64,000 nucleotides of DNA, from contig CAIIXF020000010.1 of NCBI GenBank assembly GCA_903813345.2, forward strand, positions 22,953,181 to 23,017,180, written 5' to 3'. The stretch comes from Owenia fusiformis (lineage: Eukaryota > Annelida > Polychaeta > Sabellida > Oweniidae). The position numbers and the translations under genes are program-made. The notes beneath the pieces are model-generated. The model was not told the DNA's origin. It did no database searches and saw only the letters and a list, made by a program, of their open reading frames with translations. Positions 1 through 64,000 of the stretch are shown here, piece by piece. Position 1 is the stretch's first letter. The number at the start of each line of letters is the position of its first letter.

Positions 1-101
1 ATTGTCGAACACCAGGGTTTTTATAGGCTCGGCTTCTATTTTAGTAGACCCATTCTTTAAAATAGCCTAAAGTATTTCTCAAGGGAGGTGCATAATAAAA
101 T

Positions 102-242
102 AAATACTGGATGACCATGAGGTGGATATGCCAGAATACCTATCCTCGAAAAGAAATACTAGGCTCGGCTTCGCCTCGCCTAGTATTTTTTCCTCGGATA
201 GGTATTCTGGCATATCCACCTCATGGTCATCCAGTATTTGTT
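102..242. repeat. near-perfect palindrome (hairpin), about 70-bp arms
   Basis: The left arm begins near 104 with AAATACTGGATGACCATGAG and reappears in reverse complement ending near 241. A few mismatches lie close to the centre (about 172), which is itself a GC-rich hairpin (GGCTCGGC / GCCTCGCC). It starts just inside the intron after exon 2 of the cGAS-like gene. It may be a foldback element or an assembly foldback artefact. Confidence 0.85.
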
Positions 243-248
243 TAATAC

Positions 249-2303
249 CTTGTGGTTTGGGTTATATCGGTCCATCTGTAAACAGAAGGTGACATCAAGG
301 CTATATGAACAAAACCCTCCTCCTCCTTGTAGCTCTATGTTAGCATTAGGCATAAACGTGATGGGAGTCAGTCCGTGTCTTGATATCACTGTTCTTAAGT
401 ATTTCACCATCACATAGCTGGATATATGATTATTCTGATTTACAATTCCTAGTGGTTCAATCACAGGTCGCCCCTTACTTTTTGCATATTCTTCCTGAAA
501 CAAGAACAAAATATGCCGTTGGCATAAAAGTCAAATGTCACTGGTCATTTTCAGGAGAAGGTAATGGCTGTGGCTGTTGCCACATAAATCTCGTTTTCAA
601 AAGTCTATGAAAATCGCTTATCATTGAACTTGAAATTTTTAAACATGCAAGAGCTGACTAGTGCCAAGATCTGCTAAGGTTCTGGGCATGCTTGGTTAAT
701 AGGATAGTTTCTAAATAGCAGAAAAATCAATGAAATCTCGTGCTGCCATCTTTTATTCAGCTTTTAACTTGGGCTAGAGCTCCATTCACTTACATGGTAA
801 AATCTTGGAAAAGTGGCTTAATTTCATGATTTATCAAAGTGTGTTTGTTGAATCTGTATAAAACTTGAATGATATACCACATGATGACCCTGTTTATGTA
901 CATGTTGTGATTAAACATGCAAATGTTGATTGACATACAAATAATCCACGGTTTTAAAGAATTTTAGCATTGCATCTATGGACATTTGGCCCAAGTTTTT
1001 TTAAATTGTCATAGAAAATTATTCAAATTACATAACTGTGTAAATCAAAGCTATTTTAGGAAAAAACATTTCACTGAATTCAAATATACCATTTAAAAGA
1101 AGGTAATGTAAGTCATTAGGGGTCTAATATGCAAGTCTCTTAAAATCTCACGAAAAACGAGATTTAGCGAGATTTCAAAAGCTATATGGAAACTATACTA
1201 TTAAATGGTGGCCATTTTGCTCTTTCAAAGTGCAATATTTATCACTGTGTGTTAGTTTTTATCAAAGGCTAGCTCTGCTCACATCTATGTACAAGACAGA
1301 ATATCAAGATATATTTTGAAATATATAGCTCTCAAGTTTTTATTATTACCTCCTGTTTCCTTAAATGATGTTTTACGTCATCTGGTACCCTAATATGAAA
1401 GTGTCCTCTTGAACAGCCAGTTTCTATGACTACATCTTTTGACATGGCCAACACTTCCAATGAGTCGAATTCATCCAGTTTTGAAATCTTTGTGCCATCA
1501 TAGTAGCTCCCTGTGTGCAGTTGTTTGGTCACCTTGAAGTAGGGATCGTAATCTTCGACTATTTTACATATGTCATCAACATGAACTTCAGCTAGTTTTT
1601 CTTGAAGGGTTCTCTCTTCAATAGTTCCTTCAGGTATTATAGCATCATGAACCTTTTGTACAAATTCACTCACATTCTGACTTGCATCAATAGATTTCAT
1701 TATCATTGTTAAATCATCCATGTTTTCATTGATGTTACCGGGTGCTACTGCTTCTTTTATGAAAAGTTTGATGAAGGTGCTGTAGCTTGGCAATATGGAG
1801 ATACAAAAGTCAGCCATATTAATTGTTCCAGTTTCCTTTGCCTGCATCTCTATGGCAACCAAGAGCTGTTTAATATCCGTGACATCCTCACCACATCCCA
1901 GAATTCCTGCAAGGATCATTCTAGGCCAAAATGTTTCCATATCTGCACGATTCTTTTTTGTCACATAGTCCCAAAAATTTTCCATCTCAGAGAAGTTATC
2001 TCGGAAATCATCTCCGATGAAGACCATATTGTTTTCAAGCTCTTGGAAGATATGATCAGCAATACGATCATAAACTAACATAATGAGTTCCATCTTGTTT
2101 TTGGGGAGTACATACCTAAAGGGACCAATGAATGTATCAAATACTGCATCCTTTGTTGAGTCACTTTTGGCTAGGATCTTGATTTGTTTAACTAACTCCT
2201 TTGTTGAAGCCTCATTTCCTTTGTTTAATAATTCAAATACTTTCTTCAGGATATGTTCCATGTTTGATTCCAGTTTATTTTTAAACAGAGGAGAAGCCAT
2301 CAT
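249..2303 (-). CDS. cGAS-like / Mab-21 family nucleotidyltransferase, 5' part (cGLR-type receptor)
   Basis: Two coding exons join in phase 0: exon 1 at 2303-1350 (318 codons, donor GAG|GTAATA) and exon 2 at 494-249 (82 codons, acceptor TTTCAG, donor AAG|GTATTA). The rest lies beyond the left edge. The nucleotidyltransferase core is readable. TGSYYDG at residues 264-270 is the helix-strand GS motif. DEFD supplies Glu278 and Asp280. SLDVTF in exon 2 supplies the third acid, Asp385, as in cGAS. Family members make cyclic nucleotide second messengers after sensing nucleic acid, or are inactive Mab-21 relatives; all three acids here favour an active enzyme. The first ~240 residues are acidic, helix-rich and match no domain I recognise. 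They are longer than the N-terminal part of most Mab-21 proteins. Two adjacent ATGs exist at 2303 and 2300; the second has G at +4. The ligand and the C-terminal half cannot be seen. Confidence 0.82.
495..1349 (-). other. intron 1 of the cGAS-like gene
   Basis: This stretch is bounded by GTAATA at the donor and a pyrimidine-rich TTTCAG acceptor. The join keeps the frame across the nucleotidyltransferase fold, between the EFD strand and the third acid. I see no other gene in it. Confidence 0.75.
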
Positions 2304-2757
2304 TATGCAGTACTTTTATTTTATCTAATTTTCCTATTTAATGCTATATGACATATGCCCAGGTACAGGTGTTTGTCTCCCCTTCAATAGAATGATACTA
2401 CAGAGTTCACATCCTAAAATTTATTGCAACCTTTTTTCGTTGGCAAAGGGAAATCAAACATGGCTGAATTCTTGGAAGTGGCAGGTATTCAAAATTCCCA
2501 GTGCGTCTATTGATCTTGTTCTTTTCCAATAGTTAAGACGGGGAATCCCCTCTTTGTTGAAAAGTGATTCATCAGAGTATTAACATATTGATCCGTCTGA
2601 TGAAAGTCATTGAACAAACACATTTTAAACTGAACTGATTACATGTACTAGATAAAGTGAAATATTCAATGTTTAGGTGTTGTTAAGCTCATTGGCATTA
2701 GGTATTAGCATTGATCGTGTTCTTTTCAGTTGAAAATGTTCATATCTCATATAAATA
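2304..2757. other. upstream region of the cGAS-like gene
   Basis: This is the 450-bp gap between the cGAS-like start codon and the transposon array. I find no convincing exon on either strand and no clear TATA box. It should contain the cGAS-like promoter or 5' UTR exon. Confidence 0.4.
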
Positions 2758-3113
2758 GTCGGGTTTGAATAGGAGATAAGTTCATAGAATATTTCAAAAA
2801 TATATAGAAGCAATCTTTAGGTGGATTTCGTAACTTCATACCATCCTTTTGAAAACCTGAAGTGGCACCAAGCAATCCATTGACTGTTTCACCAAAAATC
2901 CAAGATGGCCGCCACGATGTATCAACAAATCACTAAAATTGACTAATATCATCATTTAATTTGTCAAAATAGTAAAATACTGATCAAACATAACTAATAA
3001 TAGTACCTATTTGATGGTCATATGCATTTTAAGTCACTAGATTTTTTTTGTGTGAAAACTGGAGTTCCACAAGGCTCAATTTTATGTCCCCTACTTTTTT
3101 AGTCCAATGACTT

Positions 3114-3593
3114 TCATTGACTATGGCATTTGTACATTGCAATGCATAGAAATCCATTTTTGTAACATGTGCACCTAGGATCACATTTCACCTTGGACCC
3201 ACACTTGACCAATGCTTGGCATGCCTTAGCTGCTTGAGGAAGGGCCGTACAAAGTTGTATCAGGAGGGACATGTCATACTGCCAGCCACATGTTGTGAAC
3301 TCGATAACCATTTTGGTTATGGCACCAAACTATACCACCTTGGTTAGCAAGTTAAGATTTTCTGTGCAAGGGCTCCTTTTGTTGGTGGTATTTTGTCAGT
3401 GACTGTTATGACTGGTATGACTGTTACAGAACATTAGCCTTCGTGCTGCATTGATATCTATCTGGTTGCTGGTTCGATCATATAATAAAACAGTAAAATG
3501 TTCCAGGGACTGAATGGCTTGAACTGACAAAGTCAGGTTTGTTTTAACCATTTGTGCCACTTGTAGAAAAGCTGGAGTAACTTCCTTGAACAC
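3114..3593 (-). pseudogene. decayed CXC-domain transposon protein, left arm of copy 1
   Basis: Reading leftwards, two open pieces cover LLYDRTSNQIDINAARR (3593-3396) and then a GWQYDMSLL... stretch ending in a cysteine-rich CXC-like run (3311-3114). The frame is interrupted between and beyond them. The same remnant recurs at 6862-7341 in copy 2. The pieces match the C-terminal part of the CTHEEADT/CXC family of invertebrate mobile-element proteins, but no catalytic core is intact. Confidence 0.55.
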
Positions 3594-3995
3594 ATTCCAT
3601 AGCTTGAAGGGCAGATTCTTTGCTATGGCTAAAGAATGGTGCAGTTCATATAATATAATTTAATACCTGTAATTTTTGTGAGGTCCGAAGGCAATCCAGA
3701 TTGACACCTTTTGCGCTCTAATGCTGCAGCCATGGCAAGAAAAAGGACATCAGTATCTCCACTTCTGATCATGAAGTCTTTTTTACCCTCTGAGGTCATC
3801 TGTTTTACATGAACATGAAGATCCCAGTGCCAGCTTCTTCATGAGTACAAGGTTCAATCTTTGCTGTATCTGGCAATTGAGGAAAGCACTGAACAGATTC
3901 CCCAATAGTAGTTATCATTTGCTTTTCATTAACATCAATCTCGGACATAAAGTTGGCCAGGAATGCAAACAGCCTAGTCTGGTTCCATTAATTGT

Positions 3996-4376
3996 TACCC
4001 TTTGCATTCGTTTGACTTCACTTCTTAAAAGAGAGCTTCGTCTTCACTCTTTCAAACTAAAATAAACCTGTGAACTCACCGCGCCAATCAGTGTTCGTCG
4101 GCCAAATTTGACCGACGTTCTATATATGGTCATTCCTTCTGACGATTGTTGAGCCCGGAATTGACCAATGACATGCGCATATTTAATTAGAACGCATTTG
4201 GCGTATGTTTGTTCAGGCTCGCTGAATGGTGGAAGAAAGGTCAGCGCATAGGTCAGAAGTGATTTATATTATTACCCAAACTGTCACCGGTACCCGTCGT
4301 GGGGGCGGGGCTACTAAACTGTAATATGGTCTCTACTAGGCAGAGTGTAGTTTAACTAGACTCTGCACGCAGGGTA
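3996..4376. mobile_element. nested 381-bp insertion in the left arm of copy 1
   Basis: The segment starts TACCC, ends GGGTA, and is flanked by the 9-bp direct repeat ATTAATTGT (3987-3995 and 4377-4385). The matching place in the opposite arm lacks it, giving an internal empty site. It is more GC-rich than its surroundings. A 9-bp target duplication is typical of Mutator-like elements, but the inverted ends are only about 5 bp, so the family is uncertain. Confidence 0.65.
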
Positions 4377-5379
4377 ATTAATTGTTAGAAAGGCTGGCCA
4401 ATTCTTTGGCATTTGTGCAACTCTGCATAAATCATCCTTCTAGCACCAGTGCCACGATAAATCCTTGTTAGGAACTTCTCACTGTTTTGTAGGTAAACAT
4501 TCCAGACGTCTATTCTTGGAACACCTTCCATAAGCTCCCTTATAACTTGGGATGAAACTCCAGAAAGGAGCAGTCTATTAAAACTGCATCTGTAGGTGGC
4601 TTTTCCAATACTTTGGGTCCATCTGGCTTAGTTTCTAGGCATTTAAGTTGGTGATTTTTTTGTAGGTCTTATGGCTCTGTGATTAGCTAGGGATGGCGGG
4701 AACTCATGGTTTTCATGTTTGAAAAACTCACACATGTTATGTGTCTCAATTGTCAAAGGCAAGTAATATAGAGCATAGCAAAAAGGTAATTTTCTTCCAA
4801 CTATGCATGCAAGTAAATCCTGAAGTCAAGGAACTGAGAAATGTTTATAACCTTTTTGCTATTGCTCTACATTGCATGCCAATCAAGACAAGACATGTCT
4901 GAGTCTGAAAACCATGAAAACCACACTATCCCTACCTAAGCACAGAGCCATGAGACTCACAACAAAAGCAGACTTACTTAAATGTCAAGAAGCTAAGCCA
5001 GATAGATCTGAAGTATTGGAAAAGCCACCTGCAGATGCAATGTTAATAGTTGGCATCCTTTGGGTCCATGTAATGCATATTGGTGTGGCTACCAACTTCC
5101 AAGAATATGGTACCATTGTCTCATCCCAAGTTAAGGCAGCCTATGGAAGGTGGTTCAAGATAAGATGTTATCTGGAATGTCTACCTATAAAACAGTAGGA
5201 AGTCCCTGACAAGGATTCATTGTGGCAATTGATGGTTTATGCAGAGAATGTGATGCCCCGGAATTGGTTAGGCTTTCCAAGAAACAACCAGAACAAGACT
5301 GAGCTGTTAGCATTCCTAGCCAACTCTATTTTTGAGGTTGATGTTTATGACTATTGTGGAATCTGTTAAATCCTTTCCT

Positions 5380-6170
5380 CAGATGCCAGTTACAGTAATG
5401 ATTGAACCTTGCACTCATGAAGAAGCTGATACTACACTAAACTCTTTGTTCAGGTAAAACAGATGACTCAGAGGGTAAAAAAGATTTCACATAATCAGAA
5501 TCAGTGGAGATACTGGTGTAGTTGTTCTTGCCATGGCTGCAGCATTAGGGTGCAATAAGTGTCAATCTGGATTGCCTTCTGACCTCTCAAAAATTACAGG
5601 TATCAAATTATATTATATTAACTGCACCATTCTTTGGCCATAGCAAATAATCTGCCCTTCAAGTTATGGAATGTGTTCAAGGAAGGAAGTTACTCCAGCT
5701 TTTCTACAAGTAGCACAAATGGTTACAACAAACCTGACTTTGTCAGTTAAGGCCATTCAGTCCCACAACGTTTTTCTGTTCTAGTAAATGATTGAACCAG
5801 CAACCAGATAGATATCAATGCAGCACAAAGGCAAATGTTATGTGATGACCATACAGTCATTGATAGAATGCCACCAACAAAGGGAGCCCTTACACAGAAA
5901 ATTTTAAGAACTTGTTCACCAAGTTTGTATTGTTTGGGGCCAACTGTACAATCTCAATCCAACATGGGTATCGGAGTTCACAACATGGGGCTGGCAGTAT
6001 GACATGTCCCTCCTGGTGCCCCTATATACAGCCCTTCCTCAAGCAGCATGTGAAGCATTGGTCAAGTGTGGGTGCAAGGTTAAATGTGGTCCTAGGTGCA
6101 CAAGTTACAAAAATGGATTTCTATGCATTGCTATGTGCAAATGCCATGGTCAATGCAAGTCATCAGACTA
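5380..6170 (+). pseudogene. decayed CXC-domain transposon protein, right arm of copy 1
   Basis: This is the inverted counterpart of the left-arm remnant. It reads PVTVMIEPCTHEEADT near 5385-5435, SGDTGVVVLAMAAALG near 5500-5555, then EVTPAFLQVA, and ends with GWQYDMSLLVPL and a tesmin/TSO1-like run (KCGCKVKCGP, MCKCHGQC) near 6000-6170. Stops and frameshifts separate the blocks. The same remnant lies at about 9128-9918 in copy 2. Confidence 0.55.
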
Positions 6171-6505
6171 AAAAAAGTAGCGGACATAAAGTTGAGCCTT
6201 GCGGGACTCCAGTTTTCACCCAAAAATGATCCAATGACCTTAAATGGATATGAACTTCTTATAGGTACTATAGTTAGTGATGTTTGATCAGTATACAACT
6301 ATTTTGACTTATTAAATCATAACTTTAGTCATTTTTTATGATTTTTTAATACATCGTGGCGGCCATCTTGGATTTTCGGTGAAAAAGTCAATGGATTGCT
6401 TGGTGCCACTTCAGGTTTTCAAAAGAATGGTATGAAGTTTTGAAATCCACCTTAAAATTGCTTCTATATATTTTTGAAATATTTTCACCTAAATATTCCT
6501 GACTA

Positions 6506-9500
6506 GTCGGGTTTGAATAGGAGATAAGTTCATAGAATATTTCAAAAATATATAGAAGCAATCTTTAGGTGGATTTCGTAACTTCATACCATCCTTTTGA
6601 AAACCTGAAGTGGCACCAAGCAATCCATTGACTGTTTCACCAAAAATCCAAGATGGCCGCCACGATGTATCAACAAATCACTAAAATTGACTAATATCAT
6701 CATTTAATTTGTCAAAATAGTAAAATACTGATCAAACATAACTAATAATAGTACCTATTTGATGGTCATATGCATTTTAAGTCACTAGATTTTTTTTGTG
6801 TGAAAACTGGAGTTCCACAAGGCTCAATTTTATGTCCCCTACTTTTTTAGTCCAATGACTTTCATTGACTATGGCATTTGTACATTGCAATGCATAGAAA
6901 TCCATTTTTGTAACATGTGCACCTAGGATCACATTTCACCTTGGACCCACACTTGACCAATGCTTGGCATGCCTTAGCTGCTTGAGGAAGGGCCGTACAA
7001 AGTTGTATCAGGAGGGACATGTCATACTGCCAGCCACATGTTGTGAACTCGATAACCATTTTGGTTATGGCACCAAACTATACCACCTTGGTTAGCAAGT
7101 TAAGATTTTCTGTGCAAGGGCTCCTTTTGTTGGTGGTATTTTGTCAGTGACTGTTATGACTGGTATGACTGTTACAGAACATTAGCCTTCGTGCTGCATT
7201 GATATCTATCTGGTTGCTGGTTCGATCATATAATAAAACAGTAAAATGTTCCAGGGACTGAATGGCTTGAACTGACAAAGTCAGGTTTGTTTTAACCATT
7301 TGTGCCACTTGTAGAAAAGCTGGAGTAACTTCCTTGAACACATTCCATAGCTTGAAGGGCAGATTCTTTGCTATGGCTAAAGAATGGTGCAGTTCATATA
7401 ATATAATTTAATACCTGTAATTTTTGTGAGGTCCGAAGGCAATCCAGATTGACACCTTTTGCGCTCTAATGCTGCAGCCATGGCAAGAAAAAGGACATCA
7501 GTATCTCCACTTCTGATCATGAAGTCTTTTTTACCCTCTGAGGTCATCTGTTTTACATGAACATGAAGATCCCAGTGCCAGCTTCTTCATGAGTACAAGG
7601 TTCAATCTTTGCTGTATCTGGCAATTGAGGAAAGCACTGAACAGATTCCCCAATAGTAGTTATCATTTGCTTTTCATTAACATCAATCTCGGACATAAAG
7701 TTGGCCAGGAATGCAAACAGCCTAGTCTGGTTCCATTAATTGTTACCCTTTGCATTCGTTTGACTTCACTTCTTAAAAGAGAGCTTCGTCTTCACTCTTT
7801 CAAACTAAAATAAACCTGTGAACTCACCGCGCCAATCAGTGTTCGTCGGCCAAATTTGACCGACGTTCTATATATGGTCATTCCTTCTGACGATTGTTGA
7901 GCCCGGAATTGACCAATGACATGCGCATATTTAATTAGAACGCATTTGGCGTATGTTTGTTCAGGCTCGCTGAATGGTGGAAGAAAGGTCAGCGCATAGG
8001 TCAGAAGTGATTTATATTATTACCCAAACTGTCACCGGTACCCGTCGTGGGGGCGGGGCTACTAAACTGTAATATGGTCTCTACTAGGCAGAGTGTAGTT
8101 TAACTAGACTCTGCACGCAGGGTAATTAATTGTTAGAAAGGCTGGCCAATTCTTTGGCATTTGTGCAACTCTGCATAAATCATCCTTCTAGCACCAGTGC
8201 CACGATAAATCCTTGTTAGGAACTTCTCACTGTTTTGTAGGTAAACATTCCAGACGTCTATTCTTGGAACACCTTCCATAAGCTCCCTTATAACTTGGGA
8301 TGAAACTCCAGAAAGGAGCAGTCTATTAAAACTGCATCTGTAGGTGGCTTTTCCAATACTTTGGGTCCATCTGGCTTAGTTTCTAGGCATTTAAGTTGGT
8401 GATTTTTTTGTAGGTCTTATGGCTCTGTGATTAGCTAGGGATGGCGGGAACTCATGGTTTTCATGTTTGAAAAACTCACACATGTTATGTGTCTCAATTG
8501 TCAAAGGCAAGTAATATAGAGCATAGCAAAAAGGTAATTTTCTTCCAACTATGCATGCAAGTAAATCCTGAAGTCAAGGAACTGAGAAATGTTTATAACC
8601 TTTTTGCTATTGCTCTACATTGCATGCCAATCAAGACAAGACATGTCTGAGTCTGAAAACCATGAAAACCACACTATCCCTACCTAAGCACAGAGCCATG
8701 AGACTCACAACAAAAGCAGACTTACTTAAATGTCAAGAAGCTAAGCCAGATAGATCTGAAGTATTGGAAAAGCCACCTGCAGATGCAATGTTAATAGTTG
8801 GCATCCTTTGGGTCCATGTAATGCATATTGGTGTGGCTACCAACTTCCAAGAATATGGTACCATTGTCTCATCCCAAGTTAAGGCAGCCTATGGAAGGTG
8901 GTTCAAGATAAGATGTTATCTGGAATGTCTACCTATAAAACAGTAGGAAGTCCCTGACAAGGATTCATTGTGGCAATTGATGGTTTATGCAGAGAATGTG
9001 ATGCCCCGGAATTGGTTAGGCTTTCCAAGAAACAACCAGAACAAGACTGAGCTGTTAGCATTCCTAGCCAACTCTATTTTTGAGGTTGATGTTTATGACT
9101 ATTGTGGAATCTGTTAAATCCTTTCCTCAGATGCCAGTTACAGTAATGATTGAACCTTGCACTCATGAAGAAGCTGATACTACACTAAACTCTTTGTTCA
9201 GGTAAAACAGATGACTCAGAGGGTAAAAAAGATTTCACATAATCAGAATCAGTGGAGATACTGGTGTAGTTGTTCTTGCCATGGCTGCAGCATTAGGGTG
9301 CAATAAGTGTCAATCTGGATTGCCTTCTGACCTCTCAAAAATTACAGGTATCAAATTATATTATATTAACTGCACCATTCTTTGGCCATAGCAAATAATC
9401 TGCCCTTCAAGTTATGGAATGTGTTCAAGGAAGGAAGTTACTCCAGCTTTTCTACAAGTAGCACAAATGGTTACAACAAACCTGACTTTGTCAGTTAAGG

Positions 9501-10251
9501 CCATTCAGTCCCACAACGTTTTTCTGTTCTAGTAAATGATTGAACCAGCAACCAGATAGATATCAATGCAGCACAAAGGCAAATGTTATGTGATGACCAT
9601 ACAGTCATTGATAGAATGCCACCAACAAAGGGAGCCCTTACACAGAAAATTTTAAGAACTTGTTCACCAAGTTTGTATTGTTTGGGGCCAACTGTACAAT
9701 CTCAATCCAACATGGGTATCGGAGTTCACAACATGGGGCTGGCAGTATGACATGTCCCTCCTGGTGCCCCTATATACAGCCCTTCCTCAAGCAGCATGTG
9801 AAGCATTGGTCAAGTGTGGGTGCAAGGTTAAATGTGGTCCTAGGTGCACAAGTTACAAAAATGGATTTCTATGCATTGCTATGTGCAAATGCCATGGTCA
9901 ATGCAAGTCATCAGACTAAAAAAAGTAGCGGACATAAAGTTGAGCCTTGCGGGACTCCAGTTTTCACCCAAAAATGATCCAATGACCTTAAATGGATATG
10001 AACTTCTTATAGGTACTATAGTTAGTGATGTTTGATCAGTATACAACTATTTTGACTTATTAAATCATAACTTTAGTCATTTTTTATGATTTTTTAATAC
10101 ATCGTGGCGGCCATCTTGGATTTTCGGTGAAAAAGTCAATGGATTGCTTGGTGCCACTTCAGGTTTTCAAAAGAATGGTATGAAGTTTTGAAATCCACCT
10201 TAAAATTGCTTCTATATATTTTTGAAATATTTTCACCTAAATATTCCTGAC
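6506..10251. mobile_element. palindromic DNA transposon-like element, tandem copy 2
   Basis: This is a head-to-tail repeat of copy 1 at an offset of exactly 3,748 bp. All translated fragments of the two copies are identical, including the nested insertion. The copies share one TA dinucleotide at 6504-6505, and the second ends at another TA (10252-10253). Such identity means a very recent duplication, tandem transposition or an assembly duplication. Confidence 0.8.
7744..8124. mobile_element. nested 381-bp insertion in the left arm of copy 2
   Basis: This is the identical counterpart of the insertion in copy 1, with the same flanking ATTAATTGT repeats. It shows that the insertion preceded the tandem duplication of the host element. 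Confidence 0.65.
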
Positions 10252-10253
10252 TA

Positions 10254-11094
10254 AAAAAGGAATGCTATGCCAAACATATAGTAAAATGTGTCAGTTTAAC
10301 CTTTTAGAGACTTAAAGCTTAGCTATTTATGCTACACAAAGAATAATAGTTACCGGTACTTGGATCAATAAAGGTTAAAACGTTTGATGTATTCACTGCC
10401 ATCACTTACATTGTTCTACAACATTAAACACATTTTAATGATGCGATTTGTAAATAGAAATGCATGTTTATGAACTGCTGCCTTGAATCTTGATTATAAA
10501 TCATATTTTTCAAAATTGTTCTTACATTTATGATCAAAATCATTGTCCACGACAGTTTTATTGTATGACAATATTACTGATAATATAACTAAGCCTCTCT
10601 CATTTCTGTTTACCTTGGTGTTAAGATATTGCTCTGCAATAGGTTTCCATGACAACCATTTCTTAATTGCCCTTAAATATTTCAGCAATGAAACATAAAC
10701 TATGAATTTTCGACTGCCTAATGTCAACTGTGTTGGTCTTTAGTTCTTAAATTTTCAAAAAAATGTCATTTACCCATACACTTTATTGAATATTTTGTGG
10801 GAATGTTAAAATGGTGGGTGTATTTTCAAGCAAGTTAATTGTATCATCTTTATAATTGTTTGTGTTGAAATGCATGATGAATTTGTATTGAACTTTAACT
10901 TTAATATAAAAATATTCTCTGAAGTAATATTTAAAAAAAAATTCATGTTTATCTTTCAATGTTTGTCTGGTTTTCTTTATAGACTATGTTAAGCAAAACA
11001 TTATCTTTTCACTCAAATAATCTTGACAAAAATATTGTTTTAACATAAACAGGCTTCTAATGAAAAATGAAAACCGTGTGACTTGATTTTTCAG
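10254..11094. other. intron or upstream region before the visible treslin exons
   Basis: No exon was recognised here on either strand. The stretch ends in a good acceptor (ttttcag) for the first visible treslin exon. That exon begins in phase 2, so an earlier coding exon must exist outside this stretch. Confidence 0.5.
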
Positions 11095-14000
11095 CCCATC
11101 ATGTTGTTAAAGCCAAACATATAGCTGAGACCCCAGCTCATAAACAAGGGTTCTCATTGCTGCAGAGACAACAGGCAAAGTTGAGGAGTCATGAGAGATC
11201 AAAGACTATGTCGCCTATGGTGGTTGGGGAATCCCCTATCAGGAACATTGTAAAACCAGGTAACTTTTCAAGTATATATGATAATGTTTTGTTTGTGAAC
11301 TTATTTTTTTGTCTTTTTTTCTCTTGTGTTTCTGTAATGCTATTGTCTTACTGGGGTATGTCAGTAGGTGATTTGGGTGATTTTGACATAAAAAGTCCCG
11401 TTTTGTTAATGTAACAAACACTATGTAGTAGTATGACATGTACCGAATATAGGCTATATATCATTGGCTATAGACTCAAAATATGTCTTCTGAAAATTTT
11501 ACGGCTGTAGTGGTTAGAGTTTGTAATGTTAGACAAAAGGAGAATTTGTTTCTAACGCTGAATCAATGTTATACCAATTAACACATGGAGCACAGGATTT
11601 CTTTTTCAACAAGTAGCTTTACATTTTACCATACTCTCATTATTTCAGCCAAAGCATGAATCTGTGATTTCATTATGTTTCAGGGTTGACTTTTTTATTA
11701 CATTATGTATCAGTAATGATACTGTAATGTATCATTAATTAATCTGTTATTTCTTAATGTTTCAGTATTGAATCTGTTGCGAAGGTCACCTAGACGAGCA
11801 TCATCAGCTACTGTACTTGGTCTACCCAGATGTCGATCTTTTTATTCCTCGGAACCACGCAATGCTGATAAATTTAGAAAACTTGAGAATCGCATTTCTG
11901 GACTCACACCAACTGGGGAAAGCCTAGATACTTCTAATAGTGCTAATAAGTTGGACAGAACTCCCAATAAACAACCTGTCATGAATTTATTCGCTCAGTT
12001 TATGGCCTCTCCATCACCAGGTAAAGGTGGCGCCATTGTTCAATCCCCAGAATGCACTCCTGTGAAGAAACGACTAGCTCCACATCCAGTCAGCCCCTGC
12101 AGTAACACACAGGGCTTCCGTCCTAGTGTCTTCACATCTCCCAAAGGCCCAAATCTATTCTCAGAACTCTCAAATAGTAGACTGTCTTCCAAATCACGAT
12201 CTTCACAAGTTATTCCACCACTTGCGTGTACCCCAAAGAAGCGTGAATTGTTACGATCCCCAACAAGAATCAGATTTAATATGACACCACAGAAACCTCA
12301 TACTCCTTCCCAAAAAGGTACAACACCAAGTAGAAGTATTCTTAAAACGCCAGGAAGTGCATCTCATGGTTCAGTCCCTATGACATCACCACTTTCCATG
12401 GACATAAAAGTGAAGAACACCCCTTCCCCTAAATTTATCAGAAGCCCTCATGTAAAAAGCATAGCTAAATCAAGTGCATCAGTTCGTTTGTTCACAACTG
12501 ACTTACCACAAACCTCTCCTGCTAGGAAATCAGATAACACTTCTGTTAAAAACCTCAGGAAGTCACCTATTATTATACCTGGTGAAGCAATAGTGACACA
12601 GAAACGCAGGGTGAATAAGGATGTCCTATTTAATGAATTTGATGATGATTGGGGTCAAAGTCCAAATAAACTCAATACCAGTCTGAAACTTGATAATATA
12701 GTGGGTATGTTAGGACCCAGTCCACCCCAGGTATTACGTGCACAGTTACAGCCTAGAGCAGAATTGAAGATAACCCCGCAGAAACAACAAGCATTATTCA
12801 AAGCCAGTTCAGATTCAGTTACTCCCAAGGGTTCAAAGCCAAAAGTTAAAACACCAGATTCATTTGATAAATGGCCCAGGAAAAAACGACGTTATGACAG
12901 TGTTTCCCCATCCTCTATGAAAGGATCTAGCCCAACACCAAGCCTTACAGATTTAAAATATTTGAACTCTTCAAATAAGGAAGTCAATCTGAATTTATTA
13001 GACAAGAAAGCTAAATCACCAGTCTTAAGACGTAAGGTAAAAATAAAGCGGAGGGGCCAGAAGCGGGCATCCCAGTCCCAGGAATCACTAACTTCCTGTG
13101 AACAAGACATATCACCCACTGTTACTAGCCCTTTTAAGGCCACCCCAGACCCCCTCAAGGCCACCTCTGACCCTCTTAAAGTCTCACCTGACATTACCTC
13201 ACCTGTAATTAATGTCACAAAGCCATTTGGACTCACCGCTGAGGCTCTTGAAGAAATGGAGGATGTCTCCTCCACTGTAGAGCCCAGTAGAAAAATACAT
13301 ATCTCTGACAATGACTCTTATCAAGGTCGGGTAACCCCAGTCTCATTAGATGAACACTCAAAGAGCTCTGATGTACATGGAAAGCTGCCAACCCCCATCA
13401 AGGTGTTTGGCAAAAATTCAGAATTCTTCAAGTATATTGAAAGGAATCAATCAGACTCTAGTGTTGAAAATGAACCTTTTACAAAAAGCACAATTGACAA
13501 TAGAGCAAAACCAGATTCCTTATCTACAGCCTCACCAAGGTTTACCCGGAGAATGAAAAAAGAAATAATGATGAGCCCTGAGAAATTAAGAGCCATTTCG
13601 ACATTATCTCCCCCTTATAAGACAGAAGGTAAAGTAAAGGACACTTCCCTGGTTCAAACAGATGAAAGAAAACAACTCAAAAGAGGGAGCCACCATCTCT
13701 CACCTGCCAAGCATATTGGAACCCCCTCAAAAAGGACCAGAAAGAGCAATAATCTTAATTCTCCTGAGTATTTTGCTTCAAATGAAGTTTTCATTGAGAA
13801 ATCAGACTCAGATGTTGAGTTTCCAAGAAGAATGTTGCGCTCTGGTGACCATAGCAACAGTAACCAGAGCAACAGTAGCATGGGCTTTGGGGTGTATTCT
13901 TCAGAAATATCAAACCAATGTTCAAAACCAGGCACCCCATCTAGAATAACCCTGAAGCTTAAAAGACAAAATCAACCTTCACCAAGTGTCTCAGGTTCTA

Positions 14001-14500
14001 GTCAAGTTCCACAGCATAGAGGGATTAAAAGGCTCCAACCAATACGTAAAACAAGAAGTAGGGATTCAGATGGACATAGTGAATCAGATATTGCTCCATC
14101 TCCTATATTTCCTGCTGTCCACCAGGCTGTTGGCATGAAGAGAAATCAAAGTGAGGAGTCTGAATATAGTGCTGTTACTTCCCCAGTGTTCTCGGGAAAA
14201 CACAATAGTCCTGAGGGATCTGACAAAATTAGACAAACATCCCCTGTAACTACCCCCTCAACTTCAACCCTAGTAAAAAACACCAGTGGAAGTGAAAGAT
14301 CGAAGATGTATTCACCGCTGTCATCCAGGGGTCTTGGAGACCTCTTACAATCACCTGTAATCAACACAGGGTCAAGGTCAAATCGAGGTCAAAGGTCAGC
14401 GAGCTCATTGGCTTCAGATGTTTCTCCAAAATCTTGCAGTAAAACAGAAAAACGTAGTAGAAGATCTCTTTATAGGACTCAGACAAAGCCATCAATTTAA
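11095..14500 (+). CDS. TICRR: Treslin / TICRR, C-terminal two exons
   Basis: Exon A is 11095-11259 (acceptor TTTTCAG, donor CCAG|GTAAC). Exon B is 11766-14500 and ends in TAA. Exon A reads AETPAHKQ...LLQRQ...VVGESP and exon B opens LNLLRRSPR...CRSFYSSEP. These match human treslin around its two CDK-phosphorylated TopBP1-binding residues, T969 and S1001 (AETPVHKQ, VEESP, LRRSPR). The equivalents are the Thr codon at 11130-11132 and the Ser codon at 11232-11234, 34 residues apart (32 in human). Treslin with TopBP1 and MTBP loads CDC45 for origin firing. Exon B encodes about 910 residues, rich in SP/TP sites and basic residues and probably disordered, as in vertebrates. The N-terminal exons are not recognisable in the window; they must lie left of it, across the transposon array and the cGAS-like gene, or be lost. 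Confidence 0.88.
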
Positions 14501-15784
14501 ATAATCAGTTTTTAATTAAGATTATTATACATCACTTATAATAATTATAAAATGTATATCGGATAAATTCACATATGATGTCAAAGTGCCTATAGAACCC
14601 CAACCATTAATTCAATTTTTAATGTCATCTTTCATACTGATATTGCTTCGTTTTATTAAAAACATATATGATTAATACTGTTGATAGTACGAGATATTTA
14701 TATTTGTTGATTATGTTTGTTGTTGTATGTGTGAGGGAATGATTGATGAACTACAAAGAGCTTTTATTGAACAACACTCATAACTTATAATGCTTTGATA
14801 TAATGCATAAAATGTGATAGTAAAAATAGATGGATTTATTATTTCTGACTGAATCATGAAATTTCTGTAGTACCAATACATGTCTTGATCCAATCGTTAT
14901 GAAGGTTTAATCTGTTTTAAATGAAGTTACCATCTTTTCAGTTGTCAAGATATGTTGCCATATTACATTATTGTCTGCTATTCTCAGAAATAAACCACAC
15001 ATTATGTCCATGAATAAATGTAGCAATATGTTTTATGTGTTTTTATTTTATGAATTTTTTTCTCAAACATTTAAAGTCTCCATTATGTGAACTAGAAATA
15101 CAGTTTGGTAAAATTTACTAATTTTTGGACAATATAAAATATGGCCTTGCATATGGACAACCCATTATCCAAACGAACGAAGTAAACCCCTCGGTCTGCC
15201 CATCCGTTTCTCCATCAGTCAGTGAGTCAGTCTGGGAGATAATTTGAATTATAGTAGACAGATGTTTTTCATAGTAGCTGGAAAGATGTGTATTGGTGAA
15301 TAGTTTTACGCAAAAGGGAAAACTGGATCTTTTGTTAATTTTGAGGTCCTAATTATTAGATCTCAAATATTGTATTGTCTTTACGATTTGTGCATTTGGA
15401 ACTCCTAACTGGTCATCCTAATTTGGAAATTAAGATACATCTGACTCTAATGTCTTTTAATATCTTCCAATGTAATTTAGGGTAGAAAACATGGTAGATA
15501 TTACATTGTAACATATACAGAATCATGCATTTAGTGTTGTTGGGATTTGCAACTCCTCGCAGTTGCCGATTTGTAGTTATGTTTTACTTTGGATACCTAA
15601 CATGCACCTAGTCTAGACAGGTTGAATTTTAAAATGAAAATATAACTCAAATACTAGTTGGCAGTAAACATTACAAATATTTTATTATCTGCGCTTGATA
15701 ATTTGTAAATGTTTGAGAAATTCAAAACAAGGAAATCTGGTACATTATAGAATGTACAGTACATGGTAAAATCCTTTTTCGGAT
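14501..15784. other. convergent 3' region between TICRR and the minus-strand sulfatase
   Basis: TICRR probably ends here: AATAAA signals occur near 14990 and 15014. On the minus strand, an AATAAA (tttatt at 15681-15686) lies about 100 bp beyond the sulfatase stop. No further gene was seen. Confidence 0.5.
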
Positions 15785-18700
15785 TTACAACCATGGCATC
15801 CAAACTGGAGGGTCGTACTTTGTAGGGTCACAATCTGGATCGGGACATGGGTATGGCTCTCGTCTGGTCTTAGGTTGGAGTGCTTTCAACCTATCCAACA
15901 TTTCCCGAACCTATAAAATCAAAAGTAAGCTTAATAATTTCATCTTTCATTTGATATATTGTATTCATAACAAGTTTCCAAGCATTACCATTGTAGACTT
16001 TCAAGGTTTTAAGATGATATGTGAATTAAGATGAATGTTTGTAATCTTGATGTGTAAAATTATAAGGAAAGAAGTCCTAGAGGGTGCTACGCCTTAAACA
16101 AAGAAGTCAAAAGAAACTCCATTAAGCAATCTTTTTTGGGAGAGACATCCGAGTAAAGATCGACTGATTAGGGTCAGTGCATCAACCGACTAACAAATTG
16201 TTTTGTTTAGCACTGACATCGTAATGAGAGTTACCTTATCTGGCATGGAAGCACTCAGGTCTTTCTTCTCCAAAGGATCGTTAGCAATGTTGTAAAGATA
16301 TACATTCTTGTCCGGGATCATAGTATGATTTGTTGTCACAAACTTAGGAAATTCTGGAGGAGCTTGCCAACCATCAAATCCTCCATTCCCCTCGAACTCT
16401 ATAATGTACTGTCAAAACTGTATCAAAAGTTCTAAACCGGACCTATTCAAAGACCCGACATTTGACTCGCTCTATCCAAGCCAAAGACTCAAAAGTAGGA
16501 CTTAATTTTTATCATGAATTCTATTAAAATACTTGAACGTACTTCCTGTAAATATCTTGTAATCTCCCATTCTCAAAACTGCCCTGATTGTTGTATCAAA
16601 TGTCACGTTAACAGGATACATAGGTACACCCTTCCTTGGAATTGTTGGGTTCAGGGAATGGAGAATTTCCCTTCGTGGACTTTGCGAACATCGGCTAAAA
16701 TTCAAATACAAATGTAACCGCAACGATGGAATTATTTTGTAATGGATATTTAAGATTTTGTTGCATGTATTAGTAACATGCTCTATTTTGATTAAATAAG
16801 AGAGACGTTGTTCAATTCTTAATCTACATCAAGAAAAAACTAATCCATCCATTAAACATTACACCTACTTGATAGAATCCCATATATCATGTGAATCGTA
16901 TCCTGATGCTCCAATCTTTCCTCCAGCCAGACGCAAGAATGTTGCATACCAATCTGAGACATGGTACAGTTGTTTGTTTATCTTACAGTCGTCATCGCAA
17001 CCTGTAAATATAATATACTAATAGTTTTTCAAATTATAATTCCTTTGTTCTGAAATGGACCACATTCATGAAAAAGATAGCATACAATGCAAGGCAAATA
17101 AAACCTATAAATCATAAAACCAAGCCACAAGAATTCTTAACATATGTATATGTACACGATCATTAAGCAATATCAATACATTATGCCATTTGAAGAATTT
17201 AATCTCAAATGAATACTGATACACTGAGAATATCACACCATTACTTACAACTTTTCTGAAGTAAAGGACTTGCAACAAAGCCTATTCCTCTAATTGCACC
17301 TTCAAAGTAAGTGAATTTTCCTCCCCTCAAAGGCCAGTTGTTGGTGTGAAGTTTGTTTCCACCTTTATCTAAAAGTATCGAAAGTAATAGCTACATACAA
17401 TCGTGTTATTATAAAGTGTCAGTCATATGATGATATGAATTAGGATGGCTAAAAGTTGCCGAATTGCAAGGCTCCTACACTTTTAGGCTTCATTTTAATG
17501 AATCGTGTTAAATTTTGGCGATAAGTTAGTGAAAACACATTAAATGAAATTGGCGATTGACTATAATCATGCATTGCAATAAAAGCGTTCAGTGTTTGTA
17601 GTTGGGTGTTGTTAAAATCTCAGTCTTGAGCAGCGTCTTGCTATTCAATGTTGTGTTTTCTCATTTGAATTTTACAGGTAGGTCTACCTGTGGTAAAGAC
17701 AAGAACTGTATTATCCCACATCCCTTCTTCTTTCAGCGTCTGTACGATTTTTGCTACAGCAACATCCAAAGCATAAACCATGGCTGAAAATTTTAGGACC
17801 AATTTTAGATGATATTGAGATTATTAGTTAGTTAAATCCAGATCTTACACATGTTATCAATAATTATAGAATACATTTAAATTAAAGATTCTCGCAATCT
17901 TTATCCAATCAGCGTTTGCAAAGTGTATCGGCTCACGTATAAAAGGCGAATCCAACTCAAATCCATGCAGGGGTGTATGAGGTACTCGAATAGGAAAGAG
18001 CTCCTGAAATCTGAATTTATATGCACATGGTCAATGTTTACACATGTTTGGAGTTATTGAAGAAAATGTGATATGGGTGTGGTTCCGAATTTGAAGTCAT
18101 TGCTGGAAAATATTTTAATACATGAAATTATATCTATAAATACAGCACTAAAAATAACAGTACACATGAAATACATGTATGATTGTGTTCAGAAATGTTT
18201 GAAACCCTTACGGAAAATTCTGTCTGTTTTTGTCACCATTGCCCTTTCTTCCCGCATTCTAGTGCTGTTTGAATGAATATATTAATTAATGTATTTCTTA
18301 CTAAAATATATCACATTTTTTATAAACCACAAACATTTAGATCATAAAAAAATTATTCAATACTTGAGTGAGCACGATATGCAAGGGTTACTAAGTTGAC
18401 ACAGTAAATGACCACTGATATTGTGTTAGTCCATGCACACAGCGTATTCTGCTAAGGCCATAAGAAGTACATTCTCTGTTTTGCGTCCCCTTGCTTGCAC
18501 GATTTTGAGTAAATCAGAAAAAAACAAACACATCCAAATAGCAATTACAAGGGTTTGAAAGTACCATCGCATTTCATTCAATCAGAATCGGACGAAATGG
18601 CAGATCATTTGATGTGTGTCAAAATTGACAGTGTTATTGATTACTTTAGCATACATTGTGTATTTTCTTATTTTGTACCCTTGAATAATAGCTATGCTTA

Positions 18701-21700
18701 AATATATTGTATAGGATGTATAGATATGTGTTTGTAATCACTGCAAATTGGCATGTCATCCCTTTATATGCCAATAAACAAGTTTGTGTTTTTTCTTGAG
18801 TTTGTGTTTGTTTTCCTTGTACCCTTGCATGATTTGGATTTTGCCATGACGCAAAACGAATAACCTACTTCTTATGGCCTAATACACATTTTTGCTAACA
18901 CCCCTCACTTCCATAGTGAAGTGACTAATTGGTTTATGTTTACGTTTTAATGTGTTTTGGGTTCCTTGTTACAGCAGGGGGGCCAGTAAAATAGACTAAC
19001 ATGTTTGCATGGCAAGTTTTGATCGAATATGTGAGACACTTTAAAAAGGTATACAGTCCCCTCCAAAAATTTCCCAACGCATTTAATACTTATTTAAGGT
19101 AACGATTTTTAAAGATGCTAGGGTGCTGTGACGCTGTCGAATAATGAAAGACAGGATTGTCACACTTTTGGAGGAGGTGTACGTATAAAACAACAGTTCA
19201 GAAATGATATAGACGAGTTGAACATTTTGAAAAATCGAATTCTAATAAATTTTGCTTTTAGTATTCCTTCTCAAATGTTATGAACAATAACTGGGGCATA
19301 CTTTGTAACGTCACGAGATCAACAGCGCTTTTCTCTAAATTCAAAAACAATTTAAATTCAGTTCAAAAAATGACGTCAAAAAGCTACATGGGACACAATT
19401 AACACTTCGTATTTCGTATCGTTTGACTAGTAATCACTAAACCTATATTTAAGTTGTTTTAATTTTGATGTATTTCTTAATTCTATTCGCGTACATGATG
19501 GCTGGATTTAAAATTTGCGTATTTTTAAGCGCAAAATGTTAGATAGGACATTTTTCACACCGTACATATCTATCGATATCTGAGGAATTTTAAGGAAATT
19601 CAACATTTTTTCTTCACATTTATTAATTTCAGCTAAAACCTTATTTCTAATTTTAATTTCACTCTTTGAAAGCGATGTATTCTGAAATAAATGGCATTTT
19701 ACTTTCCTAGGGATCGGTAAAAAAGCGTGACGGTCCAGTGATCTCGTTTGAAGTTGAGAAGTTTTATTTATATTCGTTTGAGTGTAACGAATTAGAATAT
19801 AAATTATTTCTACATATTACTACAGAGTGTAGCTTTAAGCGTTACGAAAATCGAACGCTATTTTCGAATGCGAGTAGAATATGAGTGAGTGAATAGTTGT
19901 GTAGTGTTTAGGAGAGACGAAATCATTCTGGCTACGTCATCTATACAGTGAACACCTTCTTAGACGTCATTGCAGGTTAAACATGTTCAACGTTCGATAG
20001 GTTCCATGCATTAGTTCATACCTTTTCAGGCCACATTTCGAGGCTCCTCACATAGAGGTTTTAATGGTGAAAATTAATGCATTCAATCAATGGAAAGTTT
20101 TTTCAACATATCATTAAGTCTCAGTCTTTACGATTTTATGTACTAGTAATCCAAATCAACTCAGACATGCATCTGTAGGCATACTTTATTACCGATGTTC
20201 ATAAATGATGCGTAAATTTACACTACTGGAAAATTATCTGATGTAATTCAATGGGTCCTGGCCTTGATAATTAATAAACGAGATGCGACCTCTAGCCAAA
20301 GCTATTTTTAATATCTAATGAGTGTCATGTTATTTTAAAAGCGCAACGCTTTGTAATGTATAGAAAGCAGCGTCTTATCAGATTGTTACCTAAACACTAA
20401 TGACCTCGTGACAAATACGCTTGTTTAAGGAATTCATTCTTACCTAAATTAAAACTTAATTTAATAAAAATAAGGATTGCACATCATTTTGAAATAAAGC
20501 ACATAAAGTGTTACGCGCGTGTTTTTAACGTTTTGTCCAAGAAGAACGTTCATTATGAAGATTTTGGTATATATCATCATCATGGGTATGTTCGTCCCAC
20601 ATACTATTCCAGTATTTACATGGTAAGAACCCAGAACCTCAAAAATTGAAACATGCCCCAGTATTCGGTTCTTATGCCTTTTCTTGAAAGGTCATCCAAT
20701 GATTCTATGTTTATTTTTCAAAATACTTTAATTTTTAAGTTTATTTGGTAAATAAACCAAATACTATCTATAAATTTAATTTGAACAGTTCCCGTAGCTT
20801 GGATTCTCAGTTACTTTTTATATTTGATCGGATATCTCAAATATGCAATAATTTTAGCGACATTTTATATTCATAATCAATTTCTTTTCAATAATCACAT
20901 ATGAAAGCATGTTTAACAAACCTGCCACAGTTCTTCTTGGCATTTTATATGGACCTAATTCTCCATCCGGGATCTTCGTGATCATATCAATGTATTCCTG
21001 TGGTGCTTGCACGGGCATATGAGGATTTACGTATGCAAGATTCATGTACAATGGCTATAAACAATATGAAGTTATGGATGAGAACTTAATTCATGGTTTA
21101 AAATAAACATCTACATACCATGGGCCGGTCCCTTAAGTTTCAATAATTATGTTCGCACAAGGAAATATATTGTTATTATGTCTTACCTTATCACCTTGAT
21201 ATTTCGCGTTATGCTCCTCTATTTTAGCCTTAGCTTTATCTGTTACAAGGTCAGTTGAGAAAGTTCCGTTTTTAGTATAATCAGGAGTCGTGTTTTCAAA
21301 TAAATCCAAACCTAATATGAGAATAGAATGGATCATAAGGATAATAAAATTATTTTGTGAATGTATTATATAACTTCTATTTCGGTAATCTGTACACTTC
21401 CTTGTTTTGTCAACTACCAACTAAAGAAACAGTAGACCTGAAGAGACATACCTTCTTTTTTGCCACCCCTTGCACAGTCTAAACTACAGTAATCTCTTCC
21501 CCATCTACAGCAGTCGATGGTGAAATCGTTCGCCCCTGCTTTGTTTCGTTTAATACAATCCTTTCGTACGTGTGTAAAGTGGTCTCCCCAGCCCTGGTAC
21601 GATCCTGGATTTGAAAGATTTGAAAATAGATAAATAACATAGCGTTTTTAAAACATGAACGGACGCAGATGCCATATTAGATTGGTGTATAGTAATAATT

Positions 21701-24700
21701 AAACCTCACTCAAAGTGGTAGCTCAAAAACTAAAGACGTCACGGGATGAAGATAATTTTTAGAATGGTTACAATGTTTAACTGATTTTGAGCATTTCATA
21801 TCACACCTATTTTCGATAATTCTGACTGCATTTCACGATAATGTTTCTAATTTTGGGCTAAACTAGTCAATGGCATCATTGATATGCTGTTAAGACAATA
21901 AATTTCACTTCTGAATAATTCTGTCCTTCAGGGACTGAATAGATGTACGGTAAAGGATTTATGGTACACTAATTCTGTTAGTTCTCCCCATACGTGGTTG
22001 TCGCAGATGTTGGGTAATCGCGTGATCTGGGGAGGCAGTGATTAAGGGGAATGAATCTAGGCACATTTTCTTTTAACCATTTGACACTCTTGTGGGATCT
22101 ATTGATTGGAGCCCCATCTTGTTGAAAAATTTAATGATTCAGAATGAGCTCATATCAGAATGGTCCAAAAACAACATAATTGGGTCATCCGATATCAACG
22201 TCTGCGACGACCAAATATTGGGAGAACTAACAGAATTGGTTTAACATGAACCCCTTACATCTACCCAGCAGTCCCTTATTAAGGATGGATTGTTGAGAAG
22301 TGAATTTCATTGTCTCAACAGCATATCAATGATGCTATTGACCAGTTTAGGCCAAACTTGAGGGCTACATTTGATCAAAATGGTGGGCATATTGAATATC
22401 CGTTTATGTAAATAAAATTGACAAAAAACTTGGTTTTTGCAAGTTTCGGAGAACCCGTTTTGAAATGAAAATGACATAATTTATATTATAGACGCTGGTT
22501 GACAGACATTAAAATTAATTTGAACTTATGATATACCAAATTAAAGATAAGTAAATTCCCTATCCACTGGTATATAATATGACATGTTTTCATCAAGAAA
22601 ATCAATATTTATTTTTGAAATACGAGTGTCCCATTTTTTTGGACCACCCTGTATAAACATAGAAAGTATTGTTCCCGGCATTCTTTCTCGTTGCTGAAAT
22701 GAGTGGGGGGGGGGTAGGTTTCCAAACGACCTCCACTCACGGGGTGTCATAGAAAGATTTGTCCAGCTTGGGGGAGCATGCTGTTTTTTATAAAAACTCT
22801 AAGGAACTTCACAAATCATTTTTTAACTCATATGCTTCGTTAAAGAAAATTAACTACTCTATGCAATGGGTATATCATTGGAGGATAACCTTCACTTCTT
22901 GTTGAAGTACAATAACGTTAGGAGTAAAAGCTATTGAAAACGGCGCCAGGGTATCATACTCAAAAATGTACAATTTCTTTGACTTTTTAATGGTTCGATA
23001 TTGTGACATGATAATATTTATATATGTTTTTAGCATAACTCTGAAGGTATTAATGAGATCTAGATGTATTGGGTCTTTTCATTTTTTTTTATAAAAAGTA
23101 ATGTTTAATGTTTTTGTTCAGCTTGGGGGAGCAGTATCAAATGTGTCTTACAAAACTGCTCCCCAAGCTGGACAAAAAAATTAAACATCTGAAAACGAGG
23201 TTGGACTGCTACGTTCACTGATTTATCCAATAAAATGGCCAGGATGGGACAGAAAAACTAAGGTTGGTGTATTATTTTCTACTACTGTGTATCAATGAAA
23301 GGATGAACGATTTATGAAAGCGTCGCATTCGGTGATGCATTCAGTAATGTATATTTTGAACGTAATCTTTGCAAAGTGATGCCCAGGGATAACATAAAAT
23401 AAGCAAAAACTGTCGAGTTTGAAATTCAAAACTACACAAAATTTAGCAATTTGTTCATTTTTTGTCGTTAGGGCATGGTCTACATTGCCTAAAAGCCATG
23501 GGGTATAGATGTAACCTACATACGATCATACAAAGCCAATTGAGCATTGGAAACCACCTAATATGTTCTACTCAAGCCATAATAAAATATTTTGAATTTG
23601 CGGTAACGCAAAAAATTGATGGACGGTTACGCGAACCTCGTTCAAATATGAAACCCCGATTCATTGTTATTAATTTTGTCATCTTCATCAGTACTTGATG
23701 CTAAATCTTCTTTTGCCTCTTCATTGCTATCTTTTTCACTTTCATTGGTTTCATAAATAAAGCAAGCCACTTTAGTTTTTTCCCTGTCCTATCGGGACTC
23801 AAACAAGAGCGTCTCTTGCGAGTCCTGAAAACAAATATAGGCAATTTAATATTCCATTTCTTACACATTATAACATTAACATGGAAAGAGGCTAGCATCT
23901 AGCAACTTTGACTTGACAGGTGTACATGCACGTAACCGTCCGCTAAATATCTAATGTACAACTAATACAATACGTTACCGTCCATAACATTCATACGTAC
24001 GCGTCTAACGACATTGCGTCTGAAACCTTATTATTTACAATATGCACCATGTTCCTGTTCTTGATTTGTCATTTTATGGCTTATTTATACACAGTTTACT
24101 TACAGTTAATATTTTGAGTGGTTCTGAGGCACATATACTGAGAAAACACGAGAATGGACTTAAAATTATGAACTTGGATATGGCTCAGTCGGTAGATTTA
24201 CAGTTTAGATTCTGCTTCATGTAGACCACTTTTTTGACCCAGTATTTATAACCATCACCGAATACCGAATGGAAGTTTAAATGGAAACCTTATCTGTGAA
24301 TCTTGCCTAGAGGCGAGAAAGAGGACATGCTATCTTTCCCATCCGCCATTTTTTGTTATCGTTACCGCAAAATTTTGCAAATCGCCTTGACGTAACCGTC
24401 ATGCTAGAACAGGGTGGTTATTGAGCTTCGAACAGAAGGGAAGGTTATCCACAAATGATATACGCATTGCGTGGAATAGGTTATTTTTTGGTATAACGAA
24501 ACATTTCAGTTAAAAAATAATTTGTGGAGTTTTCTTAGTGCTTTTGTGAAAAATAGCATGCTCCCAAAGATGGACAAAACTTCCGATGACCACCCGTGCC
24601 ACTTCGTGCTTGAGTTATAGAAAAATATTGATTTGTACGCCGCTGACCTTGTGTCTTTTAAAGATACCATACCTTCTTTAGCGTATCATTTAAAAAAATA

Positions 24701-27700
24701 CAGTGCTCATTCCGTTTTTATGGGGTTGATTTACCATAAAAATAGTCAAATCCTCTGTTCGTTGGTAAACATTGCTCTCTAGAGTAGCCCATGTGCCATT
24801 TGCCAAGATAGTATGTAGAATAGCCGGCATCGCGGAGCCTCGTCGGAAGGTTTTTCTCTGTCTCACTATAGGGTATACAATGGTTGGCGCAGGGGTAAAT
24901 AGCTCCCATGGCACCTGTATTCGGCTACAATTATCGGTATAGTTTAGTCATTGTAATCAATGTCATGATTAATTTCCCTTAAAATTGAAAACCGATATAT
25001 TGACCTTGATCTGAAAGAACATCGACCTATATATTTGATCTTTTACTAAAAAGATGTTTAGGTTCATTTTACTATACTTGTATTCGCGAATTACATGAAA
25101 AACATTTTTAGGTCCATTTTACTATGCTTGTATTCGCGAATGCAACAATCACTTTCGGCTACCGGTGTAACAGATTTAAGTGTACCCCGGTGGTCAGTGT
25201 CCGGCGGACCCCGATCCCTAGGGTTGGCTGTCCATTGGAGGACATTGAAAACCAGGTTTTATTTCCTATATTAACAAGGGTAAAATGGGGAGACAGTTTT
25301 AACTGGGGAGACTCTCAGATCTGTCACACGGGTTAATCTACTAATTTAAACGCATTGAAATATGAATGGAATAGTGACAGGTACTAGTCATTTTTAAATG
25401 AGTTGCTCATAAAATAGTAGGTTAATCCGGCAACCGACAGCCGAAAGTTGCATTCGCAACTACAAGCTCAATTACACTACTGGGGTTATTTGAAGCCCAA
25501 AATGACAAATAGGTCAAAAGCTGATATAATCATGGTTCTGTATTTTGGAAAATAGCTACACTAAAATAACAAAGTATGAGTCAATTGTTACTTAAAGTGT
25601 AGTTTTCTAATAATGAATCCTTGTGAGAGATGCACAACAATAGGGAGTTTAAGCTTGCATATAAAATCGAAACGCCAACCTATACGTATGACCAATCGCC
25701 CATACAAATGCATCGCTTTATTTTCCGTTCACGTTTAGGTTGTGAAAAACAATACAAGCTTAAACTCCCTATTATTAAACACAAAACAAACTTGAAGAAT
25801 AAACATAGGTCTTACAAAATGTCTCCCGGTCATAAGACTGGCTCTAAAGGCAGTAGAGACGGTGTCAACATAGTATTTGTCGAGCTTAACCCCACTATCA
25901 GCGAGTGAGTCGAGGAATGGAGTATAGAACTTCTCATTGTTGTATCCTATGTCATTGTGCCCCAGGGTGTCGGCCACGATAAGCACTATGTTAGGTTTCT
26001 TCTTACCTAGAAATGAAGATTGAGATGTCCCCATATGGCTTCAATCAGAGCGATGAATACACTTCGTACCTATTACAATGTCATATATAATATCTCCCAA
26101 AATTCTATTCATCAATGGCTGGTGGCACAATCAGACAATCAGATCTTGCGAGTAACCTTTCTAAAAATGGTTTCAATTTAGATTATTTTGGACTTATCTC
26201 TTTTCTTGCCATGTCTATTTTCTAAAACTAAATTGTCATTTTCAGTCTTCATTTCAAGAAAACCAATGATTTTTACTTTTATGTGTTCGTTAACAGTTTT
26301 GTCACCTGCTGTTCCTCTAATTCTATAACTTTAATGTCAGCAAATATTTCAATTTAGTTACCACAACATTTCTCGATTGGTTCTGCTCCTTCTTTCCCTG
26401 CTTCGTAAATGGTCCTCAACTCAGCACAAGCCTTGCTTATCTTTCCCTCATTTCTAAGTTATCAATAAAATCTGTATATATACAGGGTGGTCCAGAAGTA
26501 TAATTAAATATATTTCTATTTTAATTCTACTGAAACAATCTGGAAACTTGGTATCTATGTTCCTAAAAAATTACTGAGTAAATCAATACCGCAAGAAAAA
26601 TGATTTAACTATTTGATTGGTCGAACATATCTTTGCCCACTGTAACATCACGCAGGACATAATATTTGTAATAGAAATTCTTTTAAAAAGATAATAGCAC
26701 GGACCTGCAGACGTGTTAAAAAGTCAGTAAACTCAACATTTTGAGTGTAAACGGTCAAAGTCAAAATCTAGGTCATTTTCGTAATTTTCGCAATTACCAC
26801 ACTATTGTTCAAATTTTACTTTAATAAATGAATAGAACGAATACATTTCTTTCCCATTTGCTTATCAATATCATGTCAAACTATGTTTTTTAGATGTAAA
26901 GTCTGAATCTGGGGTCTTGAATTTCACGAATCTAGATAATAAGGTAACATTTGGTTTTGCACAATCACTGTATACATATCCCACGACATATCCCAGAGGA
27001 CTCTTTCGCAATGCTCCCATAACAACTAAAATCTGGATATACATCAAGTATCTACCCATCTTTGATCGACAAAGAAGTACTACCCCAGCGCTCCAATGCT
27101 TGCACAGATGGATGTCACTGATGTAGTCACCAAAAGTAAGCCGCTGATCACATTAATTCGTGTTTTAAAGGTCACTATGTAAATGGGTTATTAGAGAATT
27201 TAAGATTAGCGTAAATAACCCATTTACCTATACCTATACGTATTTTACGATTGGGTTTACGATACGTAATTACCTATAAATGGCCGAAGATAGGTAATTC
27301 GAAAACCGGTATGTTTTTATCCAACAAATTATGTCATTTCTTGATCAAATATCATTCATTAAACTTTAAAATAATAACAACAAACATTTCTCATTCGATC
27401 TGTATAGAAATTAAGTGGTCGAACTCATTCATTGATCCGATAAACGATGCCATGTGATGATTGTTGAATTTACACATTCTTCATCAGTTTTGCTTATTGT
27501 AAATGCATGAAATCAGACATTTTCTCGTGGTTTTAATTGTTTAACTTTACTATTTGGTCACTCTCATCGTTGGATCATGCTAGAAAACATTTTGCCTTAA
27601 GTCACTGCCCCATTAGCGGGCCCACAAGCAGCACCCCCTCCCAACTACAGTAGCTACACCACACCTCTCTGAAGTATATAACAGTTCTTGGAGGTGGCAT

Positions 27701-30652
27701 ATGCATATGGTATATTCTCATTTTGCCTTAAGTCACTGCCCCATTAGCGGGCCCACAAGCAGCACCCCCTCCCAACTACAGTAGCTACACCACACCTCTC
27801 TGAAGTATATAACAGTTCTTGTAGGTGGCATATGCCATATAAGCCATCGCATGGTTTTCATTCTATAATTAGGATGTTAATTTTATCATAAATTGTAGCA
27901 TACGGTTTCGTAGCTTTCGTAGGTTTTTTACGTAATCTTAAACTCATTTTGCAATACGCATTACCTACGTATACGTATCCGTAACAAACTTACGGATGGG
28001 ATAGGTACACGTACATTTTTACGCTAATCTTAACCTCCCTATTTACGCTTAACCTCCATAGTATATATCAAAATTCACATTATAGCAGGCTTTCGCAGGA
28101 AGTAAACACTGACTAGTCCCATAAGGCGTGATACAACAGCGTACAACAATTACTCAGATGCGAGTAGGTAGTTACCAGTTTCGCCACCAGGTGGCTGAGT
28201 CGGGGGAAATAACATGGCAGGGTATTACAAAATTCCCTTAAACTTGAATATTCATCAGTTTTAGTGGTTCACTTTTCATATTACCCTTTTGTATCTGATA
28301 GTTATACAAATTAAAATATGCCCAGTAAAAGAAAATATTATCTGCCCAACACAAGAAAAGATATTTCACCTTTTGTGATTTTACAACATGGGCTCTATGG
28401 GGAATCCCCCCGACCTAGAAGTCCCATTTTCCAAGAAAATTAAATTTTCAAAGTTGATAAACTCTTTTCAAAACCACATTTCTAGATGCAATTCTACATG
28501 TAGATTCCAAATATGACATCAGTTTGACTGAATTTTGAATTTTTGATGACGTAAATCAAGATTATTTCTACTCGCATCTAGTCTATTATACCTACCCACA
28601 CATTAGGTTTGATATACAACATCAACGTACATGTACACACCATCCTCGTGATATACACGAACTAGTTAATACATTCCCATTGGGCATTTTCCTTGATATA
28701 CACGAATTAGTTAATACATTCCCATTAGGCATTTTCCTTGATATACACGAACTAGTTAATACCTTCCCATTAGGCATTTTAGGCGTGATACAACAGCGTG
28801 TACAAGTACCTATCCACCAGGCTTGATATTAACGTACATACCATCTTTTATTGTACGGACTAGTTACGGCCAGGGTGCATGTTTGGAATTTTGCTGCTCA
28901 AACAGGAATCACTCCTTCCCCGCATTGTCTACATCTTCAAGTTTTGCAGAGTGCACTTATTATGCATAGAAAAGACTGGTGAGAAGATTTGTTTTGTAAA
29001 ATGTATAAAAAACAAGGATATTCAGTGAAAAAAAATTCTGATTTTTTTACTGAATTTTCTAAACATTTTATTAAAACATTCTTCTCTACATTCTTTTCTA
29101 GGTACATTAGTACACTCGTTGTGCAAAAGTGAGAGATGTAGACATTGTGGGGAAGGAGTTATTCAAATTTGACCCTATTGAGGGTTGCAGCAAAATTCCG
29201 AACATGCACCATGACCTCAATACCTACCAATTAGGCGTGATGCAACAGCATTTTCAAATACATATCAACCTGGCTTGATATACAACGTACATACCATCCT
29301 TGATATACTACCATGACTGGTTACTGATACCTAGTACCTACCCCATTATAGGCGTGATACAACAGCGCGTACAAGTACATACCCATCTAGCTTGATATAC
29401 AACATGTACCTACCCAGACTTGAGCGCATTCTTTAGAGTGCGTTCCTTCTTTAAAGCATCCTGTCAGGTAACAATCAATCATTTATATGTACGCCCAAAT
29501 ACTATAAACTTTTAGTTTTCGGTAAGAGGCACTGTCTGTTCGCAGGGTCAATTTTAGTACCACTCGGCTCTTATGTTAAAAATCATCTGGTGTCAGTATT
29601 TTGGGGTTGAAAACCCCAAAGTTGCTGATTGTGAATGATGTCGATAGCATTTATACAGGGTAGGCCAAAAAACAATATCCAAGATTAAGGATCAATATAA
29701 TATGATATAACTTTAAACCATGCCATGTATTGTATATCATTTTAAAGATAAATCATTTCCTGACAATATGACACCATCTGATTGAAAAACTGTTGTTTTC
29801 TTGTGGAGTTAGAGGCTAAAATTTACACCAGGGCATCATTAGCGACCATAAAATTTTTCACTGCGGATTTCCAAATTTTGGAAAATGGAGGGAAATTTGA
29901 ACTCTGGCACCTTCAAAAGAGGTACATTTATACGTATAGTGCAAAATTCAGCAATAATACTTACATATTTTTAATTAATTATCAATTAAATAAAATTATG
30001 ATGATTCAGTCAAGCATATTGCGTGCAGCTGTGACTGCAATATGGAGGGATCATATGAATCATTCATCTTTAAACTTGGGTATTGTTTTTTGGCCCACCC
30101 TGTATATCCATATATAGAAAAAATCTACAATAAGAAATACCGAACTTGACCGATCTTTTAACAACACAAAGGTGACTGTTATTTTATCTTTTTAACTATA
30201 CATTCACATCATCAGATCAAACATTTCGAGACTGTAAACACTATGATGAAGCCAAAATTGACTATGGTGGGTGTAGTGTCTGGCTGTTGAAAACAGCAGC
30301 GATCATTTTTAATGGTTTTGAATTTTTCGTCTTTAAAAGGAAGACCACACCTAAGTCTAGCCAGAGTACAGGTATAGTGGCGGCTTTAGGTGACATACCG
30401 GGTGACATAATAGGTGCATTATATATATATAATTGTGTTTTATTTTTGATGAACTACATGCGAAAGAAACAGACAAATGGTACAAATGGTACTTACTTTT
30501 TGTTTATTCAAAATCTCTTTGACCATTTCCTTATATGCTTCACCGTCAGCACTGTCCAATTTCTGACAGTATTCAACCAGTGTTCCTAAGTCACTTGAGG
30601 CGTACGCTGACAACGTCGCTAATAGCAGACACCAAACTACACACTGCGCCAT
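15785..30652 (-). CDS. secreted arylsulfatase B-like pseudosulfatase 1 (Ser in place of the formylglycine Cys)
   Basis: Thirteen exons keep phase throughout (about 607 residues): 30652-30497, 26446-26362, 26006-25816, 24924-24735, 21604-21452, 21311-21187, 21054-20922, 17783-17688, 17368-17249, 17001-16869, 16694-16543, 16398-16235, 15910-15785. A signal peptide ([18 protein letters not shown]) and a short helical region precede the sulfatase fold, which starts [14 protein letters not shown]. The order of blocks follows arylsulfatase [48 protein letters not shown]. The CxPSR site, where Cys becomes formylglycine, reads STAFR with Ser131. The second metal Asp is Thr94, and the TDN motif reads TDK. 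Lys and His of GKWH, the later His and the WPLRG Lys remain. Eukaryotic FGE modifies Cys only, so hydrolysis is not expected. Exon 2 (28 residues) has a weak acceptor and is the least certain. Confidence 0.85.
17784..20921 (-). other. intron 7 of pseudosulfatase 1
   Basis: This 3.1-kb intron contains the element at 18454-18881. I see no other coding signal. The rest is AT-rich unique-looking sequence. Confidence 0.5.
18454..18881. mobile_element. inverted-repeat element (MITE) in intron 7 of pseudosulfatase 1
   Basis: The ends are AGGCCATAAGAAGTA and its reverse complement TACTTCTTATGGCCT. Similarity continues inward to a GTTTTGCGTC motif in both arms. The flanks suggest a TA target duplication. 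No coding potential is seen. Confidence 0.65.
22757..24580. mobile_element. 1.8-kb inverted-repeat element with internal hairpin
   Basis: The ends read TTGTCCAGCTTGGGGGAGCA on the left and, inverted, TGCTCCCAAAGATGGACAAA on the right. Inside, 23101-23188 is an 88-bp hairpin carrying another copy of the same end motif in both orientations. CpG-bearing motifs such as GTAACCGTCC and its variants recur several times between 23600 and 24410. A minus-strand acidic/basic open fragment around 23700-23900 may be a remnant of its protein. It lies in intron 4 of pseudosulfatase 1. Confidence 0.55.
25055..25143. repeat. 53-bp tandem duplication
   Basis: The stretch TTCATTTTACTATACTTGTA...TTCGCGAAT occurs twice, with starts 53 bp apart. 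Just downstream, CGAATGCAAC / GTTGCATTCG and CTTTCGGCT / AGCCGAAAG pair as an inverted repeat up to about 25458, suggesting a roughly 320-bp foldback element. Confidence 0.55.
25639..25772. mobile_element. 134-bp MITE with about 18-bp inverted ends
   Basis: It starts AATAGGGAGTTTAAGCTTG and ends with the exact inverse CAAGCTTAAACTCCCTATT. It sits just downstream of the sulfatase exon encoding the STAFR site (minus strand), within intron 3. No coding content. Confidence 0.7.
26484..26500. repeat. single transposon terminus (CAGGGTGGTCC)
   Basis: ATACAGGGTGGTCCAGAAG resembles Tc1/mariner-type ends with a TA flank. A reverse-oriented relative (GGACCACCCTGTA) lies at 22643-22655. I could not pair either with its other end, so both look like solitary remnants. 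Confidence 0.35.
27168..28060. repeat. complex foldback region with 131-bp tandem duplication
   Basis: TTTAAGATTAGCGTAAAT near 27200 is mirrored by TTTACGCTAATCTTAA near 28016. TACGTAT-rich segments face each other inside. The core (27588-27838) is a direct duplication with a 131-bp period, beginning CATTTTGCCTTAAGTCACTG in each copy. It looks like a foldback element with an internal tandem duplication, within intron 1 of pseudosulfatase 1. Confidence 0.55.
28115..29420. repeat. satellite-like repeat block
   Basis: The motif GGCGTGATACAACAGCG recurs near 28125, 28782, 29233 and 29350, each time close to copies of CTTGATATACAACGTACATA. A 45-bp unit starting TGATATACACGAACTAGTTA occurs three times at 28649-28783. 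Between the motifs lies a separate palindrome (28869-29217). Confidence 0.65.
28869..29217. mobile_element. 349-bp palindromic element
   Basis: The left arm contains GGTGCATGTTTGGAATTTTG and CTCCTTCCCCGCATTGTCTA. The right arm carries both in inverted order with few changes (CAAAATTCCGAACATGCACC; TAGACATTGTGGGGAAGGAG). The loop is A/T-rich. No coding content. Confidence 0.65.
29656..30102. mobile_element. 447-bp Tc1/mariner-type MITE
   Basis: The ends CAGGGTAGGCCAAAAAACAA and TTGTTTTTTGGCCCACCCTG are inverted copies, flanked by TATA on both sides, which fits TA target duplication. The interior has no intact transposase. Confidence 0.75.
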
Positions 30653-31142
30653 TTTGATCTGATTAAAAAGATTTTCAACTTAATGAGCCGTAAATACATG
30701 AATATCATTATTTACATATCTTTACTTTATGTCTGTTATATTATATTCAGATATTAAAATCACGCGAACGCATCAGTTTTAACCATGCATCTACCTGTAA
30801 TAATTTAGAAATATAGAATGCATTAATAATTTGAATGGGTAATTTTATATGACCCTTAAGTATTTCGTCTGATCCTTTCACAGCTCTAACTCTAATCCTA
30901 AAATATCCTAAAAATTGAAAATTCATTTATATTCATGCATACATACGTCCTTTTCCTATTTCATTTTGTAAACGATATTAATCTTTTCAGCAAGTAAATC
31001 ACAGACTCTGTGCCAAGATTTCAAAGCAATATAACAAAGTCTCCATATAAACAATATATAATAACCTCATTCTCTTTAAAATATTTTTTGAATATCAATT
31101 GAATGAATTATTTGCATGATTTTTGCAAAGTCAATGACTTAC

Positions 31143-31192
31143 CTTTTCAGGTTGGGTTCTCTTTCAGATCTAACGGTAATCAATGTGCATAA
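31143..31192 (-). promoter_or_regulatory. probable 5' UTR exon and TATA promoter of pseudosulfatase 1
   Basis: On the minus strand a donor (CTGAAAAG|GTAAGT) ends at 31143. The next acceptor (tttttaatcag) lies a few bases before the ATG at 30652, so a non-coding first exon is likely. A TATATATA box lies upstream at about 31205-31220, which would place the start near 31185. The exact start site is inferred. Confidence 0.5.
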
Positions 31193-32329
31193 GTTCTATA
31201 TACGTATCTATATATATGAACATTAAATCGTGTTTTTCATGCACAAAACGTGTTTATATTTATTTGTATCGAGTTTACACAACACATTATTGTCACGAGT
31301 GTTGTTTCAGCTTAATGAGAATAATATTTTTAACAACCTCGTGTTATTGCGGTTATTGTATTCACACGACATGAAGAAAATAAACAGTAATAATCATATT
31401 ATTCATTTGTGTTAACTACAAGTTTTAACTACTATACCTTAAATGTTTTACAGGGTATAAACAGAGACATATAAAACATATATGTCTTTGGTACAAAATA
31501 CAGGCAAATGCCATGGGTCTATCAGCTAGGAGTCTGACGGCACAAAAGCGGTGATTTAAAAAAAATCTAGGTGGTGGTGACATTTTGTCATGTTAATGCC
31601 TTGATTTTAGTTTTAGTTTTCTCTTCTAATTTTGCATATATTCATCTTTATGTACAAAAGACTGACAGGTCGACCACCCTGACCACGTGTACTGTGGAGA
31701 GTGACTCGGTGGTCGGCGGTCGGTCTTTTCCGCAATCCAGTTGGAGTTTTAGGATATTTTGAATACCATTTTTGTAGTTGATATCTCGATCTGGTTTCGA
31801 CAATGAGTTTGAGTTACAAATTGCTAAGAAAATATTCGTCAAAAAGCGATTCACTTTTTTTGGACACATTCGATATTGACTAGAACTCTGTCAGAATGAC
31901 AATGCGATATCATTTTTAAGTAGAGAACTCCAGCTCCCCTTCAAATTTTGAAAACCTTTTTTCACATTGAGCAACATGTATAATCAAAATTTTGTTTTCC
32001 CAAGATTTATTTTTGTTATAGAAAAATTAATCAAGGGAGATTAAATCAGTATGACCTTTGCTTTGGATGATTTTGCACTTATATTGATTCACAGCATATT
32101 TGTATTTACAATCTAATGATGCGTGTCTGTTTCTGTCGTGTCTTGTATTTAGTTAGTGTTAAATGTTAGTCGAGTTTCCTTTTTATTCATTTGATTATTT
32201 ATATGTAATGATGGACAAAGCTAGGATCGAAAAATAGGCGAAGCAAAATTCGAGGCAAATTTGAGTAAAAGGGGAAAATATAAGTTTTTATAGCTTAAGA
32301 AAAACACATGGCTACACACATGCTGTTTT

Positions 32330-32631
32330 ACATATGATTCCCACATACTTTTTGCAGTTTCTTTATTTTGGATTTGAGACAGTTTTGTTTTTATTTGCCT
32401 AAAATACTGGTTGGACGAGTTTTCAACATCTTTAACAAATGAAGTTGTATCCGCCAAATCTGGAGGGCTGCTCATGAGGATTATAATATCCTCAGTTGTA
32501 CGTTTGATGGCCCGAGATTTTTCACAATCACAGTCATCTCCATTGGCCAAAGAAATCAAGGCAATCGCAGAAATAATCCCCATTTGTAACTTCACTAAAT
32601 AAATATCATTTAAGTTAAAATAAAATATCAC
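32330..32631 (-). pseudogene. orphan inverted copy of the pseudosulfatase 2 first exon
   Basis: MGIISAIALISLANG followed by DDCDC and RTTEDIIILMSSPPDLADTT repeats exon 1 of the plus-strand gene almost exactly; about 30 residues are identical. After the VENSS segment a 4-nt indel shifts the frame relative to the other copy. A GTATGT at the old splice position leaves the wrong phase for a known acceptor. Homology extends upstream, so the segment is part of an inverted duplication with about 1.1 kb between arms. It could be an alternative first exon of a neighbouring gene, but I find no compatible second exon. Confidence 0.65.
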
Positions 32632-33728
32632 ATCATAATAAATGTCGATTAATGTTAAACGTAACTAAATCGATAACGTTGTGTGTATATTCTTTAAACA
32701 TGCACATTGATATTTATTTTACATAATGAATGTTATAATTTAGTTTCTTATTCATGTGTTCTTAATTGTAAACTCAAGTCATGTTGGGGAGACAACCGTA
32801 TTTACGAAGTGTGGTGGCTTTATTAATACTTATTGGATTTATAGAACCAAGTGAAAAGGAAAAGTAACAAAACAAAACAATCTAGTAAGAATCTGATGTG
32901 ATATGGGATTGATGAACATTGATAACCATTTATCATGCTGAAGGCATGCCTTGAATTCCTTATTGCGATTTGATTAAAGCTGTATTTGCTGTATATGATG
33001 CAAAATTGTGAAAACGATTTAATTCCCCATAATTTGACATACCATTATGGTATTACGTCAACGTTCAGAAAATGCCAGTTTAATGCATGTTTCGCGCTTT
33101 TACAACTGAAGTTCTTTCTGGAATATTTAGAATATGACATCGTTTTGTGAGAAATAAATGTTTCTTTTAAGTGATACATCATACGAATTTTAACAAAAAA
33201 TAGTATTACTTTTATATCTAAAAACGGAATACCTATATGTAAAACACTTGTCAGAGATTGCATGGATATTACCCTGCGCGCAGAGACTAGTTATAAACTA
33301 AGACAAAGCTCTCTTTTTAGAGGTAAATTCATCATGTAGTATTTGGTAAATCATGTACTATAGTACACCATAAAACTGGACAGGTCTTCAATATGACTCG
33401 TTAAATGTTTGTTAATTGATTTGTTTTATCTTTCTTTTCTAGCATTACACTACTAAAACTAACAATCATTATTGATTAGACGTGTATCTAAATTATATTT
33501 ATTGCTTCATGAATACAAATGACATTCCAATAGTAATCAGAATGAATGAAACAGTTAGAAATGGGAAATAACATGTTTTAAAACATTGAAATATTCGTAA
33601 AACAGTAAGTAATAAAATATTCATTATATAATATAAATACCGATGTTATGGTTTAAAGAATAGACTTTATCGATTTAGTTATGTTTAATATTCATCAATC
33701 GACATTTTGTATGATGTGACCATAGCTT

Positions 33729-36700
33729 ATGATATTTTATTTAGTGAAGTTACAAGTTGGGATTATTTCTGCAATTGTGGTGATTTCTATGGTCAATGGA
33801 GATGACTGTGATTGTGCAAAATATGGGGCCATCAAACGTACTACTGAGGATATTATAATCCTCATGAGCAGCCCTCCAGATTTGGCGGATACAACTTCAT
33901 TTGTTAAAGATGTTGAAAACTCGTCCAGTATCTTAGACAAATACAAAAGAGACTGTCTCAAATCCAAAATAAAGAAACTGCAAAAGGTATGTTTTAAACA
34001 TTTACGGTCCCTGTTATTAGCATACACTTCAAAAGTTCAAAATGTACATTTGTATAGGCATATAGTGTAAAAGCATCAGGTAAAACAAGACGGGGGCTCA
34101 GATACGATCCAATGCTGTATAACAATGAAAAATGTTGTGATAAAAATGAAACAAAATCTAAAAGTCAAACCTAATATTAAAATTCATGCATTTATACTAC
34201 GATTTTCAATGTTTTGACGACAGAAAGTCAAAGTGGCAGTTTCTGTAGTGAATGACTGGGCCTCGGCTGGAGAGCCTACAAAACAACTTAAGAGAAAAAT
34301 GAAGTCCAGTTTGAAGAAGGTGTTGCGGTTAGCAAACAGCTTGTTAAAAGGGGTAGATGATGGTGATTCACATAATAACATATTTTATGTCATATCGGTT
34401 TGTTTTTCATCTCTTTAGCCTAAATGCCTAGATCTGATTCTCTCTTTAAAACGGGAAGAAATATTGATGAAAGAAAGTATACATATACAGTAAAACCTGT
34501 CTAATCCGAACACCGTTGGGATCGGATAAAAGCGTTCAGATTAGAAGGTGTTCACATTTCGAGGTTTTTGCATCAGCAATAATCCGGATTCTGAAGAAAT
34601 GTGAACACATTCTCGGTAAATATTTATAGTTCTTTTGACCACATAGCTTTATGGCATTCCAGAAATTTGAAAATTTGATTCAAATGAATCTAATCATGCT
34701 GGAAAGCCCCATTATGAATGAGACCATTCAAGATTATTTCCCAAAGTTTTGATATCATGACAAAATTTGAGCAATTTTGTGTAAAACATCAGAAATTTTA
34801 TGAAAAGTGTTCAGATTAGACAGGTGAAGTTCAAATATGACTGTTCACTGTTCAAATTGGGAGGTGTTCACATTTCAAGGTTTTTTAACATGGGAGTTAA
34901 TGGGAGGAAGAAATGGGACCGAAAAAAGTGTTCAGATTGGGAGGTGTTCGGATTAGCCAGGTGTTCAGATATACACGTTCTACTGTACTTTATTTAATGT
35001 TGTATTGTCTAGTTCGTGTCCATATACAGTCATCCCAACCGTCCAAAATTGGAGGAAATGTGTCTGGATTCTACAGATAGTTCATGTAAAGCATGGTTCC
35101 TTGGAGCACTATTAACGACATCGACATTCATAACATAGCTTTTGAAACCCATTTCAGAGTTGTCCACTTGTGATGGGGAGCCAGTTGTACCGACAACACC
35201 AGAGGATACTAGTGAAGTTCTTCCTGGCCAGCCACCCAATATTATAATGGTGATATTTAATAGCCTGGGATACACTGATGTAGGATTTCATAATGAATAC
35301 ATGATGACACCTACACTGGATAGATTGGCAAAGAGTGCTGTACTGCTGGATAATTATTATGTACAACCAAGGTCTTCACATACAAGAGCAAACATCATGA
35401 TTGGCAAGAGCCATGTAAGTAACACTTATAAGGAAAGAATTTGTAAGTGTTTGGGTTAAATATGTGATTTTTTAATTATCGAGACGTTGTTTATCGTTGT
35501 TTCTTTCTTTCTTCATCTTTTTGCATTAAACTATGAACGAGTATTTTACGAGATATTAATTGATCTTGTTTCATAGTTTCACACTGGACAGCAGGGTGAT
35601 ATCAACTTAGCTAAGGCCCACTGCATGCCTTGTGACTGCATGACCGTTGCAGAGAGGCTCAGGGAAGCTAACTATTCTACTCATTTAGTAGGACAGTGGC
35701 ATCTTGGATTTTACACCAAATATTGCTTACCACAGAATAGGGGGTTCGACACATTTTTTGGTAACCCATTCATACTTAAGTAGGCTTACTAGCTAACTAA
35801 ACTATTTTCTTGTCTTATTTTTAACAGTCGTATGTTATCTTACACTTTATCGTATTATACGATTTGTCTTGTTGCATAATTTTACTCCAGGAACATACGG
35901 TGGGAACGACATGGATCACTTTGAGCATATAACATGTCGGTGTAGTAGTAACCAAATACAAGACCGAGAATGTAGGCTAAAGTGGTGTGGTCTAGATCTG
36001 CATAATACAGATGGTTCTCCAGCCTGGGATGCACAGGGAACATACTCTACTACTCTCTTTAAGGACAAGAGTGTGGATATCATCAATACACAACCAAGAA
36101 ATAAAGTAAAGCCATGCTCTCATTTTTAATTTGCAGAAATGTGCATTAGATCAACTAAATTGAGTCGCATGGGACGGGGACAAAACATCATGCACCATTT
36201 TATATGTCAAAGCTTCGATGGAAAACCTTTGCTCAATGCATTGATGTGTAGATTTTTCAAGACCTCATTAAAACATATAAATTATGTTAGGGATCTCTGC
36301 AAAATTTCAATTTCAGCCATTCTTTTTGGTGACATCTTTTACTGCCCCCGCAGGATTTCGCCCCCCAAGTGTTGATGAGTTCGAAAAGATGCAAACCGAA
36401 AAACTTAAAACTACCAGTGGTGCACGTACAGCGTATGGAGGTAAATCAGTAGTGTGTTAAAATACTGTTTTTATGATGTGATGATTTCGCTGTTTCTGTT
36501 GTTGAATAATATAATGCAACTTATGAGAGTACTCTTGGCCTTTTGCTGAAAAGATCTTGGAGTCCAAAATTTGTCGTGGCAAGGACTTTTGGGTACCAAG
36601 CCCGAAACTCAATGAGTTGTACGGTCATTCCACATATAAGGAGACATTTAAGGTTCCAAACTTTTAAAAAATGAACTTCGTTTCATTGCATTCATTTTCA

Positions 36701-39700
36701 GATTTTGATTTTGTTTTATGTATCCTCTATAAAATCCCCAAGTTTTGACATTTTAACTTTTATATATCAAAAGTTACACTATTTTGAAAATAAGAGGTGT
36801 ATAATTATAAAAAGCGTATAGTTTAAGATTCGTTCTCGATACCTCTTTTATTCTATGGAGATTTTAGCTAACTTGATATGCGATGTCTTCCTCTGGTAAT
36901 CTCTATTCTATAGGTCACTAAGAAACAAAACTATAAATTGCATTTGGGAAATCACTAAGCATTTTAATCAAGAAATAACATAAAAGTACGTTGTAATGCA
37001 TTAATGCAGTCGCTTCTCAAAAAAAATGTTTTACAAAACGCAACACTGTCATGTTTTCTCATGATGTTTAACACAACATGTGAGAAGTTATTTTGGGCAT
37101 ACAATGAAACTGTGGGATTTCGCTTTCAAATCATCCTATATTTGTATGTGGCAAAGACATCTAGTAATAATCAGAAATAAGTTAAACTTGTCAGTGCAAA
37201 ACAACGTCGCTTAAAGTAAAAATTGACGCAATTGTTAATCCACCGAATCTTTCTCGTATATATTCAAAGTCTTAAAACACAAGCTCCTGTCCTTTGTATT
37301 GTCACCATAAACCATTTTATATCTTTTAATAGAGATACAAAATTACTTTGAAAATAATAACGTATCTTAATATCATTATCAAAACATTTTAACTCGATCA
37401 ATATCATTTACTTATTTGTTTAGAAGAATATAAACTCGTGATATGACCAACTACAAACAATAACAACTTCTTAAACAACAAAACAACAAAACATAAAATG
37501 CTTCATAGTAGAGGCAAATGAAAGAGAACGTCGCTTAAATCTAAGACATTTCGTTCCTTTCACTACAGTGTGTCTCAAAAAATGTTACACTTGCAAAAAG
37601 TTCAATATCTTTCATGATTTAGACTTTTTCCCCAAAATATACTTATATGCCGAAAGACCAGTCTTTCTCAAATAAATTCACACCATCAGATTCAAAATCC
37701 GTCCATGATTGACTGCACAGGACAGATTTTATAGACTCATGTGAAATCTGATTTGCGTCAATTTCTCAGTGGTTGGATATGTGGTGATCAAATCTTTTTT
37801 GGTGTGGATGCTTGATATGATCAATGATCCAGTTGTTTCTTTTCTGGATAGAAATACAAGATTTCATTGTCAGAGTGTTCAATTTTGTTATGATGGCAAC
37901 AGGATCATACAAAAGCCTGTGGCAGATTGTTTGGTAGAACTCTTTGAAAATCAGAAGATAGCATTGAATTACAAAATGGATTGGCCCCCAGGGTCACCCC
38001 ACTAAACACCCTTTATTTTTTGAAGGGCCTCTGAAAGCGCTTTACATCATCGCAAACTGACCTTATGAACTTCTGCAAAAACAATTGATAGAATCAGTGT
38101 GATATTACAATGCATGTGCGCATGAGCAAGGGTATCTCAGATTTGCTTTGGAGAACATGCATGTTGAGGGGACCTCAACATGTTCATGTTTCTTCATCAT
38201 GTTTATGTGGATAGACCCAATGATCATATGTATGATAGGAAAATTACAGAATGACTCAGGTAAAGGTCAAGCTTCTACTCAGAAGAAAGTTTAATGTTAA
38301 AGAAACTGTTCCTCTTTTGTCATTTGGTCCATCCAATCACTTAGAAGTTGGCGCAAGTCAGGTTTGACTATGGGACACTAAAAGCTGTCCCCAGAAGCCA
38401 ATCAAGGACAGATTTTGAATCTGATGGTGTCAAATTATTTGAGAAAGATTTGTCTTTTGGTATTCTTTTGAGACACACTGTAGATGTGCTCCACTTTTGC
38501 AAGATCAATTGCATGTCACTGGCGGCGATTTTCATCATCTTATTTCAATTGTTTTCCATCTTCTTCTGATACGTTCCTTTTCAAGGTATTTTTGTCCCTC
38601 GATTCTTTTCTTTCTTTCTCTATAATTCTTTGGAATTTCTGCTTTAGTCTTGGCCATATTCTGCAACAAATTGTGAATTCCCGGGTTAGTTACCACTATT
38701 AAGACAGAAATAAAACAAGTATTAAGCGACGTTATCAAAAACAACGTACCTTAATTGATATAAAACTCAAGTCGTATTACTAGATTATTAGGAAGAAATC
38801 CCATTTCCTTTGACTGCAAATAAAGTATGGCGTATCATGAGATCACGGGATGATCTCCTCCACTGAGTTACCAGCATTTATTGCTGAGTTAATCAACTTA
38901 TTTCGTACGTTCCGTAACGTACCTTATTGCAACATACATGAGGAAAACTCATTACATGTTCCAATAAAGCAATATAACAGAGCGAACAAAGGTAATGAGC
39001 ACATTGTATTGAATGTCCGCCTTGTCATATTCAAGAATTTATTTACTAATTCCATCAAGCTTTTACAAAATGTTGGGAAATGTTGTAACGTACCTTAAAA
39101 TCCTTATCTTTTGAATTGAAAAATGACACCTTTATGACCTATAACTTATGTTCTGGATAGAATACAGTTTTGAAACTTTGCATGCATTTTGATAAATCAT
39201 TTTCTGATAAAATTTCACTTTGGGTTAAACATTTAAGTGATTCGTGCATTCTCTAGAAATTAAAATATCTAAAGTGGTATTTTAGAAAAAAACTGGCGAC
39301 ATGGGTTCCGGGCATCTGATTATTAGGTTAGAAAGGATTAAATTACTCGAAACGTTGGTAAAATACAGTATACACCCACAGGTATCTTTTCAAGAAGTTT
39401 GGATGTGTTCTGAAATCTATAACTACTTCAGTTATGCTTATAAAACATCACTATGCACTCTGGCGACATAACGTACCTGAGGAATTTGTCATTAAATTAA
39501 GTTAGAAAATATTCTCACTTACTACCAAACAATTAAAATTTGCTGTTTGGTGGTTATACAAGTGGGTATTGGTCCTAAGTAGATGTTCTTTAAAAAGTTT
39601 CTATATATATCTATTAACGCTTGAGAAAAAACCCTTGGCGACACGAATGTCTGCTTATATGTGGAATGACCGTGTAGATGATTTATACCACCTATGCCGA

Positions 39701-42700
39701 AGTGATCGGGGATATAGTGGCCGAGTTGGGATGGTGGGAATGTTTTTCCAGAAATTGCTTTAAAATCACACCATCTCTATGTTTTCATAGAATAAAAATA
39801 TAAGCCGGTTCTATTTACTTTCCTTTGAATATATACCATAGAGTATAGTGAAGACCCTTTCAAAATAGCCATATTGCAAGGTAATCGGGCTTTTGTTGAC
39901 TGAGATTCAATATTTTCAATACCATATTGTGGCGAACGACTCGCGCTTCGATCCAAATAATTTCAGTAAAAAATTATTTATGACCATGGAATATTTTTCC
40001 ATTCCGAGGCTTTTTTTAGTTATTTTCCCATCTAAATATGCATGTAATTTACAAAATAGTGAATGTATATTGTTGGGGTTTTCTAAGTTATGCCAGGTTT
40101 CAATTCTTACCCAAAGATGGCAGCATAGCTTCACTCATCATAATAGGCAACACTTCATTTCTCATAACCAGACTAGCTGGACTCTGTTATTTTCACGAGC
40201 CTGTATCTCAATACTTAAACATTTCACATCCAACCAAAGGGGGTGGACTCTTGTCATTTTGCAATAACAGTGGTTCATGACTTAGGCAATTTTAATCATT
40301 CATACAGTTGGACTTAAGCATTTTCAGTGACATTTCAGTAAAAACTTAGAATAATTTGGTCATTAAGTTTCATTGGCACTTTGCCAAATTGGTCATTGGC
40401 AGGTTGCCAATTGTGATTTGGCAACATGCCAATAGTAGTACTATATAAGAGGCTTCGAAACCTCACCCTGGGAGTTACGATCCGGAGTTACGATTGGGTC
40501 TTTTACCGTCAGTACAATAGCTCAATAATGTACAGCTTGTAAATAGATAGTATAGTTGGACTTATAATAAAGAAGATATGTTACTCTGAACTCAGAAGTT
40601 TGTCGTATCATATTGGCGTCATCGTTTCGTAGAGACCCAACAATATGCATCAAAATATTATACAATGATGTAAAGACAAGTTGCTTCGAGTAAATTGCAA
40701 TTACAATTGCTAGTTTTTGAAAAAAAATTCCCGTCATATTTTTCATAAATTAGTAAATATAGAACAAAAAATGGGATCCTATGTAATATTTTGATTATTT
40801 ACCTATAGAAACATATAGACTAGCATCTATGAATAGAAGCAAAATAAATCATGAAAATGGTCAATGCTACAACTTCTGGCTCAAATACGCTTATTTTCAA
40901 CACGCGAGATTGCGTTTTCGCTGATCGAGATGCACTAAAAAAAATTCTCAGCCGATACTCAACCAATATCCAAAACTTTTAAACTGTATTATAGCCAGGG
41001 ATATGTTCATGGAGGTTTATTTTGCAAAATTATTATTTATTCAGTATTTTTGGTTCTTTACTGTTTTGTATCCCTTCCCTTCATTTTTTGATATATAATT
41101 TCTTCAAAATTTCGACCAAATGAAATCTCCAGATATAGGAAAGGTATTTACCAATGTTTTTGTTCCAAAAAGGTAGATCCTATCCTATACATCTTTCACA
41201 TTTCTGCATTTATAACCCTTTTCTGGCTGACAAAACAATATATGTTGTTTTGACCTTTTGACCCCATTAGACCTACTTTTTTTAGATTTTAGTACACCTC
41301 TCGAGAGAGTTTTGAATGAGTTTCATCTTTGGAAACGCCAGAGGGGGGGGGGGTCATCTGCCCCCCTGTCCATTAGTGTTATGAAAAATACGTTGTACAC
41401 ATTAGGATTAAATATGTTAAATTATCAACAATTCATTGAGCCATATGCTTAAAATCGTTTACATATTCAAAAGAGGCTAATCCAACGAGTGTTTCTATGA
41501 CATGCTCTTTTGTATGTAGGTATGGTGACAGCCATAGACAGTGCAATACAGGATATAATAGATGCACTAAAAGAAAGGGGTATTCAAAATAACACCGTGG
41601 TTATTATCACAAATGGTGAGTTATGCAAATTAATTTTGATAAGAGATATAGTCACACAAGTATTTTTATTCATGTTAATTTTCTAAAACCTTGCTATGTC
41701 ATTTGACTCGGGCACATTCTTGGCTTCACTATTTTCTTATGTTAGTCTCTGCTATTTTAAACTTTGAATTTTTAACTTTGAACATTTTATGTATGTAATT
41801 TGTTTAGATAGGAGTGGTTCTGATAGAACGAATATTGACAATCTTTCTTTCTCGTGGCCACTTCGGGGATCCAGGCCAAGGTACTGGGAAGGTGGCATAT
41901 GGGGCCTTGGGATCGTCACTGCTCCTTGGATTCCAGGTAGAAAAGGAACATTCCATGAAGGAGTTATTCAAAACGAAATATAAAACCCATTGTACCATCT
42001 GATTTTAACTTATGACCTGGCAACGTCGACATATACGTCACCCTTATGTTGTAAACGACGTTTAAACAATGGCTAATACTTCCTATGTGCCTATGCTAAT
42101 CATATACCATGTTACTTTACCAGTTTTACACAATTTTTACAAATCTAAGACATAAATGCTTTACAGCACAGGTTTCAAACGGTCTCATACATTCTACTGA
42201 TTGGTATCCCACCATACTGTCAATTGCTGGAGTAAATGTTAGCACAGTTAATGTATGTGATATTGATGGCCTTGATGTGTGGGATCATATAAGGTACGTA
42301 ACAAGTCGATATCAGAAATCGCAAGGGGCAATATATTGTAAATACAAATGAAAAGTCGATTATTAATTACGGAGAATCCAAATATTAAAAAACACCAGTA
42401 CTTTATCGATAAATGGCAATTTGATCACTTTTATGAAGAAAAGTATGGGATTGGTGGCATGTCCAATGGATTGCCATTGTCTACTCTAAATTACATTCCT
42501 GAATAGGTTAATTTAAAGTGAGAAATCATTACTTTTTAAAAAAATAACCCCTCTCCCATATATACGTATATATCTTATGTACTATATTATATAAAGTAAA
42601 CAACATCCCATCATGCGCATTGTGCGTATGCGAAATAACGATCGAGAACCTCCTTTTCAACAGGACTGGTGCAGCGAGTCCAAGGACTGAGCTTTTACAT

Positions 42701-45388
42701 AACATGGAACTTACAGGTCCAAGAATACGAGGTGTGGCACAATACAATGGAACGTGGAATACTTCTCTACATGCGATCTACAGGATGGGAGATTACAAAA
42801 TATTCACAGGACAGAATGGTACTATTGTATTCTGTTATCACGGGTAGTATCCGAAACCCCGCTATGATTTAAAGGTCGCGAGCAAGTTCCCGCTGAAATC
42901 ACGAGCATAGTCCTGTTTATTTGTATCACTTTGGAAAATGGACCAAAAGGATGAAAATATTTATTACCCTTCTTTGATATTCAAGCAATACTTTGAAAAC
43001 AGATATATTTGATAAACAATGACATGAAAAATGATTCTTTTTTCACTGACATGGAAGAAAATGGCGTCAACATGCTCGTTTGCATAATTTACTGTTCATA
43101 TCCCACTGAAAAGGCCCCGCTGAAAACAAGATCAGATTTCAAAACTAGGAAAGCTTCATTGTTATTCCATGGAGATATTGACCTTCTTTATATGAACGTA
43201 CATGAACGTGCCAATAACATAACATTGTTTCTATGGAAACATCGCATATATTTCTTCTGCAACTTCAGGCAGTTTGATCCATCTGTCAGCGTCGAGCGTT
43301 CGTCAAACCGTCCGTTCATGGCAGCGTTCATCCTACCGTCCAATCGGTTGTTCGTGCGTTTGTTTGTCGAATCGTTTAATCGGGCGTTCGCATGCGTGCG
43401 TTCGTTTGACCGTCCATTCGTATGATCGTGCGTTCGTTCGACCGTCCGTTCGTTCGTGCGTACATGCTTTTGTCTGACCATTTATTCATACTTGCTTTCG
43501 TCCGACTGTCCGTTCGTTCATGGATGTGTCCGTCCGAACGTCCGTGCGTTCGTCCGGCCGTTTTTGCGCGCGATCGTCTGGCGGTCCGTTTATTTATTCG
43601 TGCGTGCGTCCGTGCGAGGATTCGTTCGTTTTTTGTTCGTAAATGGTTTTTGCGTTCGTTCGTGTGTTCGTTCAGGTTTTTGTTCGTAACTTTTTGCGTT
43701 CGTCCCTGTGTTTGTTCGTCCGCACGTTCATTCTGTGTTCGTTCGTGCCTGCGTTCATGCGGGAGATTTTCAGGGTATAATCAGGATTCACTCAACACGC
43801 AGATGAGACACTTTCTCCTGATTTCAGCGGGACCTCCTCATGTTCTCATGCGGGGCCTCCTCATGTTTTCAGTGGGGCCTTTGCTTTATTGCTCCTGCTA
43901 GAAGTGGGGCCTCAGAACATTTTTATATCATATCACTCTCATTACTTCAACCACAGGACAACGTCGTCCTTCACCTAAAACGAATAGAAATATATAGATT
44001 AAGATTCAAGATTATAATTTCTCTCTTCAATTGTTAAATAAAGAACCACAGAACGACCGCTCTTGATACTTTTTTCCCAATAATTGAGGAAAGTTAAAAG
44101 AAAACGCTTTGTACATCAAACAATTCAAGTAAACAAAAGATAACCCATCACTTCTTTTTATTCCTCGTGATTTCAGCGGGAACCTGCTCGCGACTTTTAA
44201 ATCATAGCGGGTGTTTGGATACTACCCGTGTGTTACGTTATCTTTTAATGATGATTAACAATGTTAAAATGACGCTAAATATTCACACGCCTAACCATCG
44301 ACAACGTGCAGTGACAAAACACACCGTCGTAAACTTTAGATGTACGATGTCATGTATTCCTCAGATTATTTTTTTAAAACCTACATCAAACCTACATCAT
44401 TATCTTTGCTTCAAATCGGATAAATAGTGACACCGTACATCTAAATGTACGACGGTATATTTTGTCAATGTACGTTGTCGATGGTTAGGCGTGATTCAAA
44501 CTCGGAAAACTTTTTACCTCATTGAAGAATTGCATTGCAAGAAAATGCGATCATTTATTATGTGAGCAAGTAATAGGTCGTTTTGAATCGGGCTGGGGTA
44601 GACTCAGTGAAAGGCATTTGACACGTCAAATTAGTAATGAAAAAAAACTCATTTACGATGATACGCTAAATGCTAATTAAAAAATTCCACCGACTGGTCT
44701 TGAATAAAGGGCCCCTTCCTTATCTACTTCACCCCCATATATGAAGAGTGTGAGGGGGGGTTATAGGGGCATATGAATGTTACAGCATATACTCGTACAT
44801 GCTGTATTTCACCTTTATTTAACCTTTAGGACGGAGCGATTGGAAGAAACCACCTGAACTGACAAATAACTCTGTAGTTGAAATTGAAAGTTTAAATGAA
44901 CCAAAGACAAAAAATCTATGGCTGTTCGATATAGCAAATGACCCTTATGAGAGGAATGATATTAGTGCCACAAATGTATCACAAGTCATGCTAATGCTTG
45001 ATCGCTTATTGGTAAGTTGGTTTATTATGTCTATCAAAGGAAATATAACTTAGGGCTATATTTATTCTAAAAACGTTGAACAAACATATAAATCATTTAA
45101 AGTCACAGTAGCACAATTATCCATGATCCATGTTATAAACTTTTCAGAATGAATATGAAAACCATGTAATCACTGTATGAATTGTATGAAGAAAAGAAAT
45201 ATAGAATTGATCAATGTTATCTGATGGTTTGATTTTAGGAGTTATCCAAAGATTACGTGGGACCATCACAGTTCGTGAAAGAGGAAAGTTCTGGATTTGG
45301 TGGAGAAGGTAGAAACATTTGGCAGCCATGGATAAACGAAACATGCTCCGACAGATCTATTAATTTTCATGGTATCAATTGGGAATGA
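33729..45388 (+). CDS. secreted arylsulfatase B-like pseudosulfatase 2 (active site lost)
   Basis: Twelve exons splice in phase into 671 residues: 33729-33986, 34224-34362, 35158-35414, 35577-35760, 35891-36105, 36317-36440, 41520-41615, 41808-41936, 42167-42293, 42664-42818, 44830-45011, 45239-45388. A hydrophobic leader ends at VNG-DDCDC. About 130 residues of predicted helix follow, then a sulfatase fold from PPNIIMVIFNSLG. Arylsulfatase B landmarks remain as scaffold: [62 protein letters not shown]. Nearly every catalytic residue is changed. DD is NS (167-168), the formylglycine Cys is Ser205 (SSHTR), GKWH is GQWH, the QSVH His is lost, TDN is TND and the WPLRG Lys is Arg. AATAAA lies at 45410. 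Intact frames and splice sites suggest a retained non-enzymatic role, perhaps sulfated-glycan binding. Confidence 0.87.
34488..34985. mobile_element. 498-bp pogo/Tigger-like MITE, complete copy
   Basis: The ends CAGTAAAACCTG and CACGTTCTACTG are imperfect inverted repeats with TA on both sides. Internal TGTTCAGATTAG motifs recur in both orientations. A second, interrupted copy lies at 54612-55436. It sits in intron 2 of pseudosulfatase 2. Confidence 0.7.
36621..39673. mobile_element. 3.05-kb inverted-repeat DNA element
   Basis: The ends ACGGTCATTCCACATATAAG and its inverse (39654-39673) pair over about 29 bp. The motifs AACGTACCT and GGCGACA recur several times in the right half. A minus-strand fragment at about 38670-38535 (MAKTKAEIPKNYRERKK) resembles the basic N-terminus of repeat-borne proteins common in invertebrates. 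No clear target duplication was found. Confidence 0.55.
37566..38480. mobile_element. nested Tc1/mariner-like element, 915 bp, degenerate
   Basis: It is flanked by TA on both sides (37564-37565 and 38481-38482). The ends CAGTGTGTCTCAAAA and TTTTGAGACACACTG are inverted repeats, and the similarity runs inward about 150 bp (TCACACCATCAGATTCAAAA and its inverse). The plus-strand fragment 37769-38005 ends in DWPPGSPH, recalling the WPxxSPDLNP block of IS630/Tc1/mariner transposases. The third catalytic Asp position reads His and the frame is broken. Confidence 0.7.
40270..40740 (+). promoter_or_regulatory. LTR-like promoter segment
   Basis: TTGCCAA/TTGGCAA half-sites cluster at 40380-40432, followed by TATATAAG (40442-40449). 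About 120 bp later comes an AATAAAG signal (near 40567), and then ATTGGCGTCATCG, which resembles the primer-site region that follows some retrotransposon LTRs. The order matches an LTR (U3-TATA-R-polyA), but no matching second LTR or coding region was found, so this is tentative. Confidence 0.35.
42839..44230. mobile_element. 1.39-kb inverted-repeat element carrying a GTTC array
   Basis: The ends begin CACGGGTAGTATCC and pair over about 68 bp with the inverse at 44164-44230. The flanks TGTTAT and TGTTAC suggest a 5-6 bp target duplication. Inside are a long degenerate tetranucleotide array and, at about 43815-43880, three short copies of a CTCCTCATGTT unit. It lies in intron 10 of pseudosulfatase 2 and has no intact protein. 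Confidence 0.7.
43285..43762. repeat. degenerate (CGTT/CGTC)n tetranucleotide array
   Basis: About 480 bp of CGTTCGTTCGTGCGTCCGT-type sequence is strikingly CpG-rich against the AT-rich background. The long open frames across it on both strands are by-products of the repeat. Confidence 0.85.
44286..44493. mobile_element. 208-bp MITE with 5-bp target duplication
   Basis: The ends CACGCCTAACCATCGACAAC and GTTGTCGATGGTTAGGCGTG are perfect inverses and continue imperfectly to about 47 bp. ATTCA flanks both sides (44281-44285, 44494-44498). It lies in the same intron as the GTTC element. Confidence 0.8.
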
Positions 45389-46234
45389 ATGTGTAAAGTT
45401 GTTAAATCTAATAAATTATATTGCAAGCTTCAGTGTAAAATGAACAAATTGGTTCAAATCAGATGTTTTAGTTAGGTTTATGCAAATACCTGTAGTAAAA
45501 CTAGCTCGACTAGGATTTTATTGATATTGATGCTTTGGTTAACAAAAAAGTCTATGCAGACAATTTAAAACATTTATTGAAAGTTTGAAATCCAGATCTG
45601 CAGAACTTTTCTTCAAAACTCATTTTTGAATTTGAATGGATGAACAAATATTGGTTGGGACCATTCAGTGTTTCGGGTGATGGATACATTAAAAGATGGC
45701 AGAGCAGTCAACATGTTCATAACTACAATACTTCCATCTTTACATCACCCTTAAACCTATGGTTGGCATATAAAAAGAAACATTAAGTTCATTGAATCGA
45801 AATATATATTTCAGTTCATCGTGTAGCTTGGTCTTACAATCCAGTACCTCTACATATTTTAAAATAAAGCATTTTAAATTATTAATACTGATGTACAATA
45901 CAAAACAAACATTCTACAAATTCAATCATACATTTATTTAATTTTTAACATGTATGTTGGAACCAGTTAGAAGTTTAGGTAGAATCCTCCATAGAACAAT
46001 GACAAATATTAAACCTAGTAGGCTACTTTAATAGCATTTAATTTTCATGAACATAATATTTTGAAAAGATGATTCATGATATAGAAAAAGTGAAAGCCCA
46101 GGATGAAACCCAGAATGTTAAAAAATTCCCAAAATAGTTTGAAATATTTTGATAAAATAGGGTTTGAACCATTTGAATTTTGTTCACAAAATATAGTCAT
46201 ATCAAGGGAATAAAAACAGTTCCCCATGAGATGT
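45389..46234. other. convergent 3' region between pseudosulfatase 2 and the coiled-coil gene
   Basis: This contains the polyadenylation signal of pseudosulfatase 2 (AATAAA at 45410-45415) and the 3' UTR of the minus-strand gene. No other feature was recognised. Confidence 0.5.
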
Positions 46235-49200
46235 TTAAGTGACTGGGACTGTTCTGAATATTTGATCTATATCATTTTTCATTGTTAATGAGTCATTCCC
46301 TTCTAACATAGTGGGAGAACCCACCTCATTTTGAGATGATTCTCCCATTCCATTCAACACTTGAGAATATCTTTGTGATCCGTTTTGAGTGTTGTTTAGG
46401 TTAGATTTTGAGCTTCGGTCTTTAGTTCTATTTGCACTTCTGCGTTCCCTTGCAGAGCTACGTGCTGAAGCCTCCCCTTCATTTCTGATCTCCCTAACAG
46501 ATGATTGGGATACTGCATCACTTTCACTGTCTATGGCTGTTGAGCTAAGAGATATACGAGACACTGTACTTGTGGCTGATGTAAGGCGCTGGGATCTGGC
46601 ACTGTGGTGAGAAATATGCCTATATCCTGGCTCATCCTCATCAAGAATTCCTGAATCTCGACTTTTACTTGATGATTCCCGGAAATCATCAAAATTCCTG
46701 ACCTTTTCCTTCCTTTTCTTTTTATGGTATTTCTTAATGTCTTTTGCAATTTTCTTCAACTCAAGATACTCCTCAGATTCTTTTTCATTCTCCTCTGCCC
46801 CATATGATATCATAGCACCATTTATCTCAGGTTTAGTTTCCTTTGGGGGATTAAGAGCAGTCTTTAGTTTCATTTTAAGGTCTTTAATTATCTTATCCTT
46901 TTCCTTAAGATTTTGTTCAAGAGTACATATCTTGGAATCTTGATCGCTTATTTGTCTAGAAAGCTCTAAAACTAGAAATGTAGACTTATTGTCTTCTTCT
47001 GATGATTTTGGTTCAACATCTCTAGGAGAGTTTTCATGTCCAGCATGTGAAAGCCTCTCTGGAAATACATGAGTTTATAATTGGTTATGTGACTTCAGTT
47101 CATGAAAACACAGAATGTAAGGTCTCATATTTTGTTGTGAAACAATGATTTGTGACACCATTGCCTATATAAACTACTGTAGACTGACACTTAATTTGGA
47201 TCCAGTTTTAATTTGACGGATTGGATAAAAAATCCGTCAAATTTCAGTTTGGAATTTTTGTCCAATGCACTTCAGAAATTAATCTCCAGGGCCCCTTTTT
47301 CTGTTAACATGTCATCAATACTACATTATTCCAAAAGAAATACTGAAAAATCTATGTAAACACCTGTCTTAATGACATAAAAATCTACAAAAATTAAACT
47401 TCAATCCTGAATCCACCAAATTAAATAGCCACCGTCCAATATTTGAAATTGAGCAAATCTGCCAAATTAAGTAGCGTCGAAATAAGTGTATCTATAGTAT
47501 GTTTAACCCTGGTATCCTGGTATCAATGATACGACTAATCTGAGCAATCACACAGGCCGTAGCCAGCTTTTGCCAAGGGGATTCACTTTTGTCAATTTTG
47601 GCCCAAAATCGCTTGAAAAGTTCTCAGGATGGTGAAAAACTGCATGATTTTGAAAGAATTTATGGCTGCTTGAACCCCCATTGCTTATTGTTCAGGTGGG
47701 TACAGGCCTTGATACAGGCCTTTCACATTTATTAAATGCACCTTCTAAATATCCAACCAACCTTGATTAAATTAAATAGCAAATTATCTGTCTGTTACAT
47801 TGGACATTTTCCCTCACAATAAACATCCACCAGCTTATTTATTTAATGAGCATAGATAATCCTGGGATTTGTTTGTGCAGGACACAAAAATACTTGATTT
47901 TTATTCTGAGTTCGTTATTCATATGCAAAGGTTTCATTTCCGTTTCAGTGTTTAATACGTGCATGGTGGAACTTTCTGGATTGACGTAGGAAGTTTGTTT
48001 TCACTATTTAGGATATATACTGTAGGGATGTGCAATATGATTCAGTCAATGAAAAATATAGAGGCATTTCAAAGAATTGGTTAAATTCTGCCACTACTTG
48101 AAATCTTTGGAAAACTCAAACAAGAAGTACCTCAACTAAGTCAAATCGCGAATATAATCATATTTTTTCATGGCCCACTCAGGTGAAGATTTTCTTACGA
48201 TTCCGGCCAATAATACCTACTGTCGCATGTTGTCTTATATGGCTTACCTAAGAGTTGAGCATTTTCATTGGCAAGTCTTGTTATTTCATCCTTCAGTTCA
48301 AATATCTTCAATGTTGATTCTTGCTTTGTCTCAGCCAGCTGAGTTCCAACCTTCTTGATTTTCTTCTTGAATCTGGCTTTCTGAAAACATGATTAACTTA
48401 CATAAATAAAAACATGAACATTTTACATGAAAGGTCACTAGGTTTATATTCAGTTTTTACACTACAGACTCAAAGATTTCACAAAAAGCTTTTTAAACTA
48501 AATACATTTTCACTTTACTGTTGAATTAAAGACTTGACATTTTTACAAAAAAGTCATGAAGGTTGTACATACATTTGAACTTGAATGTATTTTGTAGTTT
48601 TTGCTCTATCATTTTTTAGATCTTACCAGTTGATCTGTTTCCTCTTGTATCAGTTTTGTTTTTGTCTCTAGTTTCTCAATGTACTGATCCTTTATCTGCA
48701 TAGATTCAGGACATTCCTTGTCCTCCTGGAGCTGGTTCTGATTGTTCATATATTCAAGTCTCTCCTCCAATCTTTGGATCTCTTCTTTCAGGTCAAGGTT
48801 TGTGCTTTCTATTTCTGACAACTGGAATTTGAAGTGTTGAGGTGTCAATTAAATATACTTAAGTCTGGACAGAGCATTATTAAAGCTTTATATTTTCAAG
48901 AATGCTTCATGAATGTGGGGACATGTGTTGACTCATACAATAACATGTATTAAAATCATCTGCAGGCACCCCATAAAATGGTCTGAGCATTGGTTCAAAC
49001 AAATGAATGACAGTTACCATCTGTCTGAATATTGTGGGCAGGCAGACAAACAGAGAGACCAGTGGGTGATGCCAAAAACAATATATGCCAGAATTATGGT
49101 TTATTTTCACTACACGGATCTCTCTTACTAATAAAGTAGTATAGAAACAGATGCTGAACATTTTACCTATTTAAATAGTCTTAATGTTGTTTTTATTGAA

Positions 49201-50806
49201 TTTCCCAATTATCAGTGAGGCATACAAACTGAGCACTTTTTATCATTTTGATTCTTTCACTTTCGCATAATGGCACAAGAAATATCACCTGGATTTGCAA
49301 GTCTTTGGTCTGGGACTGCAAGGTGTTGGATCTCCTCTCCTCCTCAGACAAGGAAGCTCTGCACTTCTCCAGCAAACCTAAGGTCTGGTCTAACTAAAAC
49401 AAACAGTACAAGTCATACTGTAGTTCTTTACTTTTCAATTAATTTTTCACTTGAGAGTTGCCTGCTTCATGAGCTTCATGAATTAATTTTTGTACTTTTT
49501 AATCTTAAACTTCTTGTATCTTGATGTACACATGCAACAGTTTAACTGATTGTGCTCCCTTATTCCAAGCAGAGCTCATTCCTCTTTGAAATCACATTTT
49601 TGCTGAAGTTTAGACTTGGTTGGTTGGTGTTGACTGTTCTGGACCTAAAATCTGCACCAAATTAATTTTGCTATTCAACAAGAATATTCTAATTGTCTAC
49701 TTCTTGTCATGCAAACATGTTTAGGCTAATTCACTTACTTCATCTTTTGCTGCTTTTCCAGCCTTCTTTTTGCTGCTTCTTGGCCTGTAAAGGAATTATA
49801 TTAATTACAGACGGGCATAAATTATCATAATCATGCATAACATTTCCAATATTGTAGCTATAGGGACAATTACAAATGCATATATCTCTAAAGACTGTTT
49901 CCATTTCCCTATGTGCCTTCTAGATGGTAGTAGACATTTTATGAATTAACACTGTAAGCTTAATTCTGTCCACATGATTGTGTAGAGTAATACATAAAAG
50001 TCCTCACGTCCAAGCAGTTCCTTCAGAGCAATACTCGCATGGTTCCCAAAAATAGTTTGTTCAGTACATACCTTCATAGTAATCTTACCTGGGATTTCCA
50101 AAATCTGGACATTTCCGAAAATAATATTTGTGACATGTAGGACAAAAATCATTGAAGATTTCCAAAAGTTTGATGATCAGTTACAAATGCGTTTAGAGAG
50201 GAAGATAGGAGGATAATATGTTACACAAAAAACTAGAAGGCTGTAGCATCGCTTTGATTTAGTTATCGCTAAATAAGCGAACAAACATTTAGTTATCCGG
50301 AAATATAACGTGTAATAACTTCCGGAAATGGCGAGCTGGTAAGTAATTTTGGTTCTTTTGACAGTTTAATTTTTAATCTTTGATATTGTGCTCATGCTTT
50401 AGGTGGACAATACTAAGTTTACAATGTTAATTCATGGAATGTCTACTACCATCTCGGAGGCACAAGAGGGTTTCATTCATGAGGTAACTCATATTTTTCT
50501 AAAGTCAACTGCTTGCCTTTTTTCATGGAAACAGATCTTAGTTGTAAATCTCTTTTCATAAAGTAGTGAAATATGTGTCCCTTAGGATGTCTTCCATAAA
50601 ATAGACTTCTGTGTAATGCTTGTATTTTGATGAAAATAAATAATACACCACAACGTGACTTGACAAAGCCTACTATAGAGATTTTATGTACATACAAATA
50701 TTTTCATTTCAAAAAATTATTTCAAAAATATTTTGTACCTGGCAAACTCATCATTATCTTGATCGATTTCGATCTTTTTTACGTTAGAACTTGCACCACT
50801 ACCCAT
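46235..50806 (-). CDS. coiled-coil protein with MGSGASS N-terminus
   Basis: Six exons keep phase from ATG to stop, giving 456 residues: 50806-50739, 49784-49739, 49393-49289, 48821-48627, 48380-48248, 47058-46235. The protein starts MGSGASSNVKK. Gly2 with small residues and Ser6 is a classic N-myristoylation context, so a membrane-anchored protein is possible. Residues ~25-255 are nearly continuous heptad-like coiled coil (LEKCRASLSEEERR, LEERLEYMNNQ, LETKTKLIQEETDQL, IKDLKMKLKTAL). A lysine-rich KKYHKKKRKEKVRN and a long Ser/Arg/Asn-rich, probably disordered tail follow, ending FRTVPVT. I do not recognise the family. It shares a 340-bp divergent promoter region with FBXO22. The phase-2 join of the 68-nt first exon to the 46-nt second exon is the part most in need of transcript support. 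Confidence 0.78.
49908..50470. mobile_element. 563-bp inverted-repeat element in intron 1 of the coiled-coil gene
   Basis: The ends CCCTATGTGCC...AGATGGTAGTAGACAT and their inverse (ATGTCTACTACCATCT...GAGGG) pair over about 70 bp at roughly 80% identity by eye. Inside lies CTTCCGGAA followed by an ATG and GTAAGT on the plus strand, which mimics a promoter and first exon. Confidence 0.55.
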
Positions 50807-51146
50807 TCTAACCATAACCGCTGCTGTCCTACAATATTATTGAAACGAAAGACTTCAAATTGTTCAACTAGGCTAATAAGCCCATATTTTGGTTGGAATT
50901 TCTAAAATTTTAATGGCGGACCTGGCAACATGTCAACAACTTACTAGGTAAAGTAAAGCTACTATTTTACCAATTTATCATATCCTTAAATAAAAAATGA
51001 TTATCAAAATGATATGTTTATTAAATATTAGATAGAAATTAGTCATAAGTAATGAATTAATTCAATGTATAAATTGTTATATTATAGTAACTAGTTCTAT
51101 TTAGGCCTATTTCGTGTCACTGAGTAGATCACGTGACTTGGACAAA
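50807..51146. promoter_or_regulatory. divergent promoter region shared by the coiled-coil gene and FBXO22
   Basis: The two start codons face away from each other 340 bp apart. A palindromic E-box, ATCACGTGAC (51128-51137), of the kind bound by USF/TFE/MYC-class factors, lies just upstream of the FBXO22 ATG. No TATA box is evident on that side. Bidirectional use is inferred from spacing. Confidence 0.55.
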
Positions 51147-54100
51147 ATGGCAGACGTTTTGATGAAAAATATTGCGGAAAATATTGGAGAAAATGAGACT
51201 GAAACGGTGTCCTCAAGTGTTAATATACTGAATGATTTGTCTGAAATTATAGAAGATGTACTAAGGAAGCTTCCTGCAAAAAGTTTGAACACATGTTCAA
51301 GGTAAGTAATGAGAATTACGCCTTTCTTTCCAAAATTCTTTCATGTTCACTGACTTCACCTTACCGTAAGGTGCTGCTGGAAAATAACATTTTGGGAAAA
51401 ATTGCTATACCTGCTCATGTTATTTTCTGGTACAAAATTAAGTATGAAGGCGTGTGTGTATTTCCTTCCTTTTTTCAGGAAAGTATCATTCATTGTCTTC
51501 TTTTAGTAAGAACTACTTGTAAAATCTGAGGTACTCACTCTGATACTCAGTCACAGTGAGCACCATCAATCATCATTCAGTTATTAAAAGTGAAAGTGCG
51601 GTTACTCTTTTGACTCCCTGTTTGGACTCCCGTTTTTGTTTGGTCATAATCACTGAGTTTGTGTATATTTCACCTTATTTTTTAACTTCAATTGAGTCTC
51701 AATACTCTAAGCATTATTTTGATACTAAAACATGGTCAGAATCACTTGAAAATCGCAGATATTTAGCTTGAAGCACAAATTTCTTACTTTTTTGGGTCAA
51801 AACTCCGCTCATGGACATGACCTCATATCTATTTATAGGTCGCCGAAAAATGTTTTAAGAAAAATTTTCTGACAAGTAACAAAAATATGAAAGTTGAATA
51901 AACATAAAATATCACTGATCAAAGCCCCTGGCATGAGAAAAAAATTATTTAGAATTTTCTTTTTTTTAATTTTTTTTTAAGTTACCGGACTTCATTATGT
52001 TATGTTAGATATTAGATAGATGGTGCTGACTATGCACTCAGTAGAATGCGACAAATCACAATTGAAACCTACAAAATCATTAAAGGCACGTGCCCATCTT
52101 ACTTGTCAGATTTATTTCAAACTAACACTCATAGATACTCATTAAGATCAATCAATGTCCCTCCATACCGTAGTTCTCGCTATGGAAGACACTCTTTCAG
52201 AGTGGATGCTGCTTTCATTTGGGACAGCCTCTCAAATAAATGCAGATTGGCAATTTCCCTGGGAGAGTTCAAATGTTTAATCTCCCAATGGGAGGGTCAG
52301 GATTGTATATGTGCAATGTGCAAATAATAACTAATCACCTCAAATTATAAACTAGTCACTAGATGTCTCAGTCATTTAGCCAGTCTATACTATGTATTCT
52401 AGTCATAAGTCTTATAGATAACTCTGTTAAATTATTGTATGCATGATTGCATGTATTTTATTTGTTACACTTTTTACCATAGAGTTTATTATACACTAGT
52501 CAGAGAATAGCGCTTGCGGTAATGTTTTCTTGTACATTAAAACTGACGTTAAATAAATATTATCTTATCTTAAACCTGAAAACAGGTCAATGGTAGCTCC
52601 TGTCACAGATGGGAGAAGTTTTACCAGAGAATACCTCTTAAAGTAAGCGAAAGTGAGGAAGGCTTCTTGAAAAAAATGCTTCCTGGTTTATAATTTGCAC
52701 ATTACATCATAAAACACGATGTAACTAATTACAGTTGGGAACAAAAATAAATGACAGGTCGATTTTCTATCACCATTTCCTACCCATGGTTGTCTGAAAG
52801 CCCATAATTTCCAATATTGTCTAGATACATCCCTTAAAATTTGTATATTTTACATTTTATATAATCTCATCCACTGATGTATGGCCTCTTGAAAATTCTC
52901 TTATTGGCTCACATATGGGATCGACCAGGCGTCCGTCCATCCGTTGGTCCTCCTTTGGTCCGTCCCTCCATTGGTCCATCTGTCCATCCATCAACATTGG
53001 CCGCACAAATTAAAACTGCTATTCTGATTGAGTCATAGCCACATTGATTTTATGCATATCCATAATGCCTATTTGACCTATCATCGCCATTTTCCAAGTT
53101 CGCCCTGTTTCCAAGAAATTGCTGATTTTGAGGTCAAAAGGTCAAATTTTCTGTAAATACTAGATACTTTGTTGTAGTAGAACTTTCAAATATCTTGTAG
53201 TAGTTGCTTTATATGCAACTTATGTTCTCTTGAGATTTCATTTTTGAAACTTTCTCATGTACAAAAATAAATATATATATATAATATATCGTCAATGGTA
53301 GGTTTTGTGATTGACAAGTTTCTCAAAGTTTGTCCCTATACTTGTTCATTACTTGCAATGAATTGCATCAGTACTAGATTTCAGCATTCCCTACATATTG
53401 GCCAATATATGTCAGCATCAAATTTTTACTGTTTTTGAGATTTGACCTTCAGTGACCTTCGAAAGGTCAAAAAAGTTGATTTTTCATATTGATTATTTGA
53501 ATGTAAATTTTGGTCACCTTAATCACAAAAGACCTACGGAGCTCTGAATAAGTAAAATGTTCAAGGTCAAAGGTCCTCAAACTAGGTCACAAACTTGGCT
53601 GTCTAAGTTTCTCAAAGTTCAAGACTACAAATCAAAATCAATAATTTTGTTTGAAAATCATGATATACATTCTTCTGAAGGTTCTGCACTGTGTGAGCAC
53701 AGGACCGTGGGTCCTTTTTGGTATTTTTATGATAGTAGAGATTTGTACCAGGAAATAATATGTGCAGGTATAGCAATTTTTTCCCAAAATGTTATTTTCC
53801 ATTGAAAAAAGCATATCAAAATCATATAGATTAGGAATTTTGATAAAATATTTAATTTCCATTTTGGAAAATGTCTCCAGAATAAATCTTGAAAATCTCA
53901 ATAAGAATGGTTGTTCCATTGCAAGTCTAGAATAAAAGCACATAATTTAAACTGTCCAGGCCATACCATGTATCTTTTTTAGTAGCTGGGTAGGTTTCTT
54001 CCTCCAAAAAAAGTATAGATAGCATTTCATGCTGCTGTGTTCAGACTGTAATATTAATGTGAATAATGACTCATAACAGGACTGTAGGATCATCATAGGC

Positions 54101-57100
54101 CCATGAAGGTGCAATTAAATTAAATATCAAAGTTTGCCCAATGCATCTGGACATTGATCCTCTATTTACAAAAGTTGATGGATGATGACATCGCTTGGTG
54201 ATAGTGCGTGATTAAACAAGATAGTACTATGACATCTGATTTTAAATATATTTTTATCAACTGAATATTTCAGAGTATGTAAAAGATGGCATGACAGTGT
54301 GAAGAGGATAAAAAAGAGAAGACAACAGTTTTCCTGGATTCATTATGAAGAAAGCATGGCCACCAATATCAAAGATGAAATTGACTCAGTATTACAGGTA
54401 CAGTTTTTAATAGTACATTCAGTAATTTTTCCTATAATTGTTCAAAATGTTATATCAAATTGCATTGAATCTGGGAGTTTGACATTGGGTGCTACCTAGT
54501 CAGAATGTGTGAAATGAGATTGTATCATCCAGTTCAAAAAACCTTTGGGAGAAAACGTAATATTAGAAATATAAGGGCCCACCTTGACTTGACCAGTATA
54601 AATTATGCATACAGTAGAACCTGTCTAATCTGAACGCCATTGGGACTGGGTTAAAGCTTTCAGATTAGGAGGTGTTCACATTTCAAGGTTTTTGCATTCG
54701 CGAGATTCTGAATTCTGAAGAAATATGAATACATTCTTGGTACATGTTTATATTTAAAATGACCACATAGCCTTATGTCATTTCAGAAATTTGAAAATTC
54801 GATTCAAATGAACCTAAAGCCCATTTCACTGTTTTATTGTGTCAGTAAAACCCCAAAAATAAGAAACCAGGAGACCATTGTGCAATAATATATAGAGAAA
54901 AGTATATTCATATTGTACATGAGTGACAATTGCATATTTCAGATTTTTTAGTTTTTGTGCAATAAGCCTGTGCCCTCTTGTAATTTAAAGAATTTCAGCC
55001 ATGTTAATCTTATTGAAAATAACATGACAGAGAAGCATCCAAATATAAGAGGCCACACACTTTATAAGCCAAATAGAAGTAATCCAAGATAAACAAATGT
55101 CATTCATGTACAATAGGATTATATTTTTCCATATATTATTGCACAATGATCTTTTGATTTCTTATTTTTTAGGTTTTACTGGTGCAATAAAACAATGAAA
55201 TGGGCTATAGTCATGCTGGGAAGCCCTATTGTAATCAAGTTTTGATATCATAACAATATTTGAGCTATTTTGTATGAAACATGTGAAATTTTATGAAAAG
55301 TGTTCAGATTAGACAGGTTAATTTTTCAAATATGACTGTTCACTGTCCAAATTGAGAGAGGTTCACATTTCAAGTTTTTTTAATATGGGAGTCAATGGGA
55401 GAAAAAATGGGAGCGAAAAAAAGTGTTCAGATTTCATAACCTCAATATAATTTGTTTTATTATCACAGAATATGTCAAGTGAGCCAGGAACTGCTCTGAT
55501 ATTCTGCAGTAATGCCTTGCAAATGGAGCAGATCAAGACGACGCCTGAAGAACATGTAGGGCAGGAAGCCCATCAAACAAGAGCTAGATCAAAGAAGGTG
55601 ACAGTCTTGGATTACATCAAATCACAGCTGCCTCAACAGTGTAGAGTTGCTACATCAGTAACAGCTGGAGTCGTGAGTAAGTATGTTTTCTGAGTAAAAT
55701 GAGTAATATGTAGTATTTCTAATAAGAGTACCAATAATATGTGTAAAATTAAGACTCTGCTGTATGGAAATTAGTACTATTAACTATTAATAGGACTTCT
55801 TTAGTACTTGTTCTCTTATCACTGAGCATGTTCTGTTGAGAAAGCTCAAACTTAAATTGAATAATATCAGTGTTATATTCTTAGACAATTAGATACATAT
55901 ACATGTACAATACATGACAAAAGATACTTTTGATGGTATTTTCATATTAGTAGTTTTGGTACTTTTTTTTTTATTATTTATTATTTTTAGGCACCACATT
56001 TGACAACACCAAGTGCAGTGAGTCAGAAACAGATGGATCTCTGACTTGTTTACTCCTTCCTAAGATCCCAGGTCTTGATATCTATACCTTCAGTTTTGAT
56101 GGTTTCATGGATCTACCTGACTCTGAACCAGAATCGAATTACTTCAATTGGCGTTCAGAACATTGTCTCTGGGGAATACAGAACAATCCTGGATTTCCAG
56201 AGGGTGTCATACCAAAACTTTTGCTCCAGCTTAGTGCAGACCATTATTTCCCAAATCAGGCATTAACAGCAGCCTTGTATGGGTATTTCAAGCAGAAAAT
56301 AGTTGTAGCTGGGGGAATGGTTGATGATGTGTACTTAGAATCTTGTCAGGAGGACGATGATGACGACATACTGTAAGTTCACATTTTGAAAAGAAATAGA
56401 CTTAAAATTGGGCTTTGTTTAAATATATTTACTTGATTTAGGATTCAGTATTTCAAAGTTAGTTCCTCCTTCCCTATAAAATGATACTAAAATTAAAAGT
56501 AACCCTTCCCCTACTAATATTGTATGTGTACTAGTATACCAATATTAAAACATCAATCAATATCAGGTGTTCATTTTTTCCAATACGAAATCTGAAGAAT
56601 TATTAGTCACGATATTAACGTTTTACACTAGGCTTTACCATCCTCCGATCACAGAGCTTCAAAATCCAGAATATATTCTTTCTTTTTACCCCCTGCGATA
56701 AGCAGTTAGCATTTCCCTGATTAAGAACTCGTAATTTGATTCGCTGTCGCAACATTGCGACAGCAATCATAAATACGTCATCAGCGCATAATTAGATCAC
56801 GTGATTTAGTTTTATCGTGCACTTCCAAATTGGTTATAGGAGGGGGAAAGAAGGATTCTGGACACCTGCCTAGGAGGATGCGAGTCCATACTGTGTATTG
56901 TATGTGACTGCAGAACCAATACTTAATTTTTTAGAAAAGTAAGAAAAGTTTTACAAGTTGGTGATATTCCAAGCACAAAATATGTTTTATTTGAATTTGA
57001 GATTGTATTTACTTTCAGGAGAAGAGAGATGTCAACCTTGGGTATAGCATTCTGTGGTGATGACACAAAGGTCGCTAGTGTCATAGTCCCAGCTGATGTC

Positions 57101-57418
57101 ACAAACCCTAAACAAGTGGAATCTGTGATGTCACAATTAAGAGGGAGTCACATCCCAGACAGTAACCGAATTGGCTTCATGTTTGCATGCATAGGCCGAG
57201 GTTATGGATTATATCATAAACAAAATGTGGAATCTGAAATCTTTAGGAAACTTTTCCCCAAAACGCCTTTATATGGATTTTATGGGAATGGAGAAATTGG
57301 GTACAATTATCTTCCTGATTATTCAGATATAAAGACATGTGATGAATCTTCAGATGAAGAGTTGCCAATATTTCAACATGGATATACTACCATTATAGTA
57401 TTAGTATCACTCAGTTAA
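51147..57418 (+). CDS. FBXO22: F-box only protein 22
   Basis: Five exons keep phase: 51147-51301, 54274-54397, 55469-55676, 55991-56372, 57019-57418 (TAA), giving 422 residues against 403 in human. The N-terminal F-box reads LNDLSEIIEDVLRKLPAKSL...VCKRWHDSVKR and should recruit SKP1-CUL1. The rest follows the FIST-N/FIST-C layout of FBXO22: VTAGVVS, CLLLPKIPGLDIYTF, VAGGMVDDVY, MSTLGIAFCGDD, then the hallmark IGFMFACIGRGYGLYH, FRKLFPKTPLYGFYGNGEIG and YTTIIVL near the C-terminus. FBXO22 is the substrate receptor of an SCF ubiquitin ligase; vertebrate targets include KDM4 demethylases. The ATG at 51147 sits in acaaaATGG; a longer open frame upstream lacks its own ATG. A LINE remnant lies in intron 1 and a nested MITE pair in intron 2. 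Confidence 0.93.
52015..52573 (+). mobile_element. 5'-truncated non-LTR retrotransposon (CR1/Jockey-like) 3' end
   Basis: The open fragment 52046-52327 reads ETYKIIKGTCPSYLSDLF, RYSLRSINVPPYRSSRYG, FRVDAAFIWDSLS, which is the typical extreme C-terminus of a LINE reverse-transcriptase polyprotein. An untranslated stretch follows and ends in the A/T-rich TTATCTTATCTTA tail near 52573. It lies in intron 1 of FBXO22, same orientation. Confidence 0.8.
52921..53000. repeat. degenerate GTCC/ATCC tetranucleotide tract
   Basis: CCGTCCATCCGTTGGTCC-type repeats run for about 75 bp. A similar but shorter tract (TCTGCCCATCCGTTTCTCC) occurs at 15196-15214. Confidence 0.5.
54612..55436. mobile_element. second pogo/Tigger-like MITE copy, interrupted and 3'-truncated
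   Basis: It begins CAGTAGAACCTGTCTAATC after a TA and follows the copy at 34488-34985 through TGTTCACATTTCAAGG, ATATGACTGTTCACTG and ATGGGAG motifs. It lacks the final inverted end and is split by a nested element. It lies in intron 2 of FBXO22. Confidence 0.7.
54817..55207. mobile_element. nested 391-bp MITE inside the second pogo-like copy
   Basis: The ends AAGCCCATTTCACTGTTTTA and TAAAACAATGAAATGGGCT pair over about 75 bp, including an AATAATATATAG / ATATATTATT block. The uninterrupted copy in the sulfatase gene has a single TA where this element is bracketed by TA, giving an empty-site proof of insertion with TA duplication. Confidence 0.75.
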
Positions 57419-60400
57419 GGTTCATCGCAATTTAATTTCATTTTCATTTTCAACCATTGCCAAACATCACTGAGATGAATCTCTTAACTATTAGATAATA
57501 CTTTTAGTGGCCTTTTTACTGCACTTTGAAAAAGTGCTATATTGTCATCATCTTGTTCTAAGACAGGCCTGGCAATTGAGACCAAATGCTATAACCAGTA
57601 TATATTCTAGTTGTCTAGTTTAAACAAACAGTGGTCAATTTCAATTGCACCAGCATATAAGATTTGGTCACCTTGTGCAAGAGTTGTCAAAGATTAACAT
57701 TTTTTACAAAAAATTTTGGAGATTTTGAATTGGCTGGCCAAAAAGAAAATTCCTTGCCAAAAACCTAGATGGCACTAGACTGCTTTTCCATTTGTAAAAA
57801 TTCCAAGGCAAACAAATAACTGCCAGAGTCACTCTTTTGAGAAAAGTAATTTGATTTACCTTGATGATAAAATCCATTTAGTGTTAATTAGGGGTATTTT
57901 GAACAAAACTGAAATTACTCTTTGAGTGTCTGATATAGTCCGAGTCTTGGGGTATGGAACTTATGTGTTTGACAATATTCAAAACATTTTAGTTTGTTAT
58001 ATTTTTATCTGTCAAACAAATCAAAACATATTCAATTGTTCAATCTCATTTACACTTATTTGGAAAATTAAGAAAATCAACAAACCAACTGTTCAAGTGC
58101 AATTCAAAGTAAATTAAATGAATACCACATTCTTTCTCTAAGTAAACTTATATCCAGTTCTAGAAAGATGCCCCACCTCAGATCGATCAAAGAATATGAG
58201 CAACCCAATTGAGGTTAACTCTACTATTTTTATTTGTCTGTTCCTAATGCCTTGGTCACATTTGCTCCGATTCATCAGCCAGCGCCCAGCCTATTGAGTA
58301 TTGTGTTCAAGTATTGTATTCAGTTTTGAACAAAGTACTCAATCGCCCGGGCGCCAGAGCAAATGTGACCCAGGTATTATTAATGGTTTATCAGATGACT
58401 CATAGAATGTTAATAAGGTATTTTCAAAAATATAATGAACAATACAATTAGACAAGTACAAACAGAGTATCTTTTGCATTTCTAGGGGTTAGGTATAGTA
58501 GAGTAAGTGTATATGGTGTCCTTAAAAACTTTCTTCATTGAAGTATAGGAAGAAATCATCTGATATAATCTTAGGTTAGTGTCAACATTTACAAATGGTA
58601 TATATTTACTAAAGAATAAAAGAAAACATGAAACACATTATCTGTTTTTGTTGCATTTTATTGTTATGTTTTTAGTTGCACCTTCCCAACATAAAGCACA
58701 TGTTAACATTATGATTGTGACATATCTTGAGGTATTATTATTATTATTAAATGAACACATTTTCAAAATTAAGTGCAATTTGCATACATATAGTTTGTAA
58801 TATTTTGTGGCACCTAATATATTGAAGATTTAGCATACAACCCTTATACCAGACACAACTTACATATTAATACCAAAACATTTGTTAATGCATAAGAATA
58901 CTTTTATTTACACATCGTGATAAGTGAGTTTACCAGAACCTCTTTTAGTCTCATCTTTCCATATTCAACTGAAAATATATCAATTATCAGAAACTACATT
59001 ACAGATAGGGGATAAAGCCACACTTCGTGTAAATTCTACAGTCCATTTGCAATTTAAACTGTATATTTGTCTTTGTCCATGCTTTACAATGTGCAAATAA
59101 TAAATACGGGATTTTGTAAAATCTCCAAATCATGCCATTTTCAATATCAATATTATTATCAAAATATCAAAAGAAATACTATAGAATAATATAATAAATT
59201 CATATCATTTCTAGAAAACTAACCTTGATAGTGATAGTATTACACTCAACTCTGGATGAAATATAAAATAATATTTCTTAACATGTGAATATTACATTTG
59301 TTCAAGATCTTTCATCTTACAATACACATTGTAACATGTAACCTTTTTGTTCATTTTCAAATGTTTAACATTTTTGTATTGTTTAATTGGTCAATTAGGT
59401 TACCATGAATAAATAGAATAATCATTAGAATAAAATAAAGTTGAATCTTAACGTTAACTGCCACATGAAGTTATTCTATTGGCATTCAATTTATAAACTG
59501 TACTCACATTAATTTTCGCGCACTTCTGATATTTCTCTTGTGCCAGCTTTACTGTCAATCAAACTGCACTGAGGAGACTCAAGTTTTAATATGTAATGTA
59601 ATTGTTATGCTTAGAATCCAATAAATAATAATTATATCTTTAATCATATATACACACACTGTAATAAATAAATTTACTTTTAAAACAAACATTACAATGT
59701 TTAAATCAGAATCTACCAGCTGCATGAAAATGCATCAGAATAACATAAATATTAAATAAAATTTGTTGCATGGGCATATTACTTTCATAGATCTGTTTAA
59801 ATTGCCACAAAATGAATGAACGATTTAACCAGAAATAAATACTGAAAGCTCTTGATTCTAAGCACTTTTATGAGTAAAGTATAAGGTAAAGTACAATACA
59901 TATTTTGTAAAGATTATAATGATATGTCATGGTTAATGTGATCATACTGTAAAAAGACAAGAAACACATCCATAGAATCAGATGATACAATATAGTAAAA
60001 TTAAAAATGTGATATGATTAACTCAGGATTGGTTTCACTGCAATGTGCCCCCCACATACCATATAAGGCTATACTCGCTTATCTACCCTGACTCTATTAG
60101 TACTAGTATTTATACAATTTATATCATATACATATAAATTATAAAGGCACCTGAAGAAGACAAGTTTGCATTACATTTCATTAGTGGTGACCAGTTCACC
60201 CAAGCTATTTAAGACTTCCATAGATCTTTCCAATAAATCACCCCTTTAAAGATACTACAGTAGTGTATTTTGGCTAGATTTGTGATGTAATAGCTTGCAG
60301 GTTGTAATGTTTTTGACAAAATTGAAAGACATTTTTAAGAATTATCCAATAAATTAATCTGAACAAGTTGAGACTGTAAGAATGACATCATAACCAATAG

Positions 60401-60708
60401 ATGACATGAATTTCTGGTTGGTCTATTATACATGTAGTGTGTAAGCATCATTGAATATCATTCTCTGTAACATTATTACATATTTAACACCAGTCTACAT
60501 TCAGTGATTACCACATTGACAAGCAATATTCTCTAGATTATGATGTACAATAAACACACATCTGAGCTTAAGGCATCCAAATATACATGATCAGTCCTTT
60601 CTCCGTCTCATTGTGTAAAGAAGCTATTATACAATGTATGTATGATTATTCATAGAACTGCCCCTGGGGAATGCTGCACACTGATCTACTCTTTACTCTC
60701 CATGCATG
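57419..60708. other. convergent 3' region between FBXO22 and the SLC12 gene
   Basis: This is AT-rich sequence with no recognised gene. It should hold the 3' UTRs of both genes. One small MITE lies at 58250-58374. Confidence 0.5.
58250..58374. mobile_element. 125-bp MITE
   Basis: CCTTGGTCACATTTGCTC at the left end pairs with GAGCAAATGTGACCCAGG at the right. The inner part also pairs (CTATTGAGTA / TACTCAATCG) and contains GGCGCC-type GC-rich steps. No coding content. Confidence 0.65.
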
Positions 60709-62920
60709 CTATGAGTAGTAAGTTAGCACACTCTCCTGGTTCCCCCTAAGGAGCAGTATAGGAGGCATGCCCCTTGTCAGAGTCTCAATCCAGGCCATAT
60801 ATAGCGCAGCAGAAGTGCCTTTCCTAGGCATGGGTAGTGTCCTGGAAAAAAAGAATTTACATTTTGTTGCATAATAAACCTGAACAGAAGCGGTTGTAAT
60901 TTATGGGCATGTGGACAATCCATATGAAGGTTTCAGAAAAAGCTTATATCCAATCACATTCTCATGTTTATCTGATTTCCAGCATAATATTAATATTGCA
61001 TTCAAACATTTCCTGGAAACACTTTCAGCCTGTAAAGACAAAACCTGCTAAAATCAATCTTATTATTAACCTATTTTATTACAAATGTATTAAGGCATAT
61101 TTTAGCTAAAAAGTGGAACTTGTGAGTACATTGTTCTCTAATGACCAATTACAAATAGGTCTACAATAAGTTTCATGTATCTACATCTTATAAATCAAAT
61201 TTTGATACTCACATGACAATAAGTGCAGCATCATTGGAATGTTCTAAAAGCAGTTCCCGTAACCGACATTGTCTGTACGTCTGCAAGTAAAAATATGGAA
61301 ACTTTCAGCAGGCTGAACACCTTAGCAGATGGTAATAGTAATTAGCACCACAACAGAAGTCTCAACATTAGCTTCAACAAATATCAGTAATGTAAAAAGG
61401 TGCATAAATTCAACTATAAAGCAACAAAATAAATCTCCATCTTTCCTTTTGTGACACCATTGTCAAGACTCTTAACAATTTAGGACCAGGAGGAGTGAGT
61501 AGCTCCCATAATTCTTTCATATTCTATCGTATTCGGGGATTCCCCATTACATCATCTCTTGCATCATCTCCAATCAAATTGCAGGATTCGATCACGTGAA
61601 CAAACATGAGCACATGCTCTCTCAGTGCTGCGCATGCGCACTGAGTTAAATTTGAAATCGTGGGAATGGCGTTAACATCAGTTCAACATCATCATTTCAA
61701 ACCTACGGTAATACTATTGAAGTTATTCGATCCATACTTGTAGAGAATACTCATAAAACTACAGTGAACATTTGGAGATCCATTTCAACAGCAAATCGAG
61801 GCCTTTATAAAATTTGTTTTCGAACGTGTTAATATGATAGGTCATCTTTGGGAAATCTCCCCCCCTGATTTAGGACATTTAATTCCAACTCCATGGAATT
61901 TATCATTGCATGTCTGTACTGAACTGGAACAAAATTAATGCAATATTACTGAAGTTATAGAATTAGTTTCACTTTTCATGGATCATCCCTCTATCATTTT
62001 AAAACACCACCTACCAATGATAATAGTTTTATAACAAAGCATTAACATGACAAAATGTCACCATCTAGTTGCTCACAATATTGTTACAGACGCTGATCAC
62101 CAACCCCTGATCACCATCACAAAAATGAACACCATAACAATATGTCACCACTTTTTGGTGGTGACATAATAGTAAGAATATGTGATTCAGTGATCCTATA
62201 ATCTGATTCATAATCTAACTGTAGCATTCTCAAGTGCTAACTTCTGAATTTAACTTTTGTTATTCCTACCTTATCTTTATTCTTTAATAGTTCTTCACTT
62301 GATATTTTCCAGGGATGAGAAGTGGAGGTCTCACCTTCCTCTTCCTTCAACATCCACCCAGCAATCAGATCTTTGAACTCCTTAAACCTACAATACATTA
62401 ACATGCACAGTCTGATTATGTACAACATAAACAATTTATTCACTATTAAAGTCAAAAGCAACAGATTATGGAAAAATACACAATGTTGCGAGATTTTGTT
62501 ATGACAAGCTTTTTAATGTACATTTAATTTCAATTTATCAGTTATTTCATCAAAATCTTTTCCTTTCATATTATAAAATAATTCTCAAGAGTCTGACAGT
62601 TTTTTGACAACACATTTTTGTTTACAGAAAAATAGATTAATATAATTTGAATCATGCGGGTAACTGTACAGTAGTTTCCAAAACTATCACCATGCTTATT
62701 TTGTACTTGATTAATTTGGCATTTTTGGCATTACAAAATAACTGCCAATTTATAAGGCAGAATGATTTAGATATATCAAATGATGCCAAATCGTCAAGTT
62801 AATCATGTTCACAGCATTGCATATGTGACTTACGATTTCTGTGATGGTTTTTTGCCAACAGAAGATAGAGTGTTGATGACAGAGTAATCAATACGGAACT
62901 TACTCAATAAGTTTGCCATA
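60709..62920 (-). CDS. SLC12 cation-chloride cotransporter (NKCC/NCC type), C-terminal exons
   Basis: Four exons splice in phase: 62920-62834, 62387-62270, 61280-61213 and 60841-60709 (TAG). The encoded tail runs [18 protein letters not shown], then [65 protein letters not shown] and [12 protein letters not shown] at the end. This is the cytosolic C-terminal domain of SLC12A1/2/3-type sodium-coupled chloride cotransporters, matching SKFRIDFSDI, TYRQIRLNELL and RGNHQSVLTFYS of mammalian NKCC1. The membrane domain and earlier exons lie beyond the right edge. Which paralogue it is cannot be told from this part. Confidence 0.92.
62036..62173. repeat. dispersed repeat, copy A
   Basis: AAAGCATTAACATGACAAAA through GGTGGTGACATAA is repeated at 63279-63393 in the same orientation with small gaps. 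The ends contain the inverted words TATGTCACCAC and GTGGTGACATA. It lies in an SLC12 intron. Confidence 0.6.
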
Positions 62921-64000
62921 CTAAAAAAGGTACAACATAAATAAAGTACAGGGGATAACATAAATAGTACAACACAAATCCAATGTGTATACGAGACCAT
63001 ATCAGTATATTGATGTACATCCACAAACATACTTTAAGAAGCAACATTTTATTGCAGAAAAATTCAAAAATTTTCAAAAAACATTTTAGGGGAAGAAATG
63101 TGGGTGAATCTGATATCTAAAAAATTGAGTTTTGAGATAAATCAAAATACTGACTTGGTCCCCCACAGTGGGAGACATAACATAATATCTAATAAAATGC
63201 AAATTTTCTTGGCTACAGTGAAAGCCTAACATCAAGTCTTACATCAAGCCATCATATGACATGCTCCATAATAAAATACAAGGCATTAACATGCAAAATG
63301 TCACTACTTGCCATTTGTTACAGACACTGACCACCAGCCACAAAAAAGTTGGAGACTATAAAAATATGTCACCCATTGTGGTGGTGACATAAAAAGTATT
63401 GTTAAAGTGTGCGCCTGACCCGGCTACGTATAGCACAGAGTTTATACTGGCAGATTAGACTAGTTCATTTTTTATATGTGTGTGAAAGCTTTCTCTTATT
63501 TGCGTTTTTTTCGTTTAGTACGGTTCTGTTATAATTGCCGAGGTCATATAACCGGGATAAAACAATGATTATCGTTGACTGCCCACACACAAAACATACG
63601 TTGAGTGAACAACAGGCTTTAGAATACAAAGCGTAGTGTACCACTGCTGCATGTACATATTACTAATTTACTAGGGCTCCCAAAGAGTGGATAGGGAGGT
63701 TGTGTTTGTCACTTTTAAATTTTACATTTCAAAATTGTCATTTTACATGTCATAATTTGTTAGTTTCATTCGTTTAGCCAATCAAAACATTGTAAAACAT
63801 TAAATTGTCTGTTGTATACGTACAATCAATTTTGTTCAGTTTTGATTAGTTGTCAGAATAAAGTTACGTTCATATGAATCCATGTATCAAAACAAAAATC
63901 CTATTTTCACTTCAAAATACTTCAGTGAGATGAAGGCTCGGATTGTCACATGCAATAACTTATTGTCGTATTCGTTATTTTATCTTCTCGATAGTAGCAT
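62921..64000. other. right-edge region, presumed SLC12 intron
   Basis: Apart from repeat copy B I recognise no exon here. The next upstream SLC12 exon was not found and should lie beyond the window. Confidence 0.4.
63279..63393. repeat. dispersed repeat, copy B
   Basis: This is the shorter relative of the repeat at 62036-62173, sharing GCATTAACATG, AAAATGTCAC, GTTACAGAC and GTGGTGACATAA in order. A related hairpin-like word (CCCCCACAGTGGGAGACATA) occurs near 63161. Confidence 0.6.

Follow-up and report, generated by a model that had tools for sequence, protein, structure and literature searches.

The genome of the annelid Owenia fusiformis holds at least eight arylsulfatase B (ARSB)-like genes that have lost the catalytic site and kept the fold, and codon comparisons show that this dead sulfatase-fold family has been kept under purifying selection. 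Since the catalytic residues are lost, the fold is retained and several copies carry adhesion-type modules, binding rather than cutting outside the cell is the suggested role, and we regard it as probable that these genes encode a family of secreted, non-catalytic sulfatase-fold proteins that would serve as extracellular binding modules. Two of the eight, genes A and B, lie in the window, i.e., the 64,000-nt stretch analyzed here (GCA_903813345.2, contig CAIIXF020000010.1, positions 22,953,181-23,017,180, forward strand), to which all window coordinates refer. The number of dead genes and the mosaic context of the family are a stronger finding than the Ser at the former formylglycine position or the N-terminal domain to which the first-pass annotation had drawn attention.

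Two divergent genes and their relatives

Genes A and B are arranged divergently, back to back. Both were spliced by hand and then re-derived identically by a protein-to-window spliced aligner; as for all genes described here, transcription and splicing are deduced from genomic sequence. The models are as follows:

15785..30652, minus strand: gene A, ARSB-like pseudosulfatase, 14 exons, 625 aa
30652-30497, 29460-29414, 26453-26362, 26006-25816, 24924-24735, 21604-21452, 21311-21187, minus strand: gene A exons 1-7
21054-20922, 17783-17688, 17368-17249, 17001-16869, 16694-16543, 16398-16235, 15910-15785, minus strand: gene A exons 8-14
33729..45388, plus strand: gene B, ARSB-like pseudosulfatase, 12 exons, 671 aa
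33729-33986, 34224-34362, 35158-35414, 35577-35760, 35891-36105, 36317-36440, plus strand: gene B exons 1-6
41520-41615, 41808-41936, 42167-42293, 42664-42818, 44830-45011, 45239-45388, plus strand: gene B exons 7-12

Both genes had been taken to be full length with intact splice sites, and the models bear this out: the 26 exons are open, the introns are of the GT-AG type in 24 of 24 cases, phases chain throughout and neither reading frame is broken by a stop. An AATAAA, read by eye, lies 3' of each stop codon (15686-15681 in A, 45410-45415 in B). The products match Pfam Sulfatase (PF00884; A 4.5e-43, B 6.3e-35), and for both the top PDB match is human ARSB (1fsu; A 9.4e-92, B 4.3e-88), aligned end to end over the whole sulfatase fold. 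The sulfatase domains of A and B are 38.3% identical to each other. Rfam gave no matches at gathering thresholds.

The animal's own genome (498.3 Mb, 525 contigs) was searched with A and B, and all family members come from this genome. Together with A and B, six exon-structured loci make up the count of at least eight dead ARSB-like genes:

C8:30.23-30.25M: R8, dead paralogue
C3:31.455M: R3a, dead paralogue
C3:34.42M: R3b, dead paralogue
C4:13.69-13.76M: R4a, R4b and R4c, dead paralogues

Dead genes thus account for 8 of the 12 ARSB-like genes modelled, the other four (L001, L002, L003, and R6) being of the Cys type. Among these models, R3a and R3b are without the last exon, those of R8 and R4b each hold a tiny 'exon' (5 and 7 bases, respectively) that is surely an artefact of the aligner, and R6 represents the best chain among duplicated exons, a second run having given another chain. 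A Cys-type fragment at C10:55548 was left out.

The former active site and its possible ligand

The replacement of the formylglycine Cys by Ser, reported by the first-pass annotation for both genes, was upheld by codon reading:

25843..25857, minus strand: former formylglycine motif (CxPSR) in A, S-T-A-F-R = TCT-ACT-GCC-TTT-AGA
35373..35387, plus strand: former formylglycine motif in B, S-S-H-T-R = TCT-TCA-CAT-ACA-AGA

Since the Cys paralogues read CTPTR and A and B each differ from this at three residues, a single sequencing error at the Cys is ruled out. Residues were numbered and called on an alignment with human ARSB and the genome's own Cys-type paralogues. As given in a portion of a molluscan study, the ARSB active site comprises D53, D54, C91 'or Ser', P93, R95, K145, H147, H242, D300, and K318 (PMC5159873), and a portion of a further source counts N301 as a residue of the calcium site in human ARSB (PMC12197698). 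The four Cys-type genes L001, L002, L003, and R6 retain ten of ten catalytic residues. These residues divide into metal ligands (D53, D54, D300, and N301) and sulfate-binding residues. Gene A keeps D53, R95, K145, H147, H242, D300, and K318, and has Thr at 54, Ser at 91, and Lys at 301. Gene B keeps R95, H147, and D300, and has Asn at 53, Ser at 54, Ser at 91, Gln at 145, a gap at 242, Arg at 301, and Arg at 318, the alignment near 300 being doubtful. The substrate pocket (R95, K145, H147, H242, K318) is therefore complete in A (5/5) and reduced to R95 and H147 in B.

Across the family, no dead member retains D54, C91, P93, or N301, and three of the ten catalytic positions checked are lost in all eight. 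Retention elsewhere ranges from complete for R95 (8/8) through K145, H147, and D300 (7/8 each) and D53 (6/8) to H242 (3/8) and K318 (2/8). Position 301 holds Lys or Arg in six of eight, with Gln in R4a and His in R4b. At position 91, six members have Ser, one Pro (R3a) and one Ala (R4c), the relatives R8, R3a, R3b, R4a, R4b, and R4c reading S, P, S, S, S, and A. Since this 6/1/1 distribution leaves no conserved Ser nucleophile, the Ser is, on the present alignment, incidental, one state of a position that has ceased to matter. The Ser reported for A and B is real, whereas the family-wide marker is the loss of D54, C91, P93, and N301, with Pro or Ala at position 91 in R3a and R4c.

Considering the residues that are invariant in the Cys group, dead members retain 78-89 of 141 non-catalytic positions and 3-7 of 10 catalytic ones. 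Leaving aside the positions that all eight have lost, these proportions are similar; the catalytic residues taken together are thus not clearly lost faster than other sites, and their retention gives no special sign of sulfate binding. Judged by the pocket, sulfated-glycan binding would fit A, which keeps all five residues, and would fit most of the other members poorly. The pI of the dead domain ranges from 5.5 to 9.2, so that not every member is basic, and a scan of A and B found heparin-type motifs to be no commoner than in shuffled sequence (smallest P 0.119). Both observations, as well as the loss of H242 and K318 in most members, would agree with a domain kept to bind something that has nothing to do with sulfate, for instance a gamete ligand, a protein partner or a structural matrix. 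However, the complete pocket of A and a fold that is otherwise conserved to the C-terminus argue against such a shift, which we consider rather unlikely, if the most credible of the alternatives.

Mosaic context and N-terminal regions

The architectures described here are at the level of gene models, i.e., of DNA. EGF or sushi modules precede the dead domain, in same-strand exons, in five of the six relatives, and altered trypsin-like exons lie farther upstream in three of these five. In joined models, Pfam detected Trypsin (1.2e-18), three EGF modules and Sulfatase in R8, and Trypsin (4e-19), one EGF module and Sulfatase in R3b; R4a has eight EGF stretches that pass the cut-off (a ninth is seen by eye), R4b has eight EGF modules, and R4c a Sushi module (6.8e-9). 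Sulfatase was found in the first exon of all five, R4a and R4b falling below the Pfam cut-off on that short piece. The sixth relative, R3a, was left out of the Pfam run; it has a coiled-coil-like exon upstream (by eye), and its upstream frames gave two short W..W..C-type matches. Since the three EGF modules and the start of the sulfatase in R8 form one uninterrupted exon, the EGF-sulfatase fusion is present there at the DNA level. Joins of the trypsin, TSP1-like, EGF, and sulfatase parts are possible in phase 1, the classic exon-shuffling phase, in R8, R3b, and R4a, although R4a needs a GC donor once, and R8 needs no EGF-sulfatase join. The TSP1-like stretches of these three are recognized by a W..W..C-type motif and by their mutual likeness, and Pfam TSP1 had no match at E up to 0.1 in the joined models. 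Signal exons and a middle trypsin exon of the mosaics were looked for and not found, and the models are not full length.

In R8 and R3b the trypsin-like part has the TAxHC and D-x-AL motifs; GxSGGP occurs in these two and in R4a, in all three as GFSGGP (D194 to Phe), and no IVGG start is seen in R8 and R3b. Since D194 is Phe and no IVGG start is seen, normal zymogen activation is unlikely; protease activity could still exist. The GFSGGP exon of R4a resembles the corresponding exons of R8 and R3b (E 1.2e-26 and 7.6e-17), and no trypsin-like exon beyond it was found within 13.4 kb upstream of R4a, nor any trypsin-like motif within 11.6 kb upstream of R4b. A trypsin upstream of R4c was rejected as part of that mosaic and taken as a separate gene, since the sushi exon begins with Met and a hydrophobic stretch. 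The R3b piece has factor VII as its top PDB match (5.9e-10, covering the first half only), and hepatocyte growth factor (HGF) and coagulation factors are among the 60 PDB matches listed for R3b. HGF is a mosaic serine-protease-fold protein. Like mosaics of its type, R8 and R3b would place a trypsin-like domain with H57, D102, and S195 motifs in an EGF-type mosaic; unlike them, they show the altered D194 and no visible IVGG start, and we know of no HGF-type mosaic member that carries a sulfatase domain.

Genes A and B have a different kind of N-terminus, a Lys-rich stretch of 102 (A) or 158 (B) residues ahead of the domain:

26362..30652, minus strand: gene A exons 1-3, N-terminus that looks signal-like by eye, with ~80 Lys-rich, probably helical residues; no Pfam match above cut-off
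33729..34362, plus strand: gene B exons 1-2, N-terminus that looks signal-like by eye, with a Lys-rich region; weak helix prediction for exon 1
32343..32737, minus strand: inverted partial copy of B exon 1 and its upstream region, 84% identity to 33613-33992

Pfam gave no match above cut-off for either N-terminus. The AlphaFold prediction for B exon 1 consists of helices with a low mean pLDDT of 51. Clear homology between the two N-termini is unsupported, as their best alignment, with composition correction off, reaches 34% over a lysine-rich stretch of 38 residues, and the hhalign probability is 1.5%. At E up to 0.001, no other match to A residues 1-53 was listed in the animal's own genome (70 of 106 candidates scored), and among the matches listed for B residues 1-88 (66 of 73 scored) the sole one was the adjoining inverted copy, which sits between A and B, is frameshifted by a 4-base insertion and retains a donor-like GTATGT. 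Since no further match was listed for either segment, the N-terminus looks gene-specific. An N-terminal helical domain had been proposed for both genes. The helices predicted for B exon 1 lend this some weak support, whereas no domain match was found and the region is not a hallmark of the family, since five of the six other members have EGF or sushi modules ahead of the domain and the sixth the coiled-coil-like exon.

If the family consists of extracellular binding modules, as we prefer, its history may be sketched as follows. An ARSB gene would have been duplicated, and a single loss of hydrolase activity would have followed in the common ancestor of the eight dead genes, after which the folded domain was retained as a secreted recognition module. 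Such a module could use the old pocket and surface to hold, without turnover, either a protein partner or the former class of ligand (sulfated glycans), and the N-terminal modules could provide oligomerization, spacing or a second binding site. Genes A and B, whose N-terminus consists of a putative signal peptide and a Lys-rich segment, would be the minimal forms. A more specific version, which we find speculative and improbable as a whole, would make the ARSB domain a metal-free recognition module in which the Lys or Arg at 301 (6/8) replaces calcium electrostatically, position 54 is always neutral, and the pocket holds a sulfate ester uncut; shuffled onto EGF, sushi, and altered trypsin-like frameworks, the domain would yield lineage-specific humoral or matrix readers of sulfated glycans.

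An FGE-domain gene (SUMF1 or SUMF2) was found at C3:19185679-19186518 (E 1.8e-79), and C1 gave weaker exon matches. The animal is thus presumably able to mature normal sulfatases, and missing maturation is therefore not the reason for the catalytic loss. The presence of this gene and of Cys-type ARSB paralogues in the same genome would also be compatible with dead copies that compete for substrate or keep active ARSB or FGE in check by inhibition or buffering, in the way that heparanase-2 acts on heparanase-1. Such regulation seems a still weaker candidate, since none of the eight members retains the Cys and Pro of the motif that FGE recognizes, and the EGF, sushi or trypsin-like context of five of them points to an extracellular structural or recognition role and not to a lysosomal partner.

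Descent, constraint and wider meaning

A maximum-likelihood tree was built from 13 sequences (the eight dead members, R6, L001-L003, and human ARSB); it is unrooted, and the root was taken on the Cys side. The split between dead and Cys-type sequences had a support of 99.9/100, and the same value was obtained when catalytic and gappy columns were removed (399 of 727 left). Placement of B with R6 and human ARSB or with L001-L003 was rejected by AU tests (p 0.00029 and 0.00103; on the reduced columns, 0.0026 and 0.0034), and with it an independent loss in B from a Cys-type ARSB, although B has a long branch and long-branch attraction may play some part. A, B, and the Cys-type R6 have six intron positions exactly in common, and one further intron (phase 1, near alignment column 500) agrees in these three within alignment slack. 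A phase-1 intron at column 209 is present in A and the six relatives and missing from B and R6. From its tree position and the missing column 209 intron, B is read as the deepest dead lineage. Considering also that the domains of A and B share 38.3% identity and that this intron is common to A and the other six, the two are by the same evidence an old pair and no recent duplicate.

The first-pass annotation had named dN/dS across the scaffold as a check. In pairwise codon models, omega was 0.134 for R4a-R4b (dS 1.06) and 0.178 for R3a-R3b (dS 0.92), the two closest dead pairs, compared with 0.150 for the Cys pair L002-L003 (dS 0.73), and omega = 1 was rejected in each (2dL 234, 148, and 184, in that order). 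The four tested pairs that involve A or B were saturated at synonymous sites. Codon tests on the tree used 12 taxa and 405 codon columns, each occupied in both A and B and in no fewer than 11 of the 12, and they rejected neutrality by branch for A (2dL 25.6), for B (26.9) and for the six-member R clade (837). Since synonymous sites along the branches of A and B are saturated, the point values of omega there (0.031 and 0.071) are unreliable, and recent relaxation in A or B alone is possible. The R clade had an omega of 0.135 against 0.068 for the remaining tree (2dL 23.3 over one ratio), which could reflect slightly weaker constraint or saturation elsewhere. The proposal that the pair belongs to an established non-catalytic family is thus borne out by eight dead members on one side of the tree, low dN/dS in the two closest dead pairs and the keeping of most introns.

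Sequencing error and neutral decay are rejected by the intact models, the three-residue motif change, the low omega values and the rejection of neutrality. The saturation of dS on both branches and the frameshifted inverted copy of B exon 1 between the genes would leave some room for A and B as recent pseudogenes, decaying duplicates that happen to be open, but 26 open exons with GT-AG sites and AATAAA signals, the rejection of neutrality on both branches and intron positions mostly common to the family make this very unlikely.

S-x-A-x-R (also S-x-P/A-x-R) is the motif form of some bacterial sulfatase maturases, and the STAFR of A, R8, R3b, R4a, and R4b fits it, while SSHTR (B), PTAFR (R3a), and ATGFR (R4c) do not. 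We reject Ser as a catalytic or formylglycine residue, as R3a has Pro and R4c Ala. Changed catalysis, whether by a Ser nucleophile as in alkaline phosphatase or by conversion of Ser to formylglycine as in some bacteria (conversion from either Cys or Ser in a [CS]-x-P-x-R motif being described in a portion of PMC5066984), would draw on the Ser of 6/8 members, the fitting STAFR motifs and the mostly kept R95, K145, and H147, but it is the least credible reading, considering that the Pro and Ala occur in members of closely similar constrained pairs, that the calcium ligands D54 and N301 are gone in 8/8, and that a search of the animal's own genome for the radical-SAM sulfatase maturase (TIGR03942) gave no match, which there is no proof of absence.

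Retention as extracellular binding modules, the reading we favor, has partial parallels. The dead family resembles arylsulfatase B (N-acetylgalactosamine-4-sulfatase, SulfAtlas S1_2) in that the whole fold aligns to 1fsu and six introns are identical in A, B, and R6; it differs in having neither the Cys, CxPxR, D54 nor N301, and in the EGF or sushi modules ahead of the domain in 5/8. Heparanase-2 (HPSE2) is described, in a portion of one source, as a dead relative of a glycosaminoglycan-degrading enzyme that was retained after duplication (PMC12406646). The proposed mode, binding without turnover, is the same in both, being a prediction for the family described here; however, heparanase-2 has a glycoside hydrolase fold, whereas the present proteins belong to the alkaline-phosphatase superfamily, are encoded by several genes and are combined with EGF, sushi, and trypsin-like modules. 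Chitinase-like lectins (YKL-40 type) and other extracellular pseudoenzymes with adhesion modules also reuse an enzyme fold outside the cell as a binding domain, although the fold and ligand of these lectins are unrelated to those of dead sulfatases. A literature search, with matches judged by title and the start of the abstract, found no published account of such a dead-sulfatase family.

In a portion of one study, the copy number of invertebrate 'arylsulfatase B' genes is read as an adaptation to diverse algal food (PMC5159873). Such annotations may include non-enzymes, as in the 8 of 12 genes modelled here. Sulfatases are treated as enzymes defined by formylglycine, and a constrained family without it would add a class of dead sulfatases to extracellular biology, beside heparanase-2.

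Duplicated and repetitive sequence at gene B

Part of the first exon of gene B, the forward-strand ARSB-like pseudosulfatase gene, has been duplicated together with part of its upstream region, with 84% identity to window positions 33613-33992:

32343-32737, (-) strand: inverted, incomplete copy of exon 1 of gene B plus the sequence upstream of it

A 4-base insertion in this copy causes a frame shift. The donor-like site of the copy is in phase 1 and would be compatible with exon 4 of the reverse-strand pseudosulfatase gene (gene A), so the copy could conceivably be an alternative first exon of gene A. By eye, CGTTCGT-type repeats were abundant within intron 10 of gene B (window ~43300-43760), and several reading frames were open across this stretch, which lies outside the gene B coding model.

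Other sulfatase loci in the genome

Non-Cys sites, i.e., formylglycine motifs without the Cys of active sulfatases, were also found elsewhere in the same genome:

L019 666-887 (C8:29632695), + strand: sulfatase exon; site PSSTSSR, with ADN replacing ADD
L040 281-1309 (C6:33601234), + strand: iduronate-sulfatase-like frame; SDVSISS vs. CGPSRAS in its relatives

At the L019 locus, further sulfatase matches occurred in downstream frames, one of which contained hydrophobic stretches. This locus looks like an additional dead sulfatase from another subfamily. In the Cys-type ARSB paralogue R6 (L014 and L033; C6:18.976-18.983M), inner exons are duplicated, near 18982.0 and 18980.6 kb, so the locus may comprise two tandem genes or one gene with alternative exons.

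Trypsin-like domain of the putative mosaic relatives

In three dead paralogues of gene A, R8 (C8:30.25M), R3b (C3:34.41M), and R4a (C4:13.68M), a trypsin-like domain lies upstream of EGF and pseudosulfatase domains. In all three, this domain reads GFSGGP, i.e., D194 is lost, and no IVGG start was seen in R8 or R3b. Within the same protein, the trypsin-like domain may be a second enzyme domain that is dead or unconventional.
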